This document shows positions 1 through 64,000 of a stretch of DNA of 64,000 nt, piece after piece. The position numbers were made by a program, and so were the translations under genes. Within the stretch, counting starts at the first letter, position 1; the number at the start of each line of letters is the position of its first letter. Source of the stretch: a bacterium (lineage in GTDB: Bacteria > AUK180); assembly GCA_023144005.1 (NCBI GenBank), contig JAGLGN010000022.1:1-64000 (forward strand). The letters run 5' to 3'. Under the pieces are notes generated by a model. It was not told where the DNA came from. It did not search any database and was given only the letters and a program-made list of their open reading frames with translations.

Positions 1-71
1 TGATGGCCGTGGTGAGTATCGTTGCAAAAAATGACATGAGAATAAAGACGGATCAAAACTCCATCAAATAA
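1..71 (+). CDS. possible 3' end of an upstream gene (partial)
   Basis: Frame 3 is open from the window edge to a TAA at 69-71, giving at most 23 residues. The first part (MAVVSIVAKND) is hydrophobic and the end is polar. It could be the C-terminal tail of a gene beginning outside the window. It is too short to recognise and may be chance. Confidence 0.2.
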   Translation, partial: MAVVSIVAKNDMRIKTDQNSIK

Positions 72-316
72 TATATATATTTTCTTTTTGAACATCATGA
101 AATGATGTGAGAAAAGCAAATGTTAATAGTGAAAAGATGGATTCACGATCTGTGTCGGGAATGACGGATGTGAGTCTTATTTTCCTACCCACCCGTGCCT
201 TGTGCACTTGTCACTTGTGCTCTGCGAAGCAAAGCCTCAATCCTCTATTTTTGAGTCAGATCACCAGGGGTTGAATATAACTTTTAATTTCATATAATCT
301 CTCTGCAGGAGATTGT
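72..316. other. intergenic region upstream of the YitT gene
   Basis: No gene is supported here. It holds a short inverted repeat at 92-108 (arms ACATCAT and ATGATGT around GAA) without a following T-run, and the YitT promoter near its right end. The stretch 195-235 has repeated CTTGTGC/ACTTGT words but no clear structure. Confidence 0.5.
271..298 (+). promoter_or_regulatory. sigma70-like promoter of the YitT-family gene
   Basis: TTGAAT (271-276), 16 bp spacer, TATAAT (293-298). Transcription would start near 305, leaving a short leader that carries the CAGGAG ribosome binding site at about 307-312. This is a conventional leadered promoter. Confidence 0.6.
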
Positions 317-1204
317 ATGAATATTCCGATCGTAATAAACAAGTATCGTTTATATGTTGATATGCTGCTCATTCTATTGGGGAGTATTATAATGGCGCTT
401 TCCTACCCGATGTTTCTTATCCCGCTCAAGATAGTTCCCGGCGGCGTTTCGGGAATTTCCATAATACTTCATTATCTGATAAATGTCCCGGTGGGACTGA
501 CCACACTCATTTTGAATATACCCTTGTTGTTTATGGGGTGGATACTCATCGGCCGCACCTTTGCTTTGCGTACATTGGTGGGAATGACACTTTCAAATCT
601 TTTGATAGATTATTTTACCTACATTGTCAAGGTTCCTCCCGCCACGGAAGATATCCTTCTTGGAGCGATCTTTGGCGGTGTCCTTCTGGGTGTGGGCTTG
701 GGCATCACCTTTCTCGGCAATGCCAGCACGGGAGGGTCGGATGTGATCGGGCAGGTGGTCAAAAAATATACGAATTACTCTGCGGGAATGGGGATAATGG
801 CCATCGATTTCATTATTATTTCAATTGCCGGCCTGGTGTTCAAATCTTTCGAGGCGTGCCTTTACGGATACCTGGCTCTATTCTTATCCTCGACCATCAT
901 AGACCGGGTCATAGAGGGGAGTGATTATGCCAGGGGTGTTTTCATCATATCTTCCAAAAAAGAACTGATCAAGGAATTTATTTTCCTCTATATCAATAGG
1001 GGAGTGACCGAGTTTGACGGACGCACGGGTTTTCTGGGAAAAGAGACCGAGATACTTTTCAGCGCCATGAGCAGGAAGCAGGTACCTACATTGAAAAGGT
1101 ATGTGCGGAAAATTGATCCGGATGCCTTTATGGTCGTTACTGAAGTTTATGAAATAATTGGGCATGGTTTTACACTACGCAATATTATTGATTCCGGTAA
1201 TTAG
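317..1204 (+). CDS. YitT family membrane protein (DUF161 + DUF2179)
   Basis: The 295-residue protein has about five hydrophobic segments in residues 10-200, with the family's glycine-rich GNASTGGSDVIGQ motif at about 134-146. A soluble C-terminal domain follows (about 205-285, DUF2179 type). Length and layout match the YitT/YpjC/YqfU family of cytoplasmic-membrane proteins, whose transport substrate is not established. The ATG is preceded by CAGGAG at 7-8 nt spacing. It stands alone, with its own promoter upstream and the rpmH promoter beginning just after its stop codon. Confidence 0.85.
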   Translation: MNIPIVINKYRLYVDMLLILLGSIIMALSYPMFLIPLKIVPGGVSGISIILHYLINVPVGLTTLILNIPLLFMGWILIGRTFALRTLVGMTLSNLLIDYFTYIVKVPPATEDILLGAIFGGVLLGVGLGITFLGNASTGGSDVIGQVVKKYTNYSAGMGIMAIDFIIISIAGLVFKSFEACLYGYLALFLSSTIIDRVIEGSDYARGVFIISSKKELIKEFIFLYINRGVTEFDGRTGFLGKETEILFSAMSRKQVPTLKRYVRKIDPDAFMVVTEVYEIIGHGFTLRNIIDSGN

Positions 1205-1217
1205 AGCTTCTTAACAG

Positions 1218-1246
1218 TTGACATAGTCAGTAATTTATGATAAAAT
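1218..1246 (+). promoter_or_regulatory. promoter of the rpmH operon
   Basis: Consensus TTGACA (1218-1223), 17 bp spacer ending in TGa, then TAAAAT (1241-1246). The expected start is near 1253, 26 nt before rpmH, so this transcript has a leader with a strong GGAGGA site. Confidence 0.75.
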
Positions 1247-1278
1247 CTCCAGTTATTGACTATATTTCGGAGGAAATA

Positions 1279-1416
1279 ATGAAAAGAACATTTCAGCCGC
1301 ATAATCGGCGAAGAAAAAAAGTTCACGGCTTCAGAAAAAGAATGAAGACGAGAAACGGTAGAAAGATCCTTGCTAACAGAAGAGCAAAAGGAAGAAAAAG
1401 GTTAGCCGTTGCCTGA
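1279..1416 (+). CDS. rpmH: 50S ribosomal protein L34
   Basis: The product is a 45-residue, extremely basic protein beginning [14 protein letters not shown], with the conserved [16 protein letters not shown] core and the [11 protein letters not shown] tail. These are diagnostic of L34, a component of the large ribosomal subunit. GGAGGA lies 5 nt before the ATG. It is first in the conserved rpmH-rnpA-yidD-yidC-mnmE block. The stop codon lies inside the start of rnpA. Confidence 0.97.
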
Positions 1417-1759
1417 TGGTTTTCACTTCCATCGCAACAACAGGGTTCGGCTTAAATCCGAATTCAATATTATCTTTTCCCGGGGAAAGAAGTTTTCCGG
1501 GAAGCATCTATACATCTACATTGCTAAGAATATGCAATGCCCAAAAATAGGCTTTATCGTCAGTAAAAAAGGCCGGAATTCCGTTGACAGGAATCATTTT
1601 AAAAATCAGATCAGAAACATTTTCCGGGTCAATATCTATCAACTATTAAATAATTCTTTTGTGGTTGGGGTTAAGCCCGGCATAAAGAAACTCTCCTATT
1701 CACAGATAAGTGAAGATTTCGCATTGATACTGAGGCGCGCGCGATGTTTAAAGCAATAG
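1409..1759 (+). CDS. rnpA: ribonuclease P protein component
   Basis: This 116-residue basic protein partners the RNase P RNA in 5' maturation of tRNA precursors. The family signature is visible as [15 protein letters not shown] at about residues 58-72 (canonical RNR.K...RE.FR), preceded by the IGFIVSKK strand. The only sensible start is TTG at 1409, which overlaps the last 8 nt of rpmH; such an overlap is common for this pair and suggests translational coupling. Its 3' end overlaps yidD by 16 nt. Length is normal for the family. Confidence 0.93.
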
Positions 1760-1977
1760 AGGATGTGCTCAGGGTTTCGGCTTTATTTCTGATCAGGCTT
1801 TATCAAAAATTTTTGTCTCCCGCCATTCCCCCCACATGCAGGTACTCGCCAACTTGTTCAGAATACGCAAGACAGGCGTTTATAAAATATAGTTTTTTCA
1901 AAGCTTTTGGCCTTTCCGCAAAGAGATTTTTCAGCTGCCACCCCTTTTCCAATGGCGGCTATGATCCCTTGAAGTAA
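1744..1977 (+). CDS. yidD: membrane protein insertion efficiency factor YidD
   Basis: The 77-residue protein carries the full YidD pattern: an amphipathic N-terminus, LYQKFLSP, CRYSPTCSEYA, a central hydrophobic helix, then CHPFSNGGYDPLK at the end. The three conserved cysteines are present. YidD is a small membrane-associated protein that assists YidC-dependent insertion, and its position between rnpA and yidC is the usual one. The start overlaps rnpA by 16 nt. Confidence 0.95.
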   Translation: MFKAIEDVLRVSALFLIRLYQKFLSPAIPPTCRYSPTCSEYARQAFIKYSFFKAFGLSAKRFFSCHPFSNGGYDPLK

Positions 1978-1990
1978 TTAGGAGTCGTAT

Positions 1991-3457
1991 ATGAAGAGAT
2001 CCGTAATAATGTTCTTAATGCTTTTCGTTTTCGTTTTTGCCATTGCCGAGACCGCGATCGAAAACGTCGCTTCCGATGTATTTCCTACTTTTGAGAATGA
2101 TAAAGTCAGCATCACTTTCGACCCCAACGGCGGTAAAATAATTGAGTATCTGCTCAAAGGGTATGAAAGTTCTGAGGGTGGAGAACATTACAATCTTCTT
2201 CCTCCGTTAGCAGCCACTTACCCCGCCGAGATAGAGGGCTCGGGCATAAAAGATATAAATCAGCTTCTCTACGATGTGGAAGAAACGGATCGGGGAATGA
2301 AGTTCTCCTCGAAAGTGGGAGATATTTCGATCTCAAAGGAGTATATATTTCAACCCGGCACATATTTTCTTGAGGTGGAGCTTACACTCAGCAACGACGG
2401 CGATGAGGAGTATGAGACCGACGAGGTTCAAATTCAATGGGGACCTAAGATCTGGAGTCCCGGTTTGTCCAAAACTATGGAAAAACGGTATGCTGGAGCA
2501 GTTGTTTATGCGGAAGATAAGGTTAAGAACAGGGCCCTGGGAAAGAAGTTGGGACTGGCATATGCCGATTTCCATTGGATGGGCTACAATTCTTTATATT
2601 TTGCTGTTGTGTTCTTTAATTCTCCGGAGATCTCAAAGGGAGAGATATTTAAATCCCGATCCGGCGACTTCTGGGTTTCAGCGGCATATGACGCACGGAG
2701 GATCCTGCCGCAGGAAAGCACGTCCTTTACGCTTAAAACCTATATCGGGCCGAAATCTACCGCAGTTCTAAAGGACCATGGCGGCGAACTCAATAAATTG
2801 GTATCCATGGGATTGTTTGGATTTCTCACCAAATTGATCATTTTCCTTTTAAAGACCATACACGGTGTCATTCCAAATTATGGCCTGGCAATAATAATAA
2901 TTACCCTTATGATAAAATTGCTTCTCTTCCCGCTTTCCACATCTTCCATCAAGTCCATGAAGAAGATGTCGAAGATCCAGCCGGAATTGAAAAAATTACA
3001 GGCGCAGTACAAAGATGACCCCAAGAAGTTAAATGAAGAAACAATGAAACTATATAAGATATTCAAGGTAAACCCGATGGGTGGATGCTTGCCTGTTCTG
3101 GTACAGCTTCCATTTTTCTGGGCGATATACTCGGCGTTCAGCGTTTCTATCGAGCTGCGCGGCGCAAACTTTATTTTCTGGATCAAGGACCTCGCAAGGC
3201 CGGATACCATCGCAACTATTTTTGGGATGCCTATAAACATCCTGCCTATTTTAATGGGAGTGGCGATGTATCTGCAGCAGGAGATACAGGGCACGCAGCA
3301 TTCTCAGAGCGATAGCGCGAAGTATATGAAATTCCTTCCATTCGTCTTTTTGATCTTCTTCTGGAATATGCCGTCCGCCCTGGTGCTGTACTGGCTTACT
3401 AATAATATACTTTCCATTATACAGACATTGGTGATCTACAGGCAGAATGAAAAATGA
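1991..3457 (+). CDS. yidC: membrane protein insertase YidC
   Basis: The 488-residue protein has an N-terminal signal-anchor (1-20), a large periplasmic beta-rich domain (about 25-265) and the Oxa1/YidC insertase domain (about 270-485). The periplasmic domain marks it as the Gram-negative type. The insertase part shows the NPMGGCLPVLVQLPFFWAIY block. The conserved positive residue of the first core helix is lysine (TLMIKLLLFPL, about 308), where E. coli has arginine. YidC inserts and folds inner-membrane proteins, with or without SecYEG. The ATG has TAGGAG upstream; the 3' end overlaps mnmE by 11 nt. Confidence 0.95.
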   Translation: MKRSVIMFLMLFVFVFAIAETAIENVASDVFPTFENDKVSITFDPNGGKIIEYLLKGYESSEGGEHYNLLPPLAATYPAEIEGSGIKDINQLLYDVEETDRGMKFSSKVGDISISKEYIFQPGTYFLEVELTLSNDGDEEYETDEVQIQWGPKIWSPGLSKTMEKRYAGAVVYAEDKVKNRALGKKLGLAYADFHWMGYNSLYFAVVFFNSPEISKGEIFKSRSGDFWVSAAYDARRILPQESTSFTLKTYIGPKSTAVLKDHGGELNKLVSMGLFGFLTKLIIFLLKTIHGVIPNYGLAIIIITLMIKLLLFPLSTSSIKSMKKMSKIQPELKKLQAQYKDDPKKLNEETMKLYKIFKVNPMGGCLPVLVQLPFFWAIYSAFSVSIELRGANFIFWIKDLARPDTIATIFGMPINILPILMGVAMYLQQEIQGTQHSQSDSAKYMKFLPFVFLIFFWNMPSALVLYWLTNNILSIIQTLVIYRQNEK

Positions 3458-4811
3458 TAATACCATATGCGCCATTTCTTCCCCATTAGGTTCGGGCGCG
3501 ATCTCGGTAATCAGACTCAGCGGCCCATCATGTAAAAGGATCCTTGAGGAGCATCTGCAAAATTCATCCGTAAAGCTCCGCAGGATGTATACATCACATT
3601 TTACTATCAATTCCAACAAATTTGACCGCGTGAATTATTGCTATTACAAAGGCCCGGAAACATATACAGGCGAGGACCTTCTGGAGATATTCTGTCACGG
3701 CGGAATAGGGGTTCAAGGCGGAATAATCAACGCATTGGAGAATTCAGGCATCAGGCCTGCTCTGCCCGGTGAATTTACATTGAGAGCAATAAGAAACGGC
3801 AAGATGGACCTGATCGAGGCGGAAGCCGTCAACGCATTGATCACGAGCCGCACCCGCAATGTGGTCCCTTATCTGAATAAACACCTCAATGGGAGTTTGA
3901 CCGAAAGATTTACCGGCCTTCAGGATAAATACGCAAAGATCAAAGCGCTCTTTGAGGCCTCGATCGACTTCTCAGACAGTGATTCGATCTCCCCGGATAT
4001 CCTAGCGCAGGGCATGGATTCTCTGAATAAGCTGGCAGGGGAATTAAAGGAGCTTGTGGATAGTTTTCGCTTGGGCGCCATCCTAACTGCGGGATTTCAT
4101 ATTGCCATTGTGGGGAAACCGAATGTGGGCAAATCCTCACTTCTGAACATGGTGTTGAAAAAAGAAAGGTCCATCGTCACGGAATATGCCGGGACCACAA
4201 GGGACATCTTAAAAGAGGAAGTAAGCATCGGTGGTTATGATGTATGTCTCTATGATACTGCCGGGATAAGAAAAACAGAAGACCATATTGAAAAACTCGG
4301 TATTAAGAAGGTGGATGAGCTTATGAACGATGCTCACCTAATTATCTTCATCATGGACCTTTCAATGCCGCCCGACAGTGAAGATATGGAGATCGCCCGA
4401 CTGCTTTCGGAAAGAAAAAAGCAGGTCCTGGTCTTTTTCAATAAAACAGACAAAGGCAAGATCGACGGGCATGAGAAAGTCGCAGAAAGCTCAGGAGCAT
4501 TAACCGCATTCGAGGGCAGTATTACTAATGAGAACGGCCTTGATGACCTCTTAGGGCATATCAAAGAGAAATTGGATACAATGATCTCCCATGCCCCGGA
4601 GAATATGATATTTTCCTCAAGACAGAGATGGATACTCCGTCAGGTCTCAGTGCGCAATGCTGAGATCCTGGGAAAGGATGTTATCAAAGAAACAGATATT
4701 TCGAGCTACATACTAGATGAAATACTGGAGCTTCTTGAAGAACTTACGGGCTCCGGTAAGAGCTTCGATCTGCAGGGATACATCTTCGATAATTTTTGTA
4801 TCGGAAAATGA
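3447..4811 (+). CDS. mnmE: tRNA uridine-5-carboxymethylaminomethyl(34) synthesis GTPase MnmE
   Basis: The 454-residue protein matches MnmE (TrmE) along its length. The N-terminal tetrahydrofolate-binding domain contains SSPLGSGAISVIRLSG and the GEFTLRA motif. The inserted G domain has GKPNVGKSS (about 222-230), the TTRD switch, DTAG and NKTD. The C-terminus ends in FCIGK, the cysteine motif required for catalysis. With MnmG it modifies the wobble uridine of several tRNAs. It overlaps yidC by 11 nt and mtaB by 4 nt. Confidence 0.96.
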   Translation: MKNDNTICAISSPLGSGAISVIRLSGPSCKRILEEHLQNSSVKLRRMYTSHFTINSNKFDRVNYCYYKGPETYTGEDLLEIFCHGGIGVQGGIINALENSGIRPALPGEFTLRAIRNGKMDLIEAEAVNALITSRTRNVVPYLNKHLNGSLTERFTGLQDKYAKIKALFEASIDFSDSDSISPDILAQGMDSLNKLAGELKELVDSFRLGAILTAGFHIAIVGKPNVGKSSLLNMVLKKERSIVTEYAGTTRDILKEEVSIGGYDVCLYDTAGIRKTEDHIEKLGIKKVDELMNDAHLIIFIMDLSMPPDSEDMEIARLLSERKKQVLVFFNKTDKGKIDGHEKVAESSGALTAFEGSITNENGLDDLLGHIKEKLDTMISHAPENMIFSSRQRWILRQVSVRNAEILGKDVIKETDISSYILDEILELLEELTGSGKSFDLQGYIFDNFCIGK

Positions 4812-6052
4812 AATTTAATATTAGAACTTTGGGCTGTAAACAGAATACAAGCGAAAGCGAATTACTCAGAGAAGCCCTGGAAAATGCCGGGAATGTTTTT
4901 GATCCCGATGCTCCCGAATTGATAATTCTTCATTCCTGCGCTGTTACAAATAAAGCCGAATACAAATCACGGGATGCTCTGAGGCGTTTAAAGAAACGCT
5001 TTCCCGATGCTCGTATTGTCGTGATCGGCTGTGCGGCGGAGAACTCAACCGAGGCATTCAAAAGCATTGGCGCAGACATAATATTAATGAACAGTGAAAA
5101 ATTCGACCTTTCGAATTATATAGACAGCGCAATAAACCTTGTAGGGATAAATGACAGGAGATTAGAGCATTTCAAGTCTCAGAGCAGGGCATTTCTTTCA
5201 ATACAGGACGGCTGTGATCTGAGTTGCGCTTATTGTATCATTACTAAATTGAGAGGCCCTTCCGTTTCAAAATCGAAAGCCGCCATTTTTAAAGAGATCA
5301 ATTCGTTGAAAGTGGCTGGCAAAAATGAGATAGTGCTCACAGGCATTAATACTGCGCTTTGGGGCAAGGAGTGGGGCGGATCATTCACAGAATTGATTTC
5401 AGAACTTTCCGCTATGAAAGGAATGCGTTTCCGGCTATCTTCTCTCAATCCGGATCTGATAGATGAAGAATTGCTCTTTCTGATCGCCCGGGAAAACTCG
5501 ATCTGTCCACATTTGCATATCTCATTACAATCTGGAAGCGCAGAAGTGCTTAAGGGTCAAAGGCGTTTCTATTCACCTGGACTTTTCATTGATATCACGC
5601 AGAAGTTGAAGGCCTTGGATCCGCGGGTTCGAATCGGCATTGATATTATCGCCGGACTTCCCGGAGAAGATGATCATGAATTCAAAGAGACCTTGACAAC
5701 ATTGTCAAAAGCAAAAGTAGATTATATGCATATCTTCAGGTTCTCTCCAAGGACCGGTACGGATTCCGCTAAAATGAAATATCCGAACGGCTTGACCGCA
5801 AAGCGGCGGGCCGGTATTTTAAAGGAGCTCGATTCTAAGATGAGGGCTGCATTCCTTGGCGAAAATATGGGCCTTTTGCATCGGGTAGTGCTTGAAGAAC
5901 GGCGAGATAAGAAGGGGTATGTGATCGGTATGACGGAGAATTATCTTGATGTGGGTGTAAAGACAAGAAAAAATTCCGGTTCAGTGTGGTTTATAGGCGA
6001 AACTATTGTTAACGGGAGGTTATATGGAAAAGAAAGAAATGATACGCAATGA
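4808..6052 (+). CDS. mtaB: tRNA (N6-threonylcarbamoyladenosine(37)-C2)-methylthiotransferase, MtaB-like
   Basis: This radical-SAM methylthiotransferase has an N-terminal UPF0004 domain with three iron-sulfur cysteines (LGCKQN, HSCAVTN, IGCAAE) and a radical-SAM core with C-x3-C-x2-C at residues 136, 140 and 143. The LGCKQN and CAVTNKAEYKSR forms favour MtaB over MiaB or RimO. The start at ATG 4808 is chosen because it forms an ATGA overlap with the mnmE stop and begins directly with MKFNIRTLGC; an upstream alternative start at 4796 adds four residues of no value. It sits with MnmE, so the operon modifies anticodon-loop positions 34 and 37. Confidence 0.88.
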   Translation: MKFNIRTLGCKQNTSESELLREALENAGNVFDPDAPELIILHSCAVTNKAEYKSRDALRRLKKRFPDARIVVIGCAAENSTEAFKSIGADIILMNSEKFDLSNYIDSAINLVGINDRRLEHFKSQSRAFLSIQDGCDLSCAYCIITKLRGPSVSKSKAAIFKEINSLKVAGKNEIVLTGINTALWGKEWGGSFTELISELSAMKGMRFRLSSLNPDLIDEELLFLIARENSICPHLHISLQSGSAEVLKGQRRFYSPGLFIDITQKLKALDPRVRIGIDIIAGLPGEDDHEFKETLTTLSKAKVDYMHIFRFSPRTGTDSAKMKYPNGLTAKRRAGILKELDSKMRAAFLGENMGLLHRVVLEERRDKKGYVIGMTENYLDVGVKTRKNSGSVWFIGETIVNGRLYGKERNDTQ

Positions 6053-7061
6053 CATTCTTCAGATCGGGAATTTTGAAGTAGAAGCTGTGAGTACGAAGAT
6101 AAAACTTGACCAGAATGAATCTCCATATCGTCTGCCCAAGAAATTGAGAAAAAAGATATCATCTCCGCTTTTTAATACGATCAGTGAAAACCGCTATCCG
6201 CAGCCATGTGATTATTTTGAGAAAAAATCGAAAATAGGAGAATATTTCGGTATTTCTCCGGAAAATCTGGCATTTACCGCGGGTGCTGATCAGGCAATAC
6301 TGGGATTGATGATGGTGACCAAGAAGCGTGTGCTGATGCTGTCGCCTACATACCCGATCTATCACAATGATGCGATAATACTTCAACGGGATACAGAGTA
6401 CTTCAAGATGGACGAAGGAAACGCTTTCTCCTTTACCGGCCTTGAGAAGAAGCAGGATTTTGATCTTGTGTGTCTGGTGTCTCCCAATCCCCCCGCGGGG
6501 AACTTAATACCCTTTGATATTATCCGTGAACTCTGCTCCAATAATAGCGTTGTGCTTCTTGATGAGGCATATTATGAGATCTCGAATGTGAGCCACATTG
6601 ACCTTTTAAAAGAATTCTCAAATCTTGTGCTGATACGGACACTGTCAAAGGCCTGCTCTCTTGCCGGTATGCGCCTGGGTTACATGATCTCGGCCGACCC
6701 CGTTTTTCCCTCTACGGTGGAGAAGGTACTTTTCACTCCTTATAATCTATCATTGATGCATTATTGCCTGATGGATAATTTCCCCGAGATCGCGGCATGG
6801 GGACTGGAATACGGGAAACGCTTGAGAAAGACCTCGGAGGCGTTTCAAAAGGGTCTGAGTGAATTGAAGGTCCCATATTTCCCCGGCTACGGGAATTTTA
6901 TTCTGACGGGCCTTGATAGAACTCAGCATAATTCTTTGCTTAAAGAGGGTATAAAAACCCGTTTGATAAATATATCCGATAAGGTATATGTGCGCATTTC
7001 TATCGGTACTTCCGGTGAGATGGATAAAACCATACAAGCCATGAAAACCCTCGTTAAATAA
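6024..7061 (+). CDS. histidinol-phosphate aminotransferase-like PLP enzyme
   Basis: This 345-residue fold-type I aminotransferase starts with the HisC-like KLDQNESPYRLP segment and carries the PLP lysine in RTLSKACSLAGMRLGY (K209). The D-x-A-Y pair (LLDEAYYEI) is present. HisC converts imidazole-acetol phosphate to histidinol phosphate with glutamate, but no other his gene is near, so related activities (aromatic aminotransferase, CobD-like decarboxylase) stay possible. ATG 6024 has GGGAGG at good spacing and overlaps mtaB by 29 nt. It ends 15 nt before the convergent wecE stop codon. Confidence 0.75.
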   Translation: MEKKEMIRNDILQIGNFEVEAVSTKIKLDQNESPYRLPKKLRKKISSPLFNTISENRYPQPCDYFEKKSKIGEYFGISPENLAFTAGADQAILGLMMVTKKRVLMLSPTYPIYHNDAIILQRDTEYFKMDEGNAFSFTGLEKKQDFDLVCLVSPNPPAGNLIPFDIIRELCSNNSVVLLDEAYYEISNVSHIDLLKEFSNLVLIRTLSKACSLAGMRLGYMISADPVFPSTVEKVLFTPYNLSLMHYCLMDNFPEIAAWGLEYGKRLRKTSEAFQKGLSELKVPYFPGYGNFILTGLDRTQHNSLLKEGIKTRLINISDKVYVRISIGTSGEMDKTIQAMKTLVK

Positions 7062-7076
7062 TACGGGGAGATCCTG

Positions 7077-8198
7077 CTATCTTTTGAATTTTATCAGCTC
7101 ATCGATGACATGGTCCTGTTGATGAACACTCATCGAATTGTACAGCGGCAATCTTACTATTCTTGCCGCAATGTCTTCTGTTACGGGAAGGTCACCGTGT
7201 TTGTATCCTAACTTTTGACCCATTGGTGAAAGATGAAGCGGAATATAATGGAATACTGCTTGAATGCCCTTCTTTGTGAGATGGGATATCGCGTCATCAC
7301 GCTCTTTCTTTGAATCCAGCAGAATATAGAATATGTGCGAATTGTGATTTATGTTATCCGGGATGTGAGCCACTGTAATACCCGCAATATCTTTTAATGC
7401 ATTGTAATAACGCTCCCACAGAAGGTCCCTTTGCCGCTGAATAGCCTTCATCTGTTCTAATTGGGCCCAGAGCATACCGGCATTTATCTCCGATGGGAAT
7501 ATGGATATTCCGAGATCCATCCAGACATACTCAGATACCTTTCCCTTCAGAAAATCATCTCTATTGGTCCCTCCCTCAAGCAAGACCTTAGCGCGAGAAA
7601 TGAATCGGGGATCGTTGATAAGCAATGCCCCACCTTCTCCGGAAATGATATTTTTTGTTTCATGAAAAGAAAAAGCGGCCATATCTCCCATGGACCCAAG
7701 GAATCTGTCTTTGTATCTGCCACCAATTCCGTGAGCCGCATCTTCGACGAGCGCTAATTTATATTGTTTCGTTAATGCGCATATGGTGTCCATCTCACAT
7801 GCCGTTCCTGCGTAATGTACCGGAACGAGTGCTTTGGTATTTTCGTTGATCAATGCTTCTATGAGATTTTCGTCGAGGTTCAATGTGTCGTTTCTGATAT
7901 CACAAAAACGCGGGACCGCCCCCCTTAAAAGAAATGCATTGGCAGTAGACGGATAAGTAAAAGACGGCATTATGACCTCATCTCCCTGCTCAAGGTCGAG
8001 AAGCAGAGCGATCGCCTCAAGAGCTGCTGTCCCCGAGGTAGTTAGAAAGGCTTGCTTTATGCCGAAATTGTTCTGAATGAATTCAGTGCATTTTTTTGAG
8101 AATATTCCATTTCCCGAGATCTTCCCTGATCGGAGTACTTCGGTTATATATTCCAATTCTTTCTTGGTTAATGATGCACTGTTAAAAGGTATCTTCAT
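7077..8198 (-). CDS. wecE: dTDP-4-amino-4,6-dideoxygalactose transaminase
   Basis: The 373-residue protein is a DegT/DnrJ/EryC1/StrS sugar aminotransferase that resembles E. coli WecE (RffA) throughout. Matching segments include the MKIPFN start, SGTAALEA, GDEVIMPSFTYPSTANAFLL, PVHYAGTACEMDTI and VFHYIPLHLSPMGQ. The PLP lysine is K182 in FSFHETKN. WecE transfers an amino group from glutamate to dTDP-4-keto-6-deoxyglucose, giving dTDP-Fuc4N. It is last in the minus-strand operon rfbA-rfbB-wecE, 33 nt after rfbB, with GAGGAG upstream of its ATG. Confidence 0.88.
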   Translation of the reverse strand: MKIPFNSASLTKKELEYITEVLRSGKISGNGIFSKKCTEFIQNNFGIKQAFLTTSGTAALEAIALLLDLEQGDEVIMPSFTYPSTANAFLLRGAVPRFCDIRNDTLNLDENLIEALINENTKALVPVHYAGTACEMDTICALTKQYKLALVEDAAHGIGGRYKDRFLGSMGDMAAFSFHETKNIISGEGGALLINDPRFISRAKVLLEGGTNRDDFLKGKVSEYVWMDLGISIFPSEINAGMLWAQLEQMKAIQRQRDLLWERYYNALKDIAGITVAHIPDNINHNSHIFYILLDSKKERDDAISHLTKKGIQAVFHYIPLHLSPMGQKLGYKHGDLPVTEDIAARIVRLPLYNSMSVHQQDHVIDELIKFKR

Positions 8199-8231
8199 TG
8201 AAAAAGCGATACTCCTCTCGATATTGAGAGA

Positions 8232-9242
8232 TCACTTATTCTCATAATTTCTCTGATAGTAATTTCTATAATCACCACTGATACAATGTTGAACCCATTC
8301 GGAATTGTCCAGATACCATTGCACGGTATCCTTCAAACCCTGAGAGAATTCCACAAAGGGCTTCCAGCCCAGTTCTTTGTTGATCTTATCAGTATTCACA
8401 GCATAGCGCTTATCATGACCGGGTCTGTCCTTAACATAGCGGATCAGGGATACATCTTTTTCAAGTATCTCTAAAATGGTTTTCACTATATCGATATTGG
8501 TCCTTTCATTTTTTCCGCCGATATTATAAATTTCTCCGGTCCTGCCATTTTTTAAAACCGAGATAAGCCCACGGCAATGATCGTCCACATGGATCCAGTC
8601 ACGAACATTCAGGCCGTCTCCATAAACCGGAAGTTCCTTGTCGGTTCGGGCATTCTCTATCATCAAAGGTATGAGCTTTTCAGGGAATTGATAGGGTCCG
8701 TAATTATTGGAGCATCTGGTGATAACTATATCCATTCCAAAGGTCTTCTGATATGCCCTGCAGATCAGATCCGCTCCGGCTTTAGCTGCTGAATAGGGGC
8801 TGTTAGGAGCTAAGGGGGTATCTTCTGTGAAATACCCGGTCTTTCCAAGAGAGCCGTAAACCTCGTCCGTGGAGACCTGCAGAAATCGTTTAATGCCGTA
8901 TTTCTTGGAAGCTTCAAGAAGGTTCATCGTCCCTCTTATGTTCGTATCCACGAAGATCCCCGGCTCCAGTATTGATCTGTCCACATGGCTTTCCGCGGCA
9001 AGATTGACGACAAATTCGGGCCTCTCGATCTCAAAGATCCTGCAAACTTCTTCATGGTCGGAGATATCTGCTTTATAAAAAGTATAAGCCTTCGAGGATT
9101 CAACAGTGCTCAGGTTTTCGAGATTTCCCGCATAGGTCAAGGTGTCCAGATTAACAATATGCAATTCATCGCCGTCGATAAGCATTTTGATGAAGTTTGA
9201 GCCGATAAATCCTGCGCCGCCGGTAACCAGGACCTTCATCAT
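8232..9242 (-). CDS. rfbB: dTDP-glucose 4,6-dehydratase
   Basis: This extended short-chain dehydrogenase of about 336 residues has the NAD-binding TGGAGFIGSNF motif at the N-terminus, the STDEVYGS active-site strand, and the catalytic YSAAK (Tyr-x3-Lys). It converts dTDP-glucose to dTDP-4-keto-6-deoxyglucose. ATG 9242 forms an ATGA overlap with the rfbA stop codon and gives MMKVLVTGG; the next codon (9239) is an equally good ATG. A longer open frame upstream runs inside rfbA and is not used. Confidence 0.95.
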   Translation of the reverse strand: MMKVLVTGGAGFIGSNFIKMLIDGDELHIVNLDTLTYAGNLENLSTVESSKAYTFYKADISDHEEVCRIFEIERPEFVVNLAAESHVDRSILEPGIFVDTNIRGTMNLLEASKKYGIKRFLQVSTDEVYGSLGKTGYFTEDTPLAPNSPYSAAKAGADLICRAYQKTFGMDIVITRCSNNYGPYQFPEKLIPLMIENARTDKELPVYGDGLNVRDWIHVDDHCRGLISVLKNGRTGEIYNIGGKNERTNIDIVKTILEILEKDVSLIRYVKDRPGHDKRYAVNTDKINKELGWKPFVEFSQGLKDTVQWYLDNSEWVQHCISGDYRNYYQRNYENK

Positions 9243-9964
9243 TTGATCCTGTTGCCGCATTTTTTCATTATTTGATTTGCCCGCCAGAAGGAGTCCATTG
9301 TTCCCGCATCTGTCCAATCTCCCTTGAGAATGCCGTATGTCAAAGTATGGTCATTGACATATGCATTGTTTACTCCGGTTATCTCTAATTCCCCTCGATC
9401 TGAAAATTTCTGTTTGCGGATAATGTCAAAGACTTTTTCATCGTACATATAATAACCGATCACAGCGTAATTGCTTTTTGGCTTCTCGGGTTTTTCCTGT
9501 ATCTCCACGATCTTTCGCTCATCCAATGCAGCTATTCCGTACCTCTCGGGATCAGAAACCTTTCTCAACAAGACCTTTGCCCCTTCCTTCTGCTGGAGGA
9601 ATTCCTTGGCAAAAGGTGCAATGGAACGGGAAGCGATATTGTCACCGAGGATAACGCATATCCTTTCTCCATTGGCAAAGTTCTCCGCCAGCAGTAAAGC
9701 ATGCGCTATGCCCTTAGCGTCTTCCTGTACTTTGTAGGTGAATTGAACAGAAAAATCATGTCCGCTGCCCAGAAGGTTTACCATATCGCCCATATGCTCG
9801 GTAGATGTGACTATAAGAATATCTTTGATGCCGCATGAGATCAATTGGTTTATAGGATTGAATATCATCGGTTCCGAACCTACGGGAAGTAGATGCTTGT
9901 TGGTAACCTTTGTAAGTGGGTAAAGCCGTTGCCCTTTGCCTCCGGCGAGAATAACACCTTTCAT
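9239..9964 (-). CDS. rfbA: glucose-1-phosphate thymidylyltransferase
   Basis: A nucleotidyltransferase of 241 residues, the short form of RmlA/RfbA known from some Gram-positives rather than the 290-residue form. It begins MKGVILAGGKGQRLYPLT, the nucleotide-binding loop (Q where many homologues have T), followed by NKHLLPVGSEPMI, LGDNI and EKPEKPKSNYAVIGYYMYD. It joins dTTP and glucose-1-phosphate. GGAGG lies before the ATG and a good promoter lies upstream. It is first in the minus-strand operon; rmlC and rmlD are absent, which argues against rhamnose as the product. Confidence 0.93.
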   Translation of the reverse strand: MKGVILAGGKGQRLYPLTKVTNKHLLPVGSEPMIFNPINQLISCGIKDILIVTSTEHMGDMVNLLGSGHDFSVQFTYKVQEDAKGIAHALLLAENFANGERICVILGDNIASRSIAPFAKEFLQQKEGAKVLLRKVSDPERYGIAALDERKIVEIQEKPEKPKSNYAVIGYYMYDEKVFDIIRKQKFSDRGELEITGVNNAYVNDHTLTYGILKGDWTDAGTMDSFWRANQIMKKCGNRIK

Positions 9965-9980
9965 ATTGCCTCCGCACGAA

Positions 9981-10008
9981 ATTATAGCATATAGATTGTG
10001 GAATTCAA
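9981..10008 (-). promoter_or_regulatory. promoter of rfbA-rfbB-wecE
   Basis: On the minus strand: TTGAAT (10008-10003), 16 bp spacer ending TGc, TATAAT (9986-9981). The start would lie near 9974, leaving a short leader with the GGAGG site before rfbA. Confidence 0.65.
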
Positions 10009-10113
10009 AACAAATCCCAACGAATCCTCCACGCCCTTTCGAGAAAAATAGTTTTCACCTGACGATCCCGAGTGTTTCATGGAACAACTTACACAGAAAA
10101 ATGGCCTCATATC

Positions 10114-10141
10114 TTGAAATAAATGGAGAAATAAGTATAAT
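10114..10141 (+). promoter_or_regulatory. promoter of the YfhO-like gene
   Basis: TTGAAA (10114-10119), 16 bp spacer, TATAAT (10136-10141). The expected start is near 10148, 24 nt before the ATG at 10172. It diverges from the rfbA promoter. Confidence 0.6.
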
Positions 10142-10171
10142 ATTCCATAAGAAATAAGCAATAAATGTACA

Positions 10172-12523
10172 ATGAAGAAGGTGTATCCGATCGCAGGCGG
10201 GAGTAAAGAAATTATGAAAGAAGAAAAAGATCTTTTAAGAACGGAAATCAGTTCAGCTGACATACAAATAGTAAAGAACAGAAAAAAACAATTAATTACT
10301 TTCTATATCTTTCCGATAATTCTGATCGTGCTATTTTTATCTCAGATACTTTTTACGAGTAAAATTATACTTAATAATGATGTTAATTTAATGTACATGC
10401 GTGATTTTACGATCAAGGATTCATTAAAGGATTTTGAAATTCCCCTGTGGGAATATCATTTTCAGATGGGATCTCCGGCAGTATTTTATCCCAACTATCT
10501 TTTCTTGTTTCACTTCCTTCATATAGGTGCAAATCCATTTGCTGGGATGAAGTTATTTTACTTGATCTCGATCATATTGGCCTTTTTATTTATGAAATTC
10601 TACCTGAAAGAGATCGGTTTGTCCGAGACAACTTCCTCCTTATTCGGCCTTGCATATAGCTTTAATTCATATCTTATGGTGCATTTGTTTGCTGGCCATC
10701 TGGGAATCGTTGCGGGTATAACCTTTTTTATTCCAATCCTTATATTTATTGAAAGATCGTTTAAATATGATTCTAAATGGGACGGGGTCGGAATTGTTGT
10801 TAGTACATTCTTTTTCTTTGCCGGTTCTCATGCACAATATGTTTATTACGGTGTGTTCTTTATTCTGTTTTACGTGATTTTCAAGTATTTTCAAACAAAT
10901 AATCGAAAAAGACTAATAAAAGTGATCTTGATCTTTGTCATTTCGGGCCTTATTTCAGCTATTACAGTCTTACCAAGTCTTTATATTGCTTTTTTAGACC
11001 ATTCGCGCGGTACAGGTTTTTCCATGGACCGGGCTTTGAGAAGAAGTTATGATCTTAGACAATATATTTCCTTAATATTACCAAGTTTTTTCGGATATCC
11101 CGAGAACCCTTTTTATTGGGGTAGGCCAACATTTACAGAATTGACTTCATATTCGGGAATTGTACCGTTATTTTTCTCTATTATATTTATTTTTAGCGGT
11201 TGGTTTAAAAAGCAGAAACCATACATCATCTTTTATTTGGTAATAATAATAGGTTCTCTGTTATTGGCCTCAAATTCAATTGCCAATGTACTGATGTTTA
11301 AATATTTCCCGCTTTATAAAATTATCAGAAACCCAGGCCGTATACTCTACTTTTTCATCATGGGGATAACAGTTATCGGCGCCCACGGTTTCCAGAATAT
11401 ATTTTACAAAGAAAAAGCAAAAATTAATTTTGAAATAATTTTCTTTATCATTTCTGGATTAACGGTTCTGTATTTTATACTGCAACCGGTAACTTTTAAT
11501 CTTCTTGGAAAATTTCTGGAAGAGATTAATGTTAAATGGCACAATATTAATTTTAATATTTTCAGATCATTAATCTTCAGTATATTAATTCTTTTGATAC
11601 TTATTTTTCGGAAAAAGATCCGAGTACTATTTCTCATTCCCTTCCTTTTAATGATAATATTCTTTGATCAGTTCGCTTTAGCCCTTCCTATGAAAAAGGG
11701 TCTCGTTTTCAAAGAACCTTTGAACAAGTACAGAAAGATCCTGGACACTATAAAAAAAGATGGAAATATTATAATATACCTGGATCCTAAAAGTGATTTT
11801 GAAGTTCCCGGCTATCTCATGTATACTATTGCAGAGAGCAGAATGAACCCGCTGATTCACTATGCAGAGATCACGCTTCTTAATTATGGTAGTTTCTTAA
11901 ATAGAATTGACGGATTTGAACCATCTCGATATAGGAAGACCAGGAACTATATTGAGAACTATTCGCATATCTATGTTAAATTAGCCTCAGTGCAATATTT
12001 CCTAACTACAATCAAAAATAATTCAAAGGATCTCGAGTTATTTGATCTAAAGGACGGACTCTATATTTACAAGAATAAGAAGGTAAAAGGTCTTTATCCA
12101 TTTCTGCCGGGGAAAAAAGAAATGCTTCCCGACAATTCTCCCGAGTTATTTTTCAAGCCCGACAGAATACAAGAGACAGAATTTTTTATTAATAATCCTC
12201 ATCTTTTCAATAAATTTGAAAAGACCGTGATCGGCAATTTAAACATAAAAAATAATTCTCAATCTTTTGATATAAAAGTCTTTCGAGAAGGGTATCTTAT
12301 CATTAATCAAACACTAACCCCTTTCCATATAATAAGGATCAATGGCAAAAAAACAAAATTTACTGCAATTGATTACATATTTGGTGCGGTCTATCTGGAA
12401 CCGGGGAATTACGATGTAGAGATCCGTTACTCACCGCACGTTAATAAAATAAGCTGGGCACTATTTTTCCTGGGCTTGGCTTTCTTTGGTTTTTACATAT
12501 TTAAGAAGAGACACTTGAAATAA
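10172..12523 (+). CDS. YfhO-like polytopic membrane protein (GT-C type)
   Basis: A 783-residue protein with a short basic cytoplasmic start, about twelve membrane helices (46-505) and a soluble C-terminal part closed by one last helix. YfhO-like signs are the early extracytoplasmic loop, RQYISLILPSFFGYPEN near residue 305, and the tail pattern of LIINQTLTPFHIIRING followed by LEPGNYDVEIRYSP and a final helix. YfhO proteins are thought to transfer sugars from polyprenyl-phosphate donors outside the membrane. A polyprenyl-phosphate-sugar synthase-like gene follows directly, which fits. ATG 10172 lacks a clear ribosome site; ATG 10214 is an alternative. Confidence 0.72.
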   Translation: MKKVYPIAGGSKEIMKEEKDLLRTEISSADIQIVKNRKKQLITFYIFPIILIVLFLSQILFTSKIILNNDVNLMYMRDFTIKDSLKDFEIPLWEYHFQMGSPAVFYPNYLFLFHFLHIGANPFAGMKLFYLISIILAFLFMKFYLKEIGLSETTSSLFGLAYSFNSYLMVHLFAGHLGIVAGITFFIPILIFIERSFKYDSKWDGVGIVVSTFFFFAGSHAQYVYYGVFFILFYVIFKYFQTNNRKRLIKVILIFVISGLISAITVLPSLYIAFLDHSRGTGFSMDRALRRSYDLRQYISLILPSFFGYPENPFYWGRPTFTELTSYSGIVPLFFSIIFIFSGWFKKQKPYIIFYLVIIIGSLLLASNSIANVLMFKYFPLYKIIRNPGRILYFFIMGITVIGAHGFQNIFYKEKAKINFEIIFFIISGLTVLYFILQPVTFNLLGKFLEEINVKWHNINFNIFRSLIFSILILLILIFRKKIRVLFLIPFLLMIIFFDQFALALPMKKGLVFKEPLNKYRKILDTIKKDGNIIIYLDPKSDFEVPGYLMYTIAESRMNPLIHYAEITLLNYGSFLNRIDGFEPSRYRKTRNYIENYSHIYVKLASVQYFLTTIKNNSKDLELFDLKDGLYIYKNKKVKGLYPFLPGKKEMLPDNSPELFFKPDRIQETEFFINNPHLFNKFEKTVIGNLNIKNNSQSFDIKVFREGYLIINQTLTPFHIIRINGKKTKFTAIDYIFGAVYLEPGNYDVEIRYSPHVNKISWALFFLGLAFFGFYIFKKRHLK

Positions 12524-12542
12524 ATTATTTTTATTCTATAAT
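12515..12542 (+). promoter_or_regulatory. leaderless-type promoter
   Basis: TTGAAA (12515-12520), 16 bp spacer, TATAAT (12537-12542), then 6 nt and the ATG at 12549. The -35 lies in the last codons of the preceding gene. No ribosome binding site fits between, so transcription should begin at the start codon. Confidence 0.65.
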
Positions 12543-12548
12543 CTTTAT

Positions 12549-13256
12549 ATGAATAAAGGCTGTATTCTAATTCCCACATATAACGAAGTGGAGAACATTA
12601 AAAATCTCATCTTAAAAATTAGACAGTATCTTACAGATATTCAAATTTATGTAATAGATGATAATTCGCCTGATGGCACAGCAAATATTGTTAGGAAAAT
12701 CGAGGAAACTGATATGAATGTGCGATTAATTTTCAGGCCCAAAAAAAATGGTTTGGGAGCCGCTTATATTCACGGGATGACTGTTGCCGCGGAAAAGGAA
12801 TTTGATTTCGTGATAATGATGGACAGTGATTTTTCACATAACCCAAAACATCTCCCTACAATGATCGAAAATATCCAGAAGTATGATGTGGTGATCGGTT
12901 CCCGTTATGTAAAAGGCGGCGGTATTAAGAATTGGCCCATGTATCGTAAACTTATGAGTTTTGCTGCCAACTACATGATAAAAATTTTCTTAAAGGCAAA
13001 TGTTAAAGACAGTACCACCGGATATAGATGTATAAAAACAAATATATTAAAAAAGATCAAATTTGAAACTATTCATTCTCAGGGATATTCTTTTTTATAT
13101 GAGATGTTATGGCGTATTGAAGGGGTGGGTGCCCGGATAAAGGAGATTCCCATAATATTTATCGATAGGCAATTTGGGCAAACAAAGATATCTCAGGGCG
13201 AAATATTAAAAGCCATGACAATGTTAGTACGATTAAATTTTAGTAGAAAATTTTAA
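12549..13256 (+). CDS. GT2 glycosyltransferase, polyprenyl-phosphate mannose synthase-like (DPM1 type)
   Basis: The 235-residue protein has a GT-A fold start (CILIPTYNEVENI), the DDNSPDGTA motif, MMDSDFSHNP as the metal-binding D-x-D, and DSTTGYRCI in the acceptor region. This order is that of dolichyl/polyprenyl-phosphate mannose synthases, which load a sugar on a lipid phosphate at the inner face of the membrane. It lacks C-terminal helices. The upstream YfhO-like protein is a plausible user of the product. The start codon lies 6 nt after a TATAAT box, so the mRNA is probably leaderless. Confidence 0.83.
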   Translation: MNKGCILIPTYNEVENIKNLILKIRQYLTDIQIYVIDDNSPDGTANIVRKIEETDMNVRLIFRPKKNGLGAAYIHGMTVAAEKEFDFVIMMDSDFSHNPKHLPTMIENIQKYDVVIGSRYVKGGGIKNWPMYRKLMSFAANYMIKIFLKANVKDSTTGYRCIKTNILKKIKFETIHSQGYSFLYEMLWRIEGVGARIKEIPIIFIDRQFGQTKISQGEILKAMTMLVRLNFSRKF

Positions 13257-14165
13257 ATGATGTTCCTGGAAAAGAAATGTCCCTTATGCGGTTCCGATAA
13301 CAGCAAGATCATCCACAGTGGTTACAGACCGGAAAAAATAGATATCAAATCCATGAATTGCACATCCACCGACTTCGGACTTTTCACAAATATCAAAAAA
13401 TGCAGGGAGTGTGGAATGATCTTTCAGTCTCCTGTGCTCACGGAAGAATCTTTGATCGAGCTTTACAAAAATGTGGAAGATCAAATTTATCTTGAAAAAA
13501 ATGAAGAGAGAAAATTGAATTTTTCCCAGTATGTGAAATTGATAAAACAATACCTCTCGAAAAGCTCACATCTTCTCGAGATCGGTTCTTACACGGGAGT
13601 ATTCCTTGAAATGTTAAATAGAGAGGGAATAGGAACGGCTGGTCTGGAACTTTCGGATTGGGCAAGGCAAATTGCAAAAGAAACGGGTGCTGAGGTTTAT
13701 GGTCAACCCCTTTCCCAACTATACGAGGAATTGAAGAATAAATACGACGGCGTCTGTTTATGGGATGTTATTGAGCATTACATTGATCCTCTAAAGGAAT
13801 TAAGCTATATGAATAAGGTGTTGAAAGAAAACGGCTATCTTTTTATTTCCACTCTTGATATATCAAGCTTTACCGCGAAGATACTGGGGAAAAAGTATCC
13901 TTTTCTTATGCTCATGCACACAGTATATTTTTCAAAAAAAACGCTTAAAAAAATCCTTAATAAAACGGGATTTAAAATCATTAAGATAAAAAAGCATAAT
14001 AGGATGGTTTCGGAGAAATATCTTTATAACCGGATAAATACATTCCTGGGAAGGTTTTCCTTCATCGTGAAAATGCCATTTTTTCTCTACTTCCGTATCT
14101 TTGGTAAAAAATTCATTTCCATTGGATTCATGGGCTTGATGGATGTGGTTGCTGTGAAAAAGTGA
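13257..14165 (+). CDS. SAM-dependent methyltransferase with N-terminal zinc ribbon
   Basis: This 302-residue protein has two Cys-x2-Cys pairs (CPLC, CREC) in its first 50 residues, forming a probable zinc ribbon, followed by a class I methyltransferase fold: LLEIGSYTGVFLEML as motif I and GVCLWDVIEHYIDP as the motif IV region. Similar proteins in surface-polysaccharide clusters methylate sugars, but the substrate here cannot be told. It starts at the base after the stop codon of the preceding GT2 gene, so the two are co-transcribed. It converges with the minus-strand glycosyltransferase at 14241. Confidence 0.78.
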   Translation: MMFLEKKCPLCGSDNSKIIHSGYRPEKIDIKSMNCTSTDFGLFTNIKKCRECGMIFQSPVLTEESLIELYKNVEDQIYLEKNEERKLNFSQYVKLIKQYLSKSSHLLEIGSYTGVFLEMLNREGIGTAGLELSDWARQIAKETGAEVYGQPLSQLYEELKNKYDGVCLWDVIEHYIDPLKELSYMNKVLKENGYLFISTLDISSFTAKILGKKYPFLMLMHTVYFSKKTLKKILNKTGFKIIKIKKHNRMVSEKYLYNRINTFLGRFSFIVKMPFFLYFRIFGKKFISIGFMGLMDVVAVKK

Positions 14166-14240
14166 TATTTCCTGAAGAAAAATGGAGTTATCCCTTCTCT
14201 CATTCTTTCCTAAAAACCGCTTTTCATGGATTTGAAAGTG

Positions 14241-15314
14241 TCAAAATGTCAACCTGGCACTCATATTAAGAAATTTGATAAATTCACTTTTTTGCCGATT
14301 ATATTCAGTTGCATATCTCTTCAGAGCATTATCAGCATTTTTCAAATGTTCAGTGATGTATGTATCCTGAAACAAAATTTTCGGCTCTGTACGAATGTCA
14401 TCAATTAGAATCCCTCCGCCGCATGCAACTTCCCGCGAGATCTCAGTTCCAAGAATAATGGGAATGCATCCGGAAGAAAATGCTTCAATGATGGGTATTC
14501 CGAAGCCCTCGTAGGAGGACAAATAGAAAATGTAAAGGGAATGATCTAAAAGCGTCTCTTTTTCTTCATCGGAGACATAGCCCTTTAGTCTAATTGCGGC
14601 CCTTACAGAGGGAGAAAGAGAAGAAAGTTTTGCATCGAATGTTTGTTGATATTCTTTTCTGACTGCACCCGCAAATATCAGTTCTGCAGAGGGCCGCTGC
14701 TGGAGGATCTCTTGAAAAATATCAATGACCAATTCCGGATTTTTCCTTTCCTCGATAGTTCCAAGACATAAAAAAATGTCCTTCTCCCCGGGAGGTTCCG
14801 GCATTGATTCAGGAATGCTGATCTTTGGGTAAAGGACAATAATTTTTTCTTTTGGAAAATTGTAGTATTCAGTGATCTCCCTTTTTATCGTGTTGGAAAT
14901 CGTAAGAATGTGATCAGCCCTTTTTATACTGTTTTCGGTGGATACTGTGAAATAGTTGATCGAGTTCATATCTTTATCGTTCCTTTTTATGAATTCCAGG
15001 TCATATATCACCGGGATCTTTGTAAATCCTTTCTGTGGCGGTGTGTAGAAATATGGGGAGATCAAGATATCTGCCCTCAACATCTTTGCCAGCTTGCCAA
15101 TAATAAATCTATCCCACAATTTTCTTAATTTGAAATTTCTAAAGGAGAATCTAAAAGTCTTTGTGTTCGGATAGGAAAGTTTCTTTTTGTAATTCTTAAT
15201 AAGAATTGTTTCGGGACAAGCTTCCTGAAGTATTTCTATCAAACCTCTGATGTAATTGGTTATTCCAGAATAGCCGTATTGCAATTGTGATATATCTAAT
15301 GCGATCCTCTTCAT
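14241..15314 (-). CDS. GT4 glycosyltransferase
   Basis: The 357-residue protein starts MKRIALDISQLQYGYSGITNYIRGL, with the glycine loop of GT-B enzymes that bind an activated sugar. The second half has LCLGTIEERKNPELVIDIF and SSYEGFGIPIIEAFSSG, the E-x7-E element of GT4. The acceptor is unknown. It follows the minus-strand methyltransferase by a few bases and is probably co-transcribed with it. Confidence 0.83.
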   Translation of the reverse strand: MKRIALDISQLQYGYSGITNYIRGLIEILQEACPETILIKNYKKKLSYPNTKTFRFSFRNFKLRKLWDRFIIGKLAKMLRADILISPYFYTPPQKGFTKIPVIYDLEFIKRNDKDMNSINYFTVSTENSIKRADHILTISNTIKREITEYYNFPKEKIIVLYPKISIPESMPEPPGEKDIFLCLGTIEERKNPELVIDIFQEILQQRPSAELIFAGAVRKEYQQTFDAKLSSLSPSVRAAIRLKGYVSDEEKETLLDHSLYIFYLSSYEGFGIPIIEAFSSGCIPIILGTEISREVACGGGILIDDIRTEPKILFQDTYITEHLKNADNALKRYATEYNRQKSEFIKFLNMSARLTF

Positions 15315-15317
15315 GGA

Positions 15318-15920
15318 TTAGATCTTTCGGCCTACGATATATGCGTCTTTGGGTGTGAAATATTTACCGAAGACATTGAACCTTCTTAAGAATCCTTTAA
15401 AACCTTTGAATTTTGTGTCTTTATCGAACCCTTTTTCTACAATTTCAAATCCTGTATCAATCAGAAGGTTTTCAAGTATCAGCAGGGGGTATGGCCTTTT
15501 ATGCTCCAGATCCAACCAGAATGTTTCCGTTGCGACTTCAAGGTTTTGAAAGTTAGGTGTAATGATCACAAGGATACCGCTTTTTTCAAGAAGATCCCGG
15601 CATTTTGAAAAAAATCCCATTATCTCTTCACCGGAAATATGTTCAACAATGTGACTTGCCATTATCCCTGAAAATTCTTTGTCCGTTCTGAAGTCAATGA
15701 AGGAGATATTTTCAACCCGGAATCCCTTTTCCTTCAATTGCTCAATTTCCTGGATGTCCGTATCAAGTCCGAGAGAAATAATCCCTTGGAGTTTCAAGGC
15801 CTCCAGGAATTCTCCCCGTCCACATCCAATATCCAAGACAATGTCTTTTGAGAAGTACTTGACATACTTTTTTATCCGGTTGAATATGGTTTGATAAGGT
15901 CCTCTAAATGATGTAAACAT
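15318..15920 (-). CDS. class I SAM-dependent methyltransferase
   Basis: A methyltransferase of about 200 residues with VLDIGCGRGEFLEAL as the SAM-binding loop, an acidic LGLDTD after beta-2 and MASHIVEHI around motif IV. Its substrate is not apparent, but it is paired with a glycosyltransferase. The longest open frame starts at 15941, but that ATG is formed by the last bases of a TATAAT box and would not be in the mRNA. The ATG at 15920 follows GAGTGGAG at workable spacing and is the better start. Confidence 0.75.
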   Translation of the reverse strand: MFTSFRGPYQTIFNRIKKYVKYFSKDIVLDIGCGRGEFLEALKLQGIISLGLDTDIQEIEQLKEKGFRVENISFIDFRTDKEFSGIMASHIVEHISGEEIMGFFSKCRDLLEKSGILVIITPNFQNLEVATETFWLDLEHKRPYPLLILENLLIDTGFEIVEKGFDKDTKFKGFKGFLRRFNVFGKYFTPKDAYIVGRKI

Positions 15921-15939
15921 AGTTGTTGTAACTCCACTC

Positions 15940-15967
15940 ATTATAGCATAAATATTGCAATTTTCAA
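15940..15967 (-). promoter_or_regulatory. minus-strand promoter interleaved with its divergent partner
   Basis: Minus strand: TTGAAA (15967-15962), 16 bp spacer ending TGc, TATAAT (15945-15940). It drives the methyltransferase at 15920. Its -35 lies inside the spacer of the plus-strand promoter at 15955-15982. Confidence 0.65.
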
Positions 15968-15982
15968 TAGATGTGTTATAAT
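15955..15982 (+). promoter_or_regulatory. leaderless-type promoter interleaved with its divergent partner
   Basis: TTGCAA (15955-15960), 16 bp spacer with extended TGt, TATAAT (15977-15982), then 6 nt to the ATG at 15989. Its -35 lies within the spacer of the opposing minus-strand promoter, so one polymerase at a time could bind. Confidence 0.65.
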
Positions 15983-15988
15983 CAATTT

Positions 15989-17068
15989 ATGAGAAAAGTC
16001 CTTATGTTGTCCAATCTGGGGCACAATCTTATTCAGACAAAAAGGCTGATAAAGGGCTCTGGAAATTATTCCTTTTTTACAGCATTTGAATCTTTGGGAT
16101 GTGAAGTGGATCTTCTGTCGCTTGATAGAAAGGGGTATGAGTGGATAAGTAGTTTCAGCCCTTATTTATGGAGATTTTTCTATTATCATTTTAAAAGATT
16201 TTCTGAAAAGGATAACAGACGGTTTCAGAACAATCTTGTACAAAAGGTCAAAGACCTTAACCCGGAGATCGTTTTTATCGTTGTTGGAAATCAGATACTT
16301 CCCGAGACGATAAAAAGGATCTCTGAAATTTGCCCGAATACTGTTCTCTGGATCGGTCTGGACCCTGAATCAGCCGGATGGGACAATGTAATTAATTCAG
16401 TACCTCACTATAGTCACATTTTCATTGTGGATCCGGATTGGCAACCCAAATTTGAGAAATGGGGGGCGAGAGAGATCTTTCAGCAGGACTTGGGAGTCGA
16501 TCCATCGGCGTTTCACCCCATGAAAATCCAGGAGGAAGAGCAAAAAGAATATGCGTGTGATCTGGCCTTCGTCGGACAGTGGAACGAATTCAGGGAAGAG
16601 TTTTTCTCATCTATTGCGGATTACGACCTCGGTCTCTGGGGAAAGGGCTGGAAGGAGAATATTTCTCCGTCGTCCCCTTTATATAAAGCAATCCGGGGCC
16701 CGGCATTTGGAGAGGAAGTCGCAAAAATTTACAATTGCTGCAAGATCGTCATTAACACACATACCAGATTTACCAAATACGGTATTAATATGAGAACATA
16801 CGAGGCCGCGGGATGTCAAGCTTTTCAAATTGTAGATGATGTCAGAGGAATACCCACCCTTTTTAAGGAGGGAGAAGAAATTGTGATATACAGGAATAAT
16901 GATGATCTGAGGAGTAAGATCAATTTCTATCTGAAGAATGATCAGAAGAGAGAAGAAATAGGTAGAAATTCCTTGGATCGTGTCTTGCGTGATCATACTT
17001 ATTCCCATCTAATCGGCAATGTCCTGAGCAAGGTATTTGTGGATGAGAGGGCGAGAGATGCTGTTTAA
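15989..17068 (+). CDS. CgeB-family glycosyltransferase-like protein
   Basis: The 359-residue protein begins MRKVLMLSNLGHN. It has the layout of CgeB/DUF3880 proteins: an N-terminal Rossmann half with SLGCEVDLLSLDR, the middle DLAFVGQWNEFREEFF strand, and NMRTYEAAGCQAFQIVDDV near the end, in place of the GT4 E-x7-E. These proteins are thought to be GT-B glycosyltransferases acting on cell-surface or spore glycans. A six-codon upstream extension (ATG 15971) falls inside the promoter and is rejected; ATG 15989 lies 6 nt after TATAAT. Confidence 0.75.
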   Translation: MRKVLMLSNLGHNLIQTKRLIKGSGNYSFFTAFESLGCEVDLLSLDRKGYEWISSFSPYLWRFFYYHFKRFSEKDNRRFQNNLVQKVKDLNPEIVFIVVGNQILPETIKRISEICPNTVLWIGLDPESAGWDNVINSVPHYSHIFIVDPDWQPKFEKWGAREIFQQDLGVDPSAFHPMKIQEEEQKEYACDLAFVGQWNEFREEFFSSIADYDLGLWGKGWKENISPSSPLYKAIRGPAFGEEVAKIYNCCKIVINTHTRFTKYGINMRTYEAAGCQAFQIVDDVRGIPTLFKEGEEIVIYRNNDDLRSKINFYLKNDQKREEIGRNSLDRVLRDHTYSHLIGNVLSKVFVDERARDAV

Positions 17069-17155
17069 TTCCTTTCGTTTAGATTTCATTGGAGCAGAAG
17101 AGTTTTTGAAAATACTGAATGTTGGTATTAATAAAATACTTAACAAGAGTAAGTT

Positions 17156-17698
17156 ATGATTAACGAAGTAGGCGAAACACTGCGCTTTATAAAAATCGCA
17201 AATATAGATTTTCACGCCAAGGAGCATAATTATCAGTCAATACTCTCTTTTTACTCCGATAGGTGGCTTTCTCCCGGAATTTCTTCAGCTAGAGATATAA
17301 ACGACAAAGAGGGATTTGAAGTGCAGATATTTCAGATTGGCAGATGTCAGAAGGATGATCACTTAATACAAGACGGATTACGAGTGAATTTTTTCAAGGG
17401 CGCTCCTTCAATATATCCCAATAGAAAATCTTTGAATTATAAACTGCATTCAAGATCACTGGAAAAAAACATTATTTCCTACAAACCTGACCTCGTTCAT
17501 ATCAATCAAAGCTCCGGAAAAAACTTTATGCGATTTTGCGATTTCCTGAGAAGGAAAGGAATCCCATATGTTGTGCATTTTCGTGGCGGAGATCTGAAAA
17601 TGTTTTCAGATCAGCGGCAGATGGCCTTTTTGAACGCAAAGAAATTATCAGAGGATTTAGATGCTAAACTACGAATGTCCTCAGGAAAGAGAGAATAA
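17156..17698 (+). pseudogene. truncated GT4 glycosyltransferase (N-terminal half only)
   Basis: The open frame of 180 residues matches only the acceptor-binding half of a GT4 enzyme and ends before any donor-binding domain. Residues from about 75 on run parallel to the next gene: FFKGAPSIYPNRKSLNYKL against FFEGKPSFLPNNKSVNFKL, then KPDLVHINQSSGKNF against KPDILHLNQSAGKNF, and VVHFRGGDL against IIHFRGGNL. It looks like a duplicated, truncated paralogue of its neighbour. It could still be expressed, since the next ATG lies one base after its stop codon. Confidence 0.7.
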
Positions 17699-17699
17699 A

Positions 17700-18836
17700 A
17701 TGATAAAAGTATTACATGTGGACCTTATATGCAAGGAACATAATTTTCGGGATCCTCAGGATTTTCTGGATAAGCGAGGCACTTCAGTTATGACCGCAAT
17801 GGCATCCCAAATGAATGCGTCCGGCAAATATGAAAATTCAGTCATTTCCCTCACTCGCAAGAAGAAAGGGTATTTCACGGATTATAATGGAATGGAATTC
17901 AGATTCTTTGAGGGCAAACCTTCTTTCCTGCCAAATAACAAATCAGTGAATTTCAAATTGTACAATAAGGAATTAGAAAAATTCACTCTTGATTTCAAGC
18001 CGGATATTTTGCATTTAAATCAAAGTGCGGGGAAGAATTTCTACAGGTACATTTCTTTTCTTCTTCAGAATAATTTTAAATATATCATACATTTCAGGGG
18101 TGGAAACCTTAACAGTTTTCCGAAGGTAAGGCGCAGGGCATTTGAAAGGTCGGCAGCGATTATATTAAATAATCAGGATCAGAAATCTAAGCTAATCAAA
18201 GTATTGCCGCAAATAGATCACCTCCTCAAGGTCGTACCCTTAGGCATAGATACCGAATATTTTACTCCTGATGCAAATCCAATAAACGATGAGATGATAT
18301 TCTGCTATACGGGAAGAATATATGCACATAAGGGCATTGAACAAGCCCTCGCCTTCTTGAGCTCGGTGAAAATGATGGGAGTTCAATTCAAATTTATTGT
18401 TGCAGGGCAATTTGAGACCAAAGAATATGAAAAGCATATCATGAGGAAAATTGAGACTCTTGAACTTCAGGAGCATATTACTTTTCTAGGATACCTGGTT
18501 GGAGATGATCTAAGAAGCATTTATCGAAAGTCAAGATTTCTCCTTTTTTTATCAAAGCACGAATCCTTTGGTAAAAGCGTCGTAGAAGCCATGGCATGTG
18601 GAGCGATCCCGATAGTGAAAAAAAACTCGTCGGGCCCCGAGGCAATAATAGATAACGGTAAATATGGCCATATTCTACCTGAAGATGAATCATTGTGGCC
18701 AGATTTTGTAAGAACAATCACTTTAGATAGTGAAAAATTTCGTGATAAGGTTGTCGCAAGATCGGCGAGCTATTCAAATATTGCATTTATTGACAGGATG
18801 AAGAGGATATACAATGAGATTGTGGCGAATAATTAA
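17700..18836 (+). CDS. GT4 glycosyltransferase
   Basis: A GT-B enzyme of 378 residues starting MIKVLHVDLICKEHN. It has an intact donor domain with IFCYTGRIYAHKGIEQALAFL, FIVAGQFE and LSKHESFGKSVVEAMACG (E-x7-E variant). The start at ATG 17700 is preceded by GGAAAGAGAG and lies one base after the truncated paralogue; an earlier in-frame start inside that gene is unnecessary. The sugar and acceptor are unknown. It overlaps the next (GNAT) gene by 23 nt. Confidence 0.83.
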   Translation: MIKVLHVDLICKEHNFRDPQDFLDKRGTSVMTAMASQMNASGKYENSVISLTRKKKGYFTDYNGMEFRFFEGKPSFLPNNKSVNFKLYNKELEKFTLDFKPDILHLNQSAGKNFYRYISFLLQNNFKYIIHFRGGNLNSFPKVRRRAFERSAAIILNNQDQKSKLIKVLPQIDHLLKVVPLGIDTEYFTPDANPINDEMIFCYTGRIYAHKGIEQALAFLSSVKMMGVQFKFIVAGQFETKEYEKHIMRKIETLELQEHITFLGYLVGDDLRSIYRKSRFLLFLSKHESFGKSVVEAMACGAIPIVKKNSSGPEAIIDNGKYGHILPEDESLWPDFVRTITLDSEKFRDKVVARSASYSNIAFIDRMKRIYNEIVANN

Positions 18837-19374
18837 GCTTTTTAGAAACAACTTCAGCTCTACAAAGTCCATTATATTTCGTTTTGAAGGTGCTATCTTC
18901 CAATCTCGCAAGGAAGAACTTTCCATTGTATTGACAAAGGATAAAAAGGAGTTAGAGAGAATACTAGATTTCAGGCCGCAGGGTACATATGAAAACATAA
19001 AGAAGTTGTATAATGCTGGTGAAAGCGTATATCTCGTTTTTTACAATGACTTATGCGTCCATCATAGTCTGGTCTTTCGTAATGATTCCGATGCGGAGGT
19101 GCAAAAAGAACATATCAACATACCCGCGCATACCGCATGGATACATTACTGCAATACGGCCGTTGGTCACCGCGGGAAAGGGATCTATCCCTATGTTATC
19201 AATTATATAGCAAAAGCATTAACAGACTCTGGCAATGGGATGGATAGGATTATTATTGATACGGAACAAAAAAATATCCCATCGCAAAAGGGGATTATCA
19301 AGGCGGGATTTAGGGAAATGGGAATGGTCAAAAGATCTGTATTTTTTGGCAAAGAGAAGATCAAAGGATGTTAA
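18814..19374 (+). CDS. GNAT family N-acetyltransferase
   Basis: The 186-residue protein has the acetyl-CoA-binding GNAT motif A (GHRGKGIYPYVINYI) and motif B (NIPSQKGIIKAGF). The first 30 residues are basic. The start overlaps the preceding glycosyltransferase by 23 nt with GAGG upstream. In this setting it may acetylate an amino sugar, for example the Fuc4N expected from rfbA-rfbB-wecE, but the sequence does not prove this. Confidence 0.75.
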   Translation: MRLWRIIKLFRNNFSSTKSIIFRFEGAIFQSRKEELSIVLTKDKKELERILDFRPQGTYENIKKLYNAGESVYLVFYNDLCVHHSLVFRNDSDAEVQKEHINIPAHTAWIHYCNTAVGHRGKGIYPYVINYIAKALTDSGNGMDRIIIDTEQKNIPSQKGIIKAGFREMGMVKRSVFFGKEKIKGC

Positions 19375-19375
19375 T

Positions 19376-20347
19376 ATGAATACAAGGTATCTTAAAGAAA
19401 ATGAATTTCCCATCTGGGATGAATTTGTAATTAAGAATGGAAATAATATATTCACAAGGACCTTATGGCAGGATATGCATTCGGAATCTCGTGGATACGA
19501 GCAGAAGATCGCTGTTGTAGAAAAAAAAGGTGTTATTATCGGGGGAATATCTTTTGTAACGGAGAATAAGCGCATCTTTCGGCCGAAATTAACACAGTTT
19601 GTCTCACCCGTAATATCTGAAAGAAAAGTGAATGATAATTATAAAAAAATAAAATGGCGCATGGAAATATTGAGATCCTTGCTGGAGTTTCTCAAGACGG
19701 ATTTCTCCGACATCACCTTTATTCTGCTTCCTGAAATTGACGATGTCAGGAGCTTTGTTTGGGATTATTGGACCGTAACTCCGGTATATGACCTCTTTCT
19801 AGACCTTGAAAACTATTCGGAAGACCGCCTAAGTCATAACCTGAGAAAGAATATTAAGAAATCAAGGGCACATGACCTTAAGTTCGTTAAGGATATTGAC
19901 AAATATCACGATGCCTACTATGAGATATTTACTGCTGCATACGGCAGGAAAGAGAAGGATATTCCGGTGAACGAGAAAGAATTCAGGTTTTTTATCACCT
20001 ATCTTCTGAAGCAGAAAGTTCTGGAATTAAGTCATGTGATATTTGAGGGGGAAATAATCGGGTTTCGGGGAAACCTGCTCTCAGGCGATCAGGTCTTTGA
20101 TTGGATCGGAGGCACTTCTCTAGAGCATTATGATCTCGGTTCTACCGCCTTTCTTCTGAATGAGCTCATTAATGAATATCGGGAGAGAGACTACGCCCGT
20201 TTTGTTTTCGGCGGTGCCAATACGCCAGGCATCTGGGATTTTAAGGCCCAATTTCAAGGGGAGTTAAACCATTATTTTCAGGCCAAATTATCCTTTGAGG
20301 CAAAAAAGGGCTTGTTGACGAGAGCGAAGAGAAAAATATTCGGATGA
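19376..20347 (+). CDS. FemAB-like / GNAT-fold acyl- or aminoacyltransferase
   Basis: The 323-residue protein resembles FemAB-like proteins found in exopolysaccharide clusters. The second half carries LSHNLRKNIKKSRAHDLKF, the usual RK-rich bridge, and FEGEIIGFRGNLLSGDQVFDW followed by GSTAFLLNELI as the GNAT-like core. FemAB relatives transfer amino acids or acyl groups to peptidoglycan or glycans. ATG 19376 follows AAAGGA and lies one base past the GNAT stop codon; the longer open frame from 19235 overlaps that gene and is rejected. It overlaps the deacetylase-like gene by 4 nt. Confidence 0.72.
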   Translation: MNTRYLKENEFPIWDEFVIKNGNNIFTRTLWQDMHSESRGYEQKIAVVEKKGVIIGGISFVTENKRIFRPKLTQFVSPVISERKVNDNYKKIKWRMEILRSLLEFLKTDFSDITFILLPEIDDVRSFVWDYWTVTPVYDLFLDLENYSEDRLSHNLRKNIKKSRAHDLKFVKDIDKYHDAYYEIFTAAYGRKEKDIPVNEKEFRFFITYLLKQKVLELSHVIFEGEIIGFRGNLLSGDQVFDWIGGTSLEHYDLGSTAFLLNELINEYRERDYARFVFGGANTPGIWDFKAQFQGELNHYFQAKLSFEAKKGLLTRAKRKIFG

Positions 20348-21663
20348 AGAAAAGGATCACCGTTTTTCTGAGCCTTGGTGAAAGATGGAATAGTCGGGGG
20401 GAATATGTGCTCAGGACCTTCGCTGATTACGCAGGCCTGATGCTGGATATTACTGATGATGAGGCAACCACGGATATTATTTGCGGAGATTCAGAACGGT
20501 CTTTGCTGAAGTTAAGCCATAAATTTGACCCATCAGAAATATTTTCAATAATTCCGCATTATTACAAGATGGGAGAGAAGGAGCTTCCGGTGTTTTATGG
20601 CGGCGATCCTGCGACCTATCTTATTGAGAACGCCTTTTTATTCCTTTCGGATATACAATCATACGCGATCAGGGAGCGTGATGACCATGACCGTATTTCA
20701 TATTCGGATTCTCTGCAGAAAAAATACGATATTCAGTATCCTATTGTGGAGGAATACTTTGACTTGTTTCTAGCAGCACTAAAGAAAAGTGGTGTGGTGG
20801 ATGAAGACCATATCACAAAGAAGGAAAGAATATTGAATTCCGGGATCAGAGGAACCCTTTCGCATGATATTGATATCGTCCGCAGATACCCGAAATTCCA
20901 TTCCGGTGCGATAAAATATTATTTAAAGAAGTTTTCAATAAAATGGGCCAAGGAGGTTTGTGGATATTTGCGTGAACGATATTTGATCTCGCCGGATATG
21001 CTTCACCGGATAGAGAAAGTTGAGAAGAAGCAAGGGATGTCATCTACCTTCTTTGTGATCCCGATTTCTACGCATAAAAAGGATAACAAACTTAATATGG
21101 GCATTATTATAGATGAAATACGAAAACTGAGCGATGATATGGAAATAGGCCTGCACTATCCATATGAAACCTTGTCGGACCCTGAAAAACATCTGAATTC
21201 TTCTATCTCTGAACTCAGCTCGGCTTCTTTAAAGGTAAGCGGCGCTCGAGCACATTATTTAAGGACGGATATCAAGGTATTAAGGGCACTGGAGCAGGCC
21301 GGAATTGAATATGATTCAAGCCTAGCTTTTGCACAAATGTCGGGATACAGGAACGGGGTCAGCTTCCCATTTAAGATGTATGATATTGAAAAGGAAGCTT
21401 CGATGAATATGTGGCAGATCCCCCTTACTTCGATGGACCAGTCGTTTATCGGTTATGGCGGCAGGACCCTGAAAGAATTCTTTTCAAATGAACTTGAATC
21501 GCCACCAACTGCATTTTCTCATATACTTGTCCATAACTATAATATTTTGAACACCAGAAGGAGCATAAATTTATACAAAGATTTTTTAGTGAATTTGAAA
21601 AAGAGTGGCAAATATGTTACTCTGACCGAGTATTTAAGTGAATGGAAAAGTGTAAGTGGATGA
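20344..21663 (+). CDS. polysaccharide deacetylase-like protein
   Basis: The 439-residue protein has an N-terminal domain of about 150 residues, then a carbohydrate esterase 4-like part. Catalytic signs are LSHDIDIVRRY (metal-binding aspartate of motif 1, about residue 178), MEIGLHYPYET (motif 2 histidine) and the LEQAGIEYDSSL strand. No signal peptide is visible, so it may act on a lipid-linked glycan in the cytoplasm. It starts in an ATGA overlap with the FemAB-like gene, so the acetyltransferase, FemAB-like protein and deacetylase form one translational block. Confidence 0.75.
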   Translation: MKKRITVFLSLGERWNSRGEYVLRTFADYAGLMLDITDDEATTDIICGDSERSLLKLSHKFDPSEIFSIIPHYYKMGEKELPVFYGGDPATYLIENAFLFLSDIQSYAIRERDDHDRISYSDSLQKKYDIQYPIVEEYFDLFLAALKKSGVVDEDHITKKERILNSGIRGTLSHDIDIVRRYPKFHSGAIKYYLKKFSIKWAKEVCGYLRERYLISPDMLHRIEKVEKKQGMSSTFFVIPISTHKKDNKLNMGIIIDEIRKLSDDMEIGLHYPYETLSDPEKHLNSSISELSSASLKVSGARAHYLRTDIKVLRALEQAGIEYDSSLAFAQMSGYRNGVSFPFKMYDIEKEASMNMWQIPLTSMDQSFIGYGGRTLKEFFSNELESPPTAFSHILVHNYNILNTRRSINLYKDFLVNLKKSGKYVTLTEYLSEWKSVSG

Positions 21664-21724
21664 TAACTATTGTGCACTTGGATTAATAACAATTATTTTG
21701 TAAGGTGTATTTAAACATTAGTAA

Positions 21725-23137
21725 ATGAAGAATTTTAAAAATAAATTTATTGCTTCTCTTGCGAGTTCATATATTATTCAATTTTCAATAATGGGAATTA
21801 GCTTTATTTCTCAGATGGTTATTGCAAGGGTATTGGCAAATTCCGATTTTGGACTTTTTGCAATGGCTGCCTTTGCAAATCTTATCTTGGCAAATATAGT
21901 TAATCTCGGCTTCGGAAAACATTTAATAAGAACTGATTATGAAAAATGGGGAAATGCGATTCTCTTGCAATTTATTGCAATGGGCGTTATCGTTACTCTA
22001 TTTCAAGTATATCCTCAAGTAATTAGTTTTTACAGCAGCGATATCGTCGTAATAATGAAGATATACTCCTTAAATTTGATTTTTTTAACTATATCTTCGA
22101 TTTTTAATACTTACCTATTGAAAGAATTGAAAATTCAGAAGATGATCATTCCCCAGATAATATCAACGATTATCTATGTGATATCCGTTATCTATCTAGG
22201 ATTTCATCATTATGGGGTCTGGGCAATAATCTATGCAACAATGATTAGTGAAATCTTCAAATCGCTTTACCTTTCTGTAGTTTGTGGAAAAGAATTGTTT
22301 TCAAGATTTAAATTCACTTTTGAATACAGCTTCGAGTTGTTGAACGGTGCATTCTATCTTTTTCTAATTTTGTTAGTAGGGAATTTCTACAATCAGATCC
22401 ATAATGCCCTTTTAGGTAAGTTTCTAACTCCCGCTTTTGTGGGAATGTTTTATCTTGCGTATAGATTTGTTCTCTTGCCTGAGAAAATTATATCAAAAGC
22501 CTTTCGCCAGGTGCTCTACCCAGCCTATGCTGAAAATGTCAATAATAAGGAAAGAGTTCAAAAGATTATTAAATTCTCGACACTTACAGTTGTGGCGATT
22601 GAAGTATTTATTTATGTTTTGATGTTTATTTATGCGGACTTGATCATTAAAATAGTTTACGGAAACAGTCATCTTGATATAGTACCGCTTTTTAGATTTA
22701 TCTGTTTCTTACCGATTATTTTTCCATTCGGCAAATTCTCAGAGGCATTAATTATAAGCCACAGATATGAAAAATGGGGGTTTTGGGGATTACTATTTGT
22801 AATCGCGGTAAGCATCTTATTAGGCAGTGTTCTGATTCCCATCTATAAGAATTATGGAATGGGACTGGTAAAATATATTATTGCATTTATCTCGCTACTG
22901 CCAATTATCATCACAGTTTTTAAGATTAAGATTAAGTTATTTTATAAAGAATACTTCCTTGTGTATCTTCCATTATTAGCACTGTTCGCGACAATATTTG
23001 ATTTGAAAGTGAGATTGTACCTTTTATTCTTCATAGGAATTTACTTTCTAGTAATTTTCTATTTTGAATATAAGTACATTTTTAGTCGTTATGTTTCACT
23101 TAGAAAACTAGTTCGAAAAAGACAGGCAAAGAAATGA
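21725..23137 (+). CDS. oligosaccharide flippase (Wzx-like, MATE/MVF superfamily)
   Basis: The 470-residue protein has 12-14 hydrophobic segments and the Wzx-type start (IQFSIMGISFISQMVIARVL, then SDFGLFAMAAFANLI). The middle has LAYRFVLLPEKIISKAFRQVLYPAYAE, common in the lipopolysaccharide biosynthesis subgroup. Such proteins move lipid-linked glycan units to the periplasmic face. The gene is visibly more AT-rich than the housekeeping genes. Its 3' end overlaps the asparagine-synthetase-like gene by 4 nt. No convincing promoter was found in the 61 nt before it. Confidence 0.85.
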   Translation: MKNFKNKFIASLASSYIIQFSIMGISFISQMVIARVLANSDFGLFAMAAFANLILANIVNLGFGKHLIRTDYEKWGNAILLQFIAMGVIVTLFQVYPQVISFYSSDIVVIMKIYSLNLIFLTISSIFNTYLLKELKIQKMIIPQIISTIIYVISVIYLGFHHYGVWAIIYATMISEIFKSLYLSVVCGKELFSRFKFTFEYSFELLNGAFYLFLILLVGNFYNQIHNALLGKFLTPAFVGMFYLAYRFVLLPEKIISKAFRQVLYPAYAENVNNKERVQKIIKFSTLTVVAIEVFIYVLMFIYADLIIKIVYGNSHLDIVPLFRFICFLPIIFPFGKFSEALIISHRYEKWGFWGLLFVIAVSILLGSVLIPIYKNYGMGLVKYIIAFISLLPIIITVFKIKIKLFYKEYFLVYLPLLALFATIFDLKVRLYLLFFIGIYFLVIFYFEYKYIFSRYVSLRKLVRKRQAKK

Positions 23138-24930
23138 AGAAATTTGTTGGTATTGTTAATTTAGAAAAGGGAATTGATCAAAAAGATAAAAAATCACTGA
23201 TAAATATGATTTCAACGAGCGGGACGACTATTTCGTCAAATGAAATAATTGAGATTGATCATAAGCTACTGTTGTATTTTCCAGGGAATGATATTGTATG
23301 TCAGAATGATGAAAATAGTACTACTATCGGACTATATGATAAATCCGCAAATGGAGAAAGACATTTTGGATCAGTTAAGGGAAATCAAGAATTTACGCAG
23401 AAAATATCTCAATTAAAAAATGGTTTCGCACTATGTTATTGGGATAAGAATAATGAAACTTTCACTTTGGCGAGAGATCACAACGGATTGGAAAGTGTGT
23501 ACTATTTACATCTGGGCAACTGTCTCATATTTTCGAACAAACCTGGAATTATTGCGGGCTTTTATAAGTATTCCAAAAGATTGAATCTTGAAGCTCTGGA
23601 TTGCTATATTTCCGCGGAATTGAATTACTTTGAAGAAACCTTTTTTAGAGATATTTATCGGCTGTTTCCTGGAAATTACTTATTCTTTAACAAAGGAAGT
23701 ATTGAAATCAAAAAATACTGGCAATTGAACTTCAATAAAAATGACTTATTAACCGAGAGTGATTCTGTGAATTTATTGGAAAGTGGCATATTATCAGTAT
23801 TAAAAAAGAATATAGGATTGAATAAAAGTGAAAAAGCACTTTTGTTAAGCGCGGGTTTAGATTCGAATTACCTGCTTGGTTTATTTTCTGAAATCAAACA
23901 AAAAACGATACCTACCATAACGGGAGGTTATTCAGGCAAATTTGAATTTGATGAAATAGATAGGAGTCAAAAATCAGCAAAACATTTCGGAAGTGAACAT
24001 ACTTCAGTAAAAATAGGAATAGATGAATTCAAGGATCTTGTCTTCGGCAAATATGTTAGCCTAATGGATGAGCCAAATGCAAATGTTTCTAATATTACTC
24101 TTTATTACATTTTAAAAAAGGCAAAAGAGAGATATAATTTGTTAATAAGTGGGATCGGGGCGGACGCACTTTTCTATAGCAGCCCAAATGACTTTCTTTT
24201 TTATAAGCTACATAATATTTTTGAAATACTGGAAATATCAGGATTAGGCAGTCTTTTTGAGTTGATTAAGGAAAAGTTATGTCATAATTATCATTTTGAC
24301 TTTCGAATGAAAAATATCTTTTCTACAAGAGCTAGCTTTATAAGGGGAATAAGAACGAAACGAGAATTCCAGTATTATTCAAAATTTAGAATTTATAATG
24401 AAAAAATGCAAACGGCAAGAAAAAGGAGCCAAACCCTTTTCAAGGAATTGACAAGAAGTTATATGAATGAATTAGGTAAAAGCTATGATATTTCAGATTT
24501 AATAACTTATCTTGACTATAAAATGGTTGTCCAAAGGAATTTTATTGATTCTACAAGTCAGATCGCTGATGAATTTAATATAACAGTATTACATCCGTAT
24601 ATTGACCCGCAATTGTTAGAAAAGTACTCTACTATTCCAGAAAAAATCAAGTTCAAGCCCGGGCAACCGAAATATTTAGAGAGAATGATGGCAAAACGAA
24701 AACTTCCTGAATGGATTTTTGATACTCCGAAAATTCCTTTTAAAGTCCCGCATATGGAATGGATCTCAACATATTTGAAGGAAGATATGTTGGAAGTAAT
24801 CCGAAACGGGATAATTATGAAAGAAATTATTAATTCCAAAGGATTTGAAAAATATTTGAACTATTCAAATTCAATGTTATTGATATGGAGGCTATATATT
24901 TTAGAAAAATGGCTTCGTTTGTATTTCTAA
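23134..24930 (+). CDS. asparagine synthetase-like amidotransferase without the glutaminase cysteine
   Basis: The 598-residue protein has the two AsnB domains in order. The glutaminase-like half ends with FALCYWDKNNETFTLARDHN, and the synthetase half has the ATP pyrophosphatase loop LLLSAGLDSNYLL (about 233-245) and ISGIGADALF. The N-terminus reads MKKFVGIVN instead of MCGIxG: the nucleophilic Cys2 is valine, so glutamine hydrolysis is unlikely and ammonia may be used. Relatives in O-antigen loci (WbpS type) amidate uronic acids. ATGA overlap with the flippase gene suggests a joint role. Very AT-rich. Confidence 0.82.
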   Translation: MKKFVGIVNLEKGIDQKDKKSLINMISTSGTTISSNEIIEIDHKLLLYFPGNDIVCQNDENSTTIGLYDKSANGERHFGSVKGNQEFTQKISQLKNGFALCYWDKNNETFTLARDHNGLESVYYLHLGNCLIFSNKPGIIAGFYKYSKRLNLEALDCYISAELNYFEETFFRDIYRLFPGNYLFFNKGSIEIKKYWQLNFNKNDLLTESDSVNLLESGILSVLKKNIGLNKSEKALLLSAGLDSNYLLGLFSEIKQKTIPTITGGYSGKFEFDEIDRSQKSAKHFGSEHTSVKIGIDEFKDLVFGKYVSLMDEPNANVSNITLYYILKKAKERYNLLISGIGADALFYSSPNDFLFYKLHNIFEILEISGLGSLFELIKEKLCHNYHFDFRMKNIFSTRASFIRGIRTKREFQYYSKFRIYNEKMQTARKRSQTLFKELTRSYMNELGKSYDISDLITYLDYKMVVQRNFIDSTSQIADEFNITVLHPYIDPQLLEKYSTIPEKIKFKPGQPKYLERMMAKRKLPEWIFDTPKIPFKVPHMEWISTYLKEDMLEVIRNGIIMKEIINSKGFEKYLNYSNSMLLIWRLYILEKWLRLYF

Positions 24931-24947
24931 ATTGAAATGAGTATAAT
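24919..24947 (+). promoter_or_regulatory. leaderless-type promoter
   Basis: TTGTAT (24919-24924), 17 bp spacer, TATAAT (24942-24947), then 5 nt to an ATG at 24953. It lies across the end of the preceding gene. Confidence 0.55.
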
Positions 24948-24952
24948 GAAAC

Positions 24953-25078
24953 ATGAGTAATTTAAAAAGTAGTTTTCAGTTATTACCTCCACCAATTATT
25001 TACTTTGAAGTAGCGGCATTCTTCAAAAATGAATTTTGTTCAGGCAATATATTTCTTTATCAAAGAATAAATACCTGA
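24953..25078 (+). CDS. possible small leaderless gene or leader peptide (41 aa)
   Basis: A 41-codon frame begins 5 nt after a TATAAT box, in the same geometry as the leaderless genes of this window, and ends 8 nt before the start of the large membrane protein. The product is MSNLKSSFQLL followed by PPPIIYFEVAAFF and a short polar tail; no family is recognised. It may be a small protein, a leader peptide coupling translation to the next gene, or a relic. Confidence 0.4.
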   Translation: MSNLKSSFQLLPPPIIYFEVAAFFKNEFCSGNIFLYQRINT

Positions 25079-25086
25079 GAGAAAAT

Positions 25087-26817
25087 ATGAAAAGTAAAAT
25101 TTATGAGAGGGAAGGATTTGTTCTAATTACAATGTTTATTTACACGAACTTATTTTTATTGCTAAACGGCTATTATTTCGGCATTTACGATCATTCGATA
25201 ATGCTTCCCTTTATCTATAAATTTGGTAATCCCGACCTTTTCCCAGGGGACCTTTTGGCTTCCACTTATAAAAATACCTATACAATTTATGTTCCTATGA
25301 TGAGTATATTAATAAAGTATTTCAATACGCAAGCGGTATTTTTTATTCTTCATTATATTTCCATGTTCTTCACTTTTCTGGGGATCTTCAAAATCTCTGA
25401 AAAATTGTTTAATTCAGTTGCGGGCTTTTTCTCTTTGATCCTGATATTCTCGGGGCTGAAATTCTATATAGGCGGCTCACCTATATTTACAAATATGCTT
25501 GCTCAGTACAATATAGCTCTGCCGCTTGTACTGTTCGGCCTTTTGTATTTTTTCAAAGAGAAAAAAATAATCGCCTTTATTCTATTTGGCGTAGCATTTA
25601 ATTTCCATGCAATGCTGACATTCTATACCTTTGTTGGAATTGGACTTTATTATCTTTCCATGATCAAAAAGCTACGATTCAAACAAGACATATTACCGAT
25701 TCTGATTTTTATTATGATCTCTCTTCCCACTCTGATATGGATACTATCTGATATGAAAACGGGTTCTCACCAGGAATGGGTAGAGATATTGAGAGCAGTT
25801 CAATCACACCATGTCTTCCCCTTTTCCTTTCCTTTGAAAACATATTTGGGCTTTTTAATAGTGGTATTTATTGGATTATTCTTGAATAAATACGATATGA
25901 AAAGGAATGACCACAAGCTGATTCTGTGTATATACGGAGGAATGTTTATTCTATTTGTCTTCGGTACTGTCTTTACTGAAATGTTTCCGGTTGGCTTTTT
26001 TATCAAAGGGCAGATGTTTCGTTCATGTAAAATCCCAATAATATTCACATTCATTTTTCTTGCCGGATATATACAAACTCAGTTTAAATCTTCTTTCAAG
26101 GGTAAATTCCTCTATGTTATTGCAACTCTATTTCTCCTTCTTAATATGTACTTGGCTTTTTTCCTGACACTTTTAGCGAGTTTGATCTCTAAAAAGATGA
26201 ATAGGGAACTAATACTACCTGTTTCGGGGTTTTTCTTCATTTTTTCTGTTCTGGCAATATCATTTGACAATATTTTTGATGTGGGAGTGAAACTGAGTCT
26301 TGTAGTCCTTTCCGCTTCAATTGTCTATAGTGTAATCAAGAATAAAAGAATTAAAAGTGTCATTGTAATATGCCTTTTTGGACTATTTCTGCTTTATATA
26401 TTTATTCCGAGATTCCTGAAAATCGGCCAAATTAAATTCGAACACATTAAAGCGGCAGGATTGTGGGCGAGAGAGAATACTTCCCAACAGGCAAAGTTTT
26501 TTATTGATCCCGGCCTATATAATTTCCGTTCATGGTCAAAAAGAAGCGTTTATGTAACATGGTCAGAAGGAACAAGAGGTCTCTTTAACGTTGAATATTG
26601 TTTCAACTGGTGGTCAAGAGTGAAAAAGTTGAAAGTTGTTAAGCGGGCGGATCTGAAAGATTTTTCAAAAACAATAGATTTAGAAATGCTTGAAAATGTG
26701 AAGAATGAATACGATTTCAAGTATGTTGTTGCGCAGAAAGATATATTTCTGAATCTACCTGTGATGTATGAGAACAAAGAATTGACTATCTATGAATATA
26801 TTGGAGCAGGGATATAA
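25087..26817 (+). CDS. large polytopic membrane protein, GT-C-like, unassigned
   Basis: The 576-residue protein has about eleven hydrophobic helices up to residue 450, then a soluble extracytoplasmic tail of about 130 residues. An early loop (NGYYFGIYDHSIMLPFI, then NPDLFPGDLL) resembles the acidic first loop of GT-C transferases. The tail has FFIDPGLYNFRSWSKRSVYV. I cannot name the family with certainty. A polyprenyl-phosphate-sugar synthase-like GT2 gene follows 51 nt later. ATG 25087 follows GAGAG; an open frame from TTG 25036 overlaps the small upstream gene. Confidence 0.65.
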   Translation: MKSKIYEREGFVLITMFIYTNLFLLLNGYYFGIYDHSIMLPFIYKFGNPDLFPGDLLASTYKNTYTIYVPMMSILIKYFNTQAVFFILHYISMFFTFLGIFKISEKLFNSVAGFFSLILIFSGLKFYIGGSPIFTNMLAQYNIALPLVLFGLLYFFKEKKIIAFILFGVAFNFHAMLTFYTFVGIGLYYLSMIKKLRFKQDILPILIFIMISLPTLIWILSDMKTGSHQEWVEILRAVQSHHVFPFSFPLKTYLGFLIVVFIGLFLNKYDMKRNDHKLILCIYGGMFILFVFGTVFTEMFPVGFFIKGQMFRSCKIPIIFTFIFLAGYIQTQFKSSFKGKFLYVIATLFLLLNMYLAFFLTLLASLISKKMNRELILPVSGFFFIFSVLAISFDNIFDVGVKLSLVVLSASIVYSVIKNKRIKSVIVICLFGLFLLYIFIPRFLKIGQIKFEHIKAAGLWARENTSQQAKFFIDPGLYNFRSWSKRSVYVTWSEGTRGLFNVEYCFNWWSRVKKLKVVKRADLKDFSKTIDLEMLENVKNEYDFKYVVAQKDIFLNLPVMYENKELTIYEYIGAGI

Positions 26818-26833
26818 ATACAGCCTGCAAGAT

Positions 26834-26862
26834 TTGTATTATTAAATCAAAAAATGTATAAT
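26834..26862 (+). promoter_or_regulatory. leaderless-type promoter overlapping a false ATG
   Basis: TTGTAT (26834-26839), 17 bp spacer ending TG, TATAAT (26857-26862), then 6 nt to GTG at 26869. The ATG at 26854 lies inside the promoter and would not be transcribed. Confidence 0.6.
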
Positions 26863-26868
26863 AACGCC

Positions 26869-27594
26869 GTGGTAAATAAACTAGAGAAAGTCAGTATTGT
26901 TATTCCGTGTTTCAACGAGGCAAAGTATTTACATGAGATGATCAAAAAAGTCTTGAATGCTGATGTCTTAGGCCTGGAAAAAGAAATTATCATTATCGAT
27001 GATGCTTCTTCTGACAATAGTCCTGATATTATTACAGAATTATCATCTTCACATAAAGAGATCACCCACATATTGAAAAAGAAAAATCAAGGGAAAGGCG
27101 CAGCGTTGCAATCAGGTTTTGAGCTATGCACCGGAGATATAATAATTATTCAGGACTCTGACCTTGAATTGAACCCCGATGAATATCCTGATTTACTTAG
27201 ACCCATTTTAGATTTAGGAATGGATGTTGTGTACGGCTCGAGATTCTTAAAACTGTCTCACAAAGCCTTCAATTATAAGAGTTATTTGGCGAATAAATTC
27301 TTAACAAATCTTTCTAATGTTTTCACGAATGTCAGGCTAACAGATATAGAAACATGCTACAAAGTATTTAAAAGAAAAGTGATAGATAGGCACCAATTTA
27401 ATAGTAAGAGATTCGGTTTCGAAGTTGAATTTACAACCGTTGTTTCGGCAATGAGATTAAATATTTATGAAGTTCCCGTAACATATTTCGGGAGAACTTA
27501 TGGGGAAGGCAAGAAAATCGGTTTTTCGGATGGCGTAGAAGCGGTGTTTCTGATTATTTGGACGAATTTATTTTTAAAAATCTATAATAAGTAG
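26869..27594 (+). CDS. GT2 glycosyltransferase, DPM1-like
   Basis: A family 2 enzyme of 241 residues with VSIVIPCFNEAKYL, IIDDASSDNSPD, NQGKGAALQSGFE and IIQDSDLELNPDEYP (metal-binding D-x-D). The TDIETCYKVFKR segment matches the polyprenyl-phosphate-sugar synthase group. No C-terminal helices are present. GTG 26869 is chosen because it lies 6 nt after TATAAT, while the frame's first ATG (26854) is within the promoter. It would supply the lipid-linked sugar for the GT-C-like protein before it. Confidence 0.8.
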   Translation: MVNKLEKVSIVIPCFNEAKYLHEMIKKVLNADVLGLEKEIIIIDDASSDNSPDIITELSSSHKEITHILKKKNQGKGAALQSGFELCTGDIIIIQDSDLELNPDEYPDLLRPILDLGMDVVYGSRFLKLSHKAFNYKSYLANKFLTNLSNVFTNVRLTDIETCYKVFKRKVIDRHQFNSKRFGFEVEFTTVVSAMRLNIYEVPVTYFGRTYGEGKKIGFSDGVEAVFLIIWTNLFLKIYNK

Positions 27595-28075
27595 AGTAAT
27601 ATAGAATTTAAATATAAAAGTTTAGCTTCACACTGTTTGAAATGATATAATTTGCTGTGGTTGTACATTGTCACGGCGTCGTTCTGTCTCTCTGGAACTC
27701 TTTATTCCATAGGAGTATGGATACACCAACACTCCACCAGTGTTTTTGGTTTATATCTGAGTTTTCCCACGGTATTTTCAGATATTCAAATCCCAACTCT
27801 TCTTAAATGACTGATTCTATATGTTGCATCATACGATCTTGCGAGGTCATCTAGCAACACAGCTCTCCATATATGAAACATTATTTTGCTTTGCTCGCGA
27901 TCACTAAAAGTAGATGCGATATTTGCGAGGATTTTTCAAGAAAATATCAAAAGATTAAGCCCAGAATATAAATATTTATGACTACACACTTCATTTTGAA
28001 TCACTATTACAAGGTCTGTGCATGGCAAAAGGAATCGATTGCTTTTCGATTTCTTACAATATTTTTAGGAGAACC
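27595..28075. other. 481 nt between convergent genes, with coding remnants
   Basis: The region holds a possible small plus-strand gene (27657-27806). The minus strand has two short open stretches in different frames that look like one broken protein: one reading MFHIWRAVLLDDLARSYD followed by ATYRISHLRRVG (about 27880-27790), the next containing GFEYLKIPWENSD and HWWSVGVSILLW (about 27800-27670). TYRISHLRRVG resembles small helix-turn-helix proteins, but this is a weak impression. Nothing else is seen. Confidence 0.35.
27646..27806 (+). CDS. possible small leaderless gene (49 aa) with its TATAAT box
   Basis: TATAAT at 27646-27651 is followed after 5 nt by GTG at 27657, which opens a 49-codon frame ending at TAA 27804-27806. 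The -35 is weak (TTAGCT at 18 bp). The predicted peptide (MVVHCHGVVLSLWNS at the start) is not recognised. The opposite strand also has open stretches here, so this may be chance. Confidence 0.25.
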
Positions 28076-28978
28076 TCACTTTCTCAGTGTTATTCCCGGC
28101 AGGAAGAATGCTCCGATCAGAGCTGTGAGTAATATATTGAAAGCGAAAGAAAGAAATGATGCATTAAATGCTGCCGTTTCAGTAACATTAAATGGGCTTA
28201 GAAGATATATCGCGGTTCCCTCTCGCAGTCCCAATCCGAAAAGGGTGATAGGAACGACGCTCATGAATTGGATCAGAGGCGCCGTCTTGAGTATGGCAAT
28301 GAATTCTATATGGTCAAAACCATTTACCAGTAGATAGAATTGAGTAAACACTAAGAAGTACATAGCAAGAGAAAAAAGGAGTACAACAAATATGGTATTT
28401 CGCTTCACTTTACCGTAATGTGAAACAAATTGATGTATTTTGCACCCGATCTTTGATTTTGAACGAGTTCCCGTCTTTGAAATATAAAGCCGCAGAGATT
28501 TGATGAAAAGAAAGATCAGTATGCCTCCGGAAAGTCCAATTGTGAAGAGAACAATTGCCGGGTTTCTGATGATTTTGATCACTCCCCACAGCGAAAACAG
28601 GGTAATCGATAAAAGATCTATAAACCGATCTACAAAAACCAAACCACCGATCTCAGTTTCCTTGCCGACCGAAAGAAAAAGTCCGCGGGAAACCTCTCCT
28701 ACTCTTCCCGGCGTCATTATCCCCAGTGCCATGCCTCCGGTTATAGAACGGAAAGAATTAATAAAGCTGACTTTAATTCCGGAACTTTTCAGCAGCAGCA
28801 TCCACTTAAAGGATTTTATCGCTATTATCAAGGCAGTGATCAATAGGGCCAGAATAAGGTATCGAATATTGGCATTTCCCACAACATTTAGAAATTTAGA
28901 AAATTCAAATTTGCGGAAAATAAAAAATAATAGTAGAGCGGAAATGAAGAGCTTGGCGATGAATTGAAGCTTTTTCAT
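28076..28978 (-). CDS. flippase-like membrane protein (UPF0104, LPG-synthase TM domain)
   Basis: The 300-residue protein has seven or eight hydrophobic helices and the family marks TPGRVGEVSRG (about residues 88-98) and PITLFGLGLREG (near 255). The domain is the membrane half of MprF and also occurs alone in glycan loci, where a lipid-translocating role is suggested. It lacks the aminoacyl-transferase half of MprF. A second member of the family is at 34166-35146. No clear promoter or ribosome site was found. Confidence 0.78.
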   Translation of the reverse strand: MKKLQFIAKLFISALLLFFIFRKFEFSKFLNVVGNANIRYLILALLITALIIAIKSFKWMLLLKSSGIKVSFINSFRSITGGMALGIMTPGRVGEVSRGLFLSVGKETEIGGLVFVDRFIDLLSITLFSLWGVIKIIRNPAIVLFTIGLSGGILIFLFIKSLRLYISKTGTRSKSKIGCKIHQFVSHYGKVKRNTIFVVLLFSLAMYFLVFTQFYLLVNGFDHIEFIAILKTAPLIQFMSVVPITLFGLGLREGTAIYLLSPFNVTETAAFNASFLSFAFNILLTALIGAFFLPGITLRK

Positions 28979-29282
28979 TGATTTGATTTGTATAATCTAA
29001 TTTTGTACTTGATCTCCTTTCTGCAAGCCAATAGAGTTTCTGTCACAAATTCTCCTTCTCCTCGGTGAATTATATCAAATATGATATTTGTTATCAAATT
29101 TCCTATTTCTCTCACCTTTTTTTGTAGACCAGTGAAGACACCTTGGTGAATTATCGGAATAAATCTTTCTAATCATTTGATTCTCTGCACTGCAGGTTAG
29201 AAAAACGCAATACTTGGATTATATTGTCAGAAATTGCGTTGTGACTTGAAAAACCACGATAATGTGATATAATTTTAGTAAT
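28979..29282. other. intergenic region with overlapping small palindromes
   Basis: No gene is supported. Two overlapping inverted repeats occur at 29076-29099: CAAATA/TATTTG around TGA, then ATTTG/CAAAT around TTAT. The ten bases GGTGAATTAT occur at about 29064 and 29143. The right end carries the promoter of the DUF2079-like gene. Confidence 0.4.
29246..29273 (+). promoter_or_regulatory. near-leaderless promoter
   Basis: TTGAAA (29246-29251), 16 bp spacer, TATAAT (29268-29273), then 9 nt to the ATG at 29283. The leader would be about 3 nt, with no ribosome binding site. Confidence 0.6.
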
Positions 29283-30905
29283 ATGAAATATGTAGTGATA
29301 TTTGTCGCTTTTATCTGTATTTTACTATTCTATTATTTTATACTTAAGCATATCACATTCAAGAAAAAAACATTATATCCCATAGTTATTTTATTTGCCT
29401 TCACAATTTTTTCTCCATATTTATCTACTAACATACAAATACTGATTTCTTTTGCTCTGAGTATATTTCTCGCTTATCACTATTCTAAAGATGCAAAATT
29501 GCGATCTCGCCCAATTCCCGTTTCTGCTCTCATTATTCTGTATGTTTGCGTTCTGACGATTGCCGTATCTCTTAGGTATTTTGCTTTCAATAATGCAATG
29601 CTTGATCTTGGAAATATGCTTCAGCCCATCTTCAATACAGCACAAGGAAAGTTTATGTCTTTATCTGGAGCGGAAGGTAATATCGTTCGATTTTCCGGAC
29701 ACAAGGAATTAATATACCTTCTTCTGGTACCTTTTGTAAAAATATTTCCTTCAGGGATTACGATACTATTTTTACAAACTCTCTTAGTCGGGTTATCAGC
29801 CATTGCTATCAATAAAATAGCATTCCTGATAACAGATCGAAAAGATATTGCATTTATGATCGCAGGGGCATTCCTCTTATACCTTCCTTTGCAATTTTCA
29901 AATCTTGCGGATGTTCACGGTGATACAATAGGCATCTTTTTTATTTCTTTCGCGATTTATTTTTATTTAAAAAGAAAACTCTGGATTTTTACTATTTTTA
30001 TGTTCCTATCTATGTCATGTAAAGAATATATTCCTGTGATATTTTTTTTCTGGGGCATTGCAATGTTGATATTTGAGAAAAGGTATATTTCTGGAGTAAT
30101 TGCATGTACGTTTTCGTTGTTCTTCTATTTTTGGATTCTGAAATTTATCGGATCATTTTATCCTGTGGCTTTTACAAGTGAAAACCTCCATTTTTCTCAG
30201 AGTTTTACGAATCATTTTTTGAACATAGCAAATATGGAAAAGTGGAAAAATATAGCCATGCTGTTTGTTCCCTTTCTTTTTCTATCGTTAAAGAAGTGGA
30301 GAACACTTATACCCACGCTGCCAATCTTTGGGGGTATTCTATTGTCAGGCCATGGAAATGTTGCAAATATCCGTTGGCACCATTGGTCAACGATCTTACC
30401 GTTTATTGTCCTTGCCTTGGTGTTAGAGGTAAAGACCTTAAAAAAGTGCAAAATTTTAGTTAAACCCTTGAATGGTAGAGATCCATTAATTTTTCTAATT
30501 ATATACATTATAGCGTTTTCGTTTCTTTCGAATGGATCTGGTTTTGGTTATCGATTTTGGCACCCGGAGGAATATTACTTTTTTAACAGTAAAGCAACAT
30601 ACGGAATCACTCAGCATGACAAGTTGCTCATTAATGAATTAAAGAAATATAAGGATCCGGCACTAAGAATCACTACTACACAGATGTTAGCAACTCATCT
30701 TTGCATGAGGGAACATGTAAATCTATTAATGTGGAATGATTACAAAAGGATTGATCGTTCGGATTTTGTGATATTCTCGTATGTCGACTTATTTATAAAC
30801 GCTGCGAGAGGAAATAAGATGGAAAAAGGTATTTCTTATGTCCGCAGATCAGATAAATTTACGCGAATCTCCATTTATCCATTGGAAATATATAAGCATA
30901 AATGA
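29283..30905 (+). CDS. DUF2079-like polytopic membrane protein (GT-C type)
   Basis: The 540-residue protein has about twelve hydrophobic segments. DUF2079-like signs are the loop LRYFAFNNAMLDLGNMLQPI (about 95-115), RFSGHKELIYLLLVPFV with its histidine, FLQTLLVGLSAIAINK, and FSNLADVHGDTIGIFF. The family belongs to the GT-C-like membrane proteins, probably using a polyprenyl-phosphate donor. A GtrB-like GT2 gene occurs two genes downstream (32087). Strongly AT-rich compared with the housekeeping genes. Confidence 0.75.
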   Translation: MKYVVIFVAFICILLFYYFILKHITFKKKTLYPIVILFAFTIFSPYLSTNIQILISFALSIFLAYHYSKDAKLRSRPIPVSALIILYVCVLTIAVSLRYFAFNNAMLDLGNMLQPIFNTAQGKFMSLSGAEGNIVRFSGHKELIYLLLVPFVKIFPSGITILFLQTLLVGLSAIAINKIAFLITDRKDIAFMIAGAFLLYLPLQFSNLADVHGDTIGIFFISFAIYFYLKRKLWIFTIFMFLSMSCKEYIPVIFFFWGIAMLIFEKRYISGVIACTFSLFFYFWILKFIGSFYPVAFTSENLHFSQSFTNHFLNIANMEKWKNIAMLFVPFLFLSLKKWRTLIPTLPIFGGILLSGHGNVANIRWHHWSTILPFIVLALVLEVKTLKKCKILVKPLNGRDPLIFLIIYIIAFSFLSNGSGFGYRFWHPEEYYFFNSKATYGITQHDKLLINELKKYKDPALRITTTQMLATHLCMREHVNLLMWNDYKRIDRSDFVIFSYVDLFINAARGNKMEKGISYVRRSDKFTRISIYPLEIYKHK

Positions 30906-30924
30906 TTAAAACCGGTGCTGCTGC

Positions 30925-30953
30925 TTGAATAAGCATAAAAAATGGGATAAAAT
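30925..30953 (+). promoter_or_regulatory. leaderless-type promoter with GTG start
   Basis: TTGAAT (30925-30930), 17 bp spacer, TAAAAT (30948-30953), then 5 nt to GTG at 30959. No ribosome binding site lies between. Confidence 0.6.
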
Positions 30954-30958
30954 GAATT

Positions 30959-32041
30959 GTGGCAAAGAGAAAGATATTAATAATTACTGATAATTTTGAA
31001 TTCAAGGGTGGAATGAAGGTAATGGCCAAAAGAGTGTGCCGGCAATTTCCTGAGGATGAAGTTAGACTGCTAAGTTCCGTAAGTAGAAAGTACTTTTTTG
31101 GAACTGCTGGTATTTGGGGAATATTTTTCCCATTGAACTTTATCTATTTATTCAAGGTACTTTTTCTGACACTCTATCTTATAGGAAAACTAAAGGTATT
31201 TAGTAAAATTATTATTGTATCTCCTTCCCCCCTTCTTGGAATAATTGCGATTTTGCTTAATAGGAGGGCTGATATCTGGTACGCAACCACCCTACCTGAT
31301 GAGATCGGAAATAAGAGATCTCTTTTCAAAGTAGGGATGAAAATGAAAGTGATCATAATTATTGAGAGATTTCTTCTTCCTATTTACTACTTATTGGAAA
31401 ATATGGTGCTTAATAATCGGAATTTGGACTCCTATGCCCTCAGTACATCCAGTGCATGTTATTACAATACTAAAAGCAAAGTGGCGGTTATAAGATATCC
31501 TATTGAATGTGGATGGGGGAAACACTCTGAAGAAACGCGGAAAAAGCAATATGACATCATTTCTGTTGGACGATTCAATGATCCCAGAAAGAACCTTAAG
31601 ATGCTTCTAATCGTTTCATTGCTTCTGCCGCAATACCGTTTTGCTTTAATCGGACCCCTGCCTTCCAATATTAATATTAAAGAATTTAAAAATATTAGCT
31701 TTATTGGAGAGATACCAAGAGCTGAGATTGAACCTTTTTATAAAGCATCTAAAATCTTTTTTCTCCCTTCTCTGCAAGAAGGCCTCGGTATTGTGTATCT
31801 TGAAGCTATGTCTGCAGGTTTGCCCGTGATCACACCCGACAACGGAGGGAGCAGAGACCTTATTCGCGAAGGATATAACGGATGTTTCATTTCTCCGGTA
31901 GATGTTAATGGCTGTGCTGAAAAGATCAAAAAACTGCTTTCAAACGAAAATAACTTAAATAATATGTCAGCAAATTCTGTTGAATTCATAGTAAATTATT
32001 CACAAAAAGAATCGAAGCTTTTCAATAGAATTTTCAATTAG
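30959..32041 (+). CDS. GT4 glycosyltransferase
   Basis: The 360-residue GT-B enzyme starts at GTG (MAKRKILIITDNFEFKGGM). The donor half shows IISVGRFNDPRKNLKML, FALIGPLP, LPSLQEGLGIVYLEAMSAG with the E-x7-E element, and VITPDNGGSRDLI. The middle has a hydrophobic stretch (FIYLFKVLFLTLYLI, about 62-77) that may attach it to the membrane. The acceptor is unknown. The start lies 5 nt after TAAAAT, so the mRNA is probably leaderless. Confidence 0.83.
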   Translation: MAKRKILIITDNFEFKGGMKVMAKRVCRQFPEDEVRLLSSVSRKYFFGTAGIWGIFFPLNFIYLFKVLFLTLYLIGKLKVFSKIIIVSPSPLLGIIAILLNRRADIWYATTLPDEIGNKRSLFKVGMKMKVIIIIERFLLPIYYLLENMVLNNRNLDSYALSTSSACYYNTKSKVAVIRYPIECGWGKHSEETRKKQYDIISVGRFNDPRKNLKMLLIVSLLLPQYRFALIGPLPSNINIKEFKNISFIGEIPRAEIEPFYKASKIFFLPSLQEGLGIVYLEAMSAGLPVITPDNGGSRDLIREGYNGCFISPVDVNGCAEKIKKLLSNENNLNNMSANSVEFIVNYSQKESKLFNRIFN

Positions 32042-32052
32042 TTTACTAAATA

Positions 32053-32081
32053 TTGAAAACCTTCTAATTATGGTATATAAT
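32053..32081 (+). promoter_or_regulatory. leaderless-type promoter
   Basis: TTGAAA (32053-32058), 17 bp spacer, TATAAT (32076-32081), then 5 nt to the ATG at 32087. Confidence 0.65.
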
Positions 32082-32086
32082 AGAAC

Positions 32087-33037
32087 ATGTCAAAAATAGA
32101 GCTTTCGATAATTATTCCCGTTTATAATGAAGAGGGTAATGTTCAGGAACTTTTCGACCGTATCCTCCTTGCCATGAGCAAAACAAAAATTCCCTATGAA
32201 ACGATTTTTGTTGATGACGGCTCAACAGATTCTTCTTCTGAGATCCTTTCTTATATTTGCCGTCACCATGAAGGGTTTATATTGATTCGTTTCCGGAAGA
32301 ATTTCGGACAGACTGCCTCCATGCAAGCCGGGATTGATAAATCCAGAGGCAAATATATATGTTTCTTGGATGGAGATCTGCAGAATGACCCTGATGATAT
32401 TGAGAAGCTTTACACAAAAGCCTCAAAGGGATACGACATTGTAAGCGGATGGCGCCATAAAAGAAAGGATAAATTCATTTCCAGGAAGCTTCCTTCAATG
32501 ATCGCAAATTCTATAATTGCTAAGGCAACTGGTGTCAAGCTACATGATTATGGTTGTTCATTAAAGATGTACAATGGGGATCTCCTTCGTGCTACTCCGC
32601 TTTACGGCGAAATGCACCGATTCATCCCAGCTCTAATATCATTAAAAGGTGCCAATGTAGCAGAGATGAAAGTAAGCCATCACCCCAGGAAGGCCGGAAA
32701 ATCCAAATACGGCATCTCCCGCACCTTCAGGGTGATCTTGGATCTTATAACTGTGAAGTTTTTTGGAAGTTTCTCCACCAAGCCCCTACATATCTTTGGC
32801 GGGTGGGGAATGCTTTCCTTTTCCCTGGGTGTCGTTATCTCTCTTTACCTCACCATTCTCAAGTTATTTTTCAATCAATCAATCGGTAGCCGCCCCTTGC
32901 TTTCCTTGGGAATACTCCTCATCTTTTTGGGCATACAATTTGTGACAATCGGACTCATAGGAGAGTTTCTTACCAGGATCTATTTTGAAAATCAAGGAAG
33001 AAAAACCTATCATATCAGAGAAATCATTGAAAAGTGA
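32087..33037 (+). CDS. GT2 polyprenyl-phosphate glycosyltransferase with two C-terminal helices (GtrB/ArnC-like)
   Basis: The 316-residue protein has LSIIIPVYNEEGN, FVDDGSTDSS, FRKNFGQTASMQAGID and FLDGDLQNDPDD (D-x-D), typical of GtrB/ArnC/DPM1 enzymes. HHPRKAGKSKYG is the acceptor-loop motif of the group. Two membrane helices (about 235-258 and 270-295) follow, as in GtrB. Such enzymes make polyprenyl-phosphate-sugar for GT-C transferases; the DUF2079-like protein upstream is a candidate partner. GTGA overlap with the next gene. Confidence 0.87.
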   Translation: MSKIELSIIIPVYNEEGNVQELFDRILLAMSKTKIPYETIFVDDGSTDSSSEILSYICRHHEGFILIRFRKNFGQTASMQAGIDKSRGKYICFLDGDLQNDPDDIEKLYTKASKGYDIVSGWRHKRKDKFISRKLPSMIANSIIAKATGVKLHDYGCSLKMYNGDLLRATPLYGEMHRFIPALISLKGANVAEMKVSHHPRKAGKSKYGISRTFRVILDLITVKFFGSFSTKPLHIFGGWGMLSFSLGVVISLYLTILKLFFNQSIGSRPLLSLGILLIFLGIQFVTIGLIGEFLTRIYFENQGRKTYHIREIIEK

Positions 33038-34191
33038 AAGGAGACTACAATAGAAAGAAGATCCTTATTATAACCGCATCCGGCTTCGTTCTCCCTCGAG
33101 GTTGCAGCCTTCACTTACACTCTTTCATATCCGTTCTTAATCAAGTTGGTTTTAGTAATATTACTTTACTGGCTCCCAGGTATGGAATAGATGATACATT
33201 TGGTAAAAAAGTATTTATTAAAAGATATGGCATTAAGGGCTTTAAAAAATATCCGGTAGGTTTTTCTGTAGCAAAATTACTAAATCTTCCGTTTTTTATA
33301 ATGGCAGCGATTTTTTCATTCAGAAGGAGTTATGACTATGTAATTGCACATGATCACGAGGGGCTATTTGCCGGAACAATATTGAAATTAGTATTCGGTA
33401 AAAAGTTTATTTATCTGAGTGAAAATCCCATTTCATCTGTATTGAAATCTACTAATTCCAATGTAATAATGTTAATATTAGCCGATATCTTTGAAAAAAT
33501 ATTTTACCGGATAATTTCAGGATTGATTACAAATTTCTCCTATGAATTAGTTGATATCGGCAAGTATAAAAGAAAACATCATCTCGCAATGCAACTGAAA
33601 ATCAGCCCGGATCTTTCCATTTCCGATTATCATAATCAAGCTCTGAATATTCCTGAGAAATATATAATCTATGTGGGTAACTTTAAGTCATATCAGGGTT
33701 TGGAATCCCTTATCAATGCGATGAGAATTATCAAGAATTCAGAGGATGAAAAAGTCACATTACTAATTGTTGGCGGTGACAGTGACCCGGCAAGAGAATC
33801 CAATATTCGAGGACTCGCAAATGATCTGCCGAATGTAATATTTTCAGGTTTTCTACCTTTGGGAAAAGCTAATTATCTTATTAAAAACTCATATTTTGGA
33901 ATTTCACTTCAACAAGGGTATAAGCCTTTTTCCACGAAAATATATTCATATCTACTCTTGGGAAAGCCGTGTGTAGTAACCACAAGCAAGGTAAATAAAT
34001 TAGAGTTGGAGAGATATAATATTGTTAGATTTGCCAAGGAAGATCCCGAGGATATCGCCCGTAACATTCTTCTTTTATGGAAAGACCGAGAACTCCACCG
34101 GAAATTAAGGAATTCCATATTAGATTTCTCTAAGGAATTTAGAATAGATTATATCAAAAACAAACTTATTTCCTTGTTGGATCTGTTTTAA
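33034..34191 (+). CDS. GT4 glycosyltransferase
   Basis: The 385-residue protein starts at GTG 33034 in a 4-nt overlap with the GT2 gene. The N-terminal Rossmann half reads KKILIITASGFVLPRGCSLHLHSF. The second half has YIIYVGNFKSYQGLESLINAM, LLIVGGDSD and a C-terminal KIYSYLLLGKPCVVTTS in place of the full E-x7-E, a form common in GT4 variants. The function is a sugar transfer of unknown specificity. It converges with the minus-strand flippase-like gene and overlaps it by 26 nt. Confidence 0.75.
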   Translation: MKGDYNRKKILIITASGFVLPRGCSLHLHSFISVLNQVGFSNITLLAPRYGIDDTFGKKVFIKRYGIKGFKKYPVGFSVAKLLNLPFFIMAAIFSFRRSYDYVIAHDHEGLFAGTILKLVFGKKFIYLSENPISSVLKSTNSNVIMLILADIFEKIFYRIISGLITNFSYELVDIGKYKRKHHLAMQLKISPDLSISDYHNQALNIPEKYIIYVGNFKSYQGLESLINAMRIIKNSEDEKVTLLIVGGDSDPARESNIRGLANDLPNVIFSGFLPLGKANYLIKNSYFGISLQQGYKPFSTKIYSYLLLGKPCVVTTSKVNKLELERYNIVRFAKEDPEDIARNILLLWKDRELHRKLRNSILDFSKEFRIDYIKNKLISLLDLF

Positions 34192-35146
34192 GCCCAAACT
34201 TTTCTTCGCCCTGATGTTTCTTGATTTCCGCGTAATTTACCTTACTTATTGCAAAACACACTCCTCCGATCAAGCCCATTATTACATAAGCAGCCCTATT
34301 AACGAGTGAAATCATAATCGCCTTTGGGTATATAATGCCGGCTAATCCAGAAAAATAAGTAAATCCGGCCTCTGAGATCCCCAGACCATTTAGTGCTATT
34401 GGGATCATTGAGATCAGAGTTACAGCAGGGAAAAAGAAAAGTACATAAGTAAACTCTATTAGCTCCCCTGAAAAACGAAAAAAATAATATACATTCAGAT
34501 ATGTTGTAATTTGGATAATTGCTGATAAAAGCAATATAGCCATGATCCTTTTTCCCTTAAAATATTCACTGATAGCGTTATATTGCTTAATAAAATTCCG
34601 AACTTTGTTCAATATCATCGAGCGAGGTTTGGATTTTTCTAATACTTTGAAGGTTTTTGGGTGAAGAACTACAAATAACAGCATTAGTAATGCCGGATAT
34701 GAAATACAAAGGATACACAACAATCTCCAGTCAAGGGCACGCCAGTGAAAAAGCAATCCCACAATTCCAGTAAGTACCAAAAGCAAAAGCCCCCAGATCC
34801 GTGGAAGGAAAATACCCGCAAATGCAATAGGCGAAGAAACCCCTGTCTCCCTTTTCAATAAATAAAATCTAGCAAAATCACCACCTACCATTGTGGGGAG
34901 AAAATTGTTAAAAAATAAACCGATGAATATGTATTTCAACAGTGAGGCAATCGATGAAGTAGCAACTATAAGTTTCCACAGAACCGCAGCGATAAACACT
35001 TTTAAAGAGGATAGAATGACGATCGGAAATAAATATTTCAATTCAAAGGATTCGAAAGAAAGCGATTTAAACTCCAATTTAGTCAACAAAATATATATCA
35101 AAAATGTGGTAAATATTAACTTAAGCAGAAAAAAAGTTTTTTTCAT
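34166..35146 (-). CDS. flippase-like membrane protein (UPF0104, LPG-synthase TM domain)
   Basis: The 326-residue protein has about eight hydrophobic helices and family marks FNNFLPTMVGGDFARFYLL (about 80-98) and PIALNGLGISEAGFTYF (near 255-271). It lacks any catalytic domain and is the second family member in the window. It follows the epimerase by 7 nt in the same operon. Its 3' end overlaps the convergent glycosyltransferase by 26 nt. Confidence 0.78.
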   Translation of the reverse strand: MKKTFFLLKLIFTTFLIYILLTKLEFKSLSFESFELKYLFPIVILSSLKVFIAAVLWKLIVATSSIASLLKYIFIGLFFNNFLPTMVGGDFARFYLLKRETGVSSPIAFAGIFLPRIWGLLLLVLTGIVGLLFHWRALDWRLLCILCISYPALLMLLFVVLHPKTFKVLEKSKPRSMILNKVRNFIKQYNAISEYFKGKRIMAILLLSAIIQITTYLNVYYFFRFSGELIEFTYVLFFFPAVTLISMIPIALNGLGISEAGFTYFSGLAGIIYPKAIMISLVNRAAYVIMGLIGGVCFAISKVNYAEIKKHQGEEKFGLKTDPTRK

Positions 35147-35153
35147 CGAAAGG

Positions 35154-36125
35154 TTAAAATCGCAATGTTTCCTTATTGTATTTTATTACATCGTCAATTA
35201 TATTGTCGAGAGAAAGAGTTGGTGACCAACCTGTGAACTTTTTGATCTTGTCTATATTTGGTACCCTTCTTTTCATATCCTCAAAATTCTTTCCCATTAC
35301 TTCGTCATACGAATGCCGTATTATTTGGGAACTTGAGTCGGCTTTGCGCATCACAGCTTCAGCTAAAGCATTTATTGACACCTCTTGAGGATTTCCGATA
35401 TTAAAGATCTCGCCCAAACACTTCTCATTGGTCATTAGCGGTAAAAGAGCATTAATGACATCGTAAATATGGGTGAAACATCTCGTCTGATCTCCGCTTC
35501 CATACACAGTTAACGGTTTTTCCAGTAATGCTTGCTTTACAAATCGAGGGACAACCATGCCGTAATCACCTACCTGGCCTGGACCGGTTGTATTGAATAA
35601 TCGAAAGATTACAACCGGTAGCTTTTTTTCATGATAATACGCTAAAGCCAGAAACTCATCCAAGGCTTTTGTATTTGAATAGCTCCAACGGCTGATCGTG
35701 GTACTCCCTAATATTCTGTCATCATTTTCACTCAGAGTGTCATTGCCGTTTTTTCCGTATACTTCAGAAGTTGATGCAAGAATTACCTTTTTTTTGTATT
35801 TGTGGGAAAGTTTCAATACATTCTCTGTTCCTTGTACATTAATTTCGATAGATTTCAGTGGGTTATTGATAATGTATTCAACTCCAACTGCAGCAGCGAG
35901 GTGGAAAACAAGGTCGACAGGTTTTATAACCTTTTCTAAAATATCGATATCTAAAATGGAACCGAGTTCAAAATGAAAGTGTTTATTCTCCTTGAAATCC
36001 TTAATATTTTCCATTGATCCGGTTGAAAGGTCATCTATAACTGTTACTACATGTTTCTCTTTCAATAATCTTCTGGTAAGGTTGGACCCAATAAATCCGG
36101 CCCCTCCTGTAATCAAAATTTTCAT
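35154..36125 (-). CDS. NAD-dependent sugar epimerase/dehydratase (extended SDR)
   Basis: The 323-residue protein has MKILITGGAGFIGSN (NAD loop), the STSEVYGKN active-site strand and catalytic WSYSNTK (Tyr-x3-Lys). The combination of GSTTISRWSYSNTKALDEF, FNTTGPGQVGDYGMVVPRF and NFEDMKRRVPNIDKI is typical of a UDP-sugar epimerase/UDP-glucuronate decarboxylase-like group, so the exact reaction is not settled. AGGAGG precedes the ATG and a good promoter lies upstream. It is co-transcribed with the flippase-like gene. Confidence 0.82.
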   Translation of the reverse strand: MKILITGGAGFIGSNLTRRLLKEKHVVTVIDDLSTGSMENIKDFKENKHFHFELGSILDIDILEKVIKPVDLVFHLAAAVGVEYIINNPLKSIEINVQGTENVLKLSHKYKKKVILASTSEVYGKNGNDTLSENDDRILGSTTISRWSYSNTKALDEFLALAYYHEKKLPVVIFRLFNTTGPGQVGDYGMVVPRFVKQALLEKPLTVYGSGDQTRCFTHIYDVINALLPLMTNEKCLGEIFNIGNPQEVSINALAEAVMRKADSSSQIIRHSYDEVMGKNFEDMKRRVPNIDKIKKFTGWSPTLSLDNIIDDVIKYNKETLRF

Positions 36126-36418
36126 ATTACCTCCTATGAAAAAAGCAAATTTCTTTACATTATAGCATAAAACCTTGGATTTTCAATTTGAGAAATAAGA
36201 AAATGGATTTCACATTAACTCTGAAGGGAAAGGTTGTAGATAAATACCGTTATACTTTCAGATCAAACAACTTAGAGATTGGATGAATATGATCTCTCGT
36301 TTGCCAAGTTTGAATTCTGGAAAACCTGAAAATTCTAAAAGTTACTCAATATTGAACCGTTTTAAACTCTGAATATGTAATTTCTATTGTAGTAATATAC
36401 AGTCAGGTATGTGTGAAC
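36126..36418. other. intergenic region with the epimerase promoter
   Basis: No gene is supported in these 293 nt. The left end carries the minus-strand promoter at 36159-36186; the rest is AT-rich without visible structure. Confidence 0.4.
36159..36186 (-). promoter_or_regulatory. promoter of the epimerase operon
   Basis: Minus strand: TTGAAA (36186-36181), 16 bp spacer ending TGc, TATAAT (36164-36159), followed by a leader with AGGAGG (36134-36129). This is a leadered promoter. Confidence 0.7.
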
Positions 36419-37126
36419 TTAATCCACATGAACGATAAAAGAGTTGCCCTGCCAATTGAATTTTTGATATTGCGATACCTTTATCTGAGGATTATTTCCA
36501 AGCCATTCTTTAAAGGCTTTCTGCTCGCCTTTTTCAGGATCCCCACGGAAACAGAACCAATCATCAAAAATTATCAAAGTTCCATTCTGCAGATAATTGG
36601 TAATGAAATTCAAAACGGGGACAGCTGATTCATATAGATCACTATCTATCCATATAACGGAAGCTTTTTCAAGAGGTAGTTTCTTCATGGTATTTTCGTT
36701 TAATACTTTATCGAACCATCCTGTCGTTATATGCACTTTATTCTTATCTACTCCAAGTCCGTAAATATTGTTTGTGAAATTCCTTAAATCACATGAATAC
36801 TCGTTCTTCTCAAAGTGTTTGAATCCGGCTGCATCAATGCCTGCGATTTCAGGAAGCCCGGAAAAGGAATCAAAAGCATAGAAATGCATAGAGTCCAGAT
36901 TAAAAGCTTGTGCAAGATGATATGCCCCGGCAAATGTTTTTCCCTTATATACACCAAATTCTAAATAGTCGCCCTTTAGTTTTGATGCTGAAACAAATTG
37001 CATTGCAAACCTAAGCATATGCTCTCTTTGGAAATAAGAATTCATGTTCAGTACAAGAGAACGAGATTTCGAAAATCTTATCTTCATCAAGGGTGCTAAT
37101 ATGAATCTCAATAGTTTAATGTTCAT
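36419..37126 (-). CDS. TylF/MycF-like methyltransferase
   Basis: The 235-residue protein resembles macrocin-type sugar O-methyltransferases: KGDYLEFGVYKGKTFAGA (SAM site), FYAFDSFSGLPE, WIDSDLYESAVPVLNFI and IIFDDWFCFRGDPEKGEQKA. The two aspartates of LIIFDDW and the aspartate in DSDLYES would bind the metal. It likely methylates a sugar hydroxyl of the surface glycan. AAGGAG precedes the ATG and it has its own promoter. Confidence 0.8.
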   Translation of the reverse strand: MNIKLLRFILAPLMKIRFSKSRSLVLNMNSYFQREHMLRFAMQFVSASKLKGDYLEFGVYKGKTFAGAYHLAQAFNLDSMHFYAFDSFSGLPEIAGIDAAGFKHFEKNEYSCDLRNFTNNIYGLGVDKNKVHITTGWFDKVLNENTMKKLPLEKASVIWIDSDLYESAVPVLNFITNYLQNGTLIIFDDWFCFRGDPEKGEQKAFKEWLGNNPQIKVSQYQKFNWQGNSFIVHVD

Positions 37127-37142
37127 TTGTCTCCTTGCTTGG

Positions 37143-37172
37143 ATTATACCAGAATTAAGTAATTGATGTCAA
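37143..37172 (-). promoter_or_regulatory. promoter of the TylF-like gene
   Basis: Minus strand: TTGACA (37172-37167), 18 bp spacer with TGg, TATAAT (37148-37143), then a leader with AAGGAG. It stands back to back with the plus-strand promoter at 37182-37210; only 9 nt separate the two -35 boxes. Confidence 0.6.
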
Positions 37173-37181
37173 GCGGAAATA

Positions 37182-37210
37182 TTGGAATACGCATCAGTTT
37201 TTGCTATAAT
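37182..37210 (+). promoter_or_regulatory. leaderless-type promoter
   Basis: TTGGAA (37182-37187), 17 bp spacer ending TGc, TATAAT (37205-37210), then 5 nt to the ATG at 37216. Confidence 0.65.
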
Positions 37211-37215
37211 GACAT

Positions 37216-38025
37216 ATGTTTAATAAAGAGTACAAGGTCGAAAAAGATGACTTCGGCGATATCTATGTTTTTTCAGAAATTTCCGAGCATGCGAATCTAA
37301 TCGAACTTGATTGGAGAGAAAAACTACAGTTTGATTCCGATGCCAGGTACGATGCTCCTGAGAAATGGCAGAAGATATATTCCGATGGCCGATTTGGAAC
37401 TCCCGATAAGATAAGAAAAATATTTAAGATCAAAGGTAAGGTTCTTGATCTGGGTACAGGCTCCGGCTGGCTTGCGGCATATATTTCGAAATATGAAGAG
37501 GTGGATGAGGTTTATGCTCTTGATTTTTCAACGCTCACATTAAAAGAAAATTTTCCTCGGATCGCAAATTGGATCGGTTGCGATAAAGACAAGATAAAGC
37601 GCATCGTCGCTGATTTTCATCTACTCCCGTTCAAAGACAATTCTCTGGATGTCGTACTCTGTGATGCGGCTCTTCATCATTCGGATAATCCTGTAGCCCT
37701 CTTGAAAGAGATAAAGCGAATCTTGAAAAAAGGCGGCTCGTTCGCGGCCACTTCTGAACCGATCGCATCGAAATGGCGTGAAAAGAGCCAGAAAAAACAT
37801 TTCGGCGCCGAAGAGAAAAAGCTTGGTATCACTGAAAATATCTATTCAATGAAAGAATGGAAGGAAATGTTTTCACAAGCCGGGATCGGGCTTGAGGTTA
37901 AACCGTATTTCTTCACAGAAAATACAAAAGGTGTAATAAATTTTCTGAAAAATTACACTCCGCTCAGAATGTTCAATGGCCTATTATTCTCTAATTATAT
38001 AATGTATTTCAGAAAAGAACAATAG
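37216..38025 (+). CDS. class I SAM-dependent methyltransferase
   Basis: The 269-residue protein has the SAM-binding VLDLGTGSGWLAAYI (about 76-90), an acidic VYALDFS after beta-2, VVLCDAALHHSDNP and LLKEIKRILKKGG, the usual methyltransferase-11 pattern. The first 60 residues form an extra acidic N-terminal part. Substrate unknown. The start codon lies 5 nt after TATAAT, so the mRNA is probably leaderless. Confidence 0.8.
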   Translation: MFNKEYKVEKDDFGDIYVFSEISEHANLIELDWREKLQFDSDARYDAPEKWQKIYSDGRFGTPDKIRKIFKIKGKVLDLGTGSGWLAAYISKYEEVDEVYALDFSTLTLKENFPRIANWIGCDKDKIKRIVADFHLLPFKDNSLDVVLCDAALHHSDNPVALLKEIKRILKKGGSFAATSEPIASKWREKSQKKHFGAEEKKLGITENIYSMKEWKEMFSQAGIGLEVKPYFFTENTKGVINFLKNYTPLRMFNGLLFSNYIMYFRKEQ

Positions 38026-38080
38026 AGTCTTTGAGAGGATTTCAATTCACGAGCATTGCTTTTCAACCGTAATCCCAACT

Positions 38081-38109
38081 TTGAAAATTATTGTTCTTAA
38101 TGATACAAT
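38081..38109 (+). promoter_or_regulatory. promoter of the 38.1-42.2 kb glycosyltransferase operon
   Basis: TTGAAA (38081-38086), 17 bp spacer, TACAAT (38104-38109). The expected start is near 38116, giving a 26-nt leader with AAAGGTAGG before the ATG. Confidence 0.55.
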
Positions 38110-38141
38110 ACGGTTGATGTAATATAAAGGTAGGAATATTT

Positions 38142-38897
38142 ATGAAAATGGGAATATCGGTTGTGATTCCTGTGAAAAATGAACACGGGCATTTGAAAGA
38201 ACTTCTTCCAGAGCTTTTGACCTGGGTCGACGAGATCCTTATTATGGACGACTTCTCCACCGACGATACTGAAATACTTATTAAGAATTTTGCGCCAAAA
38301 GTAAAACACTTTCCAAGTACGCCTTGGAATATGAACGAGTCATTGAACAAGGGCTTTTCTAACTGCAGCAATAGCTGGATCCTACATCTTGACGCGGACG
38401 AGAGGATCCCGGATCCATTAAAAGAAGAGATATTAGAAGTAGTTGAGACCAACCCTCGTGGACTGAATGGGTATGAATTGCCCCGCATTGGGTATATTGG
38501 GAGCAAGGAGATAAAAAGTTGTGGGTGGTATCCGGATTATGCATTAAGGTTATTTATCAATGGCAAAGCACATCATCCTCAATTAGTACATGTTCCACTG
38601 CAACTTGACGGAGAGGCGGGTAAATTGAAAAACGCGATGCTTCATTATTCCTACAGAGACATGGAGCACTTCATCTTAAAATTCAACCTGTATTCAACCT
38701 GGCTGGCTAAACACATGCTTGCAGGAGAGTATTCTCGCTCAAGTATTATTATTAAAATATTTCTCAAATTTCCCTATAAATATTTCATTCAGAAAGGCTT
38801 TACAGATGGAATACATGGTTTTCTGATCTCTCTTTTTGATTCGCTTTATTACTTGGTAGGATATTTAAAATTCTTGGAAATGAGGAGAAGAAAATAA
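38142..38897 (+). CDS. GT2 glycosyltransferase, WaaE/KdtX-like
   Basis: The 251-residue protein has ISVVIPVKNEHGHL, ILIMDDFSTDDT, WILHLDADERIPDPL and GWYPDYALRLF, the set seen in WaaE/KdtX-type enzymes that add hexoses to lipopolysaccharide core or surface glycans. A C-terminal hydrophobic stretch (about 225-243) may associate with the membrane. It is first in an operon of four glycosyltransferases; its stop codon overlaps the ATA start proposed for the next gene. Confidence 0.82.
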   Translation: MKMGISVVIPVKNEHGHLKELLPELLTWVDEILIMDDFSTDDTEILIKNFAPKVKHFPSTPWNMNESLNKGFSNCSNSWILHLDADERIPDPLKEEILEVVETNPRGLNGYELPRIGYIGSKEIKSCGWYPDYALRLFINGKAHHPQLVHVPLQLDGEAGKLKNAMLHYSYRDMEHFILKFNLYSTWLAKHMLAGEYSRSSIIIKIFLKFPYKYFIQKGFTDGIHGFLISLFDSLYYLVGYLKFLEMRRRK

Positions 38898-40003
38898 ACA
38901 AAAAAAGAGTTCTGTATGTATCTTCTCTCTCTCAAATGGGCGGTGCTGAACTTTCCCTTTCCGATCTCATCAAAGGCTTTTCTGTAAAAAGCGATTATGA
39001 GATACTGGTTGTATTGCCGCAATCGGGAGAACTCTCAAAGCGAATATCTGAATTTTCTGTGGAAGTAAATCATCTTTCGTCAGGACTTCGGCCTGGGAGG
39101 TTGGAGAAATTCTTCTTCTTTCCCTTGCGGCTGTTTTCTATTATAAAAAAGTTTAACCCTGATATCATACATTTGAATACTAAAGGGGCGATCAAATATC
39201 TGCTTCTTTCGAGAATCTTCCTGAAATTTAAATGGATTCAGCATATTAGAGGAAATCTCATAAAGAAGGATGCAAGGCTTTTTCATCAGACAGTGATCGG
39301 CCTTTCCGATATCAGGATCGCCATCTCTAAGAGTGTTAGGAGATCATACAACAGAGAGAATGACAGGAATTTCCATGTTCTGTACAATGCGTTTGATTTT
39401 TCAACCTTTTCTCAGAAATTGAACGAAAATGGGGAGCAAATCTTTAGAAAGGAGGTTGGAATTCCACATACTCACCGTGTTATTTTGAGCGTAGGGAGGA
39501 TCAGCCCTATTAAGAGACAGCACCTTCTCGTAGCAGCGGCAAAGGAGTTGTCCTCAGAACCTATCACATTTGTGATCTGTGGTGATGTGGCCTTTGACAA
39601 TCCCTACGAAAAGAATTATGGAAAGGAATTAAGGCGCATAGCTAAACCTCTAAAAAATATTATTTTTACCGGGTGGCAAAGCGAATTGTACAAATATTAT
39701 TCTATTGCTGATCTCTTGGTACACACTGCTTATACCGAGGCCTTTGGCAGGGTTTTCATTGAAGCTGCTTATTACGGCGTTCCTGTGATCGCCACCAACA
39801 GAGGTGCAATGGCCGAGATCATAAACGGATGGGCATTGGGACGACTCTTTAGCGAAGATCCCTCTAACCTTTCCGAGAGTATCACATCTGCTCTAAACGA
39901 TCCTCCAGATGCTGCCGTGCTTCAAAATAGAAAAAAGCAAATAATGTTAGATTTTACCATAGATAACTTGCTTCAGGATTTGGATGAGTTTTACAAAAAC
40001 TGA
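38894..40003 (+). CDS. GT4 glycosyltransferase, probable ATA start codon
   Basis: From the first usual start (ATG 38936) the protein would begin MGGAELSLSDL and lack beta-strand 1 of the Rossmann fold. The frame continues upstream, encoding NKKRVLYVSSLSQ, exactly that strand. The only plausible start there is ATA at 38894, 6 nt after GAGGAG and overlapping the previous stop codon as ATAA, as ATGA does elsewhere in the window. The donor half has VILSVGRISPIKRQHLL, FVICGD and HTAYTEAFGRVFIEAAYYG. A damaged ATG with re-initiation at 38936 is the alternative. Confidence 0.78.
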   Translation: MNKKRVLYVSSLSQMGGAELSLSDLIKGFSVKSDYEILVVLPQSGELSKRISEFSVEVNHLSSGLRPGRLEKFFFFPLRLFSIIKKFNPDIIHLNTKGAIKYLLLSRIFLKFKWIQHIRGNLIKKDARLFHQTVIGLSDIRIAISKSVRRSYNRENDRNFHVLYNAFDFSTFSQKLNENGEQIFRKEVGIPHTHRVILSVGRISPIKRQHLLVAAAKELSSEPITFVICGDVAFDNPYEKNYGKELRRIAKPLKNIIFTGWQSELYKYYSIADLLVHTAYTEAFGRVFIEAAYYGVPVIATNRGAMAEIINGWALGRLFSEDPSNLSESITSALNDPPDAAVLQNRKKQIMLDFTIDNLLQDLDEFYKN

Positions 40004-41135
40004 GAAAAAAATTAACTTGCTTTTATTGGAGCAGTACTCCTCTATCGGAGGTGCCGAGATAGTTGCTTTGAATTTGCTGGAAGCACTTCACTCCCAAATA
40101 GATATGCATTGTATTCTCCCTAAGGAAGGTAAGTTGTCTCAAGTTCTTTCGGAGAAAGGATGTCAAGTTGCTTATTATGAAATTCCACCTATCAGATCTG
40201 CAATAAACGAGAGGCGCAAAGCTCTTTCTTATATAGAAAAATATATCGAGGAGTTCAAGATAGATCTTATATATACTCCGATGATACGCTGTGGGTATTA
40301 CGGCTCGATCATCTCGAAAAGAAAGAAAATACCGTTCGTATGGCAATTAAATGAGATCATTTCGCCACTGAAGGTCTTTTATCTGAATCGTTATTTGCAT
40401 GGGAGACATACCTATCCTATTGCTGTATCGAGTGAGGTTCGGCGTCGCTTTGGAGAAGATATCCCTGTAATTGAGAACCCGATATTCCAGAAAATTCAAT
40501 ATAAAAGCGCGAAAAATCCTGAAAAGATGGGTTTTATAGGGCGAATAGTACCTCAAAAAGGGCTGCATCTCGCTCTTTTGGTATTTTCTAGAATTGTGAG
40601 GGATATGCCTTCCGCAGAATTCCTAATTTATGGTGAAGAGGAAAATGTAGGCGGTCTTCACATAAGAAAGATAAAAAAGGCAGCCCGGGAATGCGGGTTT
40701 AAAATATCTTTCACCTCTTATCGCGACCTGCTGGATGCATTGATAATCAGAGAGGCTTTATCTGATGAGGTAAGATTCCAAGGGTATTCAGAGAACCTTA
40801 ATGAGGCAGTTGCTGAAATAGGGACTCTCTTCGTACCTTCCTGGAATTCTCCCGGGGAAGCATTTGGCCTCACCGCTGCCGAGGGAATGAAGTCAGGTGC
40901 TCTTGTAATTTCTTCTCGATCTGGCAATTTGAAGAATCTGATAGTCCACGGGGCAACAGGCTTGTTCTCGGATTTTAAGGATCTGGACAGAACCGCTTCG
41001 AATATACTGGATGTTCTGACAGACAGTAAGCGATTCAGGGAGATATCAAAAAATGCGGCGATCTATGCAGAGAGATTTGATATCGATCTTTTCGATAAAA
41101 CCGTGAGGAAGTTTATAAATGGCATCTTTGAATAA
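39984..41135 (+). CDS. GT4 glycosyltransferase
   Basis: A 383-residue GT-B enzyme beginning near INLLLLEQYSSIGGAEIVAL, the glycine loop region. The donor half has MGFIGRIVPQKGLHLAL, FLIYGEEE and WNSPGEAFGLTAAEGMKSG with the E-x7-E element. It overlaps the preceding gene by 20 nt and has AGGA before its ATG. Specificity cannot be read from the sequence. Confidence 0.85.
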   Translation: MSFTKTEKKINLLLLEQYSSIGGAEIVALNLLEALHSQIDMHCILPKEGKLSQVLSEKGCQVAYYEIPPIRSAINERRKALSYIEKYIEEFKIDLIYTPMIRCGYYGSIISKRKKIPFVWQLNEIISPLKVFYLNRYLHGRHTYPIAVSSEVRRRFGEDIPVIENPIFQKIQYKSAKNPEKMGFIGRIVPQKGLHLALLVFSRIVRDMPSAEFLIYGEEENVGGLHIRKIKKAARECGFKISFTSYRDLLDALIIREALSDEVRFQGYSENLNEAVAEIGTLFVPSWNSPGEAFGLTAAEGMKSGALVISSRSGNLKNLIVHGATGLFSDFKDLDRTASNILDVLTDSKRFREISKNAAIYAERFDIDLFDKTVRKFINGIFE

Positions 41136-42213
41136 GATATTGATTATCTCTACCGACCTGCCGCCTATTATCGGAGGGATCACAAAATATGTGGAGAATA
41201 TTGCACTTGCCCTAAGGGATGAGTATGATATTGATTTTCTGGGTATCCCCCTTGACGGCAATAACATTGATCCGGTCTTCATGCAAAGGGATGTAAATAT
41301 CATCAAATTACACAAGAATAAGCTCTTTGAGGTATTCCAGATGCACTCCTGTTTTAAGAAACTTGCACTGGAGAAGTACCATAGAATAATTCTGGCAAAT
41401 ACCCTGCCGGATTTATTTATTGTTAACCCTTTGTTAAAGAGATATAAAGAGAAAGTATATTTTTTACACTATAACAATAAACAGTTATTGGGAAGAAAGA
41501 AGAGTTTTCGGCATGCCATTAGGGATTTTCATAATATTTGCATTTCTGATTGGTTAACCTCGGAATTCAGAGATCGCGGCATCTCCAATGTTGAAACACT
41601 TTATCCAATGTTGGATACCAAGGAATTTCTAGCCATCAAACCAAAGGCAATTAAAGAATTGACTAAACTCACAGGTTTTAAGCTTCTCACGGTTTCCAGA
41701 ATAGTTCCGCATAAAGGCCACCGTGATGTTATTTCTGCTCTTGAATCACTAGATATAGCCGTAGAGTTTATAATCGCGGGGTCCGGCTCCTATCTAAACG
41801 AATTGAAAAGCTTTGCTGCGGGAAGTCCTATCTCTGAAAGGATACACTTTACTGGAAGAGTGGATGCGAACGAGCTTGTCTGGCTCTATGGTAATTGCGA
41901 CCTTTTTATAATGACCTCCAGGAATATGCCTGCAAATATTGAAGGCTTCGGGTATTCTTTCATTGAGGCGAATCTCCATAAGAAAGCCGTAATAGGGACT
42001 GATGTCGGTGGTATCCCCTCGGCTGTAAAGGATGGAGTTTCTGGGATTCTTCTACCAGAGGGAAATATAGAGAGATTGGCTGATACTATAAGGCAGTTAT
42101 ATCTTGATGCAGATCTTCGACATCAGCTTGGCCTGCAGGGATATGAGAGAGCTTGTAAGAAGTTTGACATACATTCAGGTCACAGCACAGTAAGACAGGT
42201 ATTTGGCTTGTAA
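41119..42213 (+). CDS. GT4 glycosyltransferase
   Basis: A 364-residue GT-B enzyme starting MASLNKILIISTDLPPIIGG. The donor half has LLTVSRIVPHKGHRDVI, FIIAGSGSYLNEL, NIEGFGYSFIEANLH (E-x7-E variant) and VIGTDVGGIPSAVKDG. It overlaps the previous glycosyltransferase by 17 nt. Directly after its stop codon lies a short copy of the dispersed repeat seen at 62.5 kb, followed by a truncated glycosyltransferase. Confidence 0.85.
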   Translation: MASLNKILIISTDLPPIIGGITKYVENIALALRDEYDIDFLGIPLDGNNIDPVFMQRDVNIIKLHKNKLFEVFQMHSCFKKLALEKYHRIILANTLPDLFIVNPLLKRYKEKVYFLHYNNKQLLGRKKSFRHAIRDFHNICISDWLTSEFRDRGISNVETLYPMLDTKEFLAIKPKAIKELTKLTGFKLLTVSRIVPHKGHRDVISALESLDIAVEFIIAGSGSYLNELKSFAAGSPISERIHFTGRVDANELVWLYGNCDLFIMTSRNMPANIEGFGYSFIEANLHKKAVIGTDVGGIPSAVKDGVSGILLPEGNIERLADTIRQLYLDADLRHQLGLQGYERACKKFDIHSGHSTVRQVFGL

Positions 42214-42245
42214 GTGTGTTCTGATCCATAAATACGATGACAGTG
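42214..42245 (+). repeat. partial copy of the 62.5 kb dispersed repeat
   Basis: The segment after the stop codon reads TCTGATCCATAAATACG and continues TGACA-TGG-like; it matches TCTGATCCATAAAGACG of the second repeat unit at about 62641-62657 at all but one base. It sits exactly between an intact and a truncated glycosyltransferase. Confidence 0.45.
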
Positions 42246-42524
42246 GAATGTTTAGATTTGAGGCAATTCCAACGAACAATGAGCGCAGGGCGAATAGTTT
42301 TTTCTTCCGATACCGGGGCGTTCAGGAATTATTTAGAAAATGGTGTAAATGGTTATCGAATAGATTTTAGCAAAAAGAACTCCTTACTGAAGCTGATTGA
42401 GAAGTTAAATAGTGATCGAGCATTGATCGATGTGATAAGAAAAAGAGGATTTGAATTTTCAAAGAAATTTTCTGAGTCTGATTTTGATGAAAATATTTGT
42501 AATTACTTCAAGACCTTCTTTTGA
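42237..42524 (+). pseudogene. C-terminal fragment of a GT4 glycosyltransferase
   Basis: The 95-residue frame contains TMSAGRIVFSSDTGAFRNYL, the final GT4 segment that follows E-x7-E, and a closing helix pair. Nothing of the N-terminal domain or most of the donor domain remains. No ribosome site is seen at ATG 42237, which lies at the end of the repeat copy. It is best read as the tail of a gene cut by a rearrangement. Confidence 0.7.
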
Positions 42525-42629
42525 TATTTGAAAAACGATTCGATGGACAATAGCAAATTTCTATTTTGACCATTGCATATTGTTCCACCGTGTGACCTTT
42601 TTGTGGAAAGGTAAGTATAGGTTTTGGGT

Positions 42630-43457
42630 TTAATTACTTAGTTCGAATATATGCTGCTTACAGATATCATCACCACAATCTAAATATTTGGAACCCAGAT
42701 AATGATTTAACAAGGTGAAGCCGGATTCCTTTATAACCTTCAAAACATAATCCAATTTTCTATAGTACATAGGGATGTAAATTCTTCTGTACAGAATATT
42801 GGATTCAACTCTCTTATTAGCTAATTCATTAATGCTTGGAGAGCTGAAAATGGGAATGTGACAAATAACTTTTCCTCCGGGCTTCAGAATCCTCTTGAAT
42901 TCCCTAAGAAATTTTTCAAACTGGAGGTCGTTAAGATGTTGAAAAACTGCGAAAGTATATATCAGGTCAAATCGATTGTCTTGAAATTTCGAAAGTCCAT
43001 TCATCTTCCCAAGGACATACTTGATATTCTTCCCAGAATTGAGTATTTCTGCACATTTGATAACACCTATTGAAATATCTGTTCCTATAACAGATTTAGC
43101 ATACTTTGCAACGGCACATGAAAGATATCCGGGACCACATCCAAAGTCAAGAACATCCATGTCCTTATTTACGAAGGGCTTTACGAGTTTTTCTGAGATT
43201 TTATGGCGGGACTCTTTATTCCGGTAATGTTCTTGATTTAGTAAATAGCTTCCTACCTTTTGCCCGGATAATATGCGATCTTTATCAAGATAAATAAAGT
43301 AGTGGGGGCTAATTCCAAGAAGTTGCAATGCGAGTTTGTGGCGAAATTTAGCTGGCGTTAAGTTCAGAAGCAAAGGTATCACGGGGTTGCCCAAAAAATT
43401 TTGTCCGCTTACTCCGCCCAATATGAATCTTAGAAATGTTCTGGTTAAATTTACCAT
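42630..43457 (-). CDS. class I SAM-dependent methyltransferase
   Basis: The 275-residue protein has DVLDFGCGPGYLSCAV as SAM loop, VIGTDISIGVI, LIYTFAVFQHLNDLQFE and LKPGGKVICHIP, a methyltransferase-11 pattern. The first 90 residues are basic and partly hydrophobic. It is a single minus-strand gene between two glycosyltransferase operons. Its ATG lies 5 nt after a TACAAT box, so the transcript is probably leaderless. Confidence 0.78.
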   Translation of the reverse strand: MVNLTRTFLRFILGGVSGQNFLGNPVIPLLLNLTPAKFRHKLALQLLGISPHYFIYLDKDRILSGQKVGSYLLNQEHYRNKESRHKISEKLVKPFVNKDMDVLDFGCGPGYLSCAVAKYAKSVIGTDISIGVIKCAEILNSGKNIKYVLGKMNGLSKFQDNRFDLIYTFAVFQHLNDLQFEKFLREFKRILKPGGKVICHIPIFSSPSINELANKRVESNILYRRIYIPMYYRKLDYVLKVIKESGFTLLNHYLGSKYLDCGDDICKQHIFELSN

Positions 43458-43462
43458 GCGCT

Positions 43463-43491
43463 ATTGTATCACGGTATGACATTTTAATCAA
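43463..43491 (-). promoter_or_regulatory. leaderless-type promoter
   Basis: Minus strand: TTGATT (43491-43486), 17 bp spacer with TGa, TACAAT (43468-43463), then 5 nt to the ATG at 43457. Confidence 0.55.
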
Positions 43492-43648
43492 TAACAATTT
43501 ATCAGGGGAAATATATAATGATTTGCATATAAATTCATTGAAACAGATAAATATGTGAGGTAAGATTTCGAATTACTTGTCTTTGCGGTGGATTCCTGAC
43601 ATTACAAAGATTGCTCGTAGTATTGGTTTTTTCATATAATATGTTACA

Positions 43649-44824
43649 ATGAACACTACGGTAATAGTTATGAAAATAAAGCGAAAAGAACTAATTATGC
43701 TCTCAACGGCTTATTGGGATGAACCCAGTTGGACCAATAAGCAGCATATCGCGACAGAATTTCATAAGAAAGGTTATAGCGTTCTTTATATTGAACCTCC
43801 GCTCTTTATCGGAAGATTTCTGCTGAACATGATCCAAAAAGTGAAGAGACTGCCATGGTACAAGAAATTAATCCTTTTAAGAAAGATAAAGAAAGGTTTC
43901 TTTGTGTTTTCAACATTTTACATCTTTCCTGCAAGATTCCACGAATTGAATTATCGTTTGGGAACATCTCTTATCCTCTGTGCTATTCGTATGGTGAAAT
44001 TACTGCTTGGATTTTCAAAACCCTATCTGATCAATTATCTGCCCAATGGGGCTCGATATATTGGCCAGCTATCGGAAAGAAGCTCACTTTACGATTGCGT
44101 GGATGAGTATTCAGGTATGGCCGGTATAGATCCCCGGATCGTGTATTTAGAGCAGGAGTTGTTAAGGAAAGTAGATGCAGTTGCTGTCACTGCAAGAGGA
44201 TTGTATGAAAGAAAAAAGCCATACAACTCTAATACACATATAGTACATAATGTGGGGAATTCCTCACTTTTTGATCGTGAAAAAATCTGCGCTCTTCCAG
44301 TCCCTATCGAGTTAAAAGGGATGAGAAATATTGTCGGGTTTATCGGGGCGGTGAATTTCAAGATTGATATTGAATTGATGAAATACCTTCTTGATAACAT
44401 AAGTGATGCGGATTTCGTGTTTATTGGTCCTGTGTATGATTTTAATCCGGCAGATTTCAAAGAATATGGAAATTTCCATTTGCTTGGTTCAAGGCCCCTT
44501 GACCGTTTGCCAGAATATGTGAGTAATTTTAAGATCGGCATCATACCCTATCTCGTGAATGAATATACAAAATATGTATTCCCCCTGAAACTTTTTGAAT
44601 TCTTCTCTGCCCGTATCCCTGTCATCGCTACCGCACTTCCCGAAATAATGTACTATAAAGATATTGCTCATATTGAATCTCAAAGAGAAAAGTTTTTAAA
44701 CACATTGAAAAAACTGATCTGTGGTGAAATCACATCAGAGCGTCTTGATAAGGGCTACGATGTTGCATCTAAATATGATTGGTCCTGGCGTGCAAACGAA
44801 CTGGAAAAGTTGCTCAGAATATGA
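43649..44824 (+). CDS. glycosyltransferase, TuaH-like GT-B type
   Basis: The 391-residue protein resembles the TuaH-like group: MLSTAYWDEPSWTNKQHIA at the start, SLYDCVDEYSGMAG in the middle, LEQELLRKVDAVAVTARGL, then VGFIGAVNFKIDIELM and KLFEFFSARIPVIAT. It is first in an operon of seven tightly linked genes ending at 51465. The start is uncertain: a TGtTACAAT box (43645-43650, with TTGGTT 16 bp upstream) overlaps ATG 43649, which would make ATG 43670 the true start. A TATAAT at 43635 would allow 43649. Confidence 0.77.
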   Translation: MNTTVIVMKIKRKELIMLSTAYWDEPSWTNKQHIATEFHKKGYSVLYIEPPLFIGRFLLNMIQKVKRLPWYKKLILLRKIKKGFFVFSTFYIFPARFHELNYRLGTSLILCAIRMVKLLLGFSKPYLINYLPNGARYIGQLSERSSLYDCVDEYSGMAGIDPRIVYLEQELLRKVDAVAVTARGLYERKKPYNSNTHIVHNVGNSSLFDREKICALPVPIELKGMRNIVGFIGAVNFKIDIELMKYLLDNISDADFVFIGPVYDFNPADFKEYGNFHLLGSRPLDRLPEYVSNFKIGIIPYLVNEYTKYVFPLKLFEFFSARIPVIATALPEIMYYKDIAHIESQREKFLNTLKKLICGEITSERLDKGYDVASKYDWSWRANELEKLLRI

Positions 44825-46215
44825 AAAAGATATCTATAGTATTGATATTTGCGTTCTTGGTGATATTTGGGTCGAGTGTTATCTTAAATCCTACAGGAAG
44901 GTTGCCGATGATGATCTTTGCGATCCTTGTGGTAATCACATATTTTCTAATCGCGCGTAAAAGCGTAGTGGCCGGCATTCTTCTCTTTCTGCTATTTCTT
45001 CCATTCTATAACTTTGTAAAATACAGAATATTCAACAACTCGATGATGGGGGTTGCTTCCAAGGACATTATGCTCTTACTTTTGCTTGTTGCTTGGGCTA
45101 TGAATAAGGTAAAATCAGGTGAAAAGATCAAAATCCCCCCTTGGTGGATGATGATTCTGCCATATCTTTTTATTGCCAGCGTAAATATTATTAAAGCGCC
45201 CAGTTTGATGGCGGGAGTGTTGGACTGGAGGATAATGGTGTTCTATCCTGTTTGTTCATTGATCTTCTTTGATGCAATAAATACAAGGGAAAAATACTAC
45301 AAGTCAATTAGGATATTAAGTTATGCGGCGCTATTAGTGGCTGGAATTGGAATATTTCAGAGAATCTTTTTTATGAAATTCGGGAGATGGATGTCAGAAG
45401 ATCTGTTCGGAGCAGCATTTATCAAGACAATGTATGAAGAGATTTTCATTACCTCAACTGTTGGCCATCATGGAGTATTGGGATTGTATATGATATTCTC
45501 ATTAGGACTTCTGTATATCCTTTTCAATGAAAGAAGGAGCATGCTTCCTCGCTGGCTTTATCCGGTATCAGCGATGTCATATATTCTGGCAATCATTTTT
45601 TGCAATAATCGTACTGCTTGGGTAGCATTAATAATCTTGGCTTTTGGTTTTTTCATCAGAGAAAAAAAGAGGAGAGTTCTGCTTGTTATTGTTGCGTTAC
45701 TGATGATCTTCGGGTTCTTTGTTAATAATCAATTTTTTCAAAAACGATTTTCTGATATTGTTAATCCACTGGGTGAAAAGTCATCCTTCCGGATACGCTT
45801 TAGCGGTTGGAGGGAGAAATTGCTCACAGGACTTGAACATCCATTGGGGGTAGGCTTAGGGCAGGTCGGAATGACTTCGAAATCTGCGTCTTTTGGAGTT
45901 GCCAATGATCTTGCGCAATACAGGGGTTATGCTCGTGTCGTGGATAATTTCTATTTCATTATCTTCATCGAATTGGGATATCCGGGTTTTCTGTTCTTTA
46001 TTATGTTCTGGAGTATTTTATTCAACTGGATCACGAAGCAGAACAGGAAGAATAGGCATCCAGTCATTTTTGTTGCATTCTTGACTACGATAATTATGAC
46101 AGTAGCGAATATCACAGGAGTGTATTTCAATTTTATTCTGCTCCAGATGTATTTCTGGTTTATTATTGCGGGGGCTTTTGCCGAATCAAATGAAAAAGCA
46201 TTACCGAAGACCTAA
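44821..46215 (+). CDS. O-antigen ligase / polymerase-like membrane protein (WaaL-like)
   Basis: A 464-residue protein with 10-12 hydrophobic helices. The Wzy_C-type periplasmic loop is visible (GWREKLLTGLEHPLGVGLGQ near residues 335-355), preceded by CNNRTAWVALIILAFGF. These marks fit the O-antigen ligase superfamily; ligase and polymerase cannot be separated by eye. ATG 44821 is chosen because it makes an ATGA overlap with the preceding gene; an earlier open start (44779) adds a polar segment before the first helix. Its 3' end overlaps the next gene by 26 nt. Confidence 0.8.
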   Translation: MKKISIVLIFAFLVIFGSSVILNPTGRLPMMIFAILVVITYFLIARKSVVAGILLFLLFLPFYNFVKYRIFNNSMMGVASKDIMLLLLLVAWAMNKVKSGEKIKIPPWWMMILPYLFIASVNIIKAPSLMAGVLDWRIMVFYPVCSLIFFDAINTREKYYKSIRILSYAALLVAGIGIFQRIFFMKFGRWMSEDLFGAAFIKTMYEEIFITSTVGHHGVLGLYMIFSLGLLYILFNERRSMLPRWLYPVSAMSYILAIIFCNNRTAWVALIILAFGFFIREKKRRVLLVIVALLMIFGFFVNNQFFQKRFSDIVNPLGEKSSFRIRFSGWREKLLTGLEHPLGVGLGQVGMTSKSASFGVANDLAQYRGYARVVDNFYFIIFIELGYPGFLFFIMFWSILFNWITKQNRKNRHPVIFVAFLTTIIMTVANITGVYFNFILLQMYFWFIIAGAFAESNEKALPKT

Positions 46216-47284
46216 GATACTCTTGGTGTCTCAATTACCCATCATTGGAGGTGAGCAGCTCCATATTTTGGAGATAATAAACAGATTATCCGATAAGTAT
46301 GATTTTACAGTAGCCTTGGGTGGTGAAGGTGTATTCACGCGGCTGCTTGAAAAAAACGGTATTAAGTTCTTCGTATTGAAAATGTCCGGACACATGAATA
46401 TAATGGCTTTCTTCAAAACTTTGAAGATACTTAATAAGCGGGAGTATGACATCATTCACCTTCATAGCCCGCGAGCCGCGTACTACTTCATTCTCGGGAA
46501 TGTATTTTCCCGCCGAACGCAATTTGTTTGGACTCATCATATATTTATCGGTGACGCCTTTTCTCCTCGAACATTTAAAGGTAGGCTGTATCTCTGGGGA
46601 GCGAAATTACTTCATAAAAATGTGGCATTAAATATCGCGGTATCAAATTATGTGAAAGAAATGTATCAAAATTCGTCCTTCAAGGGTAAATTCAATATGA
46701 TATATAACGGGATCGAAATTCTGAAGCACACTTCTGTAAGGAAGCTAAATAATCCGATCCGTTTGGGCATAGTATCCAGATTAGAGGAGTTTAAAGGATA
46801 TTCGTTACTAATTGAGATGATAAGAAAGTACGAACTGCCGGGATTTGAATTTCACATTTTCAACACCGGAAGTATGTCCGATGGCGTCGAAAAACTGTCC
46901 AAGGCGTACCCTTCTGTAAAATACCGGGGGTTTGTCGAAGATAAAGATGTGATGTATGAGAAATTTGATGTTTTATTGCTTCTTTCGCGATTTGAGGGAT
47001 TTGGCTATGTGACAGTAGAAGCGGTGGCAAGGGGAATTCCCGTTATTGCTTACGATACTTCATTGAATAGAGAGCTTCTTTCAGATTATCCTGATGAAGG
47101 ATTTTTTAAAAAGTATTCGTCCGAATCATTAAAAGATACCTTGGAGCAATTGAAGGATACTGATCTTTATCAAACACTTTTATCAGCACTTGAGAAGATC
47201 GATCTTGACCGATTTGATAGTTGCAAGAACATTCATCGGCTTGAAGATGTCTATAAAGGAGTATTAAATGAAAATCGCAATTGA
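46190..47284 (+). CDS. GT4 glycosyltransferase
   Basis: The 364-residue GT-B enzyme begins MKKHYRRPKILLVSQLPIIG and has the IIHLHSPRAAYY strand of GT4 enzymes. The donor half shows IRLGIVSRLEEFKGYSLL, VLLLLSRFEGFGYVTVEAVA (E-x7-E) and IPVIAYDTS. ATG 46190 is preferred to the GTG-type start at 46166, which only adds residues inside the ligase gene. It overlaps the next gene by 17 nt. Confidence 0.82.
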   Translation: MKKHYRRPKILLVSQLPIIGGEQLHILEIINRLSDKYDFTVALGGEGVFTRLLEKNGIKFFVLKMSGHMNIMAFFKTLKILNKREYDIIHLHSPRAAYYFILGNVFSRRTQFVWTHHIFIGDAFSPRTFKGRLYLWGAKLLHKNVALNIAVSNYVKEMYQNSSFKGKFNMIYNGIEILKHTSVRKLNNPIRLGIVSRLEEFKGYSLLIEMIRKYELPGFEFHIFNTGSMSDGVEKLSKAYPSVKYRGFVEDKDVMYEKFDVLLLLSRFEGFGYVTVEAVARGIPVIAYDTSLNRELLSDYPDEGFFKKYSSESLKDTLEQLKDTDLYQTLLSALEKIDLDRFDSCKNIHRLEDVYKGVLNENRN

Positions 47285-48383
47285 TATTTCTTTACTGGGA
47301 GCTATTTATACAGGGCAGCATTTTTATATTACTTCATTGCTCAAAACAATGATCACAAAACATCCGGAGGATCGATTTGTCCTCATAACCTACGGGGATC
47401 GCGGCAGATCGGATTTTGAGCATTTTGATAATGTTGAATTCATCGAATTGCTTGGCGGCAAATACTCAAGAACGAGAAGAATATTGCACCAGCAAATGAA
47501 ATTAAATCACATTATTAGAAAAATCTCTCCTGAAGTATATTTCTCTCCGGCATTTGTCCAGCCCGTAACGGTGAAGGGAGTGAAAAAGATAGTGACTGTT
47601 CATGATCTGATCTACAAGGAATTTCCCCGAACTTATTCAAAAGTAAAGAATGTATATCTTAATAAGGCCCTGAAAAGGGCTTTGAAGAATTCTGACAGGA
47701 TCATTGCGATCTCGAAGCACACAAAAAGTGACATTTTGAAATATTTTGACATTCCGGAGGAGAAGATCGATGTGGTATATTACGGGGTGGATGAGATATT
47801 CAAAGAAGAACTCACGCTTGATACGGCGCGAAAAATTACATCTGGACTCGATCTTCCTGATAATTTCTATTTTTATATAGGAACCTTGGAGCCGCGAAAG
47901 AATATTCCATATGTAATTAGCAACTTTGATCTTTTTCTCAATAAATTTCCGGATAATCACCTGATACTATGGGGCTGGAAAGGAGATTTGCCGGATGAGG
48001 TTTTCAAGCTGCTGAACAAGGTGGAAAATAAAAAGAACATTCATTTCAGAGGATATATTGATCACTCTATGCTTCCATCTGTTATGCGATTGGCGAGAGG
48101 GATGTTTTTTGTCTCTCTTTATGAGGGCTTTGGACTTCCTCCCGTTGAGGCGATGTCTGCTGGCTGTCCAGTTTTTACCTCGAACATATCTTCCATCCCT
48201 GAAGTTGTCGGTGATGGAGGGATATATGTTGATGTTAAAGACCCGCAAGGACTTTATAAAAAATTGTTATATACACATGAGAATCCGGCCGAGATCATTG
48301 CTGTTGTGAAAAAAGGAAAAGATCTCGCAAAAAGATTTACTTGGGAACGGGCTGCGGAAGAGACCTATAGGTTATTCATATGA
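47268..48383 (+). CDS. GT4 glycosyltransferase
   Basis: A 371-residue enzyme of the mannosyltransferase-B-like GT4 type, with MKIAIDISLLGAIYTGQHFY, IVTVHDLIYKEFP, RIIAISKHTKSDIL, FYIGTLEPRKN and SLYEGFGLPPVEAMSAG. The set HDL..., AISKHTK and LEPRKN is common to a group that acts on O-antigen and capsule chains. AAAGGAG precedes the ATG. It overlaps its neighbours by 17 and 4 nt. Confidence 0.88.
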   Translation: MKIAIDISLLGAIYTGQHFYITSLLKTMITKHPEDRFVLITYGDRGRSDFEHFDNVEFIELLGGKYSRTRRILHQQMKLNHIIRKISPEVYFSPAFVQPVTVKGVKKIVTVHDLIYKEFPRTYSKVKNVYLNKALKRALKNSDRIIAISKHTKSDILKYFDIPEEKIDVVYYGVDEIFKEELTLDTARKITSGLDLPDNFYFYIGTLEPRKNIPYVISNFDLFLNKFPDNHLILWGWKGDLPDEVFKLLNKVENKKNIHFRGYIDHSMLPSVMRLARGMFFVSLYEGFGLPPVEAMSAGCPVFTSNISSIPEVVGDGGIYVDVKDPQGLYKKLLYTHENPAEIIAVVKKGKDLAKRFTWERAAEETYRLFI

Positions 48384-49495
48384 AGAAATTACAGGATCTT
48401 AGGGTTGCGCTTGTACACGATTATTTCATGCAGCACGGAGGTGCCGAAAGGGTATTTGAAGTGCTGTACGAGATATTTCCTGATGCCGATGTATTCTGCC
48501 CTGTTGTGAATAGGAGTATTATTGATTCTATTGATAGCAAAATGAAACTGCACACATCCCGATTTTTTAACAATCCACTTATAAAAAGGTACTATAGAGT
48601 AATGCTGCCTTTTTACCCGCTCGAGATAGAGAAATTCGATCTTTCCGGTTATGACCTGGTTATTTCCGATTCAAGCGGATGGGTAAAGAATGTAATAATT
48701 CCTCCGGGAACGAAGCACATATCGTACATATACAATCCAATGCGGTTTCTATGGAATTATTTCCATCAGGACCTTCATAAGCGTAATACGGTGCAGAGAC
48801 TTATCCTTTCTCCTATAATGCATTTTCTAAGGATATGGGATTATATCGGAACGAACAGGATCGATAAAATAATTACAATTTCCAAACATGTTATTAAAAG
48901 AATAGAAAAATACTATGGAAAGAAAGCCGACTTGATATATCCCTATGTTGATACCGATTTTTATCGACCGTCGAATTATAAAGGAGACTATTTTCTTCTG
49001 GTATCCCGTTTTCGGCCTTATAAAAAAGTGGACCTCGCCATCAAGGCCTTTAACCGGACAGGTGATAAATTGTTAATAATCGGCAGAGGTGAAAAAGAGA
49101 AAGAATATAGAAAAATGGCGAAACCTAATATCATATTTCTTAATTCTGTAGATGATGATCATTTGCGAGAATATTACGCATCTTGCAGAGCATTTATCTT
49201 TCCTCAGGAAGAGGATTTCGGCATAACGCCTCTGGAGGCACAATCCTGTGGACGCCCGGTAATTGCATTCGCTGCAGGGGGAGCTTTGGAAACTATCACA
49301 GATGGCGTTAGCGGTCTCTTTTTCTCAAAGCAAACGGTTTCCTCTCTCGCTAATGTGATTGAGCGCTTCAAAAAAGTAGAACATTCATTCAAAAAGGCAA
49401 AGGTAAGAGAATCCATACTTGGTTTTTCGCGGAATAATTTTAAAAAACAGTTTGTCCAGCAGATCGAACTCACTATGTCGGATAGTGAGGTTTAA
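48380..49495 (+). CDS. GT4 glycosyltransferase, WbaZ/WbdC-like
   Basis: The 371-residue enzyme has RVALVHDYFMQHGGAERVFE, FPDADVFCPV, HISYIYNPMRFLWNYF, ITISKHVIKRIEKYYG, FLLVSRFRPYKKVDLAI and EEDFGITPLEAQSCGRPVIA. This series is typical of the WbaZ-type mannosyltransferase-like group. ATGA overlap with the preceding gene; the next gene starts one base past its stop codon. Confidence 0.87.
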   Translation: MKKLQDLRVALVHDYFMQHGGAERVFEVLYEIFPDADVFCPVVNRSIIDSIDSKMKLHTSRFFNNPLIKRYYRVMLPFYPLEIEKFDLSGYDLVISDSSGWVKNVIIPPGTKHISYIYNPMRFLWNYFHQDLHKRNTVQRLILSPIMHFLRIWDYIGTNRIDKIITISKHVIKRIEKYYGKKADLIYPYVDTDFYRPSNYKGDYFLLVSRFRPYKKVDLAIKAFNRTGDKLLIIGRGEKEKEYRKMAKPNIIFLNSVDDDHLREYYASCRAFIFPQEEDFGITPLEAQSCGRPVIAFAAGGALETITDGVSGLFFSKQTVSSLANVIERFKKVEHSFKKAKVRESILGFSRNNFKKQFVQQIELTMSDSEV

Positions 49496-49496
49496 T

Positions 49497-50627
49497 TTGA
49501 AACGCATAGCGATAAATTTATTTGCTTCCCATAAAATTCAGACAGGGATCGGGACATACCTTACAGGCCTGATAGAGGGCCTTTCAAAGATAAAATTAGA
49601 ATTCGAACCGGTTCTGATCCTGAATACTGAGGGCTGTGAGATCTTCTCGCCTTATCTTGATAGATTTGAGCATTTCCATGCCCCGTCTATTACAGACACA
49701 GTCAAGGGCCGGGTATTTTATGAGCACACAATCTTCAAGAAAGCTTTGAAGAAATTGGAGATCGATCTTCTTCATTCTCCTGTATTTGTAACCCCGATAA
49801 ATTACAAAGGCCCCGGTATTCTAACTATTCATGACACGACCTTTATAACGCATCCGCAATACCATGTTCCTTCAAAGAGATTTTATTTCAAGAACGGAAT
49901 ACCAATGTCCGTAAAGAAAAATCAGAAGGTTATCGCTATTTCTGAAAATACAAAAAGAGACCTGATCGAACTTTTTCCGAAGAGCAAAGAAAAATTCGTA
50001 TATATCCCTTATGGAGTATCCTCTATTTTCTATTCCGATATTTCTAACACGGAAAAAGTTGAATTCAAGAGAAAATATGAACTGCCCGAAAAATTTCTTC
50101 TCTATGTAGGAGTTCTCGAGCCAAGAAAGAATCTAGAATCTACCATAGAGGCATTCGCCAAAGCCGATATTCCGAAGGATGTTTCGCTGGTATTAGCGGG
50201 AACCAAGGGGTGGTATTATAAGGACATTTTTAAAACCATCACGGAACTCGGCCTGGAAGATCGCATTACACATATAGGCCATATTGAGTACCGTCACTTG
50301 CCTCATCTTTACCGCCGCGCCATCGGATTTCTTTACCCCTCTCTTTACGAAGGATTCGGTATGCCCGTCATAGAGGCGATGGCAAGCGGATGTCCTGTCC
50401 TGACATCTGATATTTCATCCACAAAAGAGGTCGCCGGCAATTCGGCGATGCTGGTCGACCCGCATTCCAATGATGACATTATCAGAGGGATTGAAATGCT
50501 TGTTAATGATGAGAAAAGGGTAAATGAGCTTGTAAAAATGGGAAGGACCCGTGCCGATGAATTTACCTGGGAAAAGAATGCCAGAAGGACGCAAAGGGTG
50601 ATAATGGAGGTTTTAAATGGAACTTAG
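49497..50627 (+). CDS. GT4 glycosyltransferase
   Basis: A 376-residue relative of the enzyme at 47268, with KRIAINLFASHKIQTGIGTYL, ILTIHDTTFITHPQ, VIAISENTKRDLI, LLYVGVLEPRKNLE and SLYEGFGMPVIEAMASG. The start is TTG at 49497, after GAGG and one base past the previous stop codon; the open frame continues upstream to 49419, but those residues overlap the previous gene and lack family likeness. It overlaps the GT2 gene by 11 nt. The two similar GT4 enzymes of this operon may have arisen by duplication. Confidence 0.85.
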   Translation: MKRIAINLFASHKIQTGIGTYLTGLIEGLSKIKLEFEPVLILNTEGCEIFSPYLDRFEHFHAPSITDTVKGRVFYEHTIFKKALKKLEIDLLHSPVFVTPINYKGPGILTIHDTTFITHPQYHVPSKRFYFKNGIPMSVKKNQKVIAISENTKRDLIELFPKSKEKFVYIPYGVSSIFYSDISNTEKVEFKRKYELPEKFLLYVGVLEPRKNLESTIEAFAKADIPKDVSLVLAGTKGWYYKDIFKTITELGLEDRITHIGHIEYRHLPHLYRRAIGFLYPSLYEGFGMPVIEAMASGCPVLTSDISSTKEVAGNSAMLVDPHSNDDIIRGIEMLVNDEKRVNELVKMGRTRADEFTWEKNARRTQRVIMEVLNGT

Positions 50628-51465
50628 CATCATCACTATATCCACAAATGAGCTCCATTACCTCAAAGAGATGATCCCATTGCTGTTCAAATTTCATTCA
50701 GGGATGAAATTTGAACTGCTGGTTATCGATAACGCTTCTTCGGATGGCACCTTTGAGTGGATAAGCGATCATTTCCCTACGGTTAAAGTGATACGCAATC
50801 GCAAAAAACAGGGATTCGCATTCAATAACAATGCAGGCATTAAAAGAAGCCGCGGCAGATATGTTCTCCTTCTTAATCCGGATATCATATTTGTGGAGAG
50901 TGTTTTTGAGCAGATGATAGAATTCATGGACAATAATCCTCTGGTAGGATTGTCATCATGCAAATTGATCAATTCCGACGGCTCTCTGCAGAATTCAGTA
51001 AGGAGATTCTATACATACTTCACGCTTGTGGTAAGAAGATTTCCTCTATACAGAAAATTCTTCCAAAACAGCAGGATCAATCTGAAGCATCTGTATAGGG
51101 ACAGACCTCTGAATGAGGTGATCTATCCTGATTGGGTATTGGGCGCCTTTCTTCTCATTTCCCGGCGAGTTATTAATGAAGTCGGCTTTCTGGATGAAAG
51201 ATTCCGTTTGTATTTTGAGGATGTGGATTATTGCCGGCGCATTTGGTCTGCCGGGTATTTGGTCGCTTATTACCCATTTAAAAGGCTCATCCATCTTTAC
51301 AATCGAGAATCTGATGTGAAGAAGTTATTTCAAAATTTCAGATTGAAAAAAGGAGCGAAGATCCATCTTGATTCCATGATGAAGTACCTGAGGAAATATA
51401 ATTATAGACTGGGATTGAAGCAGCAGGAGAAAAGACCTCTTGGAGTTGAGAAGAAAGAGCAATAG
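50617..51465 (+). CDS. GT2 glycosyltransferase, rhamnosyltransferase-like
   Basis: The 282-residue protein has LSIITISTNELHYL, LLVIDNASSDGTFEW, GFAFNNNAGIKRSRGRYVLL, LNPDIIF as the D-x-D-like site, and WVLGAFLLISRRV followed by LYFEDVDYCRRIW. This is the WbbL/rhamnosyltransferase-like group, though dTDP-rhamnose genes were not seen here. GGAGG precedes the ATG at 7 nt. It ends the seven-gene operon. Confidence 0.85.
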   Translation: MELSIITISTNELHYLKEMIPLLFKFHSGMKFELLVIDNASSDGTFEWISDHFPTVKVIRNRKKQGFAFNNNAGIKRSRGRYVLLLNPDIIFVESVFEQMIEFMDNNPLVGLSSCKLINSDGSLQNSVRRFYTYFTLVVRRFPLYRKFFQNSRINLKHLYRDRPLNEVIYPDWVLGAFLLISRRVINEVGFLDERFRLYFEDVDYCRRIWSAGYLVAYYPFKRLIHLYNRESDVKKLFQNFRLKKGAKIHLDSMMKYLRKYNYRLGLKQQEKRPLGVEKKEQ

Positions 51466-51671
51466 GGAAAGTGGACAAAAGAGTGGAAATTGTATTGACG
51501 CTTGGTTTTCTGAATATGAATAGGATAAAAGAGATCAACTAAGTATGTACAATTGTCACTATCAAGCGGAAAATTTTCGACAGGAGCCCTCTACTCTTCT
51601 CCAGCATCAAAGATCGGAACTTCCATTAAAAAAATATTACTGACTTGCAGTATCGTCGGGGGAGGCCATTA

Positions 51672-51764
51672 ATGACGCCGTATATAACTGTTGCAGTAGT
51701 CATCTACCAACCTGAAATATTTAGAGGGACGATTAGAGAAAGTTTGACATGCAATACAGAATAA
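51672..51764 (+). pseudogene. N-terminal tip of a GT2-like glycosyltransferase
   Basis: GGGGGAGG lies 5-6 nt before an ATG opening a 30-codon frame, MTPYITVAVVIYQPEIFRG and onward to TAA. The VAVVIYQPEIF segment resembles the first strand and loop of GT2 enzymes (VxVVIVTYNPE). The rest of the gene is gone, so it is a likely relic that kept its ribosome site. It is short and could be chance. Confidence 0.4.
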
Positions 51765-51772
51765 TATAAAAT
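51744..51772 (+). promoter_or_regulatory. leaderless-type promoter
   Basis: Consensus TTGACA (51744-51749), 17 bp spacer, TAAAAT (51767-51772), then 6 nt to the ATG at 51779. It lies within the glycosyltransferase fragment. Confidence 0.65.
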
Positions 51773-51778
51773 TACTAC

Positions 51779-52729
51779 ATGAAAGTACTTGTCACCGGTG
51801 CCGCAGGATTTATTGGCTCCACACTTTGCGAAAAACTCACAGAAAATAATATTCACTGTGTAGGAATAGATAAACTCACCAATTACTACGATGTTTCCTT
51901 GAAAAGATCAAATCTCAAATCCTTAAAATCAAACGATAAATTTTCATTTCATGAATCTGATGTGATGAGTGAAAAAACAATAGGGGAGATTAAAAATGCC
52001 GATGTGATCTTTCACCTTTCCGCGCAGCCCGGTGTGTTTAAATCCTGGGGTAAAGATTTCCAGATATATGTTAGGGAGAACATAGAAGTAACACAGTTTC
52101 TACTGGAAATCTTGAAAGATTACCCAGAGAAAAGACTTGTTTTTGCTTCTTCGTCATCAGTCTACGGTAAAACAAATACTTATCCTATGAGAGAGGATAA
52201 TATATTGAGGCCGATCTCTCCTTACGGCTTGACAAAACTGGCATGTGAAAGATTATTAGACCTTTACAACATCAGTTTTGGTCTTAAATATCTTTCGCTT
52301 AGATTCTTTACAGTTTTCGGCCCCAGGCAGCGTGCTGATATGGCATTTCATAAATTTTTCAAATCAGTGATAAAGAATGAACCAATTAATATATACGGCA
52401 ACGGTGAACAGATCAGAGACTTTACCTATGTTGATGCGGTTGTGGATTTTCTGTATAAACTAATTGATAATGATAAATGGAATTATGAGGTCAATGTAGG
52501 CGGCGGGGCTTCTATCAGTGTTAATGAAGTGCTTAAGATGATATTTGAGATCACCGGCAAAGGGACTAAGGTGAATTACATTGCTTATCAGAAAGGTGAC
52601 ATGAAAAAAACCCTCGCAGATATTTCACTAGCCAGAGATGGATTTAATTATTCACCTGAATTTTCACTCTTTGAGGGATTGAAGAAAGAGTGGGAATGGA
52701 TTCAAACGATATATAAAGTCGATCGGTAA
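51779..52729 (+). CDS. NAD-dependent sugar epimerase (extended SDR)
   Basis: The 316-residue protein has VLVTGAAGFIGSTLCEKL, FHLSAQPGVFKSWGKDF, ASSSSVYGKTNTYP, catalytic SPYGLTKLACERL (Tyr-x3-Lys) and FFTVFGPRQRADMAFHKF. The AQPGVxxSW and GPRQRADMAFHKF segments place it near UDP-glucuronate/UDP-glucose 4-epimerases. Uronic acid supply would suit the amidotransferase-like gene at 23.1 kb (inference). Probably leaderless. Confidence 0.85.
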   Translation: MKVLVTGAAGFIGSTLCEKLTENNIHCVGIDKLTNYYDVSLKRSNLKSLKSNDKFSFHESDVMSEKTIGEIKNADVIFHLSAQPGVFKSWGKDFQIYVRENIEVTQFLLEILKDYPEKRLVFASSSSVYGKTNTYPMREDNILRPISPYGLTKLACERLLDLYNISFGLKYLSLRFFTVFGPRQRADMAFHKFFKSVIKNEPINIYGNGEQIRDFTYVDAVVDFLYKLIDNDKWNYEVNVGGGASISVNEVLKMIFEITGKGTKVNYIAYQKGDMKKTLADISLARDGFNYSPEFSLFEGLKKEWEWIQTIYKVDR

Positions 52730-52873
52730 CTCCTTGGTTTGCGCTCGCGAAGTAAAGTCAAGGAAGTAACAGAATATCAGATATGTGTTCAATTACTTTC
52801 TTACCTTTCTCATTAATTGAGTTGCGTCGAAATCTGAAGTCTCATGAAACTAAACTACTTGTGAAAAGAAATC

Positions 52874-52902
52874 TTGTATTTATATTCAAAAAACAATAAA
52901 AT
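52874..52902 (+). promoter_or_regulatory. leaderless-type promoter of hrcA-grpE
   Basis: TTGTAT (52874-52879), 17 bp spacer, TAAAAT (52897-52902), then 6 nt to GTG at 52909. No CIRCE-like inverted repeat is visible near it. Confidence 0.6.
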
Positions 52903-52908
52903 GATTAA

Positions 52909-53940
52909 GTGAACAAAAGAGATGGCCAATTCCTCAATGAAAGAGAAAAATTCGTATTACAGATATTGGTGAAGGAATATTGCAGGGTTAAGACCCCCGT
53001 CGGCTCGACATATCTGAAAAAACGGTTCAATCTCGATATTTCAAGCGCAACATTGAGAAATGTCTTCGCCGCCTTGGAGGAGAAGGGTTATCTCTTCAAA
53101 GCACACACTTCCGGCGGAAGGATACCCACTGACCTTGCGTTCAGATCCTATGTCGACCATCTCCTGCACTTAAATCAATTCATTCAGATCGAGCTCAGAA
53201 ATCTCAAGAGTGAGTTGGATGAAAGCATGGTCGATCTGGAGAATGTCATGGTATTTTCTTCAAAGATGATCTCTAAATTCACCAATGAGATGGCTTTTTC
53301 GCTCGGTGTTACGGTGGATACTCAAAAATTGAAAGGTGTCCATTTTAATCAGATCGCCCCGAATCAAATACTGGCCCTTATTTACCTTTCCAGCGGATTG
53401 GTACTGGATAAGATCTTTTTTATCTCGGACGCCGCGATCGACAGAAGGGTATTGAAGCTGGTAGAGGGCTTCATCAATGATGCCGCAAAGGGGAGAAATC
53501 TTGCGGAGATCGAAGAGGCGTTAAAAGAGCGCTTCAAAGAATTGAAGGGTGAATTAAAAAAATATGACAAGGTCGTAAAAGGACTGCTCGGTAAATTGGG
53601 GACTGTCATCACGGAGTTCCAGAGGATACATCTTGAACCCATCCCAGGCCATGAGGGCCAGCTTTCCGAGTTCAATACAGGTGATAGGATGAAAGAGCTG
53701 ATCCTGAAATTTTCCGCCTTGGATTCAACACGGATATTCATCGGTCAGGAATTGGGTGAGGAAGAGCTGAAGGAAATGACCATCATCACCTCGCCCTTTA
53801 AGATCAATGATGAAAGGACAGGGCTTTTCGGCATCGTCGGGCCGAAGGCGATGTATTATGACTTTAATATAGATTTTCTCAGAAAGTTCTCACAGATGGT
53901 ATCCGATGTCATCAGCGAGAAATTTAAAAGTTGGAGGTAA
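52909..53940 (+). CDS. hrcA: heat-inducible transcription repressor HrcA
   Basis: The 343-residue protein has the HrcA layout: an N-terminal winged helix (LNEREKFVLQILVKEY, TPVGSTYLKKRF, ISSATLRNVFAALEEKGYL, HTSGGRIPTDLAFRSYVDHLL), a GAF-like middle domain, and the closing GLFGIVGPKAMYYDFNIDFL. HrcA represses chaperone genes by binding CIRCE and is helped by GroEL. GTG 52909 lies 6 nt after TAAAAT, so the mRNA is probably leaderless. grpE follows at once; dnaK and dnaJ do not. Confidence 0.93.
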   Translation: MNKRDGQFLNEREKFVLQILVKEYCRVKTPVGSTYLKKRFNLDISSATLRNVFAALEEKGYLFKAHTSGGRIPTDLAFRSYVDHLLHLNQFIQIELRNLKSELDESMVDLENVMVFSSKMISKFTNEMAFSLGVTVDTQKLKGVHFNQIAPNQILALIYLSSGLVLDKIFFISDAAIDRRVLKLVEGFINDAAKGRNLAEIEEALKERFKELKGELKKYDKVVKGLLGKLGTVITEFQRIHLEPIPGHEGQLSEFNTGDRMKELILKFSALDSTRIFIGQELGEEELKEMTIITSPFKINDERTGLFGIVGPKAMYYDFNIDFLRKFSQMVSDVISEKFKSWR

Positions 53941-53942
53941 AG

Positions 53943-54518
53943 ATGTTAATGGACAATGAAACCAGGTACTTCTATAAAAAATTACGCAGTCTCAAAAAAG
54001 AGATAGCTTTCAATCATGAGATCCTGGAAAAGCTTCTTGTGGAAAAAGAGAAGAGCATGAAGGAAAATGAGTCCTTGAAAAGAGAGAACGAGAATTTCAA
54101 GAACGCCATTAAGAAAAACAAGGACACCTTGGATCAATTCAGCAAAGACAATGAAAAATTCCAAGAGCGTTCTCAGAAGGAGCTCAAGAATGCCTTGAAA
54201 AGAGAAAGCAAAAAATTCCTCATCGGCTTTATTGAGGTTTTAGGACATTTCGAATATGCGATGGCAAACATCAAGGACGAGAATACCCTGAAGGGTATTG
54301 AAATGGTCTATAATGAATTCATTAAAAAACTTGAAAATGAAGGGGTTCAGGTCATTAACGAGATAGGGGTTGACTTTGATCCGAATGTACATAACGCAAT
54401 AGGTGTGCGCGAGAAGAAGGGCTCTCATGATAAGGTTTTGGAGATTGCATTGAGGGGGTTTATTCTCGATGGTATTGTGATAAGGGCAGCGGATTGCTAT
54501 GTCTCTAAATCTAAATAA
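53943..54518 (+). CDS. grpE: nucleotide exchange factor GrpE
   Basis: The 191-residue protein has a long N-terminal coiled coil (about 10-85, rich in K and E), then the GrpE core with LIGFIEVLGHFEYAMAN, KGIEMVYNEFIKKLENEGV and the closing FDPNVHNAIGV and GFILDGIVIRAADCYVSK. It releases ADP from DnaK. ATG 53943 follows GGAGG, which lies in the end of hrcA; an upstream TTG at 53931 and an ATG at 53949 are alternatives. The 3' end overlaps the convergent minus-strand gene by 8 nt. Confidence 0.93.
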   Translation: MLMDNETRYFYKKLRSLKKEIAFNHEILEKLLVEKEKSMKENESLKRENENFKNAIKKNKDTLDQFSKDNEKFQERSQKELKNALKRESKKFLIGFIEVLGHFEYAMANIKDENTLKGIEMVYNEFIKKLENEGVQVINEIGVDFDPNVHNAIGVREKKGSHDKVLEIALRGFILDGIVIRAADCYVSKSK

Positions 54519-55533
54519 GATATCTGTATTTGACAAAGAAGGAAAGATTCCTTTTCAAGTCCAATTTAATAGTATTCTTGAACCCCAGAATAAAAAGATG
54601 TTTCTCACCTTTTTCTAAAAGGGAAAGGGAGATGAAGTACCTGTCATAGAATTCAGGACCCGCTACCAGAAAATAGTTCTTATAAAGTGGAATTTTTATT
54701 AGAAGCCGCTTGTTTTCCCTAGTGTCACTTAAGTAGAATTGAAAGAAAAATCTTTCGTAAACATCCATAGTAAATTCCATATCGGGAGAATGGCTTTCGC
54801 GAGTGCGATAATAGAAAAGAATTCCCAGATATTCTTGGATGCGTGTTCTGAAGACGGTCGTGAAAGAGATCTCTCTTTTTAAAAAGATGGAGTTCAAATA
54901 GGATTCAGGGTCGGAGAACTCCGAAACCTTTCCACCCATTACTCCGATCTCCATATGATCAAGTGGTTTCCAAGATCCGAAGAAAGAAAAGTTCCTTGTG
55001 AAATTTTCGGAACCGCTGATCTCATATCGAAGGACAAGGCCGAGCTTGTCGATCGAATATTTCACAAATATATTGTAAATATGTTTCAAGGAATAAAAGT
55101 CGATCGGGCCATTATCGGATATCTCATTCCAGGACGCTTCTATTCCCAGACTGGTATCGGTTAATAAAGGATAAGAAAAAGCCAGCACCACTGCCTTATT
55201 ATCAAGATCAGTATATTGTCCGTATCGTCCGCTCAAGAGGTTGATGTTAAGGAAAAAACTGCTTTTCCCGCTGCGGAAATAGGATTGTTTGAAAAAGATA
55301 AGGTCTGCCTGTGAAGGCAGAGTGACCGCATCATTATTGATGAGGTAATTTTCAGAGGAGAAATTGTTCTTGTTGCCGCGGCACATATACCTGCCGAAAA
55401 TATCGGCAAAGTACCCCGCATTGTCCTCGAATATTCCATTATTGATGAAATTCGGGGAAATAGCGCAACTATTTGTCCAGCTTAAAATGAGAAATAATAA
55501 TGTCAACAATGACTTGAAGTTCTTGTCTTTCAT
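54511..55533 (-). CDS. exported protein, probable outer-membrane beta-strand protein
   Basis: The 340-residue protein has an N-terminal signal peptide (about 1-24, KSLLTLLFLILSW core) and then alternating hydrophobic/polar strands with many aromatic residues, closing with the motif NLSFFVKYRYLI. That pattern suggests an outer-membrane beta-barrel, but no family is recognised. It is last in the recA-polA operon and overlaps the end of coaE by 65 nt, which is long; a later internal start would lose the signal peptide. Confidence 0.6.
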   Translation of the reverse strand: MKDKNFKSLLTLLFLILSWTNSCAISPNFINNGIFEDNAGYFADIFGRYMCRGNKNNFSSENYLINNDAVTLPSQADLIFFKQSYFRSGKSSFFLNINLLSGRYGQYTDLDNKAVVLAFSYPLLTDTSLGIEASWNEISDNGPIDFYSLKHIYNIFVKYSIDKLGLVLRYEISGSENFTRNFSFFGSWKPLDHMEIGVMGGKVSEFSDPESYLNSIFLKREISFTTVFRTRIQEYLGILFYYRTRESHSPDMEFTMDVYERFFFQFYLSDTRENKRLLIKIPLYKNYFLVAGPEFYDRYFISLSLLEKGEKHLFILGFKNTIKLDLKRNLSFFVKYRYLI

Positions 55534-56023
55534 CGTTATTAATGATAAGATCGGCCTTAATTTTTCTAAATTCCCTCTTCTGTTCTTTCAACAAAGCTCG
55601 AGCTGTTCTCTTGGTAAAGTCCATTTCCGTGATCCTTCTTTTCACGATCTTCATGGGTGCTTTGACAAGAATCACTTTATCAATATTATCCATAATATTC
55701 AATGTCAGGGGTATTGGCGCATCAACGATGCAGCTGGGGTTTTTCAGTAGAAATTTATCAATAGCGCTCTTTATTGCAGGATGCATAATGGAATTTGTTC
55801 CTTTTCTCAATTGGCTTTTCCACATCCCGCTTCTCATAATTACTTCCAGATCCGTATCCCCGCATTGAAAGAGGTTTTTCAATTGAGTTCTGATATCCGC
55901 ATCCCTTCTAAGCTCTGCTGCAATACTATCTGCCTTGAGAAGGGGATAACGAATCGTTTCAGAAAGCATGTAAGCGACAGTGCTTTTTCCGCTTGCCATG
56001 ATCCCCGAGATCAGCAGTCTCAT
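55469..56023 (-). CDS. coaE: dephospho-CoA kinase
   Basis: The 184-residue protein has the P-loop GIMASGKST (residues 7-15), LLKADSIAAELRRD, the MHPAIKSAI motif with the conserved His-Pro, and IVDAPIPLTLNI. These are the CoaE landmarks; the enzyme phosphorylates dephospho-CoA, the last step to coenzyme A. It is a little shorter than the usual 200 residues. Its ATG shares one base with the polA stop codon (TGATG), showing translational coupling. Confidence 0.85.
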   Translation of the reverse strand: MRLLISGIMASGKSTVAYMLSETIRYPLLKADSIAAELRRDADIRTQLKNLFQCGDTDLEVIMRSGMWKSQLRKGTNSIMHPAIKSAIDKFLLKNPSCIVDAPIPLTLNIMDNIDKVILVKAPMKIVKRRITEMDFTKRTARALLKEQKREFRKIKADLIINNDERQELQVIVDIIISHFKLDK

Positions 56024-58557
56024 CAGTGGATCTCCAAGAGGTCACTGCCGAAAGCATGATCGACCTTGAGAGGAACAGAGAAATCAACAATGCCTTCCAT
56101 GAGCTCCGCGATCGCCGGAGCTTGCTGCTTGATCACTTCTTCCGGCCCTTCAAAAACAAGTTCATCGTGGATCTGAAGAAGCATTCTGATCTCCGGATGC
56201 ATTCCTTCAGCGATCTTGATCATCGCAAGCTTAACGATCTCGCTTGCGGTTCCCTGTATAGGAGCATTTATAGCAACCCTTACTCCGGAGGCATGTACAT
56301 TGTGCTCGCTGGACAAGAGCTCCGGGACATAGCGTTTGCGATGAAAAAAGGTCTCAACATGCCCAGTTTTTTCTCCCTCAGCTATCAAGTGGTCCTGGAA
56401 TTCTTTGACACCCACATATTCTCTGTAATATGAATCAATGAAATCGACAGCTTCTTTAATGGAAATACCTATCGTTTGAGACAGATGATAAGGTCCCATT
56501 CCATACATGATACCGAAATTAATGGTTTTTCCGATAGCCCTTTCCTTCTGACCAATACGATCGAGAGGGAGAGACAGTATCTTCGCCGCAGTGATAATAT
56601 GAATATCCTTATCAAGTTTAAATGCCTCAACAAGTGCGTCATCCTGTGTCAGGTGAGCAAGTATCCGCAGTTCTATTTGGCTGTAATCAAGTGAAAGGAG
56701 AAGATCGCCTTCTCTGGAGGGGACAAATAACGAACGCATTATTGAACCTGTCTCTGTCTTGATAGGCAGGTTCTGAAGATTGGGATTTTCTGAGGACAGC
56801 CTTCCGGTAGAGGTCGCTCCCTGTAAATAAGTGGTATGTATTTTCCCGGTTTCTGCAGTGATGTGTTTTACGAATCCTTCAAGATAAGTGCTGAGTATCT
56901 TTTTTACCTCTCGGTATTTAAGTACTTTCTCCAATAGTTGTATGGTGCTCTTCTCCGTGGCTTCGTTCATCAGTGCTTTCAATGTCGCTGAATTGGTAGA
57001 CGCTCCGGTCTTGGTTTTTTTAAGTATGGGCAGGCCGAGCTTATTGAAGAGGATCGAACTCAGTTGTTTTGGTGAATCCACATTGAACTGCTCCCCTGAT
57101 ATTTCAATAATGTCGCGCTCCAGTGTATTCGTGATCTTGCGGTATTGCCCTTTTACCTCATTAAACTTTTTTCTGTCAATAGATATGCCGTTCAATTCCA
57201 TCGCTGCCAGAACGGGGATTAACGGGAATTCTATGGGGATCAGAACATCCTCCATAACCTGGGTGAATGAAGAGAATTTTCTCTGCAGCTCATACATCGC
57301 CAAGAGGTGATGAAGATGGCCGGCGTTTTCCAAGAGTTCACCTCCTTCGCCGGGATCATTCTCAAAAGAGATATGTTCGGACAGCGGGAAGTCTTCCGTC
57401 ATGTCATGAAAGGAGGTCACTTTTTTTCCGCCCTTCAGAACATGATGGGCAATTGCCGCATCATAATAGTTCTTAGCGAGTGTATAATTTCTTTTCATAA
57501 GGATCTTGAAGTCATCCTTGATATTATATGAGATATATAGGTATGCTGGATCAAACGCAGCATCTTCCAAGGGCAGGACGGTGAATTCCTTGTTTGATGA
57601 AACGAGAAGTATATTTCCGTCAATTATCTTGAATGCGGTTTTTTCGGTATGCCGAAAAACCGCGCTTTGAACATAAGTAAGTGTAGTCTTGGATGTTTTC
57701 AGGTCAAGTTCGGATATGAAGGAGTGAAATTCCAATTCCCGGAACTTCTCGATCAATGCGGAATTCTGAGGGCTTCCGATAATATATTCTTCCGGCTGCG
57801 TTGAGATATCCAGATCTGTTCTGATTCTGACAAGTTCTTCGGTCAATTCCCTATGGGATGAGAATTCTTTTAGGCTTTTTTGCTGGCCGGGGGTTAACTC
57901 TTCCTTATGAAGAATTATTTCTTCAAGGTTACTGTAACGGTCAAGCAGTTTTACCGCTGTTTTTGGGCCTATGCCTGGAGCTCCGGGAATATTATCGGAA
58001 GAATCTCCCACTAAAGAAAGGTAGTCCCTCATTTGCGCTGGAAATACGCCGAACTTATCAAAAGTTCCCTGTTCATCATATTCCATATCTTTCCTGGGGT
58101 CATAAATGCTCACATTGCTGTTTATCAATTGAAAGAGGTCCTTATCCCCGGTGATTATAACGATATTGTCAACAAGGCCTCTCATCTGCTCGGATATGGA
58201 GCCTATGACATCGTCGGCCTCAAAGCCCTCTATTCTTTTAGAGGGAATGCCGAAAAGTTCTATCATCTCTTCTATCACGGGGAATTGTTTGATCAAGTCC
58301 TCTGGTGTTTTCGCTCTGTTCGCCTTATATGTCTCGGTCAATTCCTTCCTGAAAGTGGGTCCTATACTGTCATATACCGCGCACATCATCTTTACATTGA
58401 AGTCTTTTCTCATCTTTGCCAGTGATTTGATTACCCCGTATACGGCATTGGTCTGAAATCCGGAACTGTTTACAAATGGCGGTAACGCGTAATAAGATCT
58501 GAAGATAATGGAGTATGTATCGATTAAGAAAAGAGTATTCGGCCCGCTCTCTACCAT
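56023..58557 (-). CDS. polA: DNA polymerase I
   Basis: The 844-residue protein has a 5'-3' exonuclease domain (about 1-290, with FLIDTYSIIFRSYYALP, GFEADDVIGS, VGDSSDNIPGAPGIGPKTA), a degenerate 3'-5' exonuclease domain without the usual D-x-E (about 305-450), and the polymerase domain. Polymerase motifs A (LLSLDYSQIELRILAHL), B (RAIGKTINFGIMYGMG) and C (QIHDELVFE) are intact. It should lack proofreading, as in several other bacteria. It fills gaps and removes RNA primers. Its start overlaps the preceding gene by 7 nt. Confidence 0.95.
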   Translation of the reverse strand: MVESGPNTLFLIDTYSIIFRSYYALPPFVNSSGFQTNAVYGVIKSLAKMRKDFNVKMMCAVYDSIGPTFRKELTETYKANRAKTPEDLIKQFPVIEEMIELFGIPSKRIEGFEADDVIGSISEQMRGLVDNIVIITGDKDLFQLINSNVSIYDPRKDMEYDEQGTFDKFGVFPAQMRDYLSLVGDSSDNIPGAPGIGPKTAVKLLDRYSNLEEIILHKEELTPGQQKSLKEFSSHRELTEELVRIRTDLDISTQPEEYIIGSPQNSALIEKFRELEFHSFISELDLKTSKTTLTYVQSAVFRHTEKTAFKIIDGNILLVSSNKEFTVLPLEDAAFDPAYLYISYNIKDDFKILMKRNYTLAKNYYDAAIAHHVLKGGKKVTSFHDMTEDFPLSEHISFENDPGEGGELLENAGHLHHLLAMYELQRKFSSFTQVMEDVLIPIEFPLIPVLAAMELNGISIDRKKFNEVKGQYRKITNTLERDIIEISGEQFNVDSPKQLSSILFNKLGLPILKKTKTGASTNSATLKALMNEATEKSTIQLLEKVLKYREVKKILSTYLEGFVKHITAETGKIHTTYLQGATSTGRLSSENPNLQNLPIKTETGSIMRSLFVPSREGDLLLSLDYSQIELRILAHLTQDDALVEAFKLDKDIHIITAAKILSLPLDRIGQKERAIGKTINFGIMYGMGPYHLSQTIGISIKEAVDFIDSYYREYVGVKEFQDHLIAEGEKTGHVETFFHRKRYVPELLSSEHNVHASGVRVAINAPIQGTASEIVKLAMIKIAEGMHPEIRMLLQIHDELVFEGPEEVIKQQAPAIAELMEGIVDFSVPLKVDHAFGSDLLEIH

Positions 58558-59162
58558 TTTATGAACAGGTCTTCGGTGCCTCTTTTTAATTCTGCACTAT
58601 AGGTTAGAGTGGTTTTAAATCCTTTTATCCTGCTGATCATATCGTAATTTGATGAGAACTCGCGGAGCTTCGAATCAAGAAAAATATTTACCGTAATGGG
58701 CGTATCCTTGATGACGAAGGTCCCGAGGCTTTTTACGGGAAGGATGACCTCTCCTAAAACCAATTGATATTCATAAATGACCTGTATGCTTGCTCTCTCG
58801 CCTTTCTGCGGCACATAGCCGCTCCAGGTGATAAAGCCGTTTTCATGTACCGGTTTGCCGGATCGAAGAGGGTATTGTACCGAGAAGCTCTTCAGGACCG
58901 CATCCTTTGGAAGATGAAGAGGGAAAGAGAAACTGCGCTTATTACCACTACCCCTTGACTCAAAACCCACGCTTGCCCTTACCCGGATGGTAGTTGATCT
59001 TGTTTCTACTCTGTAATTAAGATCGGAAAGTTTTAAAAAAAGCGGTGACCGCTGTAAGTTCTGCATAAGAGCGAAAAGTACAGCAAAGGTCGCCATACTG
59101 AGAAATATTACAACATATGTTAATATTCTTTTTCTGAAATTTAAGAATTTCTTCTCTACCAT
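58551..59162 (-). CDS. membrane-anchored protein of unknown function
   Basis: The 203-residue protein has a basic N-terminus and one membrane helix (about 13-34), followed by an extracytoplasmic beta-rich part with no recognised motif. It starts at the base after the recA stop codon and overlaps polA by 7 nt, so it is translated within the recA-polA operon. No function can be given. Confidence 0.65.
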   Translation of the reverse strand: MVEKKFLNFRKRILTYVVIFLSMATFAVLFALMQNLQRSPLFLKLSDLNYRVETRSTTIRVRASVGFESRGSGNKRSFSFPLHLPKDAVLKSFSVQYPLRSGKPVHENGFITWSGYVPQKGERASIQVIYEYQLVLGEVILPVKSLGTFVIKDTPITVNIFLDSKLREFSSNYDMISRIKGFKTTLTYSAELKRGTEDLFIKW

Positions 59163-60194
59163 TTATTCTTCGGAGGGCTTTCCGGCGGTCGCCAATCCTA
59201 ACTTGTCCCGGAGCTGTTTCTCTATGTCTCCGGCCATCTTGTCATTGTCTTTTAAGAATTCTATCACATTTGACCGTCCCTGGCCGACCCTTTGATCCGC
59301 GTATGAGAACCATGAACCTGCTTTTTCAATGATGCCGTTCTCAACTCCGAGATCAAGGAATTCACCGTATCTAGATATGCCTTCTCCGAACATGATATCA
59401 AATTCCGCCTTTCGGAAAGGAGTGGCTACCTTGTTCTTCACGACCTTGGCCCTTACCCTGATACCCTGATCCGCCTCCGCTGCCTTGATGGTGCTTATCC
59501 TTCTTATGTCGATCCTGACCGATGCATAGAATTTTAGAGCAAAGCCACCGGTGGTTGTTTCGGGATTACCGAACATTACGCCGATCTTATGTCTTAATTG
59601 ATTGATGAAGATTACCGAACACCCCGATTTACTTACTACTGATGCTAATTTCCTCATGGCTTGCGACATCAGTCGTGCCTGAAGTCCGACATGAGAATCT
59701 CCCATATCCCCGTCGATCTCTGATTTCGGCACTAATGCCGCCACCGAGTCAATAACAACAATATCCACGGCACCGGATCGTACCAGGGTTTCCGTGATGT
59801 CGAGAGCCTGTTCGCCGAAGTCCGGCTGGCTGATAATCAGTTCCTCGGTATCCACGCCTATCTTCTTGGCATATTCCGGATCAAGGGCATGTTCGGCATC
59901 TATGAACGCCGCAATGCCTCCCAGCTTTTGAGCTTCCGCGATCACATGAAGCGCCAGCGTGGTCTTTCCGCCGGATTCCATACCGTATATTTCTGTGATC
60001 CTTCCTTTGGGAATTCCGCCTACGCCCAGCGCGGCATCCAATGTCAGTGATCCCGTGGGTATGGCATCAATTCTTAAATGCTTCGCGTCCCCCAATTTCA
60101 TTATCGCGCCTTTACCGTGATTTTTCTCGATTTGCGAAACCGCGATATCCAGTGCTTTTTTCCTATTTTCCAATTCTTTATTATCCTTTGTCAT
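59163..60194 (-). CDS. recA: recombinase RecA
   Basis: The 343-residue protein matches RecA throughout: Walker [10 protein letters not shown] (71-79), [15 protein letters not shown], Walker [11 protein letters not shown] (D149), and loop L2 with [13 protein letters not shown]. RecA polymerises on single-stranded DNA for strand exchange and SOS signalling. Two variations stand out: Walker A reads GMESGGK instead of the usual GPESSGK, and phenylalanine (F218) replaces the asparagine after TTTGG. It lies inside an operon 9 nt after a DUF4388 gene. No SOS box was seen nearby. Confidence 0.97.
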
Positions 60195-60203
60195 GAGACA
60201 CTC

Positions 60204-61466
60204 CTATAATTTACTTTTAATGGCTACGAGCAATTTCTTGATCTTCTCATTTTCAGGATTCAATTCGAATGATTTGGAAAAGATATCGTATGCCTGTTTC
60301 ATATTGCTTAATTTGAAATATGCATTCCCCAATAAAAGATAATAGGTGGAATGCCTGATCTCTCCAAGCTCTGTCAATGTCTTTACCACGCCTTTGAAAT
60401 CTCCCTTTTTTGCCTGTTGAGTGGCAAGTAGAAGCGCTTCTCTGGGACTGGCTTTCTTGGGTTTTCCGCTTTGTTCTTTCTCCTGAATGACCTTCTCCGC
60501 TTCGCTCTTGATGAATTTGAGGATATCTTTAGAATAAGAAGTGAATCGTGAGAATCTCAAGGCGCTCTTAAAATGTTTGATCAATGAAGGTGATAATTCG
60601 GTATAATCGGAACATAACTTCAAGAGCGCAATGATATTCTCATCGGTGGGAACCAATGAAAATGCTCTTTCCGCTTCCTTGAGGGCATCCTCATAATTTT
60701 CTCTTTCCACATAGAAACCAGCCAGATCAATGTGTTCGGATACGATGCCGAACGATTCCTCGGACATGACCTCAATGATTTTGGATTGATGAAATCCATA
60801 GACGATCTTGTAGAGGTCAAATTCCTCCAATTGCGAGCTTTCCGCAAGACGATAGATATTTGAAACGTTCTTGATCTCAGCCAAAAGCTTTTTCTCTGTG
60901 TCGTTCAGCTCTAATTGTATCAGTTTTTCCGTTCCGGTCGCGGTTACAAAAAAACGGGTTTTATCAGAGGTGAATATTTTTTTTATAACATCGATCTCGT
61001 CAATCCTTCTGGAGCCCTCCATGATAAGATTGGAAAAAGATGCTTCAAGAAGAGCCATTGGAGATTCGGGTTTCTTGTCGGGGATAAACTCAAAATTTCC
61101 ATCGGTCCACTTGAAAAAAGCATACATGGTCTCAAGCATAAAATTCTTTGTCGCCGAGGCCAATTTGTCTTTTGGGATCAATCCACCTTCATCGAGGAGA
61201 GAAACGAGGTCTTTGCCTTTTTCCTCAGCCGATGCCATGACCGTCTTCAATTTTGAAGCATCGATCAACTTCCTTTCATTGTTGACCCTTTCTACGGAAA
61301 CTTTATTATTATCAGAATATCCGTAGATTATGATGCCCTTGTCAAAGAAGATATACCCGGTGTCATTCCCCCGGGATAATTCCAGACATCCGGACTTTTC
61401 CCCCAAGCCGATGAGTTGGACTATGTCCGCAAGATGAATGGAAGTCAGACTACCCTTTAAGCTCAT
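60204..61466 (-). CDS. DUF4388 (PATAN) and TPR protein
   Basis: The 420-residue protein begins MSLKGSLTSIHLADIVQLIG, the DUF4388 start, with the GCLELSRGNDTGYIFFDKG strand pair and the closing NFMLETMYAFFKWTDGNFEF at about residues 105-126. Repeats of about 34 residues with TPR character occupy the last third (YVERENYEDALKEAERAFSL; LLGNAYFKLSNMKQAYDIFS). Proteins of this kind are thought to serve as regulatory adaptors, often near two-component systems in deep-branching diderms. ATGA overlap with the SPOR gene; recA follows after 9 nt. Confidence 0.75.
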   Translation of the reverse strand: MSLKGSLTSIHLADIVQLIGLGEKSGCLELSRGNDTGYIFFDKGIIIYGYSDNNKVSVERVNNERKLIDASKLKTVMASAEEKGKDLVSLLDEGGLIPKDKLASATKNFMLETMYAFFKWTDGNFEFIPDKKPESPMALLEASFSNLIMEGSRRIDEIDVIKKIFTSDKTRFFVTATGTEKLIQLELNDTEKKLLAEIKNVSNIYRLAESSQLEEFDLYKIVYGFHQSKIIEVMSEESFGIVSEHIDLAGFYVERENYEDALKEAERAFSLVPTDENIIALLKLCSDYTELSPSLIKHFKSALRFSRFTSYSKDILKFIKSEAEKVIQEKEQSGKPKKASPREALLLATQQAKKGDFKGVVKTLTELGEIRHSTYYLLLGNAYFKLSNMKQAYDIFSKSFELNPENEKIKKLLVAIKSKL

Positions 61467-62434
61467 GAGCCCTCCTCGCTATGTTTGTAGACCTTATAAG
61501 TAAGGATCTGCTTGATATTCAAGATCGCCGCCTGCTCCCAATCCGATCCCGGAAACTCAATGCTGACCCTCTTGAAAATATTCAAGGCCTTATCGTAATC
61601 CTGAACAAAAATGTAAACCATAAAGCCTTTTTCGTATAATAGCGCCGCCTTCTCTTTCCTCGGAGCATAGTCGATCGCTTTGTCGATATATGTAATAGCG
61701 CGTGTGTTGTCCTTCAATTCGAGATAGCAATGCGAGACCATATAATAGGTTTTGTAGAGATTATCGCTATCAAAGAATTCCTCGGCTAATTTCAGATATC
61801 TGGGGATCATTTTTTTGATCTTTTCGAGATCTCTTTCCTGAACGGCTTTGATCCAAATATTATTTACTATCTCGATTTTAAAATCTAAGGTTTCGTTTAA
61901 AACCTCTTTCTCGGTCTTAGCTTTTCTTTCTTTTTCCTTTCGCTTTTCTTCCGCTCTTTTTCGGGCCTTTTGCTTATTGCTCTCGCTCTTGGCCTTGTCC
62001 GTCTTTTCTTCTTGTTTTTCCGCGAGATCCGCCTTTTTACTTTTTGCGGTGATCACTTCCTTTGGCGTTTCCCTTACCTCCGCTTTTACCGATGCGGCAT
62101 TTTCTGTTTTCGCAACCGTGTAAGCAAAGTCGGGCGGGCCATGATATAAGGTCAAGAATGAAGCGATATCCTTCTTTTTCAATATTTCAATGTATTGCAT
62201 CGCGTCCTTTTTCTCGGAGAATCTTCCATAACGGACCCTGTACCAAACGCCCTTTTCTCCCAAGTCTGTACGGACCATATGGACCGCATCCCGGTCCAAT
62301 AATTTTGAGAGGGAATTCATCCTGGATTTTGCGCGTGCTTCGGTCTTGAACGAATCGGTCTGTAGAGAATAATCCGAATGTATCTGCAATAAAATACCAC
62401 TGAATAAAAGGCAGAATAATATTATTTTTTTCAC
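61463..62434 (-). CDS. SPOR-domain and TPR exported protein
   Basis: The 323-residue protein starts at GTG (MKKIILFCLLFSGILL), a signal peptide. A SPOR domain follows (about 22-95: YSLQTDSFKTEARA, VWYRVRYGRFSEKKDAMQYI), which binds septal peptidoglycan in known cases. Residues 115-180 are a K/E/A-rich, low-complexity, probably coiled-coil linker, and the last 140 form TPR-like helices. It begins the seven-gene operon leading to recA and polA. GTG lies 5 nt after TATAAT, so the operon mRNA is probably leaderless. Confidence 0.78.
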   Translation of the reverse strand: MKKIILFCLLFSGILLQIHSDYSLQTDSFKTEARAKSRMNSLSKLLDRDAVHMVRTDLGEKGVWYRVRYGRFSEKKDAMQYIEILKKKDIASFLTLYHGPPDFAYTVAKTENAASVKAEVRETPKEVITAKSKKADLAEKQEEKTDKAKSESNKQKARKRAEEKRKEKERKAKTEKEVLNETLDFKIEIVNNIWIKAVQERDLEKIKKMIPRYLKLAEEFFDSDNLYKTYYMVSHCYLELKDNTRAITYIDKAIDYAPRKEKAALLYEKGFMVYIFVQDYDKALNIFKRVSIEFPGSDWEQAAILNIKQILTYKVYKHSEEGS

Positions 62435-62439
62435 TGTTG

Positions 62440-62468
62440 ATTATACCACTATTATATGAAATATGCAA
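62440..62468 (-). promoter_or_regulatory. leaderless-type promoter of the SPOR-recA-polA operon
   Basis: Minus strand: TTGCAT (62468-62463), 17 bp spacer, TATAAT (62445-62440), then 5 nt to GTG at 62434. No LexA-like palindrome is visible within or beside it. Confidence 0.65.
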
Positions 62469-62499
62469 CACTTTTGCGGTCATGGAAATTTAGATTTCT

Positions 62500-62528
62500 T
62501 TGCAAATTCGCATAAAGTTTTGTATAAT
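62500..62528 (+). promoter_or_regulatory. plus-strand promoter reading into the repeat
   Basis: TTGCAA (62500-62505), 17 bp spacer ending TG, TATAAT (62523-62528). Nine bases later begins the repeat instead of a gene. GTG at 62538 opens only two codons. Confidence 0.5.
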
Positions 62529-62536
62529 GAATTTCT

Positions 62537-62735
62537 AGTGTCCTGATTCATGAAACACTGACAATGGCTGACGATATTTTTGCCGTATTCAAGGCGCGAG
62601 CAACGCCGCATACCCACAGCGGTATGTAAGTAATTAGTGCTCTGATCCATAAAGACGTTAACAATGACTGACGCTATTTTTGCTCGGTATTCAAGGCGCG
62701 AGGAGCGTTGCATACCCACAGCGGTATGTAAGCAA
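62537..62735 (+). repeat. imperfect tandem repeat, two units of about 99 nt
   Basis: Unit 1 (62537-62635) and unit 2 (62636 to about 62735) share AGTG-CTGAT-CAT, ACAATG-CTGACG-TATTTTTGC, GTATTCAAGGCGCGAG and CATACCCACAGCGGTATG. The last element is a hairpin: arms CATACC and GGTATG around CACAGC. GC content is higher than in the surroundings. A part of the same sequence occurs at 42214-42245. It has no coding capacity and resembles REP-like dispersed elements. Confidence 0.75.
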
Positions 62736-62880
62736 CGAGCAACGCAGAAGACAGAAAAAGAGCCTCAGCCCGAAGGGAATATTATCTTTGGTCAATTTCT
62801 TCCTCTCTCTTCGCTTGCGGACCACAAAGGGTACGCCGTACTCATTGTTCGTTGGAATTGCCTCAAATCAGGGTATTTCA

Positions 62881-62909
62881 TTGACATCGTATTTATGAAA
62901 CAGTACACT
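62881..62909 (+). promoter_or_regulatory. promoter of the dehydrogenase operon
   Basis: TTGACA (62881-62886), 17 bp spacer, TACACT (62904-62909), then a leader with CGGAGGA before the ATG at 62927. Confidence 0.5.
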
Positions 62910-62926
62910 AAAACATCGGAGGATTT

Positions 62927-63982
62927 ATGTTAAGATTCGCATTGTTAGGCTGCGGGCGCATTGGAAAACGGCACGCCGCCCTTTTAAAACAGATAGATGG
63001 GGCTGAACTTTCAGCTGTATGTGATATTATTGCGTCAAGGGCAGAAGAATTCGGTAAGAAGTACGGGATCCGGTATTATACAAGTATGGAAAAAATGGCA
63101 GAAGGTGAGAAGATAGATGTGGTGAGCATCTGTACTCCTTCAGGCCTGCATGCCGAACATTGCATGTATTTCGCGCCGCATACAGGGAATATTATCGTTG
63201 AGAAACCCATGGCGCTTAGGCTTGATGACGCCAAGGCGATGATAGAAGCCTGTGATGATAATCATACTCGATTATTCGTTGTCAAGCAGAACAGATTCAA
63301 TCTCCCCATCCTAAAGTTAAGGCAGGCAATAGAAGAAGGCCGCTTCGGGAAGATATACATGGCAACGGTAAGGGTTCATTGGCAGCGTCCTCAGAGATAT
63401 TACGATATGGATAAATGGCACGGGACATGGGCCATGGATGGAGGAGTTCTTACTAATCAGGCATCGCATCATATTGATATGCTTCAATGGGTACTAGGCC
63501 CGATCTCCGATATTTCCGCGATGACCGATACCTTCCTGCATCAGATAGAAGTAGAGGACACCGGAGTAGCCATTCTCCGGGCGGAATCCGGGGCCTTTGG
63601 CGTTATTGAAGCTACAACGAACACATCCCCACAGGACCTGGAAGGTTCTATCAATGTCTATGGTTCAAATGGGACCGTCGAGATAGGTGGATTCGCTATG
63701 AATAAGATCGTTACATGGAAATTTGAAGAACCCCAAACGGAAGATGAAACGATCATCGAAAAATTTTCCGTTAACCCTCCTGATGTGTACGGCTTTGGAC
63801 ATCGCGCCTATCTGGAGCATGTTCTCGAAGCTATTCAAGCCGAAAGAGCGGCTCTGATCGATGGAGCGGAGGGAATAAAATCCTTGAAGATAATTCACGC
63901 GATATATGAATCGGCGGAGACCGACAGAGTTATCAGTTTGGGCTCTGATGTAAGCCATAGTAAATTAGGGAGAAAAAAATGA
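62927..63982 (+). CDS. Gfo/Idh/MocA family sugar dehydrogenase, WbpB/WlbA-like
   Basis: The 351-residue protein has the N-terminal Rossmann loop FALLGCGRIGKRHAALL, the EKPMAL motif (lysine 93) and, in the C-terminal domain, GGVLTNQASHHIDMLQWVLG with the catalytic histidine. WbpB/WlbA oxidise C3 of UDP-GlcNAc-uronate. This reading is supported by the next gene, which starts like a WbpE-type aminotransferase, but other Gfo/Idh/MocA activities remain possible. GGAGGA precedes the ATG. Overlap with the next gene is 4 nt (ATGA). Confidence 0.8.
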   Translation: MLRFALLGCGRIGKRHAALLKQIDGAELSAVCDIIASRAEEFGKKYGIRYYTSMEKMAEGEKIDVVSICTPSGLHAEHCMYFAPHTGNIIVEKPMALRLDDAKAMIEACDDNHTRLFVVKQNRFNLPILKLRQAIEEGRFGKIYMATVRVHWQRPQRYYDMDKWHGTWAMDGGVLTNQASHHIDMLQWVLGPISDISAMTDTFLHQIEVEDTGVAILRAESGAFGVIEATTNTSPQDLEGSINVYGSNGTVEIGGFAMNKIVTWKFEEPQTEDETIIEKFSVNPPDVYGFGHRAYLEHVLEAIQAERAALIDGAEGIKSLKIIHAIYESAETDRVISLGSDVSHSKLGRKK

Positions 63983-64000
63983 AAGTACCGCTTTTGGATC
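63979..64000 (+). CDS. start of a DegT/DnrJ/EryC1-type aminotransferase (partial)
   Basis: The last seven complete codons encode MKVPLLD, the usual beginning of DegT/DnrJ/EryC1/StrS sugar aminotransferases. The ATG overlaps the stop codon of the dehydrogenase as ATGA and GGGAG lies upstream. The gene runs out of the window. Partner enzymes of WbpB (WbpE/WlbC) belong to this family. Confidence 0.6.

Follow-up and report, generated by a model that had tools for sequence, protein, structure and literature searches.

The window, by which we mean the whole stretch of 64,000 nucleotides that was analysed, carries a cluster of GT-C-like membrane proteins, GT2 glycosyltransferases and flippase-like proteins. 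The locus is a low-GC island. The open reading frames of the initial annotation exist at or very near the coordinates given there. The frame assigned to position 25087 is real, but that position is an internal ATG and the ORF begins at 25036. The features considered here are as follows.

10172..12523, plus strand: YfhO-family membrane protein, predicted GT-C (pair 1), from Pfam matches of homologues
12549..13256, plus strand: DPM1-like GT2 without a TM domain (pair 1), from its match to 5mlz
13257..14165, plus strand: class I methyltransferase (PF13489), third gene of the YfhO/GT2 unit
21725..23137, plus strand: Wzx-type flippase (PF13440/PF01943), a rival candidate for movement of lipid-linked sugars
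25036..26817, plus strand: GT-C-like membrane protein with a DUF6798 C-terminus (pair 2), from PF20604 and profile comparison
26854..27594, plus strand: ArnC/DPM1-like GT2 without TM helices (pair 2), from ArnC and DPMS matches
28076..28978, minus strand: UPF0104/PF03706 protein (E 1.6e-32) with the MprF flippase-domain fold in its model
29283..30905, plus strand: DUF2079 protein (PF09852, E 1e-26), predicted GT-C glycosyltransferase (pair 3)
32087..33037, plus strand: polyprenyl-phosphate-sugar synthase of the ArnC/GtrB type, ending in two TM helices (pair 3), from PDB matches
34166..35146, minus strand: second UPF0104/PF03706 protein (E 1.6e-34)
35154..36125, minus strand: NDP-sugar epimerase/dehydratase (PF01370/PF16363)

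In pair 1, the 10172 protein itself matches no Pfam family, and 14 of its 16 homologues match YfhO (PF09586). Comparison of the YfhO and PMT_2 profiles by hhalign gave no signal (0.7%); therefore, the prediction of a GT-C is based on YfhO membership and published work on YfhO. The GT2 gene follows after 25 bp, and its product was aligned with the Pyrococcus DPM synthase (5mlz) over residues 4–228 (E 2.3e-33). In the tree, it clusters with GT2-GtrA fusions (support 98/91), yet it has no GtrA domain. A genome of the same genus (G001) encodes a counterpart of 10172 with 98% identity, followed by matches to the two downstream genes; the methyltransferase is 99.7% identical and the gene order is the same. 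A comparable trio at another locus (L296) has PMT_2 in the place of YfhO.

The sole Pfam match of 25036 in pair 2 is DUF6798. The profile of its family, from which two spurious or truncated sequences (L245 and L239) were left out, matched the DUF2079 profile in hhalign (85%, E 6.7e-6; control, 0.1%), and by this profile comparison only the protein is predicted to be GT-C-like. The GT2 gene, separated from it by 36 bp, matches ArnC (E 3.8e-25) and DPMS (E 1.9e-21), and its counterpart in G001 (97% identical) adjoins a gene for 593 residues. In pair 3, one GT4 gene sits between the two members. Along its whole length, the 32087 protein matches ArnC (9hwj, E 4e-52) and GtrB sll0501 (5eke, E 1.7e-38). 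The best folds for the 29283 model, which is of low confidence, are all GT-C (PglB, OST, ALG9, ALG12, PimE and ArnT). PDB sequence searches with 10172, 25036, UPF0104, YfhO and DUF2079 as queries gave no useful match.

Both UPF0104 proteins (PF03706) pass the Pfam gathering cut-off of 33.4 bits, with 113.6 bits for 28076 and 120.2 bits for 34166. The AF2 model of 28076 (pLDDT 88) was matched by Foldseek to six MprF entries of the PDB with a probability of 1.00 and TMq of 0.57–0.66; among the matches listed, none besides MprF exceeded 0.33. The 34166 protein shares at most about 28% identity with its sampled relatives, and a GT2 link was not found among these relatives. Its gene is probably co-transcribed with the epimerase/dehydratase gene across a 7-bp gap.

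Both UPF0104 genes lie on the minus strand and oppose the GT2/GT-C genes on the plus strand; therefore, the window by itself shows no module. In the window, UPF0104 and GT2 are encoded by separate genes and do not form a single AglD-like GT2-UPF0104 polypeptide. The initial annotation had proposed three parallel modules, each with its own flippase. This arrangement is not supported: the genome has at least four GT2/GT-C pairs and the cluster has two UPF0104 genes, neither of them co-directional with a pair. The fourth pair (GT2/DUF2079) is on another contig (C34), with no flippase gene near it.

GtrA (PF04138) has no match in the genome, while 7 of the 14 control genomes gave a match in the same search, and an SMR gene was likewise not found. 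These genome-wide checks were family searches in a genome that is 96% complete. In the window, there is no ORF of 60–200 residues with three or more TM segments, and a search of the UPF0104 neighbourhoods for a GtrA ORF found none. The possibility that a gtrA gene lies close by outside the window, which was raised with the initial annotation, was thus not borne out. Across the class, GtrA occurs in none of seven genomes and PF03706 in all seven. GtrA is present in 51 of 241 sampled genomes. In the genome-level tally, 8 genomes had both families, 4 GtrA only, 40 UPF0104 only and 8 neither; this exclusion is not significant (Fisher P 0.23), and we do not claim a global replacement of GtrA by UPF0104.

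The association of UPF0104 with GT2/GT-C pairs, which the initial annotation expected to find elsewhere, was borne out by the neighbourhood search, both as overlapping operons and as fusions. In G001, a GT2 (6173–7123), a UPF0104 protein (7120–8022) and a DUF2079 protein (8019–9641) are encoded with 4-bp overlaps. The UPF0104 protein of this operon is the orthologue of 28076 (83% identical), and the GT2 is ArnC/GtrB-like across residues 3–295. A second operon of G001 has the order GT2-acyltransferase-UPF0104-methyltransferase-DUF2079, and a further genome (G002) has a GT2-UPF0104 arrangement. Orthologues of 32087 at two loci (L053 and L058, 70–71% identity) are one gene away from UPF0104. In MAGs of Chloroflexi and Deltaproteobacteria, UPF0104 adjoins DUF2079, and at one locus (L292) the same DUF2079 family adjoins a GT2-GtrA fusion. 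Fusion polypeptides of UPF0104 and PMT_2 (949, 960 and 760 residues, plus a fourth with 77% identity) were found in four genomes; three of the four are near a 2-TM GT2, and those of L092 and L157 include a deacetylase domain. No relative of the 28076 clade was found on viral contigs.

In 60 genomes, UPF0104 lay directly beside a 2-TM GT2 on the same strand in 7 of 12 loci (1.98 expected, P 0.0007), and a genome scan placed it so in 9 of 24 (3.45 expected, P 0.004). UPF0104 lives in glycan loci, so that a random-position null (0/26 and 0/77) is too easy; the statistic is therefore based on a within-locus null.

These genome comparisons suggest that an MprF-like UPF0104 protein, not GtrA, carries the loaded lipid across the membrane. 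We consider it probable that the locus performs extracytoplasmic glycosylation of the gtr/CsbB-YfhO kind with the crossing made by UPF0104, for which 28076 is the best candidate. The GT2s (32087, 12549 and 26854) would load a sugar onto polyprenyl phosphate at the cytoplasmic side, the lipid would cross via a UPF0104 protein of the MprF transport fold in this GtrA-less lineage, and the GT-Cs (29283, 10172 and 25036) would pass the sugar to an acceptor outside. One GtrA-type protein of Lactococcus serves more than one pair, and 28076 may similarly serve several pairs in trans. The UPF0104 protein is probably an unselective scramblase, with specificity provided by the supplying GT2 and the consuming GT-C. 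We infer the transport of polyprenyl-phosphate-sugars, the sugar, the acceptor and the assignment of pairs to UPF0104 proteins. The replacement of GtrA proposed in the initial annotation is well supported for 28076, whereas the case for 34166 is weak; the replacement could not be tied to three modules.

So far, this fold is known to act on phospholipids and glycolipids, which we counted against polyprenyl-phosphate-sugar transport. The two UPF0104 proteins could flip or scramble such lipids in a locus that merely collects membrane genes, and polyprenyl-phosphate-sugars would have another mover. The PF03706 proteins studied so far, namely MprF (PMC11980842), HexF (PMC10128005) and the predicted GpgF (PMC12713373), are all tied to phospholipids or glycolipids. 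The third UPF0104 gene of the genome (on contig C11) is within a Wza/Wzz export operon and not beside a GT2, and 21 sampled UPF0104s form one clade without a 2-TM GT2 neighbour; therefore, the family does not have a single function. However, the partners in hexSDF/gpgSDF are synthases of the GT4 or MGDG type and a deacetylase, while those found here are ArnC/GtrB-class GT2s and GT-Cs in overlapping or fused genes, and the UPF0104-GT2 adjacency exceeds the within-locus null. We regard this alternative as unlikely.

It is still less likely that the Wzx-type protein (21725), or another Wzx/MATE protein of the genome, moves the polyprenyl-phosphate-sugars and that UPF0104 is accessory. The gene lies between pairs 1 and 2 and is 97% conserved in G001, and GacK in S. 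pyogenes and ORF14 in Citrobacter are precedents (PMC8035078, PMC11127046). However, the cluster also encodes a Wzy_C-type protein; therefore, repeat units are the expected cargo of Wzx, and the GT2/GT-C operons of relatives contain UPF0104, not Wzx. A chance mosaic, in which a glycan island gained GT2, GT-C and uncoupled UPF0104 genes by horizontal transfer, would agree with the low GC content and with the shuffled gene order relative to G001 (28076 is orthologous to the UPF0104 protein of locus L052 and 32087 to the GT2 of locus L053), but it is very improbable given the 4-bp overlaps of the GT2-UPF0104-GT-C frames, the fusions in four genomes and the permutation P of 0.0007.

Beyond this locus, we lean slightly towards the view that the UPF0104 clade with the motifs TPGRxGE...R and P-x-x-x-x-G-x-G-x-R-E is a further bacterial family of polyprenyl-phosphate-sugar flippases or scramblases, which swaps with GtrA beside the same DUF2079/PMT_2 proteins and in some lineages is fused to a GT-C as a self-contained flip-and-transfer enzyme. 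Direct demonstration of polyprenyl-phosphate-sugar flipping is rare, GtrA-type proteins included. Many sampled GtrA-less genomes carry GT2/GT-C genes and, if UPF0104 performs the flipping, it would be a candidate for their missing step. The PF03706 fold would then handle not only phospholipids but also polyprenyl lipids, and a natural flippase-GT-C fusion would bring flipping and transfer together in a single protein for structural biology.

Multi-component transmembrane glycosylation systems (PMC8035078, PMC7389260) include the glucosylation of O-antigen by GtrA-GtrB-Gtr(C) and the glycosylation of lipoteichoic acid by CsbB-GtcA-YfhO. As in these systems, a GT2 synthase and a GT-C are encoded in one locus, the YfhO and GtrB/ArnC families are common to both, and several pairs may share one flippase. 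Of the three Gtr components, the GtrB/DPM1-class synthase and the GT-C (for 25036, by profile only) are present and GtrA is absent; the flippase candidate is UPF0104 (PF03706, seven predicted TM helices) instead of GtrA (PF04138). Another membrane family likewise takes the place of GtrA in Citrobacter youngae (GT136 pentofuranose system; PMC11127046) and in S. pyogenes (GacIJKL; PMC8035078). However, the replacement there is MATE/Wzx, and the GT-C families differ.

MprF and HexF/GpgF belong to the same Pfam family as 28076, which shares the MprF fold (PMC11980842, PMC10128005, PMC12713373), and the MprF of P. aeruginosa acts as a promiscuous scramblase (PMC11980842). Unlike the polyprenyl-phosphate-sugar setting here, their partners make aminoacyl-PG or glycolipids and include no GT-C. 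The hexSDF/gpgSDF arrangement (UPF0104, a GT4/MGDG-type synthase and a deacetylase) was not found for the 28076 orthologues.

The substitution of GtrA by UPF0104 is less novel than the initial annotation held, because Wzx/MATE swaps have been published (PMC8035078, PMC11127046) and Makarova et al. (2015) predicted a UPF0104/COG0392 (arCOG00899) flippase in archaeal glycosylation, near AglD-like GT2s and PMT/STT3-like GT-Cs, with AglD itself a GT2-UPF0104 fusion (PMC5898192). The present case resembles the archaeal one in that UPF0104 is found beside DPM1/AglD-like GT2s and PMT/STT3-like GT-Cs. It differs in being bacterial, in its overlapping operons, where ArnC/GtrB-type 2-TM GT2s are combined with DUF2079 or PMT_2, and in the fusion partner of UPF0104, which is a GT-C here and a GT2 in AglD. 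The idea of a UPF0104 flippase is thus already known from archaea, and the parts that look new are the bacterial operon and the GT-C fusion.

The window covers bases 1-64000 of contig C15. The glycan island, at about 10 to 55 kb of the window, has a GC content of 0.32-0.40 vs 0.41-0.45 in its flanks. It contains many GT4s and sugar-nucleotide enzymes, plus the GT2, GT-C and UPF0104 genes in which the initial annotation saw three decoration modules, with UPF0104 proteins possibly replacing the GtrA flippase. ORFs are simple calls throughout, and the relatives are mostly metagenome-assembled. The called frames 18814-19374 and 19235-20347 overlap by 140 bp, the second being GNAT-like (PF13480); their start sites are probably misplaced. 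The candidate flippases of the island and its Wzy_C-type protein are as follows.

28076-28978, minus strand: UPF0104 (PF03706)
34166-35146, minus strand: UPF0104 (PF03706)
21725: Wzx
44779: Wzy_C-type protein

The reading of the three GT2 proteins as polyprenyl-phosphate-sugar synthases was upheld at the level of family assignment. The protein at 32087-33037 has two C-terminal TM helices and aligns over its length with ArnC (9hwj, E = 4e-52) and GtrB sll0501 (5eke, E = 1.7e-38). The protein at 12549-13256 matched the Pyrococcus DPM synthase (E = 2.3e-33), and that at 26854-27594 matched ArnC and DPMS. The GT-C reading of their partners stands as family membership for two of the three. The protein at 29283-30905 is a DUF2079 member; its AlphaFold model has low confidence (pLDDT 56), and its best Foldseek matches are all GT-C enzymes (e.g., PglB, OST, ALG9, and ALG12). 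The protein at 10172-12523 has no Pfam family match of its own, and a YfhO match was found in 14 of its 16 homologues. The third protein (25036-26817), whose sole Pfam match is DUF6798, is only GT-C-like: profile comparison linked its family to DUF2079 (85%, E = 6.7e-6) and DUF2079 to PMT_2 (71%, E = 3.6e-5), vs 0.1% in control comparisons with UPF0104. A methyltransferase completes a YfhO-GT2-methyltransferase trio at 10172-14165. It seems to belong to the unit because a second trio in a genome of the same genus (L296:16164-18952), in which PMT_2 replaces YfhO, keeps partners that are 47-60% identical.

The only convincing matches to the model of 28076 (41-sequence alignment, pLDDT 88) were six MprF structures, all at probability 1.00. 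A gtrA gene near by outside the window had been named as evidence against the substitution; neither GtrA nor an SMR protein was found in the genome (2.67 Mb, 38 contigs, 96% complete), nor is there a small polytopic ORF in the window. Among the sampled genomes of the class, this one and only six others, GtrA occurs in 0/7 and PF03706 in 7/7. Judged from the window alone, the link of UPF0104 to GT2/GT-C function is one of proximity only: both genes run in the opposite direction to the GT2 and GT-C genes, and 34166 comes 7 bp after an epimerase gene. A third UPF0104 gene (contig C11, 30782-31669; L061:7032-7991) lies between genes for a Wza-type export protein and a Wzz/GNVR kinase, and a LysM protein is encoded upstream. 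Each of the five genomes of the family has an orthologue of this UPF0104 gene, and in L051 and L054 the surrounding genes are of similar size.

Operons were found in the relatives. The homologous cluster of the same-genus genome (L052) encodes a GT2 (6173-7123), a UPF0104 protein (7120-8022; 83% identical to 28076), and a DUF2079 protein (8019-9641), with 4-bp overlaps. Its second operon (L053) is ordered GT2 (70% identical to 32087), hexapeptide acyltransferase, UPF0104, methyltransferase, and DUF2079, the acyltransferase and methyltransferase being identified by reading the sequence without Pfam. Relative to these operons the window appears reshuffled: 28076 is orthologous to the UPF0104 of L052 but 32087 to the GT2 of L053. 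UPF0104 also abuts a GT2 in another relative (L055).

UPF0104 and PMT_2 are also fused in single frames.

L092/L172 (one genome seen twice): 949 aa
L157: 960 aa
L154: 760 aa

UPF0104 occupies residues ~13-288 and PMT_2 ~350-510, and the two long fusions add a polysaccharide deacetylase. A genome of the G052 phylum, which may be that of L157, carries a 77%-identical version as a single open frame; the tally is thus three or four genomes. A 2-TM GT2 lies near all three fusion loci read (L154, L157, and L172), and the L092 UPF0104 domain shares a supported clade with 28076 (99/98). In other fusions, UPF0104 is joined to a hexapeptide acyltransferase (L103:7028-8788, 586 aa), functions seemingly encoded by adjacent overlapping genes in L053 and L058; preceded by 400 unassigned residues (L293:5790-7949, 719 aa); or followed by a beta-propeller-like repeat (L294:6005-7939, 644 aa).

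The association with GT2/GT-C genes was borne out in other genomes. With a profile seeded with the window's own GT2s, a GT2 of their class was found within 5 kb of 17/56 UPF0104 genes vs 0/26 random loci (60 genomes, P = 0.0009). In a test against a stricter within-locus null, UPF0104 directly adjoined a 2-TM GT2 on the same strand at 7 of 12 loci (1.98 expected, P = 0.0007). When a species-genome collection was scanned using the 28076 clade, 65 loci from many phyla were recovered, where UPF0104 adjoins GT2s, DUF2079 (Chloroflexi L153, Deltaproteobacteria L192) or PMT_2; the same adjacency occurred at 9 of 24 loci (3.45 expected, P = 0.004), counts that describe the clade of the five GT2-linked seeds and not the whole family. 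A 21-row UPF0104 clade shows no GT2 association, which is confined to part of the family.

GtrA neighbourhoods run parallel: GtrA adjoins GT2, is fused to it, or lies beside PMT_2, and in L292 a DUF2079 gene directly follows a GT2-GtrA fusion. No GtrA ORF was detected in the UPF0104 neighbourhoods with a profile built in this analysis. In the GT2 tree, GtrA-adjacent GT2s are interspersed among UPF0104-adjacent ones, beside those of the same-genus genome and the L055 relative, at support that is not strong (89/78). The 12549 protein groups with GT2-GtrA fusions (98/91) yet lacks a GtrA domain, so this lineage's GT2 type bears its own GtrA elsewhere. Its nearest relative in the tree is the DPM1-like GT2 domain terminating an apparently radical-SAM-like protein (L196:2500-4722, 740 aa), with a UPF0104 gene two genes off.

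We infer lipid transport by UPF0104, as well as the sugar and the acceptor. The GT2 would load the lipid with sugar on the inside, UPF0104 would equilibrate the charged lipid between the membrane sides, and the GT-C protein would consume it outside. Archaeal UPF0104 has been predicted to be a glycosylation flippase from AglD fusions and AglD-like and PMT/STT3-like neighbourhoods (PMC5898192), HexF and GpgF are PF03706 proteins of glycolipid systems (PMC10128005, PMC12713373), and published systems have Wzx or MATE proteins in place of GtrA (PMC8035078, PMC11127046). In a search of literature made up largely of open-access journal papers, neither GtrB-UPF0104-GT-C operons of bacteria nor fusions of UPF0104 to a GT-C were described.

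The genome has a fourth GT2/DUF2079 pair on contig C34 (L297:6725-8802, minus strand; 4-bp overlap), with no flippase-like gene in the surrounding 15 kb. A single flippase may serve several GT2/GT-C pairs, as reported for CflA of Lactococcus (PMC8035078); the flippase-less operon is compatible with such sharing in trans, though it is no proof of it. P. aeruginosa MprF is a promiscuous, energy-independent scramblase, and its enzyme partner is believed to determine its role (PMC11980842). A UPF0104 protein whose substrate is fixed by the partner in its operon or fusion would fit that picture. DUF2079 is the most variable gene across the relatives' operons (39% and 36% identical to 29283), and in this it resembles the acceptor-specific Gtr proteins.

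Follow-up and report, generated by a model that had tools for sequence, protein, structure and literature searches.

Probable initiation at an AUA codon within a stop/start overlap of a bacterial GT2–GT4 glycosyltransferase gene pair

Initiation at the AUA codon at position 38894, weak and coupled to translation of the upstream GT2-type glycosyltransferase gene, is the best explanation for the expression of the GT4 glycosyltransferase gene of the window, and we consider it likely on the evidence of the DNA sequence. The window is the whole stretch of 64,000 nucleotides analysed here, and its genome (G000), that of an uncultured bacterium, comprises 2.67 Mb in 38 contigs. The case is made by the missing canonical start, the protein fold and conservation taken together. 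A Shine-Dalgarno (SD) sequence followed by ATA is not convincing alone, because a screen for SD sequences before any codon, run on 643 genes called by a simple hexamer method in 819,998 bases (31% of G000), gave 28 rows with 19 codon types, including two rows with ATA. The features of the junction are as follows.

38142..38897, + strand: GT2-type glycosyltransferase of 251 aa with stop codon TAA (open reading frame; PF00535, E 1.7e-16)
38870..38872, + strand: ATT inside GT2, a rival near-cognate codon eight residues before ATA (28-nt overlap)
38882..38887, + strand: SD sequence GAGGAG, within the last codons of GT2, 6 nt 5' of ATA
38891..38894, + strand: run of four A at the last GT2 codon (AAA before TAA), a possible site of a -1 slip joining GT2 to GT4
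38894..38896, + strand: proposed GT4 start codon ATA (from sequence; ATA also in the sister species)
38894..40003, + strand: GT4 glycosyltransferase of 369 aa counted from ATA (PF13439 and PF00534)
38895..38897, + strand: GT2 stop codon TAA in the ATAA overlap (ATAG in the sister species)
38903..38920, + strand: beta-strand 1 of the GT-B fold, residues 4-9 (AlphaFold2 model; alignment with 4xso)
38921..38931, + strand: pyrimidine stretch with predicted mRNA pairing to the SD region 38882-38891, a possible coupling hairpin
38936..38938, + strand: first canonical in-frame ATG, judged not to be the start of the functional protein

The bases of the window were re-read at the junction, and GAGGAG, the 6-nt gap (aagaaa), ATA and the ATAA formed by the shared bases of the GT4 start and the GT2 stop were found exactly as a first-pass annotation had described them. 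The GT4 frame lies at -1 relative to GT2 and opens after the TGA at 38837-38839. No ATG, GTG or TTG occurs in this frame from 38840 up to the ATG at 38936, which is codon 15 counted from ATA. The junction has the geometry of a -4 overlap, both in the window and in the sister species described below, with ATA as a non-canonical start codon in place of the ATGA, GTGA or TTGA type. The hybridisation energy to the anti-SD at ATA was -8.3 kcal/mol in both species, as calculated with an assumed anti-SD tail, the 16S gene of the organism being absent from the assembly searched. The predicted hairpin between the SD region and the stretch at 38921-38931 paired similarly in both species, with z values against shuffled sequences of -1.55 and -0.49, neither of which was significant.

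The fold of the GT4 protein, which carries the PF13439 and PF00534 domains of a GT-B enzyme, was examined in an AlphaFold2 model (m64cbb7e8255c; mean pLDDT 91, pTM 0.87) built on 13 aligned sequences. Strand 1 of the model comprises residues 4-9. The best sequence match among solved structures was HepE 4xso (E 8e-18, 22% identity), and the N-terminal stretch of GT4 aligned with KILFLDQ at the N-terminus of that protein (4xso residue 8 onwards); the best fold match was HepE 4xsu, with a TM score of 0.84. Anabaena HepE (Alr3699; PDB 4xso-4xsu), itself a GT4 enzyme, is thus the nearest to the GT4 of the window in both sequence and fold. Because strand 1 lies at residues 4-9 and aligns with the N-terminus of HepE, and the ATG at 38936 encodes residue 15, a start at 38936 would, according to the model, delete beta-strand 1. 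The model and the alignment bear out the earlier claims that the N-terminus encoded from ATA is the expected first strand and that no canonical start retains it. In an automatic annotation this protein would lose its 14 N-terminal residues and, with them, strand 1.

We then compared the position of the ATA codon with the starts of other GT4 genes. Of the distant GT4 homologs, 14 could be aligned as far as the N-terminus, and in 11 of them a canonical start was found at residue equivalents 1-4, that is, at the place of ATA; one homolog had its start at -7 and two had none there. In a wider survey 91 loci were submitted to a profile, and in 86 entries, representing 74 distinct loci, the alignment began no later than model position 8. 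A canonical start was present at residue equivalents -60 to 5 in 70 of these 74 loci, and the four loci without one near the expected place were the window, its ortholog, L024 and L033. At L024 (genome G048), an ATT upstream of KILYIQGVTRMGG overlaps the upstream TAA, and at L033 (genome G026), an ATC upstream of IKVLFVHSSSEMYG stands seven bases after AGGAG. Both are distant, unrelated GT4 genes of single genomes outside the genus, and these sequences are leads only.

The search for relatives yielded one further genome of the genus (G001, contig JAGLWT010000074.1, loci L009 and L018), and the orthologs of the GT2–GT4 junction come from these two genomes only. The gene order was the same in G001, with a GT2 ortholog 90% identical directly upstream of a GT4 ortholog 82% identical over all 369 residues. 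No close GT4 ortholog was detected in the other 58 of the 60 genomes searched, where the best long match was 31% identical; no other strains were found, and no relative was found among viral contigs. The junction reads GAGGAG aagaaa ATA AAC in the window and GAGGAG aaggaa ATA GAA in the sister species, so that the SD sequence, the length of the 6-nt spacer and ATA (position 912 of L009) are all kept, while the next codon changes from AAC to GAA. The ATG at 38936 is CTG in the sister species, whose own first canonical codon is a GTG at codon 9, where the window has GTA, and there is no canonical start common to both species. The near-cognate codons ATT 38870 and CTG 38912 are present in both. 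Base 38896, which the first-pass annotation had proposed to compare among relatives, is A in the sister species too, with no ATG. Of the two origins that the annotation had considered for ATA, real use of AUA is supported, as ATA, the SD sequence and their spacing are common to both species and the sole canonical rival at 38936 is not. A base-call error is also unlikely, given that the separate assembly of the sister species carries the same ATA.

The other origin, a recent mutation of ATG to ATA, is not supported, since the allele of the sister species is also ATA although the locus has diverged far. Between the two genomes, dS had a median of 0.18 (140 gene pairs), versus 0.78–0.80 for GT2 and 0.50–0.52 for GT4. 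The divergence of GT4 was uneven, with a dS of 1.45 in codons 15-130 and 0.30 in codons 131-369, and the locus is therefore probably a mosaic. The junction falls in the diverged part (87% identity over 38842-38941), and this position, together with dS values of GT2 and GT4 far above the median, indicates from sequence comparison that ATA has long stood at this locus and is not recent. Omega was 0.063 for GT2 and 0.19 for GT4, indicating purifying selection, and no internal stop was present in either frame in either species; with the low omega and the stop-free frames, production of the GT4 protein is very probable. In codons 2-14 the species differ by six substitutions, three synonymous and three not (omega 0.27), and those in codons 5-13 are synonymous only. 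These changes are compatible with coding, and are too few to prove it alone. The argument from conservation is weakened by the fact that two of the ATA bases are also fixed by the stop codon of GT2, yet TGA is an equally common stop, being the commonest in the sample (255 of 643 genes). Along the window, many genes of the glycosyltransferase cluster at 38142-50000 showed a dS of 0.5–1.0 against G001 (C136/C139), and the genes at 51769-62911 showed a dS of about 0.06–0.35, a contrast that suggests exchange or diversification of the glycosyltransferase locus.

A natural mechanism for initiation at AUA would be reinitiation or SD-guided initiation, as a ribosome terminating GT2 would be on the SD sequence and AUA. 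Such a ribosome, ending GT2 at UAA, or a fresh 30S subunit, would be held by GAGGAG six bases upstream of AUA, and the initiator tRNA (CAU) would base-pair at the first and second positions of AUA, with a mismatch at the third. Initiation would be weak and dependent on translation of GT2, resulting in low GT4 output; we infer each of these three, initiation at AUA, coupling to GT2 and low output, from the arrangement of the junction. The ATA state probably arose from an ordinary ATGA overlap, in which one G-to-A change would convert at once the start to AUA and the stop from TGA to TAA; the ATAG of the sister species would be one further change from ATAA. Going back to ATG in one step would, in the sister species, change the GT2 stop to TGG, and the ATA state would thus be locked there. 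Among the 391 junctions examined in the sampled genes, ATGA overlaps numbered 81, and GTGA and TTGA overlaps of the same geometry 13 each.

Other explanations for the GT4 gene were weighed against initiation at AUA. Use of another near-cognate codon, either ATT 38870 inside GT2 or CTG 38912 inside strand 1, is unlikely, even though both codons are conserved in the sister species and AUU is a documented start codon, as described for infC (PMC5472188). The SD energies in the window and in L009 were -5.5 and -5.0 for ATT and -0.2 and -2.1 for CTG, versus -8.3 in both for ATA; moreover, a start at CTG would cut strand 1, and ATT, eight residues before ATA, lies outside the residue 1-4 place occupied by the starts of 11 of the 14 homologs. 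It is quite improbable that GT4 is a shortened protein translated only from ATG 38936, with the GTG at codon 9 serving in the sister species. A gene finder limited to ATG, GTG and TTG would presumably pick 38936, the first canonical in-frame start, but no SD sequence precedes this codon (energy 0), it is not conserved, strand 1 would be missing from its product, and the changes in codons 5-13 upstream of it are exclusively synonymous.

A -1 frameshift at the AAA before the GT2 stop would fuse GT2 to GT4, and no start codon for GT4 would be needed. Stimulated -1 frameshift sites such as that of dnaX have a slip site followed by a stop codon and an SD-like element upstream, and in the window the last Lys codon of GT2 can re-pair on A-AAA, with the stop next and the SD-like GAGGAG just 5' of it. 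In the sister species (AGG AAA TAG), however, the slip on G-AAA-TAG requires a first-position mismatch, and conservation of the slip site is thus lacking; in addition, there is no heptamer X XXY YYZ, and homologs have an N-terminus of their own at the place of ATA. Such a fusion is quite improbable. Slippage rescue at the A7 run (38900-38906) was rejected, as no start codon stands between TGA 38881-38883, where the third frame opens, and the run, and GT2 stops at its TAA before reaching it. Least probable, and very much so, is that GT4, having lost its start codon, is decaying or barely expressed, as a pseudogene in the making. ATA is a weak start, for which PMC12864459, citing Hecht 2017, quotes an E. 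coli value of at most 1% of ATG, but the frame of 369 codons is intact in both species, with an omega of 0.19 at a dS of about 0.5.

AUA is a very rare start codon, but its use has been established in Staphylococcus aureus, and the GT4 case preferred here, initiation at AUA, joins a known type and is not the first AUA start. According to PMC13009471, AUA initiation was proven for infC, ccpN and citZ of S. aureus by retapamulin ribosome profiling, and the AUA reporters of ccpN and citZ gave about 10–30% of AUG. The output of AUA reporters was lower than that of AUG both there and in PMC12864459, the source of the E. coli value above, so reduced expression of GT4 from AUA is plausible. In vitro, IF3 disfavours third-base mismatches, which argues the other way on strength (PMC10158994). 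The S. aureus genes resemble GT4 in having an AUA start with an SD sequence and no better canonical start, and in ccpN the AUA is likewise conserved between relatives; ccpN and infC have extended SD sequences, in contrast to the six-base SD of GT4, whose AUA overlaps the upstream stop and is known from sequence (PMC13009471). The GT2–GT4 junction also resembles the ATGA and TGATG overlaps of termination-reinitiation in its 4-nt stop/start overlap and in the SD sequence inside the upstream gene, but those overlaps have an AUG start (PMC6728339) and here the start is AUA, with the coupling deduced. The AUU and AUC starts of infC and the GTC start of sigR are, like the AUA of GT4, weak starts for which lower output and sensitivity to IF3 are expected; infC and sigR are regulators under IF3 control (PMC5472188), whereas GT4 is a glycosyltransferase in a glycosyltransferase gene cluster. 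In a partial search of the literature we found no case of a bacterial AUA start at an ATAA overlap, and we do not claim that none is in print.

Gene finders in common use recognise no start codons other than ATG, GTG and TTG. A broader and rather doubtful proposal is that a terminating ribosome parked on an SD sequence reinitiates with a relaxed choice of codon, and that AUA, AUU and AUC can stably replace AUG at overlaps. The four of 74 GT4 loci without a canonical start are in line with this, as are two other genes of the genus, described below, in which a conserved ATC and a conserved CTG appear as starts. If it were true, such starts would be under-recorded in the gene clusters of uncultured bacteria, because of the restriction of gene finders to the three canonical codons. 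The GT2–GT4 junction is a clean case, from two species, in which an AUA start inside a stop/start overlap has persisted through long divergence, and it offers a way to test whether weak start codons are better tolerated in termination-reinitiation than in fresh initiation.

Start codons were also examined across the sample of 643 genes. The canonical starts chosen were ATG in 571 genes, TTG in 39 and GTG in 32, with one gene lacking any in range, and codon-neutral tests on the 643 genes revealed no enrichment of ATA or other near-cognate codons. In the screen that gave all codons equal weight, ATA was picked once among nine non-canonical picks at weight -3. Between 6 and 30 of the 643 genes received a non-canonical pick at the various weights, and the largest group, ATT with four at the loosest weight, was gone at stricter weights. 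These picks were spread over many codons, and general relaxed start use throughout the genome is not supported. An unusual or lost IF3 likewise showed no sign, as infC is present and over the cut-off in both genomes; the infC of G000 has an apparent TTG start. When genes were screened for the lack of any canonical start as far as 60 nt beyond the onset of coding, seven of the 643 were flagged, of which GT4 and a gene with ATC remain candidates; among the others, one has an ATG a little further on, one represents a conserved frameshift and three fall in no clear class. The queA gene was flagged only in a tighter screen and not in this one. When starts were compared between G000 and G001 in 140 gene pairs of at least 60% identity, 48 were flagged, 88 passed and 4 were skipped. 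The contigs of GT4, the ATC gene and queA had been chosen on purpose for this comparison, which thus gives no unbiased rate, and only in these three genes was a usable canonical start absent on inspection by eye. The apparent near-cognate starts amount to three in about 640 genes, a small number from a sample that has no matched control genome.

The gene with ATC lies on the minus strand of contig C34 of G000 (L055:6200 minus; L071) and encodes an LpoB/CsgG-like exported protein. It has AAGGAGG, then AGAAT and ATC at 46200, and no canonical start precedes the apparent signal peptide, which was recognised by eye and needs the upstream start. The strong SD sequence and ATC are kept in G001 (L072/L124), and an AUC start is probable from these sequences. 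In queA, on the minus strand of the same contig (frame from 71573; L056:11573 minus; L075), no ATG, GTG or TTG is present at the expected start, where a CTG follows a weak AGGT. The CTG is found in both species (L076 in G001) and genome G002 has an ATG nearby; judged by sequence, a CUG start is probable. A 4.3-kb gene following a Clp ATPase-like gene on the minus strand of contig C13, near 241929 (L092:1928 minus; L194 in G001), has its basic N-terminus, read from a TTG, and its membrane helix in different frames, the shift occurring at a run of six T. This run is unchanged in both species, suggesting a possible programmed frameshift or slippage.
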